Assembly (NCBI RefSeq): GCF_030463535.1
Contig: NC_132901.1
Span: forward strand, 3,739,640-3,803,639
Reading direction: 5' to 3'
Source of the DNA: Salminus brasiliensis
Lineage: Eukaryota > Chordata > Actinopteri > Characiformes > Bryconidae
Length of the DNA stretch: 64,000 nucleotides
The position numbers were made by a program, and so were the translations under genes. Position 1 is the stretch's first letter. Every line of letters begins with the position of its first letter. Positions 1-64,000 of the stretch are shown here, piece by piece. The notes beneath the pieces were generated by a model, which saw nothing but the letters and a program-made list of their open reading frames with translations, was not told where the DNA came from and did no database searches.

Positions 1-619
1 TTCGGCTGTGGGGACTGGGTCAAGAAAGGCGGATACCGTGAATTTGCAGGTAAACTGGAGTCTAGGGACGAAATTTACACGTTACCTTAGAAACATGAGT
101 CTGAGAGGACCCATGTGTCCCTCTCATGGCCACTTCACTGGAAAGTTAACGAGCTGGACGCTCTTCTTCTTTTATGTTCTCAGGCACCTTTCAGTACTGC
201 CCCCCAGAGTTCTTTCTAAAGGGGAGGTACCACGCCAGTCCTGCGACAGTCTGGTCTCTAGGAGTCCTACTGTTCAGGCTGGTTAGTGGACACCTTCCCT
301 TTACAGACGAGCAGGAAATCGTGGAGGGGCTTCTGAGCTTCAAGGACCACCTATCCAATGGTGAGATATCTGAGAGCCTCCTCGAGAGACTCTTAGAAGT
401 TCAGGACGACGTGTTCTGCACGGTCGTCTTTCTGAAATGTACTTAAGTATCTCTCTCACATCCAATCCAATCCCGTCCTTCTGCACAGAATGCTGCAATC
501 TGATTAGGAGGTGTCTGCAGCGCAACCCATCCCAGAGGCCCAAAGTGAAGCAGATCCTGAAGCACGACTGGTTCCAGTGCAGCGTTCCTACCGAGGATCA
601 GGTTAGCCAGGGAAAATGA
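1..619 (+). CDS. PIM-like Ser/Thr kinase, copy 1 (3' part; cut by window start)
   Basis: This is the C-terminal part of a PIM-family kinase gene. Visible coding exons are 1-49 (end of exon 5, starting inside the DFG motif and ending ...EFA), 184-360 (exon 6, GTFQYCPPEF through the ATVWSLG segment to LSN) and 489-619 (exon 7, ECCNLIRRC, NPSQRP, HDWF, then QVSQGK and TGA). Introns are bounded by gtaaac/ctcag and gtgaga/cacag. The N-lobe and catalytic loop lie outside the window, so intactness cannot be judged. Apart from one intronic base (479 T, against C at 11119), I noticed no difference from copy 2 from here to the start of the minisatellite. Exon 7 contains a possible internal donor after 601 (CAG|gttagc), which would join to an exon at 791-860. 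Confidence 0.88.
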
Positions 620-790
620 GAATGACTGCTTAGAGAAGAAACAGTAGAAGCTAAAATATCTAGAGTTGTGATCGAGGAGGCGAAGGAAAGAAAAACTACT
701 AGAAATGAAGAGGAAGATCTGAATTCTCAGCATTTCTGATCCTTAGACGTGCTTCCGTCTCCAATGCGTATCTCCTGGGTTGTGTTTCAG

Positions 791-860
791 GTCCTGAGAA
801 CAGAGCAGCCTTCAGAGCAGAGGAGACAAACCGTCTGAAGTTGGCCCGTTTCATCAACAG
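791..860 (+). other. Candidate alternative exon 8 of kinase copy 1
   Basis: This 70-nt segment has a clean acceptor (tgtgtttcag) and donor (aacag|gtaaaa). Joined in phase 0 to the exon 7 donor after 601, it replaces VSQGK with VLRTEQPSEQRRQTV and a TGA. The stop lies 22 nt before the exon end. Transcript evidence is lacking. Confidence 0.5.
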
Positions 861-1033
861 GTAAAAATGGGTATAAGGAGCTCCAGCGTTGAGCTGTGGA
901 GCTGTGGAGCTGTGCTTTATGGAATGATGGTGCTCCATCCAATAAGTCTGGGATGAGTTGGGGATGAGGTGAGTTGGTGATAATCCTGAGCTGACTAACG
1001 CTCTCGTCACTGAATGCAATCAAATTCTCACAG

Positions 1034-1185
1034 CAGTGCTCCTCCAAATTTTAGTAGAAAGGTGTCTTCCCTGGCAGTAGAGAGAGTTACCCCAACAAAA
1101 GCAGGATCAACTCTTTTAAATGCCGTTAATTTTGGAAGAAGCAGTGAATGAACAGGCGTCCCAATACTTTTGTCAATATAGTGTA
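1034..1185. mobile_element. Tc1/mariner-like transposon end, degenerate
   Basis: The segment ends in a motif (1154-1185: CCCAATACTTTTGTC then AATATAGTGTA) that I recognise as a terminal inverted repeat of fish Tc1-like elements. The bases before it (ACCCCAACAAAAGCAGG... and TTTTGGAAGAAG) also resemble the sub-terminal part of such an element. No opposite terminus or transposase lies beside it, so it is a fossil inside an intron or 3' region of the kinase gene. Confidence 0.6.
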
Positions 1186-2200
1186 GAGTCCCTAAAGTCT
1201 TTACAGGAAGCCCCAGCAGTGTGTGTAGCTGGGAATGGGTACACTTGACGTGCTTTGGCTTGCTTAAGGAAATTCCCATGTAAGGCTGGGAACTGTTTAC
1301 CCTCGTCTTAATGACGACGACTCCGTCTGATAAATGATGAGAGTGAACGGCGGATTCTGGAAGGTGGGAAAGTTCACCACTGGTTTAATCTGCTGCTGTC
1401 TTAGAGGCCTGACACCAGTGTTTGTGGAAATGGGGGTCAGCAGAGCTCCGAGAGGGGGGCGGGACAGCGGGGCAGTTCACCCTTACAGTGAAGATGACCT
1501 CATTCCCTTTAAGCGCTAAGCGCTCCCCACTTCTCGTAGAGCTTAGAAGCCTTTTTTTGGACAGAAGCACCAAACAGTGTATGAACCAAAAGCCTGTGAA
1601 GCGGTTAGCCTTTAGCTCACTGCTGCGCTGAGTAGAAGCTGCTGCTGCTGCTGTGTTGATTGTGTGTGTTTCAGGATTCCTCCTTTCCTCCATCCTTGGT
1701 TGCCTGGTTCCTCCAGAACTCATCCCTAGGTCATGCCATCTGCCAACTCCCGCCCCTTCTAGCCTCGACTCTGCCCCATCACTTTTTCCTCACTCCATGC
1801 CTTCACCTTCCCCTCTGGCCACACCTCGCACCGCTGCTCGAACCTTTGCACGTCTTCTGCCCTTAATCTGCGGACCCTCCTAGGCGTAGAGCTTGTTCCC
1901 CGAGCTCCGCTGCTCCCTCTCGCTGCAGTACCTCAGTTCCCTCGACCGTAGTCCATGCGCCCCTCCACTGTCAGTGCCTGGAGTAGAAGCCTCTGGACTG
2001 GCTCCTCCATTCTGCACGACTCCCCAGGTGCGTCGTCTTGCTGACCCGTCGCAGGATCGGCTGACCCTCCCTCGGCTTTCTCAGCTTTCCGTTATTCTGC
2101 TGTCTTCTAGCAGCCGGTCTCCACATTACGTCCGTCGTTAGTAAGAAGTACGTGTAGAAGTAAGGAAGGACTAAGAAGTACTTTTCCACAATCCGGCGCC

Positions 2201-2320
2201 AACCAGAGGAGGATGGGTTCCCCTACTGAGCCTGGGTTCCTCTCAAGGTTTCTTCCTGGCTTCTCAGGGAGTTTTTCCTTGCCACCGTTGCCCTCGGCTT
2301 GCTCCTTAGGGGTCTAGGCC
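2201..2320 (+). repeat. Dispersed teleost repeat fragment
   Basis: The stretch GGAGGATGGGTTCCCCTACT ... AGGTTTCTTCCTGG ... GAGTTTTTCCTTGCCACCGT ... GGCTTGCTCCTTAGGGG is one I recognise as extremely common in fish genomes, often near 3' ends of transcripts. I cannot name the element family with certainty. Confidence 0.55.
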
Positions 2321-2653
2321 CGGATTCTAGCCTTATTCACTAGCGACACAACAGGCTAAATTCAATGGAGTATTTAATCGGACGTCCGTCTTACTTATCT
2401 GACCTCCATACTTTCAACCCCCACCCCCCCTTACAGCCCCCTCTCATATTATCAGAAGCTGATGGCATGGTCTGAACTAACAGACTTATCCTCTGACCAA
2501 TCTGACCTCCTATAAATTCCAGCTCCGTCCTTCTCCCACCAAGCAGAAGCCACCTGAGCTCCAGCCCAGAGTTCTCAGAGTTCTCCCCCTTCCCTTACAG
2601 TCTCCTCCCATATGATCAGAAGCTGATGGCCTGGTCTGAACGCCCCTGATCAA

Positions 2654-2659
2654 AATAAA
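2654..2659 (+). terminator. Polyadenylation signal AATAAA, copy 1
   Basis: A canonical hexamer is followed 20-35 bases later by a GT-rich tract (GTGAATGTGTTTATT), as expected for a cleavage site near 2670. Confidence 0.55.
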
Positions 2660-2675
2660 GATTTTTAGAGCACTG

Positions 2676-4109
2676 CTCAGGTGAATGTGTTTATTATCAC
2701 TGATGATTCACTCCATTTCAGAAAGCATTACTGTACATCATACTGACGCTAACAGCTAACAGCTAACAACGGTTCTACCTTCAGTGTTAGAACATGTGGA
2801 GGCATCTGGAGCCGAGCAGAGTCTTCAGAGCTGAAACGATGACCAGCTGTAGCCATAAGACACGTCTCTGGACAACTTGGCTATGATTAGTCAGATTCAG
2901 TGGTGGATTTATCTGTTTTACCTTCTGTTAAATGAGACATAAAATAATATGTCATATAAACAACTAAACAGAGCCTAAATGCTAACTCCAGCCACACAAG
3001 AGAAGGGAGAATGGCTGGGCAGAGGCTAAAAGCTAATGCTAGACGCAAAATAGCAATCAGTGCTACAGTTATTAGTGCTGAAGGACTGAGATGCTAATCT
3101 ACTTTTAATAGCTTTGGTAAAGCTAACGCTAGGCTGACCGCTACTGACTGTGCTGACTGGACACAGCGAGAACTTAGAAAGCAACACCATCCAGTAAGAC
3201 TTGAGAATAGTTACAGCAAATACGTTTGTTCGGATTTGGATTTGCTACAGTTCTAAGCTACGCTACGCTAGGCTAGGCTGTGCTATGGTATGCGGCCAGT
3301 CAGTCATATACACTGAGTAATAACTGACGAGCTCCTTCAGGCAATAAACAGACGCTAACGGCTAACTGCTGCCTCTGAGGTAAGAAAACACTTCATGAGG
3401 TAAAAATGATCCATTTCTGAGTGAATATTGGTAATATGTATCAGTTCTAACTGAATATTGATTATTTTAAAGCTTTAACTAAATCACTTTCACATTACTG
3501 TGGTAAAACGTCTGGTTATGACTGAGGACTTTAGCTAGCTAACAAGCTAACTAGCTGTAATGGAACGTTAATGGCATTACTTTTATGCTAATGACTTTTA
3601 GGTATTAGATAGTGTGGTTTTAATTAGCATGAGGGAATTGTAGCTACGTAGCTAAGTAGCATTATGTTGTAATGAAATCCGACTTTAATGGTTTAAACGA
3701 AGTTTTCAAATCTGAATCTTTTCACATCGCCAAGCTTTTTCACAACAGCCGTCCCCATTATCAGCCACTTCCCCGAAGTCAGCATTTCCGCCCTAGATGC
3801 ACAAGATTACTACGTTGTTGTCATCTATGTCAAATATATCAAATATAACATGGATATTTGACGTAGTTTAGCATGTGATTGTGATTTTTGTCATGTTACA
3901 TTCCCATTAGTTAGCTAACTAGCTACGTCTTTTTTCAGTCATTAGCACGGGGAGCTAGCTAACCATAAACACTCATTCACACCATAAAAGTTTTTCAGGA
4001 CGGGTTTGTGAGCATAAATGTGGGTATTTATTTATACATATTTCATATTTTTATTTAATAGCTTTTTTGTTTTACTTCAGATATTTAAAAAAAAAAATAT
4101 TCTATATTG
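2676..4109. other. Intergenic spacer rich in GCTAA/TTAGC
   Basis: No gene is recognised. The tract is full of short GCTAAC, TTAGC and TAGCTA words in both orientations, with small palindromes such as AGCTAGCTAACAAGCTAACT near 3535 and TAGCTACGTAGCTA near 3642. It ends in an A-rich run near 4087. Confidence 0.6.
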
Positions 4110-4417
4110 GACAAGTCACGTCTGACCTCACGTCTGATCTTCACTATTTTCTTTCCTCAAAATGACCTGTGCTGCATAAAGCAGGGTTGATTTACTATAA
4201 TTTACCTCAGTAATCATATTTTTAAAAGGTTTAAAGATGTCTGAGGTGGCGTCAATCTTCTGTTGATGTTTTGTCAAAATTTCAGGGTTGATTCAGTATG
4301 AATTTAGGGAGCAAAATTGACGATGAATAAACATAAGATTGGATTATTGATTCAATGAATGACGTTAACGGCGACAGTTTAACGTTGACTTAATATCTAT
4401 TCAATGACTGATGAATG
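4110..4417. repeat. Spacer module (single copy here)
   Basis: This is a roughly 310-bp non-coding module running from ACAAGTCACGTCTGACC to TGATGAATG, directly before the minisatellite. It is duplicated or triplicated in later units (25173-25839 and 56813-57853). Confidence 0.6.
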
Positions 4418-6221
4418 CCTCATTAACACACACCTCAAACAGTAACACTAACCCCACCAGAAACCTCATTAACACACACCTCAAACAGTAACACTAACCC
4501 CACCAGAAACCTCATTAACACACCTGAAACATTAACACTAACCCATCAGAAACATCATTAACACACACCTCAAACAGTAACACTAAGCCCATCAGAAACC
4601 TCATTAACACACACCTCAAACAGTAAGACTAACCCCATGAGAAACTTCATTAAAACACACCTCAAACAGTAAGACTAACCCCATGAGAAACTTCATTAAA
4701 ACACACCTCAAACAGTAACACTAACCCCATTAGAAACCTTAACACACCTCAAACAGTAACACTAACATCAGAAGAAACCTCATTAACACACACCTCAAAC
4801 AGTAAGACTAACCTCATTAGAAACCGCTAAGAGTAACACTAAGCCCATCAGAAACTTCATTAACACACACCTCAAACAATAACACTAACCCCATTATAAA
4901 CCTCATTACGACACAGCTCAAACAGTAACACTAACCCCATTAGAAACCTCATTAACACACACCTCAGAAATTCCTACTAACCCCATTAGAAACCTCATTA
5001 ACACACACCTCAAACAGTAACACTTACCCCATTAGAAACCTTATTAACACACCTCAAACAGTAACACTAACACCAGAAGAAACCTCATTAACACACACCT
5101 CAAACAGTAAGACTAACCTCATTAGAAACCGCAAAGAGTAACACTAAGCCCATCAGAAACTTCATTAACACACACCTCAAACAATAACACTAACCCCATT
5201 ATAAACCTCATTACCATGCACCTCAAACAGTAACAATAACCCCATTAGAAACTTCATTAACACACACCCCAAACAGTAACACTAACACCAGTAGAAACTT
5301 CATGAACACACACCTCAAACATTAATACTAACCCCATCAGAAACCCCATTAACACACATCTTAAACAGTAAAACTAACCCCATTAAAAACTGCATTAACA
5401 TACACATCAAACAGGAATACTAACCCCATTAGAAACCTCATTAACACACACCACAAACAGTAACAATAACCCCATTAGAAACCTCATTAACACACACCTC
5501 AAACAGTAACACTAACCCAATCAGAAACCTCATTAACACATGCCTCAAACAGTAACACTAACCCCATTAGAAACCTCATTAACACATGCCTCAAACAGTA
5601 ACACTAACCCCATTAGAAACCTCATTAACACACACCTTAAACAGTAACACTAACCCCATTATAAACTTCATTAACACACACCTCAAACGGTAAAACTAAC
5701 CCCATTAGAAACCTTATTAACACACACCACTAACAGTAACACTAACCCCAGTAGAAACCTCATCAACACACACCTCAAACAGTAACACTAACCCCATCAG
5801 AAATCTCATTAACACACACCCCAAACAGTAACACCTCATTAACACACACCTTAAACAGTAACACTAACCCCATGAGAAACTTCATTAACACACACCTCAA
5901 ACAGTAACACTAACCCTATAAGAAACCTCATTAACACACACCTCAAACAGTAACACTAACCCCATATGAAACCTCATTAACACACACCTCAAACAGTAAC
6001 ACTAACCCCATAAGAAACCTCATTAACACACACATCAAACATTAACACTCACCCCATTAGAAACCTTATTAACACACACCTCAAACAGTAATACTAACCC
6101 CATAAGAAACCTCATTAACACACACCTCAAACAGTAACACTAACCCCATTAGAAACCTCATTAACACACACCTCAAACAGTAACACTAACCCCATTAGAA
6201 ACCTCATTAACACACACCTCA
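4418..6221. repeat. 46-bp minisatellite array 1
   Basis: There are about 39 imperfect copies of a 46-bp unit made of CCTCATTAACACACACCTCA, AACAGTAACACTAACCCC and ATTAGAAA. The consensus + strand has about 20 A, 16 C, 8 T and only 2 G. Units of 36-50 bp occur through small indels. TAA words occur in every unit, so no frame is open. Confidence 0.97.
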
Positions 6222-6818
6222 GGAACTCAACAAATGTAAACCCATTACATCACATCTTCTCCACCTCATTAAACCCTTCTTATTTTACACCACCTTCATC
6301 ATCTACTACCACACCACATCCTCCCTCACGAACAGACCCAATTCCTCAGATTCGGACTCAACCCAGAACAGTCCTCCTTACCAACTATCCTACATCACTG
6401 GACCTCTTCACTGGTTCAGAAGCTCGCTCTTCCACACTCTTCCCTAGACTACAGCTGATCTCTGAGCTGAAACTATCCCTTTAATCAATGCTCTCGTCTG
6501 GACTACGGTGGACTGATGCTAGCGTAGCAGTCTTCCTGTAAACCATGTGATCCACCAAGCCCATTTCAGTCCACTTCAGGAGGTGGAAACATCTGCTCAT
6601 CTTCAGACTTTTAATTCAGACAAGGCCTTGATTCAGCCCATCTGCTTCCAGTCATCCAGACAAGGCCTTGATTTGGGAAGCTCATACAGTATCTTCATCT
6701 AGATGAAGAAGCGTCTTTCAGAGAAGAGCACAGAAGGTGTATTAGCTTTGACCTTGTCCTGAAACAGTGTCCATATCACTACACACTAATTCAGCCGCTC
6801 AGCCATACTGTCCCCGCC
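6222..6818. other. Linker, common part after array 1
   Basis: This is AC-rich non-coding DNA, present in nearly identical form after every completed array. It contains a direct repeat of CAGACAAGGCCTTGATT 40 bp apart (6617 and 6657). No gene is seen. Confidence 0.6.
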
Positions 6819-7026
6819 CGGCTTTTATTCCATGTTGATGTTTGCTTTTTTTGTCCGTACTGTCCTTGATGTCTGTATTTCTTGGAAAATGAAATTCGGC
6901 CGCTCTAGACATAGCTCCAAATCCGACTATTCTAATGTAGCACTGTTCTGAAGCTAATAAGGCATTTAGAACGAGAGCTAGCCAGGCTAACGTGCAGCCT
7001 CCACACAGGGGGGGTAGCTCAACACA
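6819..7026. other. Linker variant A block (before gene 2)
   Basis: This roughly 208-bp block follows CTGTCCCCGCC. At the same place before genes 4 and 5 a different, unrelated block of about 287 bp occurs. The longest frame here, on the minus strand, is an ordinary short ORF with no recognisable domain. Confidence 0.6.
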
Positions 7027-7072
7027 ATATATATATATATATATACACACACATACATACATACACACACTG
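7027..7072. repeat. TA/CA/CATA microsatellite
   Basis: A run of TA dinucleotides passes into CA and CATA repeats. Confidence 0.9.
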
Positions 7073-7502
7073 CCTGACCACCACTAGATTTAACTAAGCA
7101 AATAGATAAGAGGATAATTGTAGCCTTAAGAAAACCACTTGCTAGTGAGGCTAACCGGCAGAAACGGCTTTAGTTTGCTAAGGACAGAGATTTATGGTAC
7201 AGAGGTAGATCTACTTCACTACTGTACTAAAGTACTAAAATACTGTACCTGTATCTACTGGAGTATTATATACTTTTTTACTACATATTTTAGTGTTTAC
7301 ATTGTTTATGTGCTGCATCGTTACTCGATACAATTATAACAAACCATTTCAAACCCACATCATCACCTCCAGAGTACTAGATGGCGCTGTCGGGTTTGAT
7401 GAAGCCGCCTCAGCATTGTACAGAAAATGTTGAGTACCTGAGTGCCACTCAAGTCACTTTTACTCAAGTCTGGGTCTCTAGTACTTTCTACATGTCTGGC
7501 TA
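7073..7502. other. Linker with dispersed-repeat-like sequence
   Basis: The segment holds ACT-rich motifs (AAGTACTAAAATACTG and CACTTTTACTCAAGTC) that resemble fish hAT-like or other dispersed repeats. Assignment is uncertain. No gene is seen. Confidence 0.35.
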
Positions 7503-7625
7503 GTAAGCATAAAGATTGGACTCTGGAGCAACGGGAGGACGATGTGGTTCAGGGAGAGTCCATTGTTACACATGGACCGGCCACCAGACCTGAACCCCAT
7601 TGAGAATCTTTGGGATCAGAGAAGC
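7503..7625 (+). mobile_element. Tc1-like transposase remnant, internally deleted
   Basis: The + strand encodes two fragments of a Tc1/mariner DDE transposase. KDWTLEQ...GES (7512-7560) matches the region around the second catalytic Asp (typically KDWT.EQW...WSDES). PDLNPIENLWD (about 7589-7617) is the conserved block before the last catalytic residue. The roughly 60 codons normally between them are missing, and the key Asp of the first block is absent, so the element is dead. Confidence 0.75.
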
Positions 7626-8640
7626 AGATGCACACTAGCAGACATAGAATACCCATAATGCACATGTCCCAAATCTGTGTTCACTACCTTTAGTGGAATT
7701 CTGTTCCCTATAATAGTGCCCTATATAGTGATCTGGTCTTACTGGTTGAGTAGTACCATAGTACTTGTGTTGTGTGATGTGTCAATCAGGTGTAAATCTG
7801 CTACACTTGACACCCCTAAGGCATGCTTTTGTTCACACTATAATTAACGCTATGATGGCGATGGTATCTGGAACTGCTGTTCCCTGTTCCTGCAGCTGGT
7901 GGCAGCAGAGGACACAACTAATCTGTGCAGTTACCATGCGATCGATCCAGGGTGAAGCCAAATCTCACATCTGCGGCCTGAATTCACCCCCTAATACCTG
8001 AGGACCCTGAGGAGCATCTTATTTAGCCTGCTACATTATTTAGCATTAGACTGTTAGCCAACGTTAGCCTGACATAAGCCAATGAATGTGGAAGACCCTT
8101 ATTCATGGATGGGAGACCCGAGTTCCCTTCCTAGCTGAAGGCTACACCAATGAAACTGGGAAGTGAGCCTCCAAAATGTCTTCAAACCTGCTATGGTCAG
8201 GTCTTCTTGCTAACTTCCTGTTAGTGATCATGATGGACTACAGCTGGTAGCTTCTCAACGCCCACATTACCTGCCCTGAGTTGACTGACCAACACACAGT
8301 GCAACGGGAAAGTCCAGGGAGGTCAGTGCAGATCTGAGGAGGACGACTGTAGTAGACGTGTGCTGCTGAAGAGTGTCCCTACATGCACCAGCTGCATCTC
8401 CTACAGACAGCAGCTAAGACAGTACGCCACCTACTGGTCAACAGTAAGTATTACAGAGGGAGAAGATCTTACAGAGTGAAGCGATGATGTAAAGCTCTCT
8501 CTTACAATTTAAAAATAGGATCAAACTGATTGATTGATTGATGTTTATGAGCATTGTTACATCGTTCGTTTGATCTCCTGTTTTATTTTCTCAGCAAAGA
8601 CAAATCAGCTCATAAAATCATCTTCCTGTTTTAACTGCAG
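7626..8640. other. Region upstream of gene 2
   Basis: This is mostly unassigned. The stretch near 7660-7740 (CCCTATAATAGTGCCCTATATAGTG) resembles another common fish repeat. A consensus donor lies at 8444 (AACA|gtaagt), with a polypyrimidine acceptor ending at 8640. This could be the first intron of the kinase gene, with a 5' UTR exon ending at 8443. No convincing TATA box or CpG-dense promoter is seen. Confidence 0.35.
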
Positions 8641-8831
8641 GTGAACAGAGGACACGCGGACACTGTGCGGAACTCGCCATGGCAACCGAGCAGCTCTTTC
8701 TATTGATGACATCACAATGGTGGAGCTCCCTGTCACAGTCTTCCGAGCTCGGAACTCCTTCACTTCTTCTCAGGACACTGAGGAAGAGACAAGCTGTCCG
8801 ACTTGGTCCTGACGTTTGTCTTAGCGATTGA
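8641..8831 (+). other. Candidate 5' exon with 50-codon ORF (before gene 2)
   Basis: After the acceptor ending at 8640, an ATG in a strong Kozak context (CGCCATGG, 8679) opens a 50-codon frame beginning MATEQLFLLMTSQWW and ending at TGA 8829-8831. The frame persists before genes 3, 4 and 5 with only substitutions. I recognise no domain. It could be a 5' UTR upstream ORF, a first coding exon using an internal donor I could not identify, or chance. Confidence 0.3.
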
Positions 8832-9380
8832 CTTAGCAGCAGTCGTAGCGGTTTACTTAGCGACAGTCTTAGTGAACGTCTTAGTGGTAGTCTTAGCGAC
8901 AGTCTTAGTGATTGTCTTAGTGACAGTTTTAGTCTCACTGACTGGCTTAGAGATTTAGTGACTACCGTAGTTATTGGCTTAGTCACAGCCTTAGCTATTA
9001 GCTTAGTCATAGTCTTAGAGACTAAACTGGTGATTGTCCTAGCGACAGTCTCACTGATTGGCTTAGCGACTTAGTGACTGGTGTAGTTTTTGGCTTAGTC
9101 ACAGTTTTAGCTACTACCTTAATCATAGTCTTAGAGACTAACTTAGTGATTGTCTTAGAGACAGTCTTAGGGATTGTCCTAGCCACTGGCTTAGTGACAG
9201 TTTTAGCTGTTGGCTTAGCATTAGACTTAGCCACTGGCCTAGCTTATAGTATTAGTGACTAGCTTAGCAATAGCGTTAGAGACAGTCTTAGCTATTGGCT
9301 TAGTCACATTCTTAGCTGTTGGCTTAGCGACAGTATTAGCAACTGGCTTAGCCACAGTGTTAGTTATTGTCTTAGCTGTA
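8818..9380. repeat. 12-bp minisatellite (CTTAGYGACAGT-like)
   Basis: Imperfect 12-bp units based on CTTAGTGACAGT and CTTAGTGATTGT run for about 560 bp. Because 12 is divisible by 3, stop-free frames arise on both strands (Lys/Thr/Val-rich on minus, Val/Leu-rich on plus). These frames shift and break between copies and are not annotated as genes. Confidence 0.85.
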
Positions 9381-9661
9381 GGGAATTGCAGGTTCTTCAT
9401 CCAGCAGTAGATGATGGAGCAGGAGTCTACAGCTACAGGTCATTCATACAGTTCTGCTGGAATCTGATCTTACAGATCCACACTTTGTTGCTTTGATTAG
9501 ATTTTAGATTTAGGTCTCGGGATCCATGTTTACTCTCTGTGATGTGAACTGGAATAAGCTCTGTTAGGAGCTTCATTAAGAGCTAAGAGAATTGTAGGCA
9601 CTACCTACTCCATTCTAGACGTCAGTCTGTACAGACTCCAACCCTTATGTCCTGTATTTAG
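9381..9661. other. Non-coding stretch before exon 2 of gene 2
   Basis: No gene is recognised. It ends in the acceptor CCTGTATTTAG of exon 2. Confidence 0.4.
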
Positions 9662-11259
9662 ATGTTGGGCGGCGAAAGAGGAAAAGAAAGGAGGAGGGCA
9701 GCCAGAGGTTCTCACAGAGAACAACCGAGGTTGCCAGAAGTAAAAGCCCGGTAAGGAAGAGAAGGAAGGGAGAAGTTAGCCAGCCCAAGATAATGACCAG
9801 AAGACAGCGGAGCGACATCAAGCCAGGTTAGCTCATTGGCCAGACCACTGCACACAAGGAAGTGGTCCAGTATTTAGTGCAATAGCCTGTGCTGCTATTA
9901 GATAGACTCCTGAGAGATGATGGGGAGAGAGCTGATGTTCAGCTTCAACACTGTTTGTTTTCCACAGACACTTTTGCCTCTCTCTACGTCACTGGAGAGA
10001 AACTGGGAGAAGGAGGCTTCGGCGCCGTCTTCGAGGGAACCCGGGTTTCCGACGGCCTACAGGTTCTTAAATCACCCCTCCAGAACTTCATTATCTCATC
10101 TGTTCCCTTTTCAGTCCTCATAACATTCACACCTCGTCTCCTCTCTGTCTGCAGGTGGCCGTTAAATTCGTCACCAAGCGGGACGACGATGAATACGTCC
10201 AATGCGTAAGTGCACCTGGAAGCCAGGTTTTACTGTCCGATCACACATCACGCTCCCAGACTTCACTGCACTCACCTTTCCACCAACCTTGCCCTGTGTT
10301 CCTGTTCTTCCAGCCTGTTCAGCTCAAGACCGTGCCCATGGAGGTGGCTCTAATGAACAGGATGAGCCAGCCACCCACCAGCAATGTGGTGAAGCTCATC
10401 GAGTGGTTCGATGAGCCTGAGCGCTACATCCTGGTCCTGGAGCGCCCAGATCCTTGCCAGGACTTGCAGTCCTTGATCGACCAGTGGGGAGGTTCGGTCA
10501 GTGAAGAGATAGCCAGGGACATCATGCTCCAGACGGTGGAGGCAGCAAGAACGTGCCAGAAGCGAGGTGTCCTGCACAGAGACATCAAACTGGAGAACTT
10601 CCTGATCAACACAGACACCTCAGAGATCAAGCTGATCGACTTCGGCTGTGGGGACTGGGTCAAGAAAGGCGGATACCGTGAATTTGCAGGTAAACTGGAG
10701 TCTAGGGACGAAATTTACACGTTACCTTAGAAACATGAGTCTGAGAGGACCCATGTGTCCCTCTCATGGCCACTTCACTGGAAAGTTAACGAGCTGGACG
10801 CTCTTCTTCTTTTATGTTCTCAGGCACCTTTCAGTACTGCCCCCCAGAGTTCTTTCTAAAGGGGAGGTACCACGCCAGTCCTGCGACAGTCTGGTCTCTA
10901 GGAGTCCTACTGTTCAGGCTGGTTAGTGGACACCTTCCCTTTACAGACGAGCAGGAAATCGTGGAGGGGCTTCTGAGCTTCAAGGACCACCTATCCAATG
11001 GTGAGATATCTGAGAGCCTCCTCGAGAGACTCTTAGAAGTTCAGGACGACGTGTTCTGCACGGTCGTCTTTCTGAAATGTACTTAAGTATCTCTCTCACA
11101 TCCAATCCAATCCCGTCCCTCTGCACAGAATGCTGCAATCTGATTAGGAGGTGTCTGCAGCGCAACCCATCCCAGAGGCCCAAAGTGAAGCAGATCCTGA
11201 AGCACGACTGGTTCCAGTGCAGCGTTCCTACCGAGGATCAGGTTAGCCAGGGAAAATGA
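9662..11259 (+). CDS. PIM-like Ser/Thr protein kinase, copy 2
   Basis: This is a PIM-family protein kinase, expected to transfer ATP gamma-phosphate to Ser/Thr in cytosolic or nuclear proteins. Exons: 9662-9826, 9968-10062, 10155-10205, 10314-10689, 10824-11000 and 11129-11259 (phases 1, 0, 0, 1, 1 agree). The 5' coding exon is not located. Exon 2 is open upstream without an in-frame ATG until 9793, so residues are numbered from that Met (287 aa; about 43 more basic residues, RRKRKRKEEG..RKRRKGE, if an upstream exon is used). Motifs: glycine loop LGEGGFGAVFEG 24-35, VAVK Lys47, alpha-C Glu70, PIM hinge LERPDP 102-107, HRDIKLEN 148-155, DFGCG 169-173, PPE 192-194, ATVWSLG 206-212 (Asp absent, as in PIM), QRP Arg261. 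PIM kinases are usually constitutively active without activation-loop phosphorylation. An alternative C-terminus uses the donor after 11241. The exon 3 donor (gttctt) is weak. Confidence 0.93.
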
Positions 11260-11430
11260 GAATGACTGCTTAGAGAAGAAACAGTAGAAGCTAAAATATC
11301 TAGAGTTGTGATCGAGGAGGCGAAGGAAAGAAAAACTACTAGAAATGAAGAGGAAGATCTGAATTCTCAGCATTTCTGATCCTTAGACGTGCTTCCGTCT
11401 CCAATGCGTATCTCCTGGGTTGTGTTTCAG

Positions 11431-11500
11431 GTCCTGAGAACAGAGCAGCCTTCAGAGCAGAGGAGACAAACCGTCTGAAGTTGGCCCGTTTCATCAACAG
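11431..11500 (+). other. Candidate alternative exon 8 of kinase copy 2
   Basis: Splicing from 11241 to 11431 gives a 297-residue form ending VLRTEQPSEQRRQTV (stop 11476-11478). A PIM-like tail after HDWF is typically 20-30 residues, so both forms are plausible. The stop is within 50 nt of the exon 8 donor, so it would not be expected to trigger nonsense-mediated decay. Confidence 0.5.
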
Positions 11501-11673
11501 GTAAAAATGGGTATAAGGAGCTCCAGCGTTGAGCTGTGGAGCTGTGGAGCTGTGCTTTATGGAATGATGGTGCTCCATCCAATAAGTCTGGGATGAGTTG
11601 GGGATGAGGTGAGTTGGTGATAATCCTGAGCTGACTAACGCTCTCGTCACTGAATGCAATCAAATTCTCACAG

Positions 11674-11825
11674 CAGTGCTCCTCCAAATTTTAGTAGAAA
11701 GGTGTCTTCCCTGGCAGTAGAGAGAGTTACCCCAACAAAAGCAGGATCAACTCTTTTAAATGCCGTTAATTTTGGAAGAAGCAGTGAATGAACAGGCGTC
11801 CCAATACTTTTGTCAATATAGTGTA
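11674..11825. mobile_element. Tc1/mariner-like transposon end, copy 2
   Basis: Same fossil and same position relative to the gene as at 1034-1185, with the terminal motif at 11794-11825. It therefore inserted before the units duplicated. Confidence 0.6.
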
Positions 11826-12840
11826 GAGTCCCTAAAGTCTTTACAGGAAGCCCCAGCAGTGTGTGTAGCTGGGAATGGGTACACTTGACGTGCTTTGGCT
11901 TGCTTAAGGAAATTCCCATGTAAGGCTGGGAACTGTTTACCCTCGTCTTAATGACGACGACTCCGTCTGATAAATGATGAGAGTGAACGGCGGATTCTGG
12001 AAGGTGGGAAAGTTCACCACTGGTTTAATCTGCTGCTGTCTTAGAGGCCTGACACCAGTGTTTGTGGAAATGGGGGTCAGCAGAGCTCCGAGAGGGGGGC
12101 GGGACAGCGGGGCAGTTCACCCTTACAGTGAAGATGACCTCATTCCCTTTAAGCGCTAAGCGCTCCCCACTTCTCGTAGAGCTTAGAAGCCTTTTTTTGG
12201 ACAGAAGCACCAAACAGTGTATGAACCAAAAGCCTGTGAAGCGGTTAGCCTTTAGCTCACTGCTGCGCTGAGTAGAAGCTGCTGCTGCTGCTGTGTTGAT
12301 TGTGTGTGTTTCAGGATTCCTCCTTTCCTCCATCCTTGGTTGCCTGGTTCCTCCAGAACTCATCCCTAGGTCATGCCATCTGCCAACTCCCGCCCCTTCT
12401 AGCCTCGACTCTGCCCCATCACTTTTTCCTCACTCCATGCCTTCACCTTCCCCTCTGGCCACACCTCGCACCGCTGCTCGAACCTTTGCACGTCTTCTGC
12501 CCTTAATCTGCGGACCCTCCTAGGCGTAGAGCTTGTTCCCCGAGCTCCGCTGCTCCCTCTCGCTGCAGTACCTCAGTTCCCTCGACCGTAGTCCATGCGC
12601 CCCTCCACTGTCAGTGCCTGGAGTAGAAGCCTCTGGACTGGCTCCTCCATTCTGCACGACTCCCCAGGTGCGTCGTCTTGCTGACCCGTCGCAGGATCGG
12701 CTGACCCTCCCTCGGCTTTCTCAGCTTTCCGTTATTCTGCTGTCTTCTAGCAGCCGGTCTCCACATTACGTCCGTCGTTAGTAAGAAGTACGTGTAGAAG
12801 TAAGGAAGGACTAAGAAGTACTTTTCCACAATCCGGCGCC

Positions 12841-12960
12841 AACCAGAGGAGGATGGGTTCCCCTACTGAGCCTGGGTTCCTCTCAAGGTTTCTTCCTGGC
12901 TTCTCAGGGAGTTTTTCCTTGCCACCGTTGCCCTCGGCTTGCTCCTTAGGGGTCTAGGCC
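12841..12960 (+). repeat. Dispersed teleost repeat fragment, copy 2
   Basis: Same sequence as 2201-2320, embedded in the putative 3' UTR. Confidence 0.55.
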
Positions 12961-13293
12961 CGGATTCTAGCCTTATTCACTAGCGACACAACAGGCTAAA
13001 TTCAATGGAGTATTTAATCGGACGTCCGTCTTACTTATCTGACCTCCATACTTTCAACCCCCACCCCCCCTTACAGCCCCCTCTCATATTATCAGAAGCT
13101 GATGGCATGGTCTGAACTAACAGACTTATCCTCTGACCAATCTGACCTCCTATAAATTCCAGCTCCGTCCTTCTCCCACCAAGCAGAAGCCACCTGAGCT
13201 CCAGCCCAGAGTTCTCAGAGTTCTCCCCCTTCCCTTACAGTCTCCTCCCATATGATCAGAAGCTGATGGCCTGGTCTGAACGCCCCTGATCAA

Positions 13294-13299
13294 AATAAA
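13294..13299 (+). terminator. Polyadenylation signal AATAAA, copy 2
   Basis: Canonical hexamer with a GT-rich downstream tract. Confidence 0.55.
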
Positions 13300-13315
13300 G
13301 ATTTTTAGAGCACTG

Positions 13316-14749
13316 CTCAGGTGAATGTGTTTATTATCACTGATGATTCACTCCATTTCAGAAAGCATTACTGTACATCATACTGACGCTAACAGCTAAC
13401 AGCTAACAACGGTTCTACCTTCAGTGTTAGAACATGTGGAGGCATCTGGAGCCGAGCAGAGTCTTCAGAGCTGAAACGATGACCAGCTGTAGCCATAAGA
13501 CACGTCTCTGGACAACTTGGCTATGATTAGTCAGATTCAGTGGTGGATTTATCTGTTTTACCTTCTGTTAAATGAGACATAAAATAATATGTCATATAAA
13601 CAACTAAACAGAGCCTAAATGCTAACTCCAGCCACACAAGAGAAGGGAGAATGGCTGGGCAGAGGCTAAAAGCTAATGCTAGACGCAAAATAGCAATCAG
13701 TGCTACAGTTATTAGTGCTGAAGGACTGAGATGCTAATCTACTTTTAATAGCTTTGGTAAAGCTAACGCTAGGCTGACCGCTACTGACTGTGCTGACTGG
13801 ACACAGCGAGAACTTAGAAAGCAACACCATCCAGTAAGACTTGAGAATAGTTACAGCAAATACGTTTGTTCGGATTTGGATTTGCTACAGTTCTAAGCTA
13901 CGCTACGCTAGGCTAGGCTGTGCTATGGTATGCGGCCAGTCAGTCATATACACTGAGTAATAACTGACGAGCTCCTTCAGGCAATAAACAGACGCTAACG
14001 GCTAACTGCTGCCTCTGAGGTAAGAAAACACTTCATGAGGTAAAAATGATCCATTTCTGAGTGAATATTGGTAATATGTATCAGTTCTAACTGAATATTG
14101 ATTATTTTAAAGCTTTAACTAAATCACTTTCACATTACTGTGGTAAAACGTCTGGTTATGACTGAGGACTTTAGCTAGCTAACAAGCTAACTAGCTGTAA
14201 TGGAACGTTAATGGCATTACTTTTATGCTAATGACTTTTAGGTATTAGATAGTGTGGTTTTAATTAGCATGAGGGAATTGTAGCTACGTAGCTAAGTAGC
14301 ATTATGTTGTAATGAAATCCGACTTTAATGGTTTAAACGAAGTTTTCAAATCTGAATCTTTTCACATCGCCAAGCTTTTTCACAACAGCCGTCCCCATTA
14401 TCAGCCACTTCCCCGAAGTCAGCATTTCCGCCCTAGATGCACAAGATTACTACGTTGTTGTCATCTATGTCAAATATATCAAATATAACATGGATATTTG
14501 ACGTAGTTTAGCATGTGATTGTGATTTTTGTCATGTTACATTCCCATTAGTTAGCTAACTAGCTACGTCTTTTTTCAGTCATTAGCACGGGGAGCTAGCT
14601 AACCATAAACACTCATTCACACCATAAAAGTTTTTCAGGACGGGTTTGTGAGCATAAATGTGGGTATTTATTTATACATATTTCATATTTTTATTTAATA
14701 GCTTTTTTGTTTTACTTCAGATATTTAAAAAAAAAAATATTCTATATTG
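13316..14749. other. GCTAA/TTAGC-rich spacer, unit 2
   Basis: I noticed no difference from 2676-4109. No gene is seen. Confidence 0.6.
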
Positions 14750-15057
14750 GACAAGTCACGTCTGACCTCACGTCTGATCTTCACTATTTTCTTTCCTCAA
14801 AATGACCTGTGCTGCATAAAGCAGGGTTGATTTACTATAATTTACCTCAGTAATCATATTTTTAAAAGGTTTAAAGATGTCTGAGGTGGCGTCAATCTTC
14901 TGTTGATGTTTTGTCAAAATTTCAGGGTTGATTCAGTATGAATTTAGGGAGCAAAATTGACGATGAATAAACATAAGATTGGATTATTGATTCAATGAAT
15001 GACGTTAACGGCGACAGTTTAACGTTGACTTAATATCTATTCAATGACTGATGAATG
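14750..15057. repeat. Spacer module, unit 2 (single copy)
   Basis: One type-1 module, ending at the array boundary TGATGAATG. Confidence 0.6.
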
Positions 15058-16633
15058 CCTCATTAACACACACCTGAAACATTAACACTAACCCATCAGA
15101 AACATCATTAACACACACCTCAAACAGTAACACTAAGCCCATCAGAAACCTCATTAACACACACCTCAAACAGTAAGACTAACCCCATGAGAAACTTCAT
15201 TAAAACACACCTCAAACAGTAACACTAACCCCATTAGAAACCTTAACACACCTCAAACAGTAACACTAACATCAGAAGAAACCTCATTAACACACACCTC
15301 AAACAGTAAGACTAACCTCATTAGAAACCGCTAAGAGTAACACTAAGCCCATCAGAAACTTCATTAACACACACCTCAAACAGTAACACTAACCCCATTA
15401 GAAACCTCATTAACACACACCTCAGAAATTCCTACTAACCCCATTAGAAACCTCATTAACACACACCTCAAACAGTAACACTTACCCCATTAGAAACCTT
15501 ATTAACACACCTCAAACAGTAACACTAACACCAGAAGAAACCTCATTAACACACACCTCAAACAGTAAGACTAACCTCATTAGAAACCGCAAAGAGTAAC
15601 ACTAAGCCCATCAGAAACTTCATTAACACACACCTCAAACAATAACACTAACCCCATTATAAACCTCATTACCATGCACCTCAAACAGTAACAATAACCC
15701 CATTAGAAACTTCATTAACACACACCCCAAACAGTAACACTAACACCAGTAGAAACTTCATGAACACACACCTCAAACATTAATACTAACCCCATCAGAA
15801 ACCCCATTAACACACATCTTAAACAGTAAAACTAACCCCATTAAAAACTGCATTAACATACACATCAAACAGGAATACTAACCCCATTAGAAACCTCATT
15901 AACACACACCACAAACAGTAACAATAACCCCATTAGAAACCTCATTAACACACACCTCAAACAGTAACACTAACCCAATCAGAAACCTCATTAACACATG
16001 CCTCAAACAGTAACACTAACCCCATTAGAAACCTCATTAACACATGCCTCAAACAGTAACACTAACCCCATTAGAAACCTCATTAACACACACCTTAAAC
16101 AGTAACACTAACCCCATTATAAACTTCATTAACACACACCTCAAACGGTAAAACTAACCCCTTAAGAAACCTTATTAACACACACCACTAACAGTAACAC
16201 TAACCCCAGTAGAAACCTCATCAACACACACCTCAAACAGTAACACTAACCCCATCAGAAACCTCATTAACACACACCCCAAACAGTAACACCTCATTAA
16301 CACACACCTTAAACAGTAACACTAACCCCATGAGAAACTTCATTAACACACACCTCAAACAGTAACACTAACCCTATAAGAAACCTCATTAACACACACC
16401 TCAAACAGTAACACTAACCCCATATGAAACCTCATTAACACACACCTCAAACAGTAACACTAACCCCATAAGAAACCTCATTAACACACACATCAAACAT
16501 TAACACTCACCCCATTAGAAACCTCATTAACACACACCTCAAACAGTAACACTAACCCCATTAGAAACCTCATTAACACACACCTCAAACAGTAACACTA
16601 ACCCCATTAGAAACCTCATTAACACACACCTCA
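15058..16633. repeat. 46-bp minisatellite array 2
   Basis: About 34 units. The order of variant units follows array 1 closely, but several are missing (for example the first two units of array 1), so arrays 1 and 2 are recent relatives that differ by unit deletions. Confidence 0.97.
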
Positions 16634-17230
16634 GGAACTCAACAAATGTAAACCCATTACATCACATCTTCTCCACCTCATTAAACCCTTCTTATTTTAC
16701 ACCACCTTCATCATCTACTACCACACCACATCCTCCCTCACGAACAGACCCAATTCCTCAGATTCGGACTCAACCCAGAACAGTCCTCCTTACCAACTAT
16801 CCTACATCACTGGACCTCTTCACTGGTTCAGAAGCTCGCTCTTCCACACTCTTCCCTAGACTACAGCTGATCTCTGAGCTGAAACTATCCCTTTAATCAA
16901 TGCTCTCGTCTGGACTACGGTGGACTGATGCTAGCGTAGCACTCTTCCTGTAAACCATGTGATCCACCAAGCCCATTTCAGTCCACTTCAGGAGGTGGAA
17001 ACATCTGCTCATCTTCAGACTTTTAATTCAGACAAGGCCTTGATTCAGCCCATCTGCTTCCAGTCATCCAGACAAGGCCTTGATTTGGGAAGCTCATACA
17101 GTATCTTCATCTAGATGAAGAAGCGTCTTTCAGAGAAGAGCACAGAAGGTGTATTAGCTTTGACCTTGTCCTGAAACAGTGTCCATATCACTACACACTA
17201 ATTCAGCCGCTCAGCCATACTGTCCCCGCC
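16634..17230. other. Linker, common part after array 2
   Basis: AC-rich non-coding DNA, nearly identical to 6222-6818. Confidence 0.6.
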
Positions 17231-17438
17231 CGGCTTTTATTCCATGTTGATGTTTGCTTTTTTTGTCCGTACTGTCCTTGATGTCTGTATTTCTTGGAAA
17301 ATGAAATTCGGCCGCTCTAGACATAGCTCCAAATCCGACTATTCTAATGTAGCACTGTTCTGAAGCTAATAAGGCATTTAGAACGAGAGCTAGCCAGGCT
17401 AACGTGCAGCCTCCACACAGGGGGGGTAGCTCAACACA
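17231..17438. other. Linker variant A block (before gene 3)
   Basis: Same block as 6819-7026. Confidence 0.6.
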
Positions 17439-17482
17439 ATATATATATATATATATACACACACATACATACATACACACAC
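17439..17482. repeat. TA/CA/CATA microsatellite
   Basis: Dinucleotide and tetranucleotide runs, as at 7027-7072. Confidence 0.9.
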
Positions 17483-17914
17483 TGCCTGACCACCACTAGA
17501 TTTAACTAAGCAAATAGATAAGAGGATAATTGTAGCCTTAAGAAAACCACTTGCTAGTGAGGCTAACCGGCAGAAACGGCTTTAGTTTGCTAAGGACAGA
17601 GATTTATGGTACAGAGGTAGATCTACTTCACTACTGTACTAAAGTACTAAAATACTGTACCTGTATCTACTGGAGTATTATATACTTTTTTACTACATAT
17701 TTTAGTGTTTACATTGTTTATGTGCTGCATCGTTACTCGATACAATTATAACAAACCATTTCAAACCCACATCATCACCTCCAGAGTACTAGATGGCGCT
17801 GTCGGGTTTGATGAAGCCGCCTCAGCATTGTACAGAAAATGTTGAGTACCTGAGTGCCACTCAAGTCACTTTTACTCAAGTCTGGGTCTCTAGTACTTTC
17901 TACATGTCTGGCTA
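17483..17914. other. Linker with dispersed-repeat-like sequence, unit 2
   Basis: ACT-rich motifs as at 7073-7502. No gene is seen. Confidence 0.35.
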
Positions 17915-18037
17915 GTAAGCATAAAGATTGGACTCTGGAGCAACGGGAGGACGATGTGGTTCAGGGAGAGTCCATTGTTACACATGGACCGGCCACCAGA
18001 CCTGAACCCCATCGAGAATCTTTGGGATCAGAGAAGC
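17915..18037 (+). mobile_element. Tc1-like transposase remnant, copy 2
   Basis: Same two joined transposase fragments as at 7503-7625 (KDWTLEQ...GES and PDLNPIENLWD), with one silent change (ATC for ATT in NPIEN). Confidence 0.75.
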
Positions 18038-19052
18038 AGATGCACACTAGCAGACATAGAATACCCATAATGCACATGTCCCAAATCTGTGTTCACTACC
18101 TTTAGTGGAATTCTGTTCCCTATAATAGTGCCCTATATAGTGATCTGGTCTTACTGGTTGAGTAGTACCATAGTACTTGTGTTGTGTGATGTGTCAATCA
18201 GGTGTAAATCTGCTACACTTGACACCCCTAAGGCATGCTTTTGTTCACACTATAATTAACGCTATGATGGCGATGGTATCTGGAACTGCTGTTCCCTGTT
18301 CCTGCAGCTGGTGGCAGCAGAGGACACAACTAATCTGTGCAGTTACCATGCGATCGATCCAGGGTGAAGCCAAATCTCACATCTGCGGCCTGAATTCACC
18401 CCCTAATACCTGAGGACCCTGAGGAGCATCTTATTTAGCCTGCTACATTATTTAGCATTAGACTGTTAGCCAACGTTAGCCTGACATAAGCCAATGAATG
18501 TGGAAGACCCTTATTCATGGATGGGAGACCCGAGTTCCCTTCCTAGCTGAAGGCTACACCAATGAAACTGGGAAGTGAGCCTCCAAAATGTCTTCAAACC
18601 TGCTATGGTCAGGTCTTCTTGCTAACTTCCTGTTAGTGATCATGATGGACTACAGCTGGTAGCTTCTCAACGCCCACATTACCAGCCCTGAGTGGACTGA
18701 CCAACACACAGTGCAACGGGAAAGTCCAGGGAGGTCAGTGCAGATCTGAGGAGGACGACTGTAGTAGACGTGTGCTGCTGAAGAGTGTCTCTACATGCAC
18801 CAGCTGCATCTCCTACAGACAGCAGCTAAGACAGTACGCCACCTACTGGTCAACAGTAAGTATTACAGAGGGAGAAGATCTTACAGAGTGAAGCGATGAT
18901 GTAAAGCTCTCTGTTACAATTTAAAAATAGGATCAAATTGATTGATTGATTGATGTTATTGAGCATTGTTACATCGTTCGTTTGATCTCCTGTTTTATTT
19001 TCTCAGCAAAGACAAATCATCTCATAAAAGCATCTTCCTGTTTTAACTGCAG
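18038..19052. other. Region upstream of gene 3
   Basis: Homologous to 7626-8640, with scattered substitutions. The putative donor (AACA|gtaagt) and the acceptor ending at 19052 are preserved. Confidence 0.35.
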
Positions 19053-19243
19053 GTGAACAGAGGACACGCGGACACTGGACGGAACTCGCCATGGCAACCG
19101 AGCAGCTCTTTCTATTGATGACATCACAATGGTGGAGCTCCCTGTCACAGCCTTCCGAGCTCGGAACTCCTTCACTTCTTCTCAGGACACTGAGGAAGAG
19201 ACAAGCTGTCCGACTTGGTCCTGACGTTTGTCTTAGCGATTGA
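19053..19243 (+). other. Candidate 5' exon with 50-codon ORF (before gene 3)
   Basis: ATG at 19091, stop TGA at 19241-19243. The frame is preserved, with a Ser-to-Pro change in the SQSSELG segment. Confidence 0.3.
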
Positions 19244-19793
19244 CTTAGCAGCAGTCGTAGCGGTTCACTTAGCGACAGTCTTAGTGAACGTCTTAGTGGT
19301 AGTCTTAGCGACAGTCTTAGTGATTGTCTTAGTGACAGTTTTAGTCTCACTGACTGGCTTAGCGATTTAGTGACTACCGTAGTTATTGGCTTGGTCACAG
19401 CCTTAGCTATTAGCTTAATCATAGTCTTAGAGACTAAACTGGTGATTATCCTAGCGACAGTTTCACTGATTGGCTTAGCGACTTAGTGACTGGCGTAGTT
19501 TTTGGCTTAGTCACAGCCTTAGCTACTACCTTAATCATAGTCTTAGAGACTAACTTAGTGATTGTCTTAGAGACAGTCTTAGGGATTGTCCTAGCCACTG
19601 GCTTAGTGACAGTTTTAGCTGTTGGCTTAGCATTAGACTTAGCCACTGGATTAGCTGATAGTATTAGTGACTAGCTTAGCAATAGCGTTAGAGACAGTCT
19701 TAGCTATTGGCTTAGTCACATTCTTAGCTGTTGGCTTAGCGACAGTATTAGCAACTGGCTTAGCCACAGTGTTAGTTATTGTCTTAGCTGTAG
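19230..19793. repeat. 12-bp minisatellite, unit 2
   Basis: Same CTTAG-based 12-bp repeat as at 8818-9380, with a few substitutions. Confidence 0.85.
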
Positions 19794-20073
19794 GGAATTG
19801 CAGGTTCTTCATCCAGCAGTAGATGATGGAGCAGGAGTCTACAGCTACAGGTCATTCATACAGTTCTGCTGGAATCTGATCTTACAGATCCACACTTTGT
19901 TGCTTTGATTAGATTTTAGATTTAGGTCTCGGGATCCATGTTTACTCTCTGTGATGTGAACTGGAATAAGCTCTGTTAGGAGCTTCATTAAGAGCTAAGA
20001 GAATTGTAGGCACTACCTACTCCATTCTAGACGTCAGTCTGTACAGACTCCAACCCTTATGTCCTGTATTTAG

Positions 20074-21671
20074 ATGTTGGGCGGCGAAAGAGGAAAAGAA
20101 AGGAGGAGGGCAGCCAGAGGTTCTCACAGAGAACAACCGAGGTTGCCAGAAGTAAAAGCCCAGTAAGGAAGAGAAGGAAGGGAGAAGTTAGCCAGCCCAA
20201 GATAATGACCAGAAGACAGCGGAGCGACATCAAGCCAGGTTAGCTCATTGGCCAGACCACTGCACACAAGGAAGTGGTCCAGTATTTAGTGCAATAGCCT
20301 GTGCTGCTATTAGATAGACTCCTGAGAGATGATGGGGAGAGAGCTGATGTTCAGCTTCAACACTGTTTGTTTTCCACAGACACTTTTGCCTCTCTCTACG
20401 TCACTGGAGAGAAACTGGGAGAAGGAGGCTTTGGCGCCGTCTTCGAGGGAACCCGGGTTTCCGACGGCCTACAGGTTCTTAAATCACCCCTCCAGAACTT
20501 CGTTATCTCATCTGTTCCCTTTTCAGTCCTCATAACATTCACACCTCGTCTCCTCTGTGTCTGCAGGTGGCCGTTAAATTCGTCACCAAGCGGGACGACG
20601 ATGAATACGTCCAATGCGTAAGTGCACCTGGAAGCCAGGTTTTACTGTCCGATCACACATCACGCTCCCAGACTTCACTGCACTCACCTTTCCACCAACC
20701 TTGCCCTGTGTTCCTGTTCTTCCAGCCTGTTCAGCTCAAGACCGTGCCCATGGAGGTGGCTCTAATGAACAGGATGAGCCAGCCACCCACCAGCAATGTG
20801 GTGAAGCTCATCGAGTGGTTCGACGAGCCTGAGCGCTACATCCTGGTCCTGGAGCGCCCAGATCCTTGCCAGGACTTGCAGTCCTTGATCGACCAGTGGG
20901 GAGGTTCGGTCAGTGAAGAGATAGCCAGGGACATCATGCTCCAGACGGTGGAGGCAGCAAGAACGTGCCACAAGCGAGGTGTCCTGCACAGAGACATCAA
21001 ACTGGAGAACTTCCTGATCAACACAGACACCTCAGAGATCAAGCTCATCGACTTCGGCTGCGGGGACTGGGTCAAGAAAGGCGGATACCGTGAATTTGCA
21101 GGTAAACTGGAGTCTAGGGACGAAATTTACACGTTACCTTAGAAACATGAGCCTGAGAGGACCCATGTGTCCCTCTCATGGCCACTTCAATGGAAAGGTA
21201 ACGAGCTGGACGCTCTTCTTCTTTTATGTTCTCAGGCACCTTTCAGTACTGCCCCCCAGAGTTCTTTCTAAAGGGGAGGTACCACGCCAGTCCTGCGACA
21301 GTCTGGTCTCTAGGAGTCCTACTGTTCAGGCTGGTTAGTGGACACCTTCCCTTTACAGACGAGCAGGAAATCGTGGAGGGGCTTCTGAGCTTCAAGGACC
21401 ACTTATCCAATGGTGAGATTGCTGAGAGCCTCCTCGAGAGACTCTTAGAAGTTCAGGACGACGTGTTCTGCACGGTCGTCTTTCTGAAATGTACTTAAGT
21501 ATCTCTCTCACATCCAATCCAATCCCGTCCCTCTGCACAGAATGCTGCAATCTGATTAGGAGGTGTCTGCAGCGCAACCCATCCCAGAGGCCCAAAGTGA
21601 AGCAGATCCTGAAGCACGACTGGTTCCAGTGCAGCGTTCCTACCGAGGATCAGGTTAGCCATGGAAAATGA
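20074..21671 (+). CDS. PIM-like Ser/Thr protein kinase, copy 3
   Basis: Same exon plan as copy 2: 20074-20238, 20380-20474, 20567-20617, 20726-21101, 21236-21412 and 21541-21671. The first in-frame ATG is at 20205. All kinase signatures are intact. Two protein differences from copy 2 were noticed. Gln142 is His here, giving TCHKRGVLHRD, the residue found in canonical PIM and CAMK-type kinases (CHxxGVLHRD); this makes copy 3 the most canonical at that site. The short C-terminus ends VSHGK (CAT), as in copies 4 and 5, not VSQGK. Its upstream linker is the A type shared with gene 2, so the gene appears to sit on a recombinant unit. Confidence 0.93.
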
Positions 21672-21842
21672 GAACGACTGCTTAGAGAAGAAACAGTAGA
21701 AGCTAAAATATCTAGAGTTGTGATCGAGGAGGCGAAGGAAAGAAAAACTACTAGAAATGAAGAGGAAGATCTGAATTCTCAGCATTTCTGATCCTTAGAC
21801 GTGCTTCCGTCTCCAATGCGTATCTCCTGGGTTGTGTTTCAG

Positions 21843-21912
21843 GTCCTGAGAACAGAGCAGCCTTCAGAGCAGAGGAGACAAACCGTCTGAAGTTGGCCCG
21901 TTTCATCAACAG
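21843..21912 (+). other. Candidate alternative exon 8 of kinase copy 3
   Basis: Acceptor and donor are both preserved; joins to the exon 7 donor after 21653. Confidence 0.5.
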
Positions 21913-22085
21913 GTAAAAATGGGTATAAGGAGCTCCAGCGTTGAGCTGTGGAGCTGTGGAGCTGTGTTTTATGGAATGATGGTGCTCCATCCAATAAGTC
22001 TGGGATGAGTTGGGGATGAGGTGAGTTGGTGATAATCCTGAGCTGACTAACGCTCTCGTCACTGAATGCAATCAAATTCTTACAG

Positions 22086-22237
22086 CAGTGCTCCTCCAAA
22101 TTTTAGTAGAAAGCCTTCTTCCCTGGCAGTAGAGAGAGTTACCCCAACAAAAGCAGGATCAACTCTTTTAAATGCCGTTAATTTTGGAAGAAGCAGTGAA
22201 TGAACAGGCGTCCCAATACTTTTGTCAATATAGTGTA
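22086..22237. mobile_element. Tc1/mariner-like transposon end, copy 3
   Basis: Same fossil; terminal motif ends at 22237. Confidence 0.6.
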
Positions 22238-23253
22238 GAGTCCCTAAAGTCTTTACAGGAAGCCCCAGCAGTGTGTGTAGCTGGGAATGGGTACACTTGA
22301 CGTGCTTTGGCTTGCTTAAGGAAATTCCCATGTAAGGCTGGGAACTGTTTACCCTCGTCTTAATGACGACGACTCCGTCTGATAAATGATGAGAGTGAAC
22401 GGCGGATTCTGGAAGGTGGGAAAGTTCACCACTGGTTTAATCTGCTGCTGTCTTAGAGGCCTGACACCAGTGTTTGTGGAAATGGGGGTCAGCAGAGCTC
22501 CGAGAGGGGGGGTGGGACAGAGGGGCAGTTCACTCTTACAGTGAAGATCACCTCATTCCCTTTAAGCGCTAAGCGCTCCCCACTTCTCGTAGAGCTTAGA
22601 AGCCTTTTTTTGGACAGAAGCACCAAACAGTGTATGAACCAAAAGCCTGTGAAGCGGTTAGCCTTTAGCTCACTGCTGCGCTGAGTAGAAGCTGCTGCTG
22701 CTGCTGTGTTGATTGTGTGTGTTTCAGGATTCCTCCTTTCCTCCATCCTTGGTTGCCTGGTTCCTCCAGAACTCATCCCTAGGTCATGCCATCTGCCAAC
22801 TCCCGCCCCTTCTAGCCTTGACTCTGCCCCATCACTTTTTCCACACTCCATGCCTTCACCTTCCCCTCTGGCCACACCTCGGACCGCTGCTCGAACCTTC
22901 GCACGTCTTCTGCCCTTAATCTGCGGACCCTCCTAGGCGTAGAGCTTGTTCCCCGAGCTCCGCCGCTCCCTCTCGCTGCAGTACCTCAGTTCCCTCGACC
23001 GTAGTCCATGCGCCCCTCCACTGTCAGTGCCTGGAGTAGAAGCCTCTGGACTGGCTCCTCCATTCTGCACGACTCCCCAGGTGCGTCGTCTTGCTGACCC
23101 GTCGCAGGATCGGCTGACCCTCCCTCGGCTTTCTCAGCTTTCCGTTATTCTGCTGTCTTCTAGCAGCCGGTCTCCACATTACGTCCGTCGTTAGTAAGAA
23201 GTACGTGTAGAAGTAAGGAAGGACTAAGAAGTACTTTTCCACAATCCGGCGCC

Positions 23254-23373
23254 AACCAGAGGAGGATGGGTTCCCCTACTGAGCCTGGGTTCCTCTCAAG
23301 GTTTCTTCCTGGCTTCTCAGGGAGTTTTTCCTTGCCACCGTTGCCCTCGGCTTGCTCCTTAGGGGTCTAGGCC
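23254..23373 (+). repeat. Dispersed teleost repeat fragment, copy 3
   Basis: Same sequence as 2201-2320. Confidence 0.55.
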
Positions 23374-23705
23374 CGGATTCTAGCCTTATTCACTAGCGAC
23401 ACAACGGGCTAAATTCAATGGAGTATTTAATCGGACGTCCGTCTTACTTATCTGACCTCCATACTTTAAACCCCCACCCCCCTTACAGCCCCCTCTCATA
23501 TTATCTGAAGCTGATGGCATGGTCTGAACTAACAGACTTATCCTCTGACCAATCTGACCTCCTATAAATTCCAGCTCCGTCCTTCTCCCACCAAGCAGAA
23601 GCCACCTGAGCTCCAGCCCAGAGTTCTCAGAGTTCTCCCCCTTCCCTTACAGTCTCCTCCCATATGATCAGAAGCTGATGGCCTGGTCTGAACGCCCCTG
23701 ATCAA

Positions 23706-23711
23706 AATAAA
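23706..23711 (+). terminator. Polyadenylation signal AATAAA, copy 3
   Basis: Canonical hexamer with a GT-rich downstream tract. Confidence 0.55.
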
Positions 23712-23727
23712 GATTTTTAGAGCACTG

Positions 23728-25172
23728 CTCAGGTGAATGTGTTTATTATCACTGATGATTCACTCCATTTCAGAAAGCATTACTGTACATCATACTGACG
23801 CTAACAGCTAACAGCTAACAACGGTTCTACCTTCAGTGTTAGAACATGTGGAGGCATCTGGAGCCGAGCAGAGTCTTCAGAGCTGAAACGATGACCAGCT
23901 GTAGCCATAAGACACGTCTCTGGACAACTTGGCTATGATTAGTCAGATTCAGTGGTGGATTTATCTGTTTTACCTTCTGTTAAATGAGACATAAAATAAT
24001 ATGTCATATAAACAACTAAACAGAGCCTAAATGCTAACTCCAGCCACACAAGAGAAGGGAGAATGGCTGGGCGGAGGCTAAAAGCTAATGCTAGACGCAA
24101 AATAGCAATCAGTGCTACAGTTATTAGTGCTGAAGGACTGAGATGCTAATCTACTTTTAATAGCTTTGGTAAAGCTAATGCTAGGCTGACCGCTACTGAC
24201 TGTGCTGACTGGACACAGCGAGAACTTAGAAAGCAACACCATCCAGTAAGACTTAAGAATAGTTACAGCAAATACGTTTGTTCGGATTTGGATTTGCTAC
24301 AGTTCTAAGCTACGCTACGCTAGGCTAGGCTGTGCTATGGTATGCGGCCAGTCAGTCATATACACTGAGTAATAACTGACGAGCTCCTTCAGGCAATAAA
24401 CAGACGCTAACGGCTAACTGCTGCCTCTGAGGTAAGAAAACACTTCATGAGGTAAAAATGATCCATTTCTGAGTGAATATTGGTAATATGTATCAGTTCT
24501 AACTGAATATTGATTATTTTAAAGCTTTAACTAAATCACTTTCACATTACTGTGGTAAAACGTCTGGTTATGACTGAGGACTTTAGCTAGCTAACAAGCT
24601 AACTAGCTGTAATGGAACGTTAATGGCATTACTTTTATGCTAATGACCTTTAGGTATTAGATAGTGTGGTTTTAATTAGCATGAGGGAATTGTAGCTACG
24701 TAGCTAAGTAACATTATGTTGTAATGAAATCCGACTTTAATGGTTTAAACGAAGTTTTCAAATCTGAATCTTTTCACATGGCCAAGCTTTTTCACAACAG
24801 CCGTCCCCATTATCAGCCACTTCCCCGAAGTCAGCATTTCCGCCCTAGATGCACAAGATTACTACGTTGTTGTCATCTATGTCAAATATATCAAATATAA
24901 CATGGATATTTGACGTAGTTTAGCATGTGACTGTGATTTTTGTCATATTACATTCCCATTAGTTAGCTAACTAGCTACGTCTTTTTTCAGTCATTAGCAC
25001 GGGGAGCTAGCTAACCATAAACGCTCATTCACACCATAAAAGTTTTTCAGGACGGGTTTGTGAGCATAAATGTGGGTATTTATTTATACATATTTCATAT
25101 TTTTATTTAATAGCTTGTTTGTTTTACTGTGGTGATGTTTTCAGATATTTAAAAAAAAATTATTCTATATTG
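23728..25172. other. GCTAA/TTAGC-rich spacer, unit 3
   Basis: Homologous to 2676-4109, with scattered substitutions and a short insertion (GTGGTGATGTTTTC) near 25130. No gene is seen. Confidence 0.6.
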
Positions 25173-25839
25173 GACAAGTCTCTTTAAGTCTCTTTTCACT
25201 ATACTGTTTTCCCCAAAATGACCCTTGCTGACCATAAAGCAGGGCTGATTTACCGTATTTTACCTCAGTAATCAGATTTTTAAAAGGTTTAAAGATGACT
25301 GAAGTGCTGTTGATTCAGTATGAATTCAGGGTGCAAAAGTGACACTGAATCATCAAAAGATTAGATAATTGATTCAGTGAATGATTCAATTAATTGATTC
25401 AATGAATTAACGTCGACAGTTTAGCATTGACTCAACATCTGTTTAATGACTGATTGCTATCGGAGTAGAACTTGGTGGAGGAAGTGACTGATTGGAGAGG
25501 TAAGACTTGGCGGTAGTGCTAGATGACTAGTCTGACCTCACGTCTGACCTCACGTCTGATCTTCACTATTTTCTTTCCTCAAAATGACCCGTGCTGCATA
25601 AAGCAGGGTTGATTTACTATAATTTACCTCAGTAATCAGATTTTTAAAAGGTTTAAAGATGTCTGAGGTGACGTCAATCTTCTGTTGATGTTTTGTCAAA
25701 ATTTCAGGGTTGATTCAGTATGAATTTAGGGAGCAAAATTGACGATGAATAAACATAAGATTGGATTATTGATTCAATGAATGACGTTAACGGCGAAACT
25801 TTAACGTTGACTTAACATCTATTCAATGACTGATGAATG
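25173..25839. repeat. Spacer module, unit 3 (two tandem copies)
   Basis: A diverged type-2 module (25173 to about 25530; marked by GACCCTTGCTGACCATAAAG and GGTGCAAAAGTGACACTGAA) precedes a type-1 module like the one at 4110-4417. The two share an ordered backbone (AAAATGACC, TTTTTAAAAGGTTTAAAGATG, TTGATTCAGTATGAATT), which shows an old tandem duplication. Confidence 0.7.
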
Positions 25840-28800
25840 CCTCATTAACACACACCTCAAACAGTAACACTAACCTCAATAGTAACCTCATTAACACACA
25901 CCACAAACATTAACACTAACCCCATCAGAAACCTCATTAACACACCTGAAACATTAACACTAACCCATCAGAAACATCATTAACACACACCTCAAACAGT
26001 AACACTAAGCCCATCAGAAACCTCATTAACACACACCTCAAACAGTAAGACTAACCCCATGAGAAACTTCATTAAAACACACCTCAAACAGTAACACTAA
26101 CCCCATTAGAAACCTTAACACACCTCAAACAGTAACACTAACATCAGAAGAAACCTCATTAACACACACCTCAAACAGTAAGACTAACCTCATTAGAAAC
26201 CGCTAACAGTAACACTAAGCCCATCAGAAACTTCATTAACACACACCTCAAACAATAACACTAACCCCATTAGAAACCTCATTAACACACACCTCAAACA
26301 GTAACACTAACCCCATTAGATACCTCATTAACACACACCTCAAACATTAACACTAACCCCATTAGAAACTGCATTAACATAAACCTCAAACTGTAACACT
26401 AACCCCATTATAAACCTCATTACGACACACCTCAAACAGTAACACTAACCCCATTAGAAACCTCATTAACACACACCTCAGAAATTCCTACTAACCCCAT
26501 TAGAAACCTCATTAACACACACCTCAAACACTAACACTTACCCCATTAGAAACCTTATTAACACACCTCAAACAGTAACACCAACACCAGAAGAAACCTC
26601 ATTAAGACACACCTCAAACAGTAACACTAACCCCATTAGAAACCTCATTAACACACACCTCAGAAATTCCTACTAACCCCATTAGAAACCTTACTAACAC
26701 ACCTCAAACAGTAACACTAACACCAGAAAAAACCTCATTAACACACACCTCAAACAGTAAGACTAACCTCATTATAAACCGCAAAGAGTAACTCTAAGCC
26801 CATTAGAAACCTCATTAACACACACCTCAAACAGTAACACTAACACCAGTAGAAACCTCATTAACAGACACCTCAAACAGTAAAACTAACCCCATTAGAT
26901 ACCTCATTAACACACACCTCAAACAGTAACACTAACCCCATCAGAAACCTCATTAACACATGCCTCAAACAATAATACTAACCCCATTATAAACCTCATT
27001 ACGACACACCTCAAACAGTAACACTAACCCCAGTCGAAATCTGATTAACACACACCTCAAACATTAACACTAACCCCAGTAGAAACCTCATTAACACACA
27101 CCTGAGAAATTCCTACTAACCCCATTATATGCCTCATTACCACGCACCTCAAACAGTAATACTAACCCCATTAGAAACCTCATTAACACACACCTCAAAC
27201 AGTAACACTAACCCCATTAGAAACCTTATTAACACACCTCAAACAGTAACACTAACACCAGAAGAAACCTCATTAACACACACCTGAAAAATTCCTACTA
27301 ACCGCATTATATACCTCATTACCACGCACCGAAAACAGTAATACTAACCCCATTAGAAACCTCATTAACACACACCTCAAACAGTAACACTAACCCCATT
27401 AGAAACCTTATTAACACACCTCAAACAGTAACACTAACACCAGAAGAAACCTCATTAACACACACCTCAAACAGTAATACTAACCCCATTAGAAACCTCA
27501 TTAACACACCTCAAACAATAACACTAACCCCATTATAAACCTCATTACCATGCACCTCAAACAGTAACAATAACCCCATTAGAAACCTCATTAACACACA
27601 CCCCAAACAGTAACACTAACACCAGTAGAAACTTCATGAACACACACCTCAAACAGTAATACTAACCCCATCAGAAACCTTATTAACACACATCTTAAAC
27701 AGTAACACTAATCCCATGAGAAACTTCATTAACACACACCTCAAACAGTAAAACTAACCCCATTAAAAACTGCATTAACATACACATCAAACAGGAATAC
27801 TAACCCCATTAGAAACCTCATTAACACACACCACAAACAGTAACAATAACCCCATTAGAAACCTCATTAACACACACCTCAAACAGTAACACTAACCCAA
27901 TCAGAAACCTCATTAACAAACACCTCAAACAGTAACACTAACCCCATTATAAACCTCATTAACACACACCTCAAACAGTAACACTAACCCCATTATAAAC
28001 CTCATTAACACACACCTCAAACAGTAAGAATATCCCCATTAGAAACCTTATTAACACACACCTCAAACAGTAACACTAACCCCATTAGAAACCTCATTAC
28101 CACGCACCGCAAACAGTAATACTAACCCCATGAGAAACTTCATTAACACACACCTCAAACATTAACACTCACCCCATTAGAAACCTCATTAACACACACC
28201 TCAAACTGTAACACTAACCCCAGTAGAAACCTCATCAACACACACCTCAAACAGTAAGAATATCCCCATGAGAAACTTCATTAACACACACCTCAAACAG
28301 TAACACTAACCCCATTAGAAACCTCATTAACACACACCTCAAACAGTAAAACTAACCCCATTAGATACCTCATCAACACACACCTCAAACAGTAAGAATA
28401 TCCCCATGAGAAACTTCATTAACACACACCTCAAACAGTAACACTAACCCCATTAGAAACCTCATTAACACACACCTCAAACAGTAAAACTAACCCCATT
28501 AGATACCTCATTAACACACACCTCAAACAGTAACACTAACCCCATTAGAAACCTCATTAACACACACCTCAAACAGTAACACTCACCCCATAAGAAACCT
28601 CATTAACACACCTCAAACAGTAACACTCACCCCATAAGAAACCTCATTAACACACACCTCAAACAGTAACACTAACCCCATTATAAACCTCATTACGACA
28701 CACCTCAAACAGTAACACTAACCCCATTAGAAACCTCATTAACACACACCTCAAACAGTAACACTTACCCCATTAGAAACCTTATTAACACACCTCAAAC

Positions 28801-30677
28801 AGTAACACTTACCCCATTAGAAACCTCATTAACACACACCTCAAACAGTAACACTAACCCCATCAGAAACCTCATTAACACATGCCTCAAACAATAATAC
28901 TAACCCCATTATAAACCTCATTACGACACACCTCAAACAGTAACACTAACCCCAGTCGAAATCTGATTAACACACACCTCAAACATTAACACTAACCCCA
29001 GTAGAAACCTCATTAACACACACCTGAGAAATTCCTACTAACCCCATTATATACCTCATTACCACGCACCGAAAACAGTAATACTAACCCCATTAGAAAC
29101 CTCATTAACACACACCTCAAACAGTAACACTAACCCCATTAGAAACCTTATTAACACACCTCAAACAGTAACACTAACACCAGAAGAAACCTCATTAACA
29201 CACACCTCAAACAGTAATACTAACCCCATTATATACCTCATTACCACGCACCGAAAACAGTAATACTAACCCCATTAGAAACCTCATTAACACACACCTC
29301 AAACAGTAACACTAACCCCATTAGAAACCTTATTAACACACCTCAAACAGTAACACTAACACCAGAAGAAACCTCATTAACACACACCTCAAACAGTAAT
29401 ACTAACCCCATTAGAAACCTCATTAACACACCTCAAACAATAACACTAACCCCATTAGAAACCTCATTACCATGCACCTCAAACAGTAACAATAACCCCA
29501 TTAGAAACCTCATTAACACACACCCCAAACAGTAACACTAACACCAGTAGAAACTTCATGAACACACACCTCAAACAGTAATACTAACCCCATCAGAAAC
29601 CTTATTAACACACATCTTAAACAGTAACACTAATCCCATGAGAAACTTCATTAACACACACCTCAAACAGTAAAACTAACCCCATTAAAAACTGCATTAA
29701 CATACACATCAAACAGGAATACTAACCCCATTAGAAACCTCATTAACACACACCACAAACAGTAACAATAACCCCATTAGAAACCTCATTAACACACACC
29801 TCAAACAGTAAAACTAACCCCATAAGAAACCTCATTAACACACACCTCAAACAGTAACACTAACCCCATTATAAACCTCATTAACACACACCTCAAACAG
29901 TAACACTAACCCCATTAGAAACCTTATTAACACACACCTCAAACAGTAACACTAACCCCATTAGAAACCTCATTACCACGCACCGCAAACAGTAATACTA
30001 ACCCCATGAGAAACTTCATTAACACACACCTCAAACATTAACACTCACCCCATTAGAAACCTCATTAACACACACCTCAAACAGTAACACTAACCCCATT
30101 AGAAACCTCATCAACACACACCTCAAACAGTAAGAATATCCCCATGAGAAACTTCATTAACACACACCTCAAACAGTAACACTAACCCCATTAGAAACCT
30201 CATTAACACACACCTCAAACAGTAAAACGAACCCCATTAGATACCTCATCAACACACACCTCAAACAGTAAGAATATCCCCATGAGAAACTTCATTAACA
30301 CACACCTCAAACAGTAACACTAACCCCATTAGAAACCTCATTAACACACACCTCAAACAGTAAAACGAACCCCATTAGATACCTCATCAACACACACCTC
30401 AAACAGTAAGAATATCCCCATGAGAAACTTCATTAACACACACCTCAAACAGTAACACTAACCCCATTAGAAACTTCATTAACACACACCTCAAACAGTA
30501 ACACTAACCCCATTAGAAACCTCATTAACACACACCTCAAACAGTAAAACTAACCCCATTAGATACCTCATTAACACACACCTCAAACAGTAACACTAAC
30601 CCCATTAGAAACCTCATTAACACACACCTCAAACAGTAACACTCACCCCATAAGAAACCTCATTAACACACACCTCA
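25840..30677. repeat. 46-bp minisatellite array 3
   Basis: About 105 units. It contains a roughly 1.9-kb internal duplication (for example GTCGAAATCTG at 27033 and 28955, and AAGAATATCCCC at 28257 and 30132). Near the 3' end it has a 138-bp trimer repeat (AAGAATATCCCC at 30132, 30270 and 30408). Confidence 0.97.
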
Positions 30678-31294
30678 GGAACTCAACAAATGTAAACCCA
30701 TTACATCACATCTTCACCACCTCATTAAACCCTTCTTATTTTACACCACCTTCATCATCTACTACCACACCACATCCTCCCTCACGAACAGACCCAATTC
30801 CTCAGATTCAGACTCAACCCAGAACAGTCCTCCTTACCAACTATCCTACAGCACTGGACCTCTTCACTGGTTCAGAAGCTCGCTCTTCCACACTCTTCCC
30901 TAGACTACAGCTGATCTCTGAGCTGAAACTATCCCTTTAATCAATGCTCTCGTCTGGACTACGGTGGACTGATGCTAGCGTAGCAGTCTTCCTGTAAACC
31001 ATGTGATCCACCAAGCCCATTTCAGTCGACTTCAGGAGGTTCGTTTTTGGACACATACCTGGAAACATCTGCTCATCTCCAGACTTTTAATTCAGACAAG
31101 GCCTTGATTCAGCCCATCTGCTTCCAGTCATCCAGACAAGGCCTTGATTTGGGAAGCTCATACAGTATCTTCATCTAGATGAAGAAGCGTCTTTCAGAGA
31201 AGAGCACAGAAGGTGTATTAGCTTTGACCTTGTCCTGAAACAGTGTCCATATCACTACACACTAATTCAGCCGCTCAGCCATACTGTCCCCGCC
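30678..31294. other. Linker, common part after array 3
   Basis: As 6222-6818, plus a short extra segment (TTCGTTTTTGGACACA) near 31040 that is also found after array 4 but not after arrays 1 and 2. Confidence 0.6.
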
Positions 31295-31581
31295 TCACTG
31301 AGAGACTACAGCATGTAGGAGTCAGCAGGAGCCCCGTCCAGTATGCTAGCAATACAGCAGTGTGTTGTGTGTATTCATGTTGGTAGATGTAGAGTGGTCT
31401 TCGTAGCCGTGTTCCTCAGCCGGGTCCATTACAACGCATAGTACCAGGAAGCTCCTACAGGAGGAACCTCAACGGTGGGGTGGTTAGCCTCTGAAGAACT
31501 GTAGCATTCAGATAATGGACTATATTGCCGATATTTTCAACAGCTGGACACGTCGGCCGACTGTATGATTCTCTACACAAT
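31295..31581. other. Linker variant B block (before gene 4)
   Basis: This roughly 287-bp block replaces variant A after the shared CTGTCCCCGCC. It has no similarity to A that I can see, and no ORF of note. Confidence 0.6.
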
Positions 31582-32662
31582 ATACTTATATATACATATA
31601 CTGCCTGTCCACCACTAGATTTAACTTAGCAAATAGATAAGAGCTTCCCATTGGATAATTGTAGCCTTAAGCCACTTGCTAGTGAGGCTAACCGGCAGAA
31701 ACGGCTTTAGTTGCTAAGGACAGAGATTTATGGTACAGAGGTAGATCTACTTCACTACTGTACTAAAGTACTAAAATACTGTATCTGTATCTACTGGAGT
31801 ATTATATACTTTTTTACTTCACTACATATTTTAGTGTTTACATTGTTTATGTGCTGCATCGTTACTCGTTACAATTATAACAAACCATTTCAAACCCACA
31901 TCATCACCTCCAGAGCACTAGATGGCGCTGTCACCGGGTTTGATGAAGCCGCCTCAGCATTGTACAGAAAATGTTGAGTACCTGAGTGCCACTCAAGTCA
32001 CTTTTACTCAAGTCTGGGTCTCTAGTGCTTTATACGTGTCTGGTTTAGCCTGCTACATTATTTAGCATTAGACTATTGGCCAACGTTAGCCTGACATAAG
32101 CCAATGAATGTGGAAGACCCTTATTCATGGATGGGAGACCCGAGTTCCCTTCCTAGCTGAAGGCTACACCAATGAAACTGGGAAGTGAGCCTCCAAAATG
32201 TCTTCAAACCTGCTATGGTCAGGTCTTCTTGCTAACGTCCTGTTAGTGATCATGATGGACTACAGCTGGTAGCTTCTCAACGCCCACATTACCAGCCCTG
32301 AGTGGACTGACCAACACACAGTACAACGGGAAAGGTCAAGGAGGTCAGTGCAGATCTGAGGAGGACGACTGTAGTAGACGTGTGCTGCTGAAGAGTGTCT
32401 CTACATGCACCAGCTGCATCTCCTACAGACAGCAGCTGAGACAGTACGCCACCTACTGGTCAACAGTAAGTATTACAGAGGGAGAAGATCTTACAGAGTG
32501 AAGCGATGATGTAAAGCTCTCTCTTACAATTTAAAAATAGGATCAAATTGATTGATTGATTGATGTTATTGAGCATTGTTACATCGTTCGTTTGATCTCC
32601 TGTTTTATTTTCTCAGCAAAGACAAATCATCTCATAAAAGCATCTTCCTGTTTTAACTGCAG
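31582..32662. other. Region upstream of gene 4 (with deletion)
   Basis: Homologous to 7073-8640, but about 520 bp equivalent to 7503-8023 are missing: TGTCTGG at about 32036-32042 joins directly to TTTAGCCTGCTAC. The Tc1 transposase remnant is therefore absent. The putative first-intron donor and acceptor remain. Confidence 0.5.
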
Positions 32663-32853
32663 GTGAACAGAGGACACGCGGACACTGGGCGGAACTCGCC
32701 ATGGCAACCGAGCAGCTCTTTCTATTGATGACATCACAATGGTGGAGCTCCCTGTCACAGTCTTCCGAGCTCGGAACTCCTTCACTTCTTCTCAGGACAC
32801 CGAGGAAGAGACAAGCTGTTCGACTTGGTCCTGACGTTTGTCTTAGCGATTGA
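32663..32853 (+). other. Candidate 5' exon with 50-codon ORF (before gene 4)
   Basis: ATG at 32701, stop at 32851-32853. One Leu becomes Pro (RTPRKR for RTLRKR). Confidence 0.3.
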
Positions 32854-33402
32854 CTTAGCAGCAGTCGTAGCGGTTCACTTAGCAACAGTTTAGTGAACGT
32901 CTTAGTGGTAGTCTTAGCGACAGTCTTAGTGATTGTCTTAGTGACAGTTTTAGTCTCACTGACTGGCTTAGCGATTTAGTGACTACCGTAGTTATTGGCT
33001 TGGTCACAGCCTTAGCTATTAGCTTAGTCATAGTCTTAGAGACTAAACTGGTGATTGTCCTAGCGACAGTCTCACTGATTGGCTTAGCGACTTAGTGACT
33101 GGTGTAGTTTTTGGCTTAGTCACAGTCTTAGCTACTACCTTAATCATAGTCTTAGAGACTAACTTAGTGATTGTCTTAGAGACAGTCTTAGGGATTGTCC
33201 TAGTCACTGGCTTAGTGACAGTTTTAGCTGTTGGCTTAGCATTAGACTTAGCCACTGGATTAGCTTATAGTATTAGTGACTAGCTTAGCAATAGCGTTAG
33301 AGACAGTCTTAGCTATTGGCTTAGTCACATTCTTAGCTGTTGGCTTAGCGACAGTATTAGCAACTGGCTTAGCCACAGTGTTAGTTATTGTCTTAGCTGT
33401 AG
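32840..33402. repeat. 12-bp minisatellite, unit 3
   Basis: Same CTTAG-based repeat. A single-base loss near 32889 (CAACAGTTTAG) breaks the long minus-strand frame seen in other units. Confidence 0.85.
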
Positions 33403-33682
33403 GGAATTGCAGGTTCTTCATCCAGCAGTAGATGATGGAGCAGGAGTCTACAGCTACAGGTCATTCATACAGTTCTGCTGGAATCTGATCTTACAGATCC
33501 ACACTTTGTTGCTTTGATTAGATTTTAGATTTAGGTCTCGGGATCCATGTTTACTCTCTGTGATGTGAACTGGAATAAGCTCTGTTAGGAGCTTCATTAA
33601 GAGCTAAGAGAATTGTAGGCACTACCTACTCCATTCTAGACGTCAGTCTGTACAGACTCCAACCCTTATGTCCTGTATTTAG

Positions 33683-35280
33683 ATGTTGGGCGGCGAAAGA
33701 GGAAAAGAAAGGAGGAGGGCAGCCAGAGGTTCTCACAGAGAACAACCGAGGTTGCCAGAAGTAAAAGCCCAGTAAGAAAGAGAAGGAAAGGAGAAGTTAG
33801 CCAGCCCAAGATAATGACCAGAAGACAGCGGAGCGACATCAAGCCAGGTTAGCTCATTGGCCAGACCACTGCACACAAGGAAGTGGTCCAGTATTTAGTG
33901 CAATAGCCTGTGCTGCTAATAGATAGACTCCTGAGAGATGATGGGGAGAGAGCTGATGTTCAGCTTCAACACTGTTTGTTTTCCACAGACACTTTTGCCT
34001 CTCTCTACGTCACTGGAGAGAAACTGGGAGAAGGAGGCTTCGGCGCCGTCTTCGAGGGAACCCGGGTTTCCGACGGCCTACAGGTTCTCAAATCACCCCT
34101 CCAGAACTTCATTATCTCATCTGTTCCCTTTTCAGTCCTCATAACATTCACACCTCGTCTCCTCTCTGTCTGCAGGTGGCCGTTAAATTCGTCACCAAGC
34201 GGGACGACGATGAATACGTCCAATGCGTAAGTGCACCTGGAAGCCAGGTTTTACTGTCCGATCACACATCACGCTCCCAGACTTCACTGCACTCACCTTT
34301 CCACCAACCTTGCCCTGCGTTTCTGTTCTTCCAGCCTGTTCAGCTCAAGACCGTGCCCATGGAGGTGGCTCTAATGAACAGGATGAGCCAGCCACCCACC
34401 AGCAATGTGGTGAAGCTCATCGAGTGGTTCGATGAGCCTGAGCGCTACATCCTGGTCCTGGAGCGCCCAGATCCTTGCCAGGACTTGCAGTCCTTGATCG
34501 ACCAGTGGGGAGGTTCGGTCAGTGAAGAGATAGCCAGGGACATCATGCTCCAGACGGTGGAGGCAGCAAGAACGTGCCAGAAGCGAGGTGTCCTGCACAG
34601 AGACATCAAACTGGAGAACTTCCTGATCAACACAGACACCTCAGAGATCAAGTTGATCGACTTCGGCTGCGGGGACTGGGTCAAGAAAGGCGGATACCGT
34701 GAATTTGCAGGTAAACTGGAGTCTAGGGACGAAATTCACACGTTACCTTAGAAACATGAGCCTGAGAGGACCCATGTGTCCCTCTCATGGCCACTTCACT
34801 GGAAAGGTAACGAGCTGGACGCTCTTCTTCTTTTATGTTCTCAGGCACCTTTCAGTACTGCCCCCCAGAGTTCTTTCTAAAGGGGAGGTACCACGCCAGT
34901 CCTGCGACAGTCTGGTCTCTAGGAGTCCTGCTGTTCAGGCTGGTTAGTGGACACCTTCCCTTTACAGACGAGCAGGAAATCGTGGAGGGGCTTCTGAGCT
35001 TCAAGGACCACCTATCCAATGGTGAGATATCTGAGAGCCTCCTCGAGAGACTCTTAGAAGTTCAGGACGACGTGTTCTGCACGGTCGTCTTTCTGAAATG
35101 TACTTAAGTATCTCTCTCACATCCAATCCAATCCCGTCCCTCTGCACAGAATGCTGCAATCTGATTAGGAGGTGTCTGCAGCGCAACCCATCCCAGAGGC
35201 CCAAAGTGAAGCAGATCCTGAAGCACGACTGGTTCCAGTGCAGCGTTCCTACCGAGGATCAGGTTAGCCATGGAAAATGA
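33683..35280 (+). CDS. PIM-like Ser/Thr protein kinase, copy 4
   Basis: Exons 33683-33847, 33989-34083, 34176-34226, 34335-34710, 34845-35021 and 35150-35280; first in-frame ATG at 33814. The reading frame is intact and the kinase residues are unchanged from copy 2 (Gln142 kept). Differences in the coding exons are mostly silent (for example TTG for CTG in KLIDFG, CTG for CTA in VLLF). The C-terminus ends VSHGK. It is preceded by the B-type linker and followed by the longest minisatellite array. Confidence 0.93.
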
Positions 35281-35451
35281 GAACGACTGCTTAGAGAAGA
35301 AACAGTAGAAGCTAAAATATCTAGAGTTGTGATCGAGGAGGCGAAGGAAAGAAAAACTACTAGAAATGAAGAGGAAGATCTGAATTCTCAGCATTTCTGA
35401 TCCTTAGACGTGCTTCCGTCTCCAATGCGTATCTCCTGGGTTGTGTTTCAG

Positions 35452-35521
35452 GTCCTGAGAACAGAGCAGCCTTCAGAGCAGAGGAGACAAACCGTCTGAA
35501 GTTGGCCCGTTTCATCAACAG
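35452..35521 (+). other. Candidate alternative exon 8 of kinase copy 4
   Basis: Splice sites and the VLRTEQPSEQRRQTV frame are preserved; the donor in exon 7 lies after 35262. Confidence 0.5.
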
Positions 35522-35694
35522 GTAAAAATGGGTATAAGGAGCTCCAGCGTTGAGCTGTGGAGCTGTGGAGCTGTGCTTTATGGAATGATGGTGCTCCATC
35601 CACTAAGTCTGGGATGAGTTGGGGATGAGGTGAGTTGGTGATAATCCTGAGCTGACTAACGCTCTCGTCACTGAATGCAATCAAATTCTCACAG

Positions 35695-35846
35695 CAGTGC
35701 TCCTCCAAATTTTAGTAGAAAGGCGTCTTCCCTGGCAGTAGAGAGAGTTACCCCAACAAAAGCAGGATCAACTCTTTTAAATGCCGTTAATTTTGGAAGA
35801 AGCAGTGAATGAACAGGTGTCCCAATACTTTTGTCAATATAGTGTA
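35695..35846. mobile_element. Tc1/mariner-like transposon end, copy 4
   Basis: Same fossil. The terminal motif reads AGGTGTCCC here, closer to the usual fish Tc1 terminus than the AGGCGTCCC of copies 1-3. Confidence 0.6.
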
Positions 35847-36862
35847 GAGTCCCTAAAGTCTTTACAGGAAGCCCCAGCAGTGTGTGTAGCTGGGAATGGG
35901 TACACTTGACGTGCTTTGTCTTGCTTAAGGAAATTCCCATGTAAGGCTGGGAACTGTTTACCCTCGTCTTAATGACGACGACTCCGTCTGATAAATGATG
36001 AGAGTGAACGGCGGATTCTGGAAGGTGGGAAAGTTCACCACTGGTTTAATCTGCTGCTGTCTTAGAGGCCTGACACCAGTGTTTGTGGAAATGGGGGTCA
36101 GCAGAGCTCCGAGAGGGGGGGCGGGACAGAGGGGCAGTTCACCCTTACAGTGAAGATGACCTCATTCCCTTTAAGCGCTAAGCGCTCCCCACTTCTCGTA
36201 GAGCTTAGAAGCCTTTTTTTGGACAGAAGCACCAAACAGTGTATGAACCAAAAGCCTGTGAAGCGGTTAGCCTTTAGCTCACTGCTGCGCTGAGTAGAAG
36301 CTGCTGCTGCTGCTGTGTTGATTGTGTGTGTTTCAGGATTCCTCCTTTCCTCCATCCTTGGTTGCCTGGTTCCTCCAGAACTCATCCCTAGGTCATGCCA
36401 TCTGCCAACTCCCGCCCCTTCTAGCCTCGACTCTGCCCCATCACTTTTTCCTCACTCCATGCCTTCACCTTCCCCTCTGGCCACACCTCGGACCGCTGCT
36501 TGAACCTTTGCACGTCTTCTGCCCTTAATCTGCGGACCCTCCTAGGCGTAGAGCTTGTTCCCCGAGCTCCGTCGCTCCCTCTCGCTGCAGTACCTCAGTT
36601 CCCTCGACCGTAGTCCATGCGCCCCTCCACTGTCAGTGCCTGGAGTAGAAGCCTCTGGACTGGCTCCTCCATTCTGCACGACTCCCCAGGTGCGTCGTCT
36701 TGCTGACCCGTCGCAGGATCGGCTGACCCTCCCTCGGCTTTCTCAGCTTTCCGTTATTCTGCTGTCTTCTAGCAGCCGGTCTCCACATTACGTCCGTCGT
36801 TAGTAAGAAGTACGTGTAGAAGTAAGGAAGGACTAAGAAGTACTTTTCCACAATCCGGCGTC

Positions 36863-36982
36863 AACCAGAGGAGGATGGGTTCCCCTACTGAGCCTGGGTT
36901 CCTCTCAAGGTTTCTTCCTGGCTTCTCAGGGAGTTTTTCCTTGCCACCGTTGCCCTCGGCTTGCTCCTTAGGGGTCTAGGCC
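36863..36982 (+). repeat. Dispersed teleost repeat fragment, copy 4
   Basis: Same sequence as 2201-2320. Confidence 0.55.
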
Positions 36983-37315
36983 CGGATTCTAGCCTTATTC
37001 ACTAGCGACACAACGGGCTAAATTCAATGGAGTATTTAATCGGACGTCCGTCTTACTTATCTGACCTCCATACTTTAAATCAACCGCCCCCCTTACAGCC
37101 CCCTCTCATATTATCAGAAGCTGATGGCATGGTCTGAACTAACAGACTTATCCTCTGACCAATCTGACCTCCTATAAATTCCAGCTCCGTCCTTCTCCCA
37201 CCAAGCAGAAGCCACCTGAGCTCCAGCCCAGAGTTCTCAGAGTTCTCCCCCTTCCCTTACAGTCTCCTCCCATATGATCAGAAGCTGATGGCCTGGTCTG
37301 AACGCCCCTGATCAA

Positions 37316-37321
37316 AATAAA
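37316..37321 (+). terminator. Polyadenylation signal AATAAA, copy 4
   Basis: Canonical hexamer with a GT-rich downstream tract. Confidence 0.55.
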
Positions 37322-37337
37322 GATTTTTAGAGCACTG

Positions 37338-38770
37338 CTCAGGTGAATGTGTTTATTATCACTGATGATTCACTCCATTTCAGAAAGCATTACTGTACAT
37401 CATACTGACGCTAACAGCTAACAGCTAACAACGGTTCTACCTTCAGTGTTAGAACATGTGGAGGCATCTGGAGCCGAGCAGAGTCTTCAGAGCTGAAACG
37501 ATGACCAGCTGTAGCCATAAGACACGTCTCTGGACAACTTGGCTATGATTAGTCAGATTCAGTGGTGGATTTATCTGTTTACCTTCTGTTAAATGAGACA
37601 TAAAATAATATGTCATATAAACAACTAAACAGAGCCTAAATGCTAACTCCAGCCACACAAGAGAAGGGAGAATGGCTGGGCAGAGGCTAAAAGCTAATGC
37701 TAGATGCAAAATAGCAATCAGTGCTACAGTTATTAGTGCTGAAGGACTGAGATGCTAATCTACTTTTAATAGCTTTGGTAAAGCTAACGCTAGGCTGACC
37801 GGCTACTGACTGTGCTGACTGGACACAGCGAGAACTTAGAAAGCAACACCATCCAGTAAGACTTGAGAATAGTTACAGCAAATACGTTTGTTCGGATTTG
37901 GATTTGCTACAGTTCTAAGCTACGCTACGCTAGGCTAGGCTGTGCTATGGTATGCGGCCAGTCAGTCATATACACTGAGTAATAACTGACGAGCTCCTTC
38001 AGGCAATAAACAGACGCTAACGGCTAACTGCTGCCTCTGAGGTAAGAAAACACTTCATGAGGTAAAAATGATCCATTTCTGAGTGAATATTGGTAATATG
38101 TATCAGTTCTAACTGAATATTGATTATTTTAAAGCTTTAACTAAATCACTTTCACATTACTGTGGTAAAACGTCTGGTTATGACTGAGGACTTTAGCTAG
38201 CTAACAAGCTAACTAGCTGTAATGGAACGTAATGGCATTACTTTTATGCTAATGACCTTTAGGTATTAGATAGTGTGGTTTTAATTAGCATGAGGGAATT
38301 GTAGCTACGTAGCTAAGTAGCATTATGTTGTAATGAAATCCGACTTTAATGGTTTAAACGAAGTTTTCAAATCTGAATCTTTTCACATCGCCAAGCTTTT
38401 TCACAACAGCCGTCCCCATTATCAGCCACTTCCCCGAAGTCAGCATTTCCGCCCTAGATGCACAAGATTACTACGTTGTTGTCATCTATGTCAAATATAT
38501 CAAATATATCATGGATATTTGACGTAGTTTAGCATGTGATTGTGATTTTTGTCATGTTACATTCCCATTAGTTAGCTAACTAGCTACGTCTTTTTTCAGT
38601 CATTAGCACGGGGAGCTAGCTAACCATAAACACTCATTCACACCATAAATGTTTTTCAGGACGGGTTTGTGAGCATAAATGTGGGTATTTATTTATACAT
38701 ATTTTATATTTTTATATAATAGCTTTTTTGTTTTACTTCAGATATTTAAAAAAATATATATTCTATATTG
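37338..38770. other. GCTAA/TTAGC-rich spacer, unit 4
   Basis: Homologous to 2676-4109 with small indels. A 64-codon frame at 38333-38527 exists only because of local substitutions and is not taken as a gene. Confidence 0.6.
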
Positions 38771-39078
38771 GACAAGTCACGTCTGACCTCACGTCTGATC
38801 TTCACTATTTTCTTTCCTCAAAATGACCTGTGCTGCATAAAGCAGGGTTGATTTACTATAATTTACCTCAGTAATCAGATTTTTAAAAGGTTTAAAGATG
38901 TCTGAGGTGGCATCAATCTTCTTTTGATGTTTTGTCAAAATTTCAGGGTTGATTCAGTATGAATTTAGGGAGCAAAATTGACGATGAATCAACATAAGAT
39001 TGCATTATTGATTCAATGAATGACGTTAACGGCGAAACTTTAACGTTGACTTAACATCTATTCAATGACTCATGAATG
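38771..39078. repeat. Spacer module, unit 4 (single copy)
   Basis: One type-1 module, ending CATGAATG before the array. Confidence 0.6.
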
Positions 39079-42000
39079 CCTCATTAACACACACCTCAAA
39101 CAGTAACACTAACCCCATTAGAAACCTCATCAACACACACCTCAAACAGTAACACCAACCCCATTAGAAACCTCATTAACACATCTCAAACAGTAACACT
39201 AACCCCATTAGAAACCTCATTAACACATCTCAAACAGTAACGCTAACCCCATTAGAAACCTCATTAACACACACCTCAAACAGTAACACTAACCCCATAA
39301 GAAACCTCATTACCACACACCTCAAACAGTAACACTAACCCCATTATAAACCTCATTAACACACACCTCAAACAATAACATTAACCCCATTAGAAACCTC
39401 ATTAACACACACCTCAAACAATAACACTAACCCCATTAGAAACCTCATTACCACACCTCAAACAGTAAAACTAACCCCATAAGAAACCTCATTAACACAC
39501 ACCTCAAACAGTAAAACTAACCCCATAAGAGACCTCATTAACACACACCTCAGAAATTCCTACTACTCCCATTAGAAACCTCATTACCACACACCTCAAA
39601 CAGTAACACTAACCCCATTAGAAACCTCATTACCACACACCTCAAACAGTAACAATAACCCCATCAGGAACACCTCAAACAGTAACACTAACCCCATAAG
39701 AAACCTCATTAACACACACCTCAAACAGTAAAACTAACCCCATAAGAAACCTCATTAACACACACCTCAGAAATTCCTACTACTCCCATTAGAAACCTCA
39801 TTACCACACACCTCAAACAGTAACACTAACCCCATGAGAAACTTCATTGCCACACACCTCAAACAGTAACACTAACCCCATTAGAAACCTCATTACCACA
39901 CACCTCAAACAGTAACACTAAGCCCATTAGAAACCTCATTAACACACACCTCAAACAGTAACACCAACCCCATTAGAAACCTCATTAACACACACCGCAA
40001 ACAGTAACACTAACCCCATTAGAAACCTCATTAACACATCTCAAACAGTAACGCTAACCCCATTAGAAACCTCATTAACACACACCTCAAACAGTAACAC
40101 TAACCCCATAAGAAACCTCATTACCACACACCTCAAACAGTAACACTAACCCCATTATAAACCTCATTAACACACACCTCAAACAATAACACTAACCCCA
40201 TTAGAAACCTCATTAACACACACCTCAAACAATAACACTAACCCCATTAGAAACCTCATTACCACACTTCAAACAGTAAAACTAACCCCATAAGAAACCT
40301 CATTAACACACACCTCAAACAGTAAAACTAACCCCATAAGAGACCTCATTAACACACACCTCAGAAATTCCTACTACTCCCATTAGAAACCTCATTACCA
40401 CACACCTCAAACAGTAACACTAACCCCATTAGAAACCTCATTACCACACACCTCAAACAGTAACAATAACCCCATCAGGAACACCTCAAACAGTAACACT
40501 AACCCCATAAGAAACCTCATTAACACACACCTCAAACAGTAACACTAACCCCATGAGAAACTTCATTGCCACACACCTCAAACAGTAACACTAACCCCAT
40601 TAGAAACCTTTATAACACACCTCAAACAGTAACACTAAGCCCATTAGAAACCTCATTAACACACACCTCAAACAGTAAAACTAACCCCATTAAAAACTGC
40701 ATTAACATACACATCAAACAGGAATACTAACCCCATTAGAAACCTCATTAACACACACCACAAACAGTAACACTAACCCCAGTAGAAACCTCATCAACAC
40801 ACACCTCAAACAGTAACACTAACCCCATCAGAAACCTCATTAACACACACCTCAAACAGTAAGAATATCCCCATGAGAAACTTCATTAACACACACCTCA
40901 AACAGTAACACTAACCCCATTAGAAACCTTATTAACACACCTTAAACAGTAACACTAACCCCATTAGATACCTCATTAACACACACATCAAACATTAACA
41001 CTCACCCCATAAGAAACCTCATTAACACACACCTCAAACAGTAACACTAACCCCATCAGAAACCTCATTAACACACACCTCAAACAGTAACACCCCATAA
41101 GAAACCTCATTAACACACACCTCAAACAGTAACACTAACCCCATAAGAAACCTCATTAACACACACCTCAAACAGTAACACTAACCCCATTAGTAACAAC
41201 ATTAACACACACCTCAAACAGTAAGACTAACCCCATTAGAAACCTTATTAACAAACCTTAAACAGTAACACTAACCCCATTAGAAACCTCATTAACACAC
41301 ACCTCAAACAGTAACACTAACCCCATTAGAAACCTCATTAACACACACCTCAAACAGTAACACTAACCCCATTAGAAACCTCATTAACACACACCTCAAA
41401 CAGTAACACTAACCCCATATGAAACCTCATTAACACATACCTCAAACAGTAACACTAACCCCATTAGAAACCTCATTAACACACCTCAAACAGTAAAACT
41501 AACCCCATATGAAACCTCATTAACACACACCTCAAACAGTAACACTAACCCTATAAGAAACCTCATTAACACACAACTCAAACAGTAACACTAACCCCAT
41601 ATGAAACCTCATTAACACATACCTCAATCAGTAACACTAACCCCATTAGAAACCTCATTAACACACCTCAAACAGTAAAACTAACCCCATATGAAACCTC
41701 ATTAACACATATCTCAAACAGTAACACTAACCCCATTAGAAACCTCATTAACACACACCTCAAACATTAACACTAACTCCATTAAAAAAACCTTATTAAC
41801 ACACCTCAAACATTAACACTAACCCCATCAGAAACCTCATTAACACACCTCAAACATTAACACTAACCCCATTAGAAACCTCATTAACACACCTCAAACA
41901 GTAACACTAACCCCATATGAAACCTCATTAACACATACCTCAAACAGTAACACTAACCCCATTAGAAACCTCATTAACACACCTTAAACAGTAAAACTAA

Positions 42001-45000
42001 CCCCATTAGAAACCTCATTAACACACACCTCAAACAGTAACACTAACCCCATTACAAACCTCATTAAAACACACCTCAAACATTAACACTAACTCCATTA
42101 AAAAAACCTTATTAACACACCTCAAACATTAACACTAACCCCATTAGAAACCTCATTAACACACCTCAAACAGTAACACTAACCCCATTGGAAACCTTAT
42201 TAACACACCTCAAACAGTAACACTAACCCCATTAGAAACCTCATTACCACACACCTCAAACAGTAACACTAACCCCATTAAAAACTGCATTAACATATAC
42301 GTCAAACAGTAACACTAACCCCATTAGAAACCTCATTAACACACACCTCAAACAGTAACACTAACCCCATCAGAAACCTCATTAACAAACCTCCAACATT
42401 AACACTAACCCATGAGAAACATCATTAATACACACCTCAAACAGTAACACTAACCCCATCAGAAACCTCATTAACACATACCTCAAACAGTAACACTAAC
42501 CACATCAGAAACCTCATTAACACACCTCAAACAGTAACACTAACCCCATCAGAAACCTCATTAACACATACCTCAAACAGTAACACTAACCACATCAGAA
42601 ACCTCATTAACACACCTCAAACAGTAACACTAACCCTATCAGAAACCTCATTAACAAACCTCAAACATTAACACTAACCCATGAGAAACATCATTAACAC
42701 ACACCTCAAACATTAACACTAACCCCATCAGAAACCTCATTAACACACCTCAAACATTACCACTAAGCCCATTATAAACCTCATTAACACACACCTCAAA
42801 CAGTAACACTAACCCCATTAGAAACTTCATTAACACACACCGCAAACAGTAACAATAACCCCATTAGAAACTTCATTAACACACACCTCAAACATTAACA
42901 CTCACCCCATTAGAAACCTCATTAACACACATCTTAAACAGTAACACTAATCCCATTAGAAACTTCATTAACACACACCTCAAACATTAACACTCACCCC
43001 ATTAGAAACCTCATTAACACACACCTCAAACAGTAAAACTAACCCCATTAAAAACTGCATTAACATACACATCAAACAGGAATACTAACCCCATTAGAAA
43101 CCTCATTAACACACACCACAAACAGTAACACTAACCCCAGTAGAAACCTCATCAACACACACCTCAAACAGTAACACTAACCCCATCAGAAACCTCATTA
43201 ACACACACCTCAAACAGTAAGAATATCCCCATGAGAAACTTCATTAACACACACCTCAAACAGTAACACTAACCCCATTAGAAACCTTATTAACACACCT
43301 TAAACAGTAACACTAACCCCATTAGATACCTCATTAACACACACATCAAACATTAACACTCACCCCATAAGAAACCTCATTAACACACACCTCAAACAGT
43401 AACACTAACCCCATCAGAAACCTCATTAACACACACCTCAAACAGTAACACCCCATAAGAAACCTCATTAACACACACCTCAAACAGTAACACTAACCCC
43501 ATAAGAAACCTCATTAACACACACCTCAAACAGTAACACTAACCCCATTAGTAACAACATTAACACACACCTCAAACAGTAAGACTAACCCCATTAGAAA
43601 CCTTATTAACAAACCTTAAACAGTAACACTAACCCCATTAGAAACCTCATTAACACACACCTCAAACAGTAACACTAACCCCATTAGAAACCTCATTAAC
43701 ACACACCTCAAACAGTAACACTAACCCCATTAGAAACCTCATTAACACACACCTCAAACAGTAACACTAACCCCATATGAAACCTCATTAACACATACCT
43801 CAAACAGTAACACTAACCCCATTAGAAACCTCATTAACACACCTCAAACAGTAAAACTAACCCCATATGAAACCTCATTAACACACACCTCAAACAGTAA
43901 CACTAACCCTATAAGAAACCTCATTAACACACACCTCAAACAGTAACACTAACCCCATATGAAACCTCATTAACACATACCTCAATCAGTAACACTAACC
44001 CCATTAGAAACCTCATTAACACACCTCAAACAGTAAAACTAACCCCATATGAAACCTCATTAACACATATCTCAAACAGTAACACTAACCCCATTATAAA
44101 CCTCATTAACACACCTCAAACAGTAACACTAACCCCATTAGAAACCTCATTAACACACCTCAAACAGTAACACTAACCCCATATGGAACCTCATTAACAC
44201 ACACCTCAAACAGTAAAACTAACCCCATAAGAAACCTCATTAAAACACACCTCAGAAATTCCTACTACTCCCATTAGAAACCTCATTACCACACACCTCA
44301 AACAGTAACACTAACCCCATGAGAAACTTCATTGCCACACACCTCAAACAGTAACACTAACCCCATTAGAAACCTTTATAACACACCTCAAACAGTAACA
44401 CTAAGCCCATTAGAAACCTCATTAACACACCTCAAACAGTAACACTAACCCCATTAGATACCGCATTAACACACACCTCAGAAATTCCTACTAATCCCAT
44501 TAGAAACCTCATTAACACACACCTCAAACAGTAACACTAACCCCATTAGAAACCTCATTAACACACACCTCAAACAATAACACTAACCCCATTAGATACC
44601 GCATTAACACACACCTCAGAAATTCCTACTTATCCCATTAGAAACCTCATTAACACACACCTCAAACAGTAACACTAACCCCATTAGAAACCTCATTAAC
44701 ACACACCTCAAACATTAACACTAACTGCATTAAAAAAACCTTATTAACACACCTCAAACATTAACACTAACCCCATCAGAAACCTCATTAACACACCTCA
44801 AACATTAACACTAACTCCATTAAAAAACTTATTAACACACCTCAAGCATTAACACTAACCCCATCAGAAACCTCATTAGCACACCTCAAACAGTAACACT
44901 AACCCCATTAGAAACCTCATTAACACACACCGCAAACAGTAACACTAACCCCATTAGAAACCTCATTAACACACACCTCAAACATTAACACTAACTCCAT

Positions 45001-48000
45001 TGAAAAAACCTTATTAACACACCTCAAACATTAACACTAACCCCAGTAGAAACCTCATTAACACCACAAACAGTAACACTAACCCCATTAGAAACCTCAT
45101 TAACACACACCTCAAACAATAACACTAACCCCATTAGATACCGCATTAACACACCTCAGAAATTCCTACTAATCCCATTAGAAACCTCATTAACACACAC
45201 CTCAAACAGTAACACTAACCCCATTAGAAACCTCATTAACACACACCTCAAACATTAACACTAACTCCATTAAAAAAACCTTATTAACACACCTCAAACA
45301 TTAACACTAACCCCATCAGAAACCTCATTAACACACCTCAAACATTAACACTAACCCCATTAGAAACCTCATTAACACACCTCAAACAGTAACACTAACC
45401 CCATATGAAACCTCATTAACACATACCTCAAACAGTAACACTAACCCCATTAGAAACCTCATTAACACACCTTAAACAGTAAAACTAACCCCATTAGAAA
45501 CCTCATTAACACACACCTCAAACAGTAACACTAACCCCATTAGAAACCTCATTAACACACACCTCAAACATTAACACTAACTCCATTAAAAAAACCTTAT
45601 TAACACACCTCAAACATTAACACTAACCCCATCAGAAACCTCATTAACACACCTCAAACATTAACACTAACTCCATTAAAAAACTTATTAACACACCTCA
45701 AGCATTAACACTAACCCCATCAGAAACCTCATTAGCACACCTCAAACAGTAACACTAACCCCGTTAGAAACCTCATTAACACACACCTCAAACAGTAACA
45801 CTAACCCCATTGGAAACCTCATTAACACACACCTCAAACAGTAACACTAACCCCATTAGAAACCATAATTAACACACACCGTTGAAATTCCTACTAATTC
45901 AATTAGAAACCTCATTAACACACACCTAAAACAGTAACACTTACACCATCAGAAACCTCATTAACACACCTCAAACATTAACACTAACCCCATCAGAAAC
46001 CTCATTAACACACCTCAAACATTAACACTAACCCCATCAGAAGCCTCATTAACACACCTCAAACATTAACACTAACCCCATTAGAAACCTTATTAACACA
46101 CCTCAAACAGTAACACTAACCCCAGTAGAAACTTCATTAGCACACACCTCAAACAGTAACACTAACCCCATCAGAAACCTCATTAACACACCTCAAACAT
46201 TAACACTAACCGCATCAGAAACCTCATTACCACACACCGCAAACAGTAATACTAACCCCATTAGAAACCTCATTAATACACACATCAAGCAGTAGCACTA
46301 ACACCATCAGAAACCTCATTAACACATACCTCAAACAGTAAAACTAACCCCATTAAAAACTGCATTAACATATACGTCAAACAGGAATACTAACCCCATT
46401 AGAAACCTCATTAACACACACCTTAAACAGTAACACTAATCCCGTTAGAAGCCTCATTAACACACCTCAAACAGTAACACTAACACCATCAGAAACCTCA
46501 TTAACACATACCTCAAACAGTAAAACTAACCCCATTAAAAACTGCATTAACATATACGTCAAACAGGAATACTAACCCCATTAGAAACCTTATTAATACA
46601 CACCACAAATAGTAACACTAACCCCAGTAGAAATCTGATTAACACACACTTCAAACATTAACACTAACCCTAGTAGAAATCTGATTAACAAACACCTCAA
46701 ACAGTAACACTAATCCCATTAGATACCTCATTAACACACACCTCAAACATTAACACTAACCCCAGTAGAAACCTCATTTACACACACCTCAAACAGTAAC
46801 ACTAACCCCATTGGAAACCTTATTAACACACCTCAAACGGTAACACTAACCCCATTAGAAACCTCATTAACACACACCTCAAACATTAACACTAACCCCA
46901 GTAGAAACCTCATTTACACACACCTCAAACAGTAACACTAACCCCATTGGAAACCTTATTAACACACCTCAAACAGTAACACTAACCCCATTAGAAACCT
47001 CATTACCACACACGTCAAACAGTAACACTAACCCCATTAAAAACTGCATTAACATATACGTCAAACAGTAACACTAACCCCATTAGAAACCTCATTAACA
47101 CACACCTCAAACAGTAACACTAACCCCATCAGAAACCTCATTAACAAACCTCCAACATTAACACTAACCCATGAGAAACATCATTAATACACACCTCAAA
47201 CAGTAACACTAACCCCATCAGAAACCTCATTAACACATACCTCAAACAGTAACACTAACCACATCAGAAACCTCATTAACACACCTCAAACAGTAACACT
47301 AACCCCATCAGAAACCTCATTAACACATACCTCAAACAGTAACACTAACCACATCAGAAACCTCATTAACACACCTCAAACAGTAACACTAACCCTATCA
47401 GAAACCTCATTAACAAACCTCAAACATTAACACTAACCCATGAGAAACATCATTAACACACACCTCAAACAGTAACACTAACCCCATTAGAAACCTCATT
47501 AACACACACCTCAAACATTAACACTAACTCCATTAAAAAAACCTTATTAACACACCTCAAACATTAACACTAAACCCATCAGAAACCTCATTAACACACA
47601 CCTCAAACAGTAACACTAACCCCATTAGAAACTTCATTAACACACACCGCAAACAGTAACAATAACCCCATTAGAAACTTCATTAACACACACCTCAAAC
47701 ATTAACACTCACCCCATTAGAAACCTCATTAACACACATCTTAAACAGTAACACTAATCCCATTAGAAACTTCATTAACACACACCTCAAACATTAACAC
47801 TCACCCCATTAGAAACCTCATTAACACACACCTCAAACAGTAAAACTAACCCCATTAAAAACTGCATTAACATACACATCAAACAGGAATACTAACCCCA
47901 TTAGAAACCTCATTGACACACACCACAAACAGTAACACTAACCCCAGTAGAAACCTCATCAACACACACCTCAAACAGTAACACTAACCCCATCAGAAAC

Positions 48001-48517
48001 CTCATTAACACACACCTCAAACAGTAAGAATATCCCCATGAGAAACTTCATTAACACACACCTCAAACAGTAACACTAACCCCATTAGAAACCTTATTAA
48101 CACACCTTAAACAGTAACACTAACCCCATTAGATACCTCATTAACACACACATCAAACATTAACACTCACCCCATAAGAAACCTCATTAACACACACCTC
48201 AAACAGTAACACTAACCCCATCAGAAACCTCATTAACACACACCTCAAACAGTAACACCCCATAAGAAACCTCATTAACACACACCTCAAACAGTAACAC
48301 TAACCCCATAAGAAACCTCATTAACACACACCTCAAACAGTAACACTAACCCCATTAGTAACAACATTAACACACACCTCAAACAGTAAGACTAACCCCA
48401 TTAGAAACCTTATTAACAAACCTTAAACAGTAACACTAACCCCATTAGAAACCTCATTAACACACACCTCAAACAGTAACACTAACCCCATTAGAAACCT
48501 CATTAACACACACCTCA
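39079..48517. repeat. 46-bp minisatellite array 4 (longest complete array)
   Basis: About 205 units. Nested duplications are visible. CGCTAACCCC is repeated 811 bp apart (39241 and 40052). ATTAAAAACTGC with CAAACAGGAATAC recurs at 40689, 43047 and 47854 (2,358 and 4,807 bp apart). CTCCAACATT recurs at 42391 and 47150 (4,759 bp). Units with ATTAAAAAAACC occur mostly in this array. Confidence 0.97.
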
Positions 48518-49134
48518 GGAACTCAACAAATGTAAACCCATTACATCACATCTTCTCCACCTCATTAAACCCTTCTTATTTTACACCACCTTCATCATCT
48601 ACTACCACACCACATCCTCCCTCACGAACAGGCCCAATTCCTCAGATTCAGACTCAACCCAGAACAGTCCTCCTTACCAACTATCCTACATCACTGGACC
48701 TCTTCACTGGTTCAGAAGCTCGCTCTTCCACACTCTTCCCTAGACTACAGCTGATCTCTGAGCTGAAACTATCCCTTTAATCAATGCTCTCGTCTGGACT
48801 ACGGTGGACTGATGCTAGCGTAGCACTCTTCCTGTAAACCATGTGATCCACCAAGCCCATTTCAGTCCACTTCAGGAGGTTCGTTTTTGGACACAAACCT
48901 GGAAACATCTGCTCATCTCCAGACTTTTAATTCAGACAAGGCCTTGATTCAGCCCATCTGCTTCCAGCCATCCAGACAAGGCCTTGATTTGGGAAGCTCA
49001 TACAGTATCTTCATCTAGATGAAGAAGCGTCTTTCAGAGAAGAGCACAGAAGGTGTATTAGCTTTGACCTTGACCTGAAACAGTGTCCATATCACTACAC
49101 ACTAATTCAGCCGCTCAGCCATACTGTCCCCGCC
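48518..49134. other. Linker, common part after array 4
   Basis: As after array 3, including the extra TTCGTTTTTGGACACA segment. Confidence 0.6.
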
Positions 49135-49421
49135 TCACTGAGAGACTACAGCATGTAGGAGTCAGCAGGAGCCCCGTCCAGTATGCTAGCAATACAGCAG
49201 TGTGTTGTGTGTATTCATGTTGGTAGATGTAGAGTGGTCTTCGTAGCCGTGTTCCTCAGCCGGGTCCATTACAACGCATAGTACCAGGAAGCTCCTACAG
49301 GAGGAACCTCAACGGTGGGGTGGTTAGCCTCTGAAGAACTGTAGCATTCAGATAACGGACTATATTGTAGATATTTTCAACAGCTGGACACGTCGGCCGA
49401 CTGTATGATTCTGAACACAAT
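49135..49421. other. Linker variant B block (before gene 5)
   Basis: Same B block as 31295-31581, with a few substitutions. Confidence 0.6.
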
Positions 49422-50733
49422 ATATTTATATATACATATACTGCCTGGCCACCACTAGATTTAACTTAGCAAATAGATAAGAGCTTCCCATTGGATAATT
49501 GTAGCCTTAAGAAAACCACTTGCTAGTGAGGCTAACCGGCAGAAACGGCTTTAGTTGCTAAGGACAGAGATTTATGGTACAGAGGTAGATCTACTTCACT
49601 ACTGTACTAAAGTACTAAAATACTGTATCTGTATCTACTGGAGTATTATATACTTTTTTACTACATATTTTAGTGTTTACATTGTTTATGTGCTGCATCG
49701 TTACTCGTTACAATTATAACAAACCATTTCAAACCCACATCATCACCTCCAGAGCACTAGATGGCGCTCTCACCGGGTTTGATGAAGCCGCCTCAGCATT
49801 GTACAGAAAATCCATTGTTACATATAAAGTGATCTGGTCTTACTGGTTGAGTAGTACCATAGTACTTGTGTTGTGTGATGTGTCAATCAGGTGTAAATCT
49901 GATACACTTGACACCCCTAAGGCATGCTTTTGTTCACACTATAATTAACGCTATGATGGTGATGGTATCTGGAACTGCTGTTCCCTGTTCCTGCAGCTGG
50001 TGGCAGCAGAGGACACAATTAATCTGTGCAGTTACCATGCGATCGATCCAGGGTGAAGCCAAATCTCACATCTGCGGCCTGAATTCACCCCCTAATACCT
50101 GAGGACACATCTTATTTAGCCTGCTACGTTATTTAGCATTAGACTGTTAGCCAACGTTAGCCTGACATAAGCCAATGAATGTGGAAGACCCTTATTCATG
50201 GATGGGAGACCCGAGTTCCCTTCCTAGCTGAAGGCTACACCAATGAAACTGGGAAGTGAGCCTCCAAAATGTCTTCAAACCTGCTATGGTCAGGTCTTCT
50301 TGCTAACTTCCTGTTAGTGATCATGATGGACTACAGCTGGTAGCTTCTCAACGCCCACATTACCAGCCCTGAGTGGACTGACCAACACACAGTGCAACGG
50401 GAAAGTCCAGGGAGGTCAGTGCAGATCTGAGGAGGACGACTGTAGTAGACGTGTGCTGCTGAAGAGTGTCTCTACATGCACCAGCTGCATCTCCTACAGA
50501 CAGCAGCTGAGACAGTACGCCACCTACTGGTCAACAGTAAGTATTACAGAGGGAGAAGATCTTACAGAGTGAAGCGATGATGTAAAGCTCTCTCTTACAA
50601 TTTAAAAATAGGATCAAATTGATTGATTGATTGATGTTAATGAGCATTGTTACATCGTTCGTTTGATCTCCTGTTTTATTTTCTCAGCAAAGACAAATCA
50701 TCTCATAAAAGCATCTTCCTGTTTTAACTGCAG
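49422..50733. other. Region upstream of gene 5 (with different deletions)
   Basis: Homologous to 7073-8640. GTACAGAAAA joins TCCATTGTTACA and then TATAAAGTGATCTGG (49801-49835), so both transposase motifs are gone but a 12-bp piece of the remnant survives. The segment equivalent to 7730-8020, which gene 4 lacks, is present here. Confidence 0.5.
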
Positions 50734-50924
50734 GTGAACAGAGGACACGCGGACACTGGACGGAACTCGCCATGGCAACCGAGCAGCTCTCTCTATTGAT
50801 GACATCACAATGGTGGAGCTCCCTGTCACAGCCTTCCGAGCTCGGAACTCCTTCACTTCTTCTCAGGACACTGAGGAAGAGACAAGCTGTCCGACTTGGT
50901 CCTGACGTTTGTCTTAGCGATTGA
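50734..50924 (+). other. Candidate 5' exon with 50-codon ORF (before gene 5)
   Basis: ATG at 50772, stop at 50922-50924. The frame is open, with a Phe-to-Ser change early (EQLSLLM). Confidence 0.3.
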
Positions 50925-51450
50925 CTTAGCAGCAGTCGTAGCGGTTCACTTAGCGACAGTCTTAGTGAACGTCTTACTGGTAGTCTTAGTGACAGTCTTA
51001 GTAATTGTCTTAGTGACAGTTATTAGTTATTAGTTATTAGTTATTGGCTTAGTCACAGCCTTAGCTATTAGCTTAGTCATAGTCTTAGAGACTACACTGG
51101 TGATTGTCCTAGCGACAATCTCACTGATTGGCTTAGCGACTTAGCGACTGGCGTAGTTTTTGGCTTAGTCACAGTCTTAGCTACTACCTTAATCATAGTC
51201 TTAGAGACTAACTTAGTGATTGTCTTAGAGACAGTCTTAGGGATTGTCCTAGCCACTGGCTTAGTGACAGTTTTAGCTGTTGGCTTAGCATTAGACTTAG
51301 CCACTGGATTAGCTTATAGTATTAGTGACTAGCTTAGCAATAGCGTTAGAGACAGTCTTAGCTATTGGCTTAGTCACATTCTTAGCTGTTGGCTTAGCGA
51401 CAGTATTAGCAACTGGCTTAGCCACAGTGTTAGTTATTGTCTTAGCTGTA
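50911..51450. repeat. 12-bp minisatellite, unit 4
   Basis: Same CTTAG-based repeat, here with a local replacement by four TTATTAG-type heptamers near 51019-51048. Confidence 0.85.
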
Positions 51451-51731
51451 GGGAATTGCAGGTTCTTCATCCAGCAGTAGATGATGGAGCAGGAGTCTAC
51501 AGCTACAGGTCATTCATACAGTTCTGCTGGAATCTGATCTTACAGATCCACACTTTGTTGCTTTGATTAGATTTTAGATTTAGGTCTCGGGATCCATGTT
51601 TACTCTCTGTGATGTGAACTGGAATAAGCTCTGTTAGGAGCTTCATTAAGAGCTAAGAGAATTGTAGGCACTACCTACTCCATTCTAGACGTCAGTCTGT
51701 ACAGACTCCAACCCTTATGTCCTGTATTTAG

Positions 51732-53329
51732 ATGTTGGGCGACGAAAGAGGAAAAGAAAGGAGGAGGGCAGCCAGAGGTTCTCACAGAGAACAACCGAGG
51801 TTGCCAGAAGTAAAAGCCCGGTAAGGAAGAGAAGGAAGGGAGAAGTTAGCCAGCCCAAGATAATGACCAGAAGACAGCGGAGCGACATCAAGCCAGGTTA
51901 GCTCATTGGCCAGACCACTGCACACAAGGAAGTGGTCCAGTATTTAGTGCAATAGCCTGTGCTGCTATTAGATAGACTCCTGAGAGATGATGGGGAGAGA
52001 GCTGATGTTCAGCTTCAACACTGTTTGTTTTCCACAGACACTTTTGCCTCTCTCTACGTCACTGGAGAGAAACTGGGAGAAGGAGGCTTCGGCGCCGTCT
52101 TCGAGGGAACCCGGGTTTCCGACGGCCTACAGGTTCTTAAATCACCCCTCCAGAACTTCATTATCTCATCTGTTCCCTTTTCAGTCCTCATAACATTCAC
52201 ACCTCGTCTCCTCTCTGTCTGCAGGTGGCCGTTAAATTCGTCACCAAGCGGGACGACGATGAATACGTCCAATGCGTAAGTGCACCTGGAAGCCAGGTTT
52301 TACTGTCCGATCACACATCACGCTCCCAGACTTCACTGCACTCACCTTTCCACCAACCTTGCCCTGCGTTTCTGTTCTTCCAGCCTGTTCAGCTCAGGAC
52401 CGTGCCCATGGAGGTGGCTCTAATGAACAGGATGAGCCAGCCACCCACCAGCAATGTGGTGAAGCTCATCGAGTGGTTCGACGAGCCTGAGCGCTACATC
52501 CTGGTCCTGGAGCGCCCAGATCCTTGCCAGGACTTGCAGTCCTTGATCGACCAGTGGGGAGGTTCGGTCAGTGAAGAGATAGCCAGGGACATCATGCTCC
52601 AGACGGTGGAGGCAGCAAGAACATGCCAGAAGCGAGGTGTCCTGCACAGAGACATCAAACTGGAGAACTTCCTGATCAACACAGACACCTCAGAGATCAA
52701 GCTGATCGACTTCGGCTGTGGGGACTGGGTCAAGAAAGGCGGATACCGTGAATTTGCAGGTAAACTGGAGTCTAGGGACGAAATTTACACGTTACCTTAG
52801 AAACATGAGTCTGAGAGGACCCATGTGTCCCTCTCATGGCCACTTCACTGGAAAGTTAACGAGCTGGACGCTCTTCTTCTTTTATGTTCTCAGGCACCTT
52901 TCAGTACTGCCCCCCAGAGTTCTTTCTAAAGGGGAGGTACCACGCCAGTCCTGCGACAGTCTGGTCTCTAGGAGTCCTACTGTTCAGGCTGGTTAGTGGA
53001 CACCTTCCCTTTACAGACGAGCAGGAAATCGTGGAGGGGCTTCTGAGCTTCAAGGACCACCTATCCAATGGTGAGATATCTGAGAGCCTCCTCGAGAGAC
53101 TCTTAGAAGTTCAGGACGACGTGTTCTGCACGGTCGTCTTTCTGAAATGTACTTAAGTATCTCTCTCACATCCAATCCAATCCCGTCCCTCTGCACAGAA
53201 TGCTGCAATCTGATTAGGAGGTGTCTGCAGCGCAACCCATCCCAGAGGCCCAAAGTGAAGCAGATCCTGAAGCACGACTGGTTCCAGTGCAGCGTTCCTA
53301 CCGAGGATCAGGTTAGCCATGGAAAATGA
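51732..53329 (+). CDS. PIM-like Ser/Thr protein kinase, copy 5
   Basis: Exons 51732-51896, 52038-52132, 52225-52275, 52384-52759, 52894-53070 and 53199-53329; first in-frame ATG at 51863. Intact frame. One protein change relative to copy 2 was noticed in the catalytic domain, Lys65 to Arg (PVQLRTVPMEV), just before the alpha-C Glu70. Gln142 is kept and the C-terminus ends VSHGK. The GCGACG in exon 2 (GCGGCG in the others) is silent for the basic N-terminal segment. This is the last gene in the window; its downstream array continues beyond position 64000. Confidence 0.93.
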
Positions 53330-53500
53330 GAATGACTGCTTAGAGAAAAAACAGTAGAAGCTAAAATATCTAGAGTTGTGATCGAGGAGGCGAAGGAAAG
53401 AAAAACTACTAGAAATGAAGAGGAAGATCTGAATTCTCAGCATTTCTGATCCTTAGACGTGCTTCCGTCTCCAATGCGTATCTCCTGGGTTGTGTTTCAG

Positions 53501-53570
53501 GTCCTGAGAACAGAGCAGCCTTCAGAGCAGAGGAGACAAACCGTCTGAAGTTGGCCCGTTTCATCAACAG
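53501..53570 (+). other. Candidate alternative exon 8 of kinase copy 5
   Basis: Splice sites and frame preserved; partner donor in exon 7 after 53311. Confidence 0.5.
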
Positions 53571-53743
53571 GTAAAAATGGGTATAAGGAGCTCCAGCGTT
53601 GAGCTGTGGAGCTGTGGAGCTGTGCTTTATGGAATGATGGTGCTCCATCCAATAAGTCTGGGATGAGTTGGGGATGAGGTGAGTTGGTGATAATCCTGAG
53701 CTGACTAACGCTCTCGTCACTGAATGCAATCAAATTCTCACAG

Positions 53744-53894
53744 CAGTGCTCCTCCAAATTTTAGTAGAAAGGTGTCTTCCCTGGCAGAGAGAGAGTTACC
53801 CCAACAAAAGCAGGATCAACTCTTTTAAATGCCGTTAATTTTGGAAGAAGCAGTGAATGAACAGGTGTCCCAATACTTTTGTCAATATAGTGTA
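53744..53894. mobile_element. Tc1/mariner-like transposon end, copy 5
   Basis: Same fossil, one base shorter near 53788, with the AGGTGTCCC terminus as in copy 4. Confidence 0.6.
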
Positions 53895-54910
53895 GAGTCC
53901 CTAAAGTCTTTACAGGAAGCCCCAGCAGTGTGTGTAGCTGGGAATGGGTACACTTGACGTGCTTTGTCTTGCTTAAGGAAATTCCCATGTAAGGCTGGGA
54001 ACTGTTTACCCTCGTCTTAATGATGACGACTCCGTCTGATAAATGATGAGAGTGAACGGCGGATTCTGGAAGGTGGGAAAGTTCACCACTGGTTTAATCT
54101 GCTGCTGTCTTAGAGGCCTGACACCAGTGTTTGTGGAAATGGGGGTCAGCAGAGCTCCGAGAGGGGGGGCGGGACAGAGGGGCAGTTCACCCTTACAGTG
54201 AAGATGACCTCATTCCCTTTAAGCGCTAAGCGCTCCCCACTTCTCGTAGAGCTTAGAAGCCTTTTTTTGGACAGAAGCACCAAACAGTGTATGAACCAAA
54301 AGCCTGTGAAGCGGTTAGCCTTTAGCTCACTGCTGCGCTGAGTAGAAGCTGCTGCTGCTGCTGTGTTGATTGTGTGTGTTTCAGGATTCCTCCTTTCCTC
54401 CATCCTTGGTTGCCTGGTTCCTCCAGAACTCATCCCTAGGTCATGCCATCTGCCAACTCCCGCCCCTTCTAGCCTCGACTCTGCCCCATCACTTATTCCT
54501 CACTCCATGCCTTCACCTTCCCCTCTGGCCACACCTCGGACCGCTGCTTGAACCTTTGCACGTCTTCTGCCCTTAATCTGCGGACCCTCCTAGGCGTAGA
54601 GCTTGTTCCCCGAGCTCCGTCGCTCCCTCTCGCTGCAGTACCTCAGTTCCCTCGACCGTAGTCCATGCGCCCCTCCACTGTCAGTGCCTGGAGTAGAAGC
54701 CTCTGGACTGGCTCCTCCATTCTGCACGACTCCCCAGGTGCGTCGTCTTGCTGACCCGTCGCAGGATCGGCTGACCCTCCCTCGGCTTTCTCAGCTTTCC
54801 GTTATTCTGCTGTCTTCTAGCAGCCGGTCTCCACATTACGTCCGTCGTTAGTAAGAAGTACGTGTAGAAGTAAGGAAGGACTAAGAAGTACTTTTCCACA
54901 ATCCGGCGCC

Positions 54911-55030
54911 AACCAGAGGAGGATGGGTTCCCCTACTGAGCCTGGGTTCCTCTCAAGGTTTCTTCCTGGCTTCTCAGGGAGTTTTTCCTTGCCACCGTTG
55001 CCCTCGGCTTGCTCCTTAGGGGTCTAGGCC
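54911..55030 (+). repeat. Dispersed teleost repeat fragment, copy 5
   Basis: Same sequence as 2201-2320. Confidence 0.55.
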
Positions 55031-55356
55031 CGGATTCTAGCCTTATTCACTAGCGACACAACAGGCTAAATTCAATGGAGTATTTAATCGGACGTCCATC
55101 TTACTTATCTGACCTCTATACTTTAACCCCCACCCCCCTTACAGCCCCCTCTCATATTATCAGAAGCTGATGGCATGGTCTGAACTAACAGACTTATCCT
55201 CTGACCAATCTGACCTCCTATAAATTCCAGCTCCGTCCTTCTCCCACCAAGCAGAAGCCACCTGAGCTCCAGCCCAGAGTTCTCAGAGTTCTCCCCCTTC
55301 CCTTACAGTCCCATATGATCAGAAGCTGATGGCCTGGTCTGAACGCCCCTGATCAA

Positions 55357-55362
55357 AATAAA
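55357..55362 (+). terminator. Polyadenylation signal AATAAA, copy 5
   Basis: Canonical hexamer with a GT-rich downstream tract. Confidence 0.55.
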
Positions 55363-55378
55363 GATTTTTAGAGCACTG

Positions 55379-56812
55379 CTCAGGTGAATGTGTTTATTAT
55401 CACTGATGATTCACTCCATTTCAGAAAGCATTACTGTACATCATACTGACGCTAACAGCTAACAGCTAACAACGGTTCTACCTTCAGTGTTAGAACATGT
55501 GGAGGCATCTGGAGCCGAGCAGAGTCTTCAGAGCTGAAACGATGACCAGCTGTAGCCATAAGACACGTCTCTGGACAACTTGGCTATGATTAGTCAGATT
55601 CAGTGGTGGATTTATCTGTTTTACCTTCTGTTAAATGAGACATAAAATAATATGTCATATAAACAACTAAACAGAGCCTAAATGCTAACTCCAGCCACAC
55701 AAGAGAAGGGAGAATGGCTGGGCAGAGGCTAAAAGCTAATGCTAGACGCAAAATAGCAATCAGTGCTACAGTTATTAGTGCTGAAGGACTGAGATGCTAA
55801 TCTACTTTTAATAGCTTTGGTAAAGCTAACGCTAGGCTGACCGGCTACTGACTGTGCTGACTGGACACAGCGAGAACTTAGAAAGCAACACCATCCAGTA
55901 AGACTTAAGAATAGTTACAGCAAATACGTTTGTTCGGATTTGGATTTGCTACAGTTCTAAGCTACGCTACGCTAGGCTAGGTTGTGCTATGGTATGCGGC
56001 CAGTCAGTCATATACACTGAGTAATAACTGACGAGCTCCTTCAGGCAATAAACAGACGCTAACGGCTAACTGCTGCCTCTGAGGTAAAAAAACACTTCAT
56101 GAGGTAAAAATGATCCATTTCTGAGTGAATATTGGTAATATGTATCAGTTCTAACTGAATATTGATTATTTTAAAGCTTTAACTAAATCACTTTCACATT
56201 ACTGTGGTAAAACGTCTGGTTATGACTGAGGACTTTAGCTAGCTAACAAGCTAACTAGCTGTAATGGAACGTAATGGCATTACTTTTATGCTAATGACCT
56301 TTAGGTATTAGATAGCGTGGTTTTAATTAGCATGAGGGAATTGTAGCTACGTAGCTAAGTAACATTATGTTGTAATGAAATCCGACTTTAATGGTTTAAA
56401 CGAAGTTTTCAAATCTGAATCTTTTCACATCGCCAAGCTTTTTCACAACAGCCGTCCCCATTATCAGCCACTTCCCCGAAGTCAGCATTTCCGCCCTAGA
56501 TGCACAAGATTACTACGTTGTTGTCATCTATGATAAATATATCAAATATAACATGGATATTTGACGTAGTTTAGCATGTGATTGTGATTTTTGTCATGTT
56601 ACATTCCCATTAGTTAGCTAACTAGCTACGTCTTTTTTCAGTCATTAGCACGGGGAGCTAGCTAACCATAAACACTCATTCACACCATAAAAGTTTTTCA
56701 GGACGGGTTTGTGAGCATAAATGTGGGTATTTATTTATACATATTTCATATTTTTATTTAATAGCTTTTTTGTTTTACTTCAGATATTTAAAAAAAAAAT
56801 TATTCTATATTG
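55379..56812. other. GCTAA/TTAGC-rich spacer, unit 5
   Basis: Homologous to 2676-4109. No gene is seen. Confidence 0.6.
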
Positions 56813-57853
56813 GACAAGTTTCTTTAAGTCTCTTTTCACTATACTGTTTTCCCTAAAATGACCCTTGCTGACCATAAAGCAGGGCTGATTTACCGTATTT
56901 TACCTCAGTAATCAGATTTTTAAAAGGTTTAAAGATGACTGAAGTGCAGTTGATTCAGTATGAATTCAGGGTGCAAAAGTGACACTGAATCATCATCAGA
57001 TTAGATAATTGATTCAGTGAATGATTCAATTAATTGATTCAATTAATTAATGTCGACAGTTTAGCATTGACTCAACATCTGTTTAATGACTGATTGCTAT
57101 CGGAGTTGAACTTGGTGGAGGAAGTGGCTGATTGGAGAGGTAAGACTTGGCGGTAGTGCTAGATGACTAGTCTGACCTCACGTCTGACCTCACGTCTGAT
57201 CTTCACTATTTTCTTTCCTCAAAATGACCTGTGCTGCATAAAGCAGGGTTGATTTACTATAATTTACCTCAGTAATCAGATTTTTAAAAGGTTTAAAGAT
57301 GACTGAAGTGCTGTTGATTCAGTATGAATTCAGGGTGCAAAAGTGACACTGAATCATCATCAGATTAGATAATTGATTCAGTGAATGATTCAATTAATTG
57401 ATTCAATGAATTAACGTCGACAGTTTAGCATTGACTCAACATCTGTTTAATGACTGATTGCTATCGGAGTAGAACTTGGTGGAGGAAGTGACTGATTGGA
57501 GAGGTAAGACTTGGCGGTAGTGCTAGATGACTAGTCTGACCTCACGTCTGACCTCACGTCTGGTCTCACGTCTGATCTTCACTATTTTCTTTCCTCAAAA
57601 TGACCCGTGCTGCATAAAGCAGTGTTGATTTACTATAATTTACCAGTAATCATATTTTTAAAAGGTTTAAAGATGTCTGAGGTGGCGTCAATCTTCTGTT
57701 GATGTTTTGTCAAAATTTCAGGGTTGATTCAGTATGAATTTAGGGAGCAAAATTGACGATGAATAAACATAAGATTGGATTATTGATTCAATGAATGACG
57801 TTAACGGCGAAACTTTAACGTTGACTTAACATCTATTCAATGACTGATGAATG
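56813..57853. repeat. Spacer module, unit 5 (three tandem copies, one hybrid)
   Basis: A type-2 module starts at 56813. A hybrid follows (from about 57180) that begins like type 1 (GACCTGTGCTGCATAAAGCA) and switches to type 2 after TTTAAAGATG (GACTGAAGTGCTG). A type-1 module completes the series (from about 57545) and leads into the array. AAAATGACC anchors lie at about 57222 and 57597. Confidence 0.7.
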
Positions 57854-60800
57854 CCTCATTAACACACACCTCAAACAGTAATACTAACCCCATCAGAAAC
57901 CTCATTAACACACACCTCAAACATTAACACTAACCCCATCAGAAACCTCATTAACACACACCTCAAACAGTAACACTAACCCCATCAGAAACCTCATTAA
58001 CACACACCTCAAACAGTAACACTAACCCCATTAGAAACCTCATTAACACACACCTCAAACAGTAACACTAACCCCATTAGAAACCGCAAACAGTAACACT
58101 AAGCCCATCAGAAACTTCATTAACACACACCTCAAACAGTAACACTAACCCCATTAGAAACATTATTAACACACCTCAAACAGTAACACTAACATCAGAA
58201 GAAACCTCATTAACACACACCTCAAACAGTAAGACTAACCTCATTAGAAACCGCTAAGAGTAACACTAAGCCCATCAGAAACTTCATTAACACACACCTC
58301 AAACAATAACACTAACCCCATTAGAAACCTCATTAACACACCTCAAACAGTAACACTAACCCCATTAGATACCTCATTAACACACACCTCAAACATTAAC
58401 ACTAACCCCATTAGAAACTACATTAACATAAACCTCAAACTGTAACACTAACCCCATTATAAACCTCATTACGACACACCTCAAACAGTAACACTAACCC
58501 CATTAGAAACCTCATTAACACACACCTCAGAAATTCCTACTAACCCCATGAGAAACCTCATTAACACACACCTCAAACAGTAACACTTACCCCATTAGAA
58601 ACCTTATTAACACACCTCAAACAGTAACACTAACACCAGAAGAAACCTCATTAACACACACCTCAAACAGTAAGACTAACCCCATCAGAAACCTTATTAA
58701 CACACACCTCAAACAGTAAGACTAACCTCATTAGAAACCTCATTAACACACACCTCAAACAGTAACACTAACCCAATCAGAAACCTCATTAACACACACC
58801 TCAAACAATAACACTAACCCCATTATAAACCTCATTAACACACACCTCAAACAGTAACACTAACCCCATTATAAACCTCATTACGACACACCTCAAACAG
58901 TAACACGAACCCCAGTCGAAATCTGATTAACACACACCTCAAACATTAACACTAACCCCAGTAGAAACCTCATTAACACACACCTCAAACATTAACACTA
59001 ACCCCAGTAGAAACCTCATTAACACACACCTGAGAAATTCCTACTAACCCCATTATATACCTCATTACCACGCACCGAAAACAGTAACACTAACCCTATT
59101 AGAAACCTTATTAACACACCTCAAACAGTAACACTAACACCAGAAGAAACCTCATTAACACACACCTCAAACAGTAAGACTAACCTCATTAGAAACCGCA
59201 AAGAGTAACACTAAGCCCATCAGAAACTTCATTAACACACACCTCAAACAATAACACTAACACCAGTAGAAACCTCATTACCACGCACCGCAAACAGTAA
59301 TACTAACCCCATTAGAAACCTCATTAACACACCTCAAACAATAACACTAACCCCATTATAAACCTCATTGCCATGCACCTCAAACAGTAACAATAACCCC
59401 ATTAGAAACCTCATTAACACACACCTCAAACAGTAAAACTAACCTCATTAAAAACTGCATTAACACACACCCCAAACAGTAACACTAACACCAGTAGAAA
59501 CTTCATTAACACACACCTCAAACAGTAACACTAACCCAATCAGAAACCTCATTAACACACCTCAAACAGTAACACTAACCCCATTATAAACCTCATTAAC
59601 ACACCCCCCAAACAGTAACACTAACACCAGTAGAAACTTCATTAACACACACCTCAAACAGTAACACTAACCCCATCAGAAACCTCATTAACACACACCT
59701 CAAACAGTAAGAATATCCCCATGAGAAACTTCATTAACACACACCTCAAACAGTAACACTAACCCCATTAGAAACCTCATTAACACACACCTCAAACAGT
59801 AACACTAACCCCATTAGAAACCTCATTACCACGCACCGCAAACAGTAATACTAACCCCATGAGAAACTTCATTAACACACACCTCAAACGGTAAAACTAA
59901 CCCCATTAGAAACCTCATTAACACACATCTTAAACAGTAACACTAATCCCATTAGAAACTTCATTAACACACACCTCAAACATTAACACCCCATTAGAAA
60001 CCTCATTAACACACACCTCAAACAGTAAAACTAACCCCATTAGATACCTCATTAACACACACCTCAAACAGTAAGAATATCCCCATGAGAAACTTCATTA
60101 ACACACACCTCAAACAGTAACACTAACCCCATTAGAAACCTTATTAACACACCTTAAACAGTAACACTAACCCCATTAGATACCTCATTAACACACACAT
60201 CAAACATTAACACTCACCCCATTAGAAACCTCATTAACACACACCTCAAACTGTAAGACTAACCCCATAAGAAACCTCATTAACACACACCTCAAACAGT
60301 AACACTAACCCCATTAGAAACCTCATTAACACACCTGAAACATTAACACTAACCCATCAGAAACATCATTAACACACACCTCAAACAGTAACACTAACCC
60401 CATTAGAAACCGCAAACAGTAACACTAAGCCCATCAGAAACTTCATTAACACACACCTCAAACAGTAAGACTAACCCCATGAGAAACTTCATTAAAACAC
60501 ACCTCAAACAGTAACACTAACCCCATTAGAAACCTTATTAACACACACCTCAAACAGTAACACTAACATCAGAAAAAAACTCATTAACACACACCTCAAA
60601 CAGTAAGACTAACCACATTAGAAACCGCAAAGAGTAACACTAAGCCCATCAGAAACTTCATTAACACACACCTCAAACAATAACACTAACCCCATTATAA
60701 ACCTCATTACCACGCACCGCAAACAGTAATACTAACCCCATTAGAAACCTCATTAACACACCTCAAACAATAACACTAACCCCATTATCAACCTCATTAC

Positions 60801-63800
60801 CATGCACCTCAAACAGTAACAATAACCCCATTAGAAACCTCATTAACACACACCCCAAACAGTAACACTAACACCAGTAGAAACTTCATGAACACACACC
60901 TCAAACAGTAACACTAACCCCATCAGAAACCCCATTAACACACATCTTAAACAGTAACACTAATCCCATGAGAAACTTCATTAACACACACCTTAAACAG
61001 TAAAACTAACCCCATTAAAAACTGCATTAACATACACATCAAACAGTAACAATAACCCCATTAGAAACCTCATTAACACACACCTCAAACAGTAACACTA
61101 ACCCAATCAGAAACCTCATTAACACATGCCTCAAACAGTAACACTAACCCCATTAGAAACCTCATTAACACACACCTTAAACAGTAACACTAACCCCATT
61201 AGAAACCTCATTAACACACACCTCAAACAGTAACACTAACCCCATTAGAAACCTCATTAACACACACCTCAAACAGTAAGAATATCCCCATGAGAAACTT
61301 CATTAACACACACCTCAAACGGTAAAACTAACCCCATTAGAAACCTCATTAACACACATCTTAAACAGTAACACTAATCCCATTAGAAACTTCATTAACA
61401 CACACCTCAAACATTAACACTCACCCCATTAGAAACCTCATTAACACATACCTTAAACAGTAAAACTAACCCCATTAAAAACTGCATTAACATACACATC
61501 AAACAGGAATACTAACCCCATTAGAAACCTCATTAACACACACCACAAACAGTAACACTAACCCCAGTAGAAACCTCATCAACACACACCTCAAACAGTA
61601 ACACTAACCCAATCAGAAACCTCATTAACACACCTCAAACAGTAACACTAACCCCATCAGAAACCTTATTAACACACACCTCAAACAGTAAGACTAACCT
61701 CATTAGAAACCGCTAAGAGTAACACTAAGCCTATCAGAAACTTCATTAACACACACCTCAAACAATAACACTAACCCCATTAGAAACCTCATTAACACAC
61801 CTCAAACAGTAACACTAACCCCATTAGATACCTCATTAACACACACCTCAAACATTAACACTAACCCCATTAGAAACTACATTAACATAAACCTCAAACT
61901 GTAACACTAACCCCATTATAAACCTCATTACGACACACCTCAAACAGTAACACTAACCCCATTAGAAACCTCATTAACACACACCTCAGAAATTCCTACT
62001 AACCCCATGAGAAACCTCATTAACACACACCTCAAACAGTAACACTTACCCCATTAGAAACCTTATTAACACACCTCAAACAGTAACACTAACACCAGAA
62101 GAAACCTCATTAACACACACCTCAAACAGTAAGACTAACCTCATTATAAACCGCAAAGAGTAACACTAAGCCCATTAGAAACCTCATTAACACACACCTC
62201 AAACAATAACACTAACCCCATTATAAACCTCATTAACACACACCTCAAACAGTAACACTAACCCAATCAGAAACCTCATTAACACACACCTCAAACAATA
62301 ACACTAACCCCATTATAAACCTCATTAACACACACCTCAAACAGTAACACTAACCCAATCAGAAACCTCATTAACACACACCTCAAACAGTAACACTAAC
62401 CCCATTATAAACCTCATTACGACACACCTCAAACAGTAACACTAACCCCAGTCGAAATCTGATTAACACACACCTCAAACATTAACACTAACCCCAGTAG
62501 AAACCTCATTAACACACACCTGAGAAATTCCTACTAACCCCATTATATACCTCATTACCACGCACCGAAAACAGTAACACTAACCCTATTAGAAACCTTA
62601 TTAACACACCTCAAACAGTAACACTAACACCAGAAGAAACCTCATTAACACACACCTCAAACAGTAAGACTAACCTCATTAGAAACCGCAAAGAGTAACA
62701 CTAAGCCCATCAGAAACTTCATTAACACACACCGCAAACAGTAATACTAACCCCATTAGAAACCTCATTAACACACCTCAAACAATAACACTAACCCCAT
62801 TATAAACCTCATTGCCATGCACCTCAAACAGTAACAATAACCCCATTAGAAACCTCATTAACACACACCTCAAACAGTAAAACTAACCTCATTAAAAACT
62901 GCATTAACACACACCCCAAACAGTAACACTAACACCAGTAGAAACTTCATTAACACACACCTCAAACAGTAACACTAACCCAATCAGAAACCTCATTAAC
63001 ACACCTCAAACAGTAACACTAACCCCATTATAAACCTCATTAACACACCCCCCAAACAGTAACACTAACACCAGTAGAAACTTCATTAACACACACCTCA
63101 AACAGTAACACTAACCCCATCAGAAACCTCATTAACACACACCTCAAACAGTAAGAATATCCCCATGAGAAACTTCATTAACACACACCGCAAACAGTAA
63201 TACTAACCCCATGAGAAACTTCATTAACACACACCTCAAACGGTAAAACTAACCCCATTAGAAACCTCATTAACACACATCTTAAACAGTAACACTAATC
63301 CCATTAGAAACTTCATTAACACACACCTCAAACATTAACACTCACCCCATTAGAAACCTCATTAACACACACCTCAAACAGTAAAACTAACCCCATTAGA
63401 TACCTCATTAACACACACCTCAAACAGTAAGAATATCCCCATGAGAAACTTCATTAACACACACCTCAAACAGTAACACTAACCCCATTAGAAACCTTAT
63501 TAACACACCTTAAACAGTAACACTAACCCCATTAGATACCTCATTAACACACACATCAAACATTAACACTCACCCCATTAGAAACCTCATTAACACACAC
63601 CTCAAACTGTAAGACTAACCCCATAAGAAACCTCATTAACACACACCTCAAACAGTAACACTAACCCCATTAGAAACCTCATTAACACACCTGAAACATT
63701 AACACTAACCCATCAGAAACATCATTAACACACACCTCAAACAGTAACACTAACCCCATTAGAAACCGCAAACAGTAACACTAAGCCCATCAGAAACTTC

Positions 63801-64000
63801 ATTAACACACACCTCAAACAGTAACACTAACCCCATTAGAAACCTTATTAACACACACCTCAAACAGTAACACTAACATCAGAAAAAAACTCATTAACAC
63901 ACACCTCAAACAGTAAGACTAACCTCATTAGAAACCGCAAAGAGTAACAATAACCCCATTAGAAACCTCATTAACACACACCCCAAACAGTAACACTAAC
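57854..64000. repeat. 46-bp minisatellite array 5 (continues past window end)
   Basis: About 134 units to the window edge. A block of about 3.5 kb is repeated inside: GTCGAAATCTG occurs at 58915 and 62451 (3,536 bp apart) with the same order of variant units around it. Confidence 0.97.

Follow-up and report, generated by a model that had tools for sequence, protein, structure and literature searches.

The window analyzed here is a stretch of 64,000 nucleotides of Salminus brasiliensis (contig NC_132901.1, C28:3739640-3803639) in a searched genome of 1.066 Gb and 103 contigs. As evident from tblastn and exon searches, it contains four complete PIM-like kinase genes and one that is cut at the left edge, all on the plus strand and with kinase exons at matching relative positions in the five units. 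These genes form the middle of a much larger cluster: in the 264 kb that we read in window coordinates (the window plus 100 kb on each side, with negative numbers to the left of the window), a span of about 205 kb contains 17 kinase genes, all on one strand, and as many arrays of a 46-bp repeat. The catalytic exon is present in 17 copies, all on the plus strand, from C28:3673805 to 3867888 and with 98-100% residue identity. The first-pass annotation, which had recognized five tandem same-strand kinase genes, was thus right about strand but undercounts the cluster, which has 17; of the five in the window, four are complete and one is partial. Genes within the window are as follows:

1 to 838, plus strand: 3' part of PIM-like kinase gene U06 (tblastn), with exon 4 cut by the window edge, its glycine-loop exon at -670 and an offset of -10640 from U07.
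9663 to 11478, plus strand: PIM-like kinase gene U07 (exon searches; PIM-1 the best solved relative; Pkinase), with exons at about 9663-9826 (basic N-terminal exon), 9968-10062, 10155-10205, 10314-10689, 10824-11000, 11129-11241 and 11431-11478 (stop).
20075 to 21890, plus strand: PIM-like kinase gene U08 (U07 + 10412; first exon positioned by offset).
33684 to 35499, plus strand: PIM-like kinase gene U09 (U07 + 24021; first exon positioned by offset).
51733 to 53548, plus strand: PIM-like kinase gene U10 (U07 + 42070; first exon positioned by offset).

From the glycine-loop exon to the stop codon, the reading frame is open in all 17 copies, every donor is GT and every acceptor AG, and five kinase motifs are kept throughout. 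The predicted protein carries a Pkinase domain (5.5e-57), and its nearest solved relatives, with which it shares the glycine-loop, VAVK, HRD and DFG motifs, are PIM-1 (E 3.5e-72) and PIM-2 (1.5e-64); these two make up the first 42 of the best 60 matches, and the next kinase is MARK3 (1.3e-34). Unlike PIM-1 and PIM-2, the genes described here are tandem and multicopy and possess a basic N-terminal exon. PIM-like genes are expanded in some teleosts, and among the matches listed the nearest relatives in this genome are at least six copies on contig C11 near 36.4 Mb (75-78% identity), with many more on C5 (mostly 64-70%). Among the titles and beginnings of abstracts listed on fish PIM-like expansion, none names a cluster such as this one. 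The first coding exon of the genes was not found, with no ATG in the frame of the basic N-terminal exon back to the upstream stop, and two minus-strand open frames of U07 (118 and 134 aa) had no Pfam match.

The 17 copies encode just five distinct proteins, in which three of 286 residues vary (positions 54, 131 and 186), so that the earlier description of identical exon plans with very few residue changes extends to the whole cluster. Across the 15 distinct units (i.e., omitting U15 and U16 as copies), 18 of 287 codons vary, stop included, 15 of them synonymously and three by replacement (K/R, Q/H and L/V); given 194 synonymous and 667 replacement sites, the replacement/synonymous ratio is about 0.06. 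Coding exons are less diverse (0.58%) than introns (1.49%) or flanks (1.42%), and Ka/Ks against two of the six C11 genes is 0.24-0.25. Judged by these codon patterns, the copies look like working genes in which purifying selection holds the protein nearly constant; from what is typical of the family, one might guess that their dosage matters for PIM-type signalling in survival or immunity.

The unit order is array and then gene, and the last gene has no 46-bp array behind it. The arrays consist of head-to-tail copies with a 46-bp period and differ in length from 86 to 9,413 bp, as is characteristic of minisatellites, and they occupy 21% of the cluster. The following repeats are located in the window:

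4418 to 6221, plus strand: 46-bp minisatellite A07, upstream of gene U07.
15058 to 16633, plus strand: 46-bp minisatellite A08, upstream of gene U08.
25840 to 30677, plus strand: 46-bp minisatellite A09, upstream of gene U09.
39079 to 48517, plus strand: 46-bp minisatellite A10 (9.4 kb), with a 936-bp exact tract repeated at a 2,358-bp shift.
57854 to 64000, plus strand: 46-bp minisatellite A11, which continues past the window as far as 65043, with gene U11 beyond the edge.
8820 to 9376, no strand assigned: second minisatellite with 12-, 24- and 116-bp levels, immediately 5' of the U07 N-terminal exon; counterparts at 19232-19788, 32899-33397 and 50949-51446.
56848 to 57684, no strand assigned: 2.3 tandem copies of a 364-bp repeat, in the flank ahead of array A11.

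All four units whose upstream part is inside the window have the 12/24-bp minisatellite immediately ahead of the gene.

Genome-wide, a 40-base core of the 46-bp unit (allowing up to three mismatches) had 622 matches, all forward, with none in reverse and none for a reversed-pattern control, which excludes chance; genome positions are known for about 100 among the matches listed. Because a scan of the 264 kb around the cluster returned the same number (622 forward, 0 reverse), the repeat is private to the cluster, and we rejected the possibility that it is a dispersed repeat. Several elements of the first-pass annotation are borne out by these counts: the arrays have a 46-bp period and are poor in G (5.1% on the gene strand over 43,798 bases in 17 arrays), and the random scatter around the genome that would have told against it is not seen. 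Its statement that an array lies downstream of every gene is accurate inside the window but not over the cluster, where each array is upstream of a gene and no array follows the last one. Two of the 17 arrays, those of U12 and its recent copy U15 (and hence representing one case), consist of about two repeats (86 bp); their genes are intact, and we rejected the notion that a gene needs its array to be intact.

At the left edge of the cluster, the first array starts about 95-130 bp beyond the point where a gene encoding a neurotransmitter-gated channel domain (Neur_chan_memb) reaches its stop codon; we take this gene to be a nicotinic acetylcholine receptor subunit. At the right edge, the last unit continues through the usual pre-array flank and then into other sequence; there is no 46-bp array at this edge, and the cluster is therefore not bordered on both edges by short tandem repeats in the manner of Sp185/333 genes. 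Inside the cluster, flank meets array at one and the same junction in each of the 16 internal array starts, two of which show small substitutions and three of which are copies from the last duplication. This junction, which is missing from both cluster edges, first array included, is exemplified by the flank of A08:

14756 to 15057, no strand assigned: pre-array flank, ending at the shared junction with ...CTGATGAATG on the flank side and CCTCATTAAC on the array side; the same junction occurs at 4418, 25840, 39079 (one substitution) and 57854.

The recurrence of a single junction at every internal array start upholds the view that gene and array together form one amplifying unit, and it indicates that there was probably a single founding duplication at an array edge that was then propagated. 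The simplest history is one in which the right side of a single unit was joined to its own left array edge and has been copied since. If the present edges are ancestral, as this history presupposes, there was a single array at the founding step, and exchange of array by array could not have founded the cluster.

Unit bodies measure 8.4-12.6 kb and are 98.2-100% identical over aligned columns in all pairs of the 17, and linkage among 161 informative sites in U01-U14 falls off within a short distance, with r2 of 0.32 for sites less than 50 bp apart and 0.18 for those at 50-100 bp; by 100-200 bp it is down to about 0.10, and at all greater distances it stays at 0.08-0.11. These 161 sites require at least 71 recombination intervals in the 14 units, compared with 90-105 in 100 random orders, a bound that presumes one mutation per site. 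As read from these sequences, the bodies are mosaics on the order of 100 bp, which is what gene conversion in short tracts would produce. With this mosaic structure, and with 98-100% identity inside the cluster versus 75-78% to C11, the cluster shows the pattern of concerted evolution.

Larger exchanges have left traces as well. Units U12-U14 and U15-U17 constitute a tandem duplication with an offset of 29,575 bp and four mismatches across 70179-100082, and U14 is chimeric, resembling U17 on its left and U11 on its right, with the switch inside a 329-bp interval of the body. The product of an unequal crossover is thus visible, as a three-unit duplication with a chimeric unit, although an assembly error is possible. 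The actual site (70179-70507 / 99754-100082) is outside the window, between a gene and the next array; in the coordinates of U07 it corresponds to the following interval:

11771 to 12099, no strand assigned: equivalent of the crossover of the 29,575-bp duplication.

In addition, U06 and U07 share a tract from -1400 to 4435 (5,836 bp, three mismatches) that stops 18 bp into the array; beyond the array, U07 and U08 match in long exact runs as far as 8271, at a different offset, and the two arrays differ by 228 bp in length. We read this, with less assurance, as a one-unit duplication containing the array, whose crossover would fall near 8272-9240.

Cumulatively, these results favor, with a probability of roughly 0.7, a young and constrained tandem array that evolves by body-to-body exchange and in which the 46-bp array is a passenger and not the motor. 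Going by the junctions, the cluster would have begun as a single unit (46-bp array, flank, PIM-like kinase gene, flank) beside the acetylcholine-receptor-like gene, its right flank becoming joined to its left array edge by a duplication that needed hardly any homology, or none, at the join. In a second step, shown in part, the 8-12 kb bodies would have engaged in unequal homologous exchange and gene conversion over short tracts, which spread and homogenized the copies up to 17. Each array appears to have altered its length independently as a passenger, the range from 86 to 9,413 bp being observed and the mechanism presumed, and purifying selection, as the codon counts indicate, would have kept the protein nearly constant. 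Founding step, expansion step and passenger repeat are in this way separable from one assembly, by means of the shared founding junction, the chimeric unit with its 329-bp crossover, and the faster divergence of arrays compared with the units surrounding them.

Since the founding junction coincides exactly with the edge of the array in 16 of 16 internal starts, it is possible that the edge had a role in the single founding break. The stronger version, in which the array edge is a fragile site where a break founded the duplication and bodies served for later exchange, we regard as a tentative alternative, appreciably less probable than the passenger reading. It explains one event, and the junction has no clear homology by eye, which fits ordinary end joining too. 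Moreover, a random breakpoint would often fall near an array at the local density: counting arrays of at least 400 bp with a period of at least 15, the left flank has six in 28.6 kb (2.1 per 10 kb) and the right flank four in 30.5 kb (1.3 per 10 kb), as compared to 22 in the 204.8 kb of the cluster, both minisatellites included (1.07 per 10 kb), and six in the 66 kb of the C11 PIM-like cluster (0.91 per 10 kb). The flanks are small and adjoin the cluster, and so serve as a local control; they are as rich in minisatellites as the cluster itself, and a 10-kb unit without a minisatellite is the exception here.

The first-pass annotation had suggested a more active part for the arrays, as the homology that may drive unequal exchange: arrays would mis-pair and cross over, and the minisatellite would thereby drive amplification. 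In accord with this model, no unit lacks an array, all arrays share one orientation, and the array marks the end of the unit; nevertheless, the bodies offer far better homology, and we consider the model unlikely. Exact tracts of at least 200 bp occur between bodies in 91 of 91 unit pairs but between arrays in only 15 of 91 (13 of the 91 pairs involve an 86-bp array and are unable to reach 200 bp), and the median longest exact tract is 545 bp in the body versus 103 bp in the array, with the array exceeding the body in three of 91 pairs. Of 37 recent shared tracts of at least 800 bp, 33 contain no array DNA, and the best-resolved crossover is likewise in the body; the long tracts recur across several pairs and are not independent. 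Only four of 74 tract ends fall in arrays, which form 23% of the scanned DNA, and two of the four derive from a tract within A10 and one from the end of the scanned piece; fast change within arrays hides old exchanges, and this count is consequently biased against arrays. The array that is reduced to two repeats in U12 and its copy U15, and the cluster edges, which suggest one array at the founding step, also argue against arrays as the driver, as do the equal richness of the flanks in minisatellites and the different arrays carried by two other kinase clusters.

Arrays do exchange sequence, probably by conversion, and some observations favor the array-driven model. Over 814 bp A04 and A05 do not differ at all, within an exact tract of 991 bp to which body contributes only about 60 and 115 bp; part of A10 is 98.4% identical to A04 over 814 bp, such that array blocks recur in distant units; and the end of the U06/U07 tract falls 18 bp inside the array. 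Linkage across arrays (r2 0.092 versus 0.083 with shuffled pairing, P 0.21, 14 units) is like that between distant body sites. A repeat beside every copy need not be the cause of amplification.

We also considered whether the assembly has inflated the number of copies (by a false duplication or mis-resolved repeat), chiefly at the 29.6-kb duplication, where 29.9 kb with four mismatches is what such an error would resemble. An artefact at this site would take away three units. This explanation is improbable in that the other 14 units differ from one another by 0.6-1.8%, several units have insertions that are absent from others, array lengths are unequal, and the chimeric unit is shaped as a real crossover predicts.

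Other kinase loci in the same genome put the pairing of gene and minisatellite into context. Among eight loci of 30 kb around other kinase matches, four have an array of at least 400 bp with a period of at least 15. Further tandem clusters lie on C2, C5, C7 and C26. In the PIM-like cluster at C11:36.4 Mb, a 54-bp array lies about 2.1 kb upstream of five of the six genes, and the sixth gene is inverted, with a 41-bp array downstream; the 54-bp unit is dispersed over many contigs (344 forward and 162 reverse matches). In a second C11 cluster, at 32.9 Mb, all five listed genes are preceded at 0.5-0.65 kb by a 21-bp array, with one more array besides, and the 21-bp unit has 68 forward and no reverse matches in the genome, all within that cluster. 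We rejected this second cluster as PIM-like on the basis of the one gene tested, which is TSSK6-like (9e-85), and it serves as a control from another gene family. In comparisons with shuffled sequence, the 46-bp unit had no likeness clearly above shuffles either to the 54-bp unit (16 versus a mean of 16.5; other strand 10 versus 8.9) or to the 21-bp unit (11 versus 11.5, and 12 versus 8.9, the value of 12 being reached by 8% of shuffles). A minisatellite that is private to one place is nothing special, a 27-bp array to the right of the cluster having 113 forward and no reverse matches, with those among the matches listed all there; the 54-bp unit is a counter-example.

That each cluster has its own different repeat, in two gene families, fits passengers that were taken up with the unit. 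A different repeat per cluster also fits recurrent founding at array edges. Under the latter, array edges would repeatedly seed tandem duplications (the PIM-like cluster here, that at C11:36.4 Mb and the TSSK6-like cluster at C11:32.9 Mb), and body homology would act afterwards, a generalization that we view as distinctly unlikely. Least probable is that the array is kept for a selected gene function such as enhancer, insulator or dosage control: all 17 units have one, at 3.2-5.7 kb ahead of the glycine-loop exon, but two units with two repeats have intact genes, and in the related cluster at C11:36.4 Mb the repeat differs in both sequence and position.

The cluster belongs with other tandem gene arrays that evolve in concert. 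The inflation of NLR genes in zebrafish is similarly lineage-specific and local in a fish, but concerns another gene family, and the main text of that report contains neither 'pim' nor 'kinase' (PMC5041008). The Sp185/333 immune genes of the purple sea urchin are, like the genes here, near-identical and tandem; they are situated in duplicated segments bounded by short tandem repeats, which are proposed in that study to favor both duplication and conversion (PMC3091723). Microsatellites there flank each gene on both sides, whereas here there is one 46-bp minisatellite per unit and the mapped exchange is in the body. The founding step resembles that proposed for the CUP1 arrays of yeast, in which a single copy is duplicated by non-homologous joining, with junction homology of 3 bp or less (PMC4232551); the CUP1 unit is smaller (from about 1.2 kb) and the passages on it mention no minisatellite, whereas every unit here has one. 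The ribosomal DNA of Daphnia is likewise a tandem unit with internal repeats that undergoes concerted evolution, although that unit is ribosomal and the one here is protein-coding (PMC3036644).

The extra sequence of about 3.3 kb carried by U03 and U04, adjacent units of the 17-copy PIM-like kinase cluster, occupies an identical position in both and marks an earlier duplication of a single unit. Different insertions, about 1 kb and 1.6 kb long, are present in U02 and U06. Growth has also occurred within A10, the minisatellite array of unit U10 (window 39079-48517): an internal exact tract of 936 bp has a second copy offset by 2,358 bp, indicating that this longest array expanded by a block, rather than a single repeat, at least once. 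The duplication involving U06, U07 and U08 may have had its crossover at or beside a second minisatellite. A short dispersed element, whose copies, 70-78% identical and in either orientation, occur in both flanks, overlaps the beginning of the interval to which the crossover of the 29,575-bp duplication was mapped (11771-12099 in U07 coordinates).

Features of the cluster and its right flank (window-based coordinates; negative values lie left of the window)
About -37064 to -33779: extra sequence in U03
About -23653 to -20369: extra sequence in U04
8820-9376 and counterparts: second minisatellite, with 12/24/116-bp levels, immediately upstream of the N-terminal exon
11640-11823, with further copies across the 264 kb: the dispersed element
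136175-141508, right flank: 27-bp repeat array, 5.3 kb, 192 copies by TRF

The right-flank array is without a kinase gene, and its repeat has 113 forward and 0 reverse matches in the genome.

Several kinase families seem to have been amplified in place in Salminus brasiliensis: further runs of kinase matches occur on contigs C1, C2, C26 and C7, spaced about 4-24 kb apart (mostly 6-12 kb). Two clusters lie on C11.

Kinase clusters on C11
32894255-32950573 (L001-L005): TSSK6-like tandem cluster, family assigned from one gene tested
36421394-36476577 (L029-L035): related PIM-like cluster, five genes on one strand and one inverted

Among the matches listed, a 21-bp minisatellite private to the TSSK6-like cluster lies upstream of all five genes, and an extra array near 32926600 lacks a listed gene. 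The related PIM-like genes show 75-78% identity (n=6 among the matches listed), and each of the five on the same strand is preceded upstream by a 54-bp array, the unit of which has copies on many contigs and both strands.
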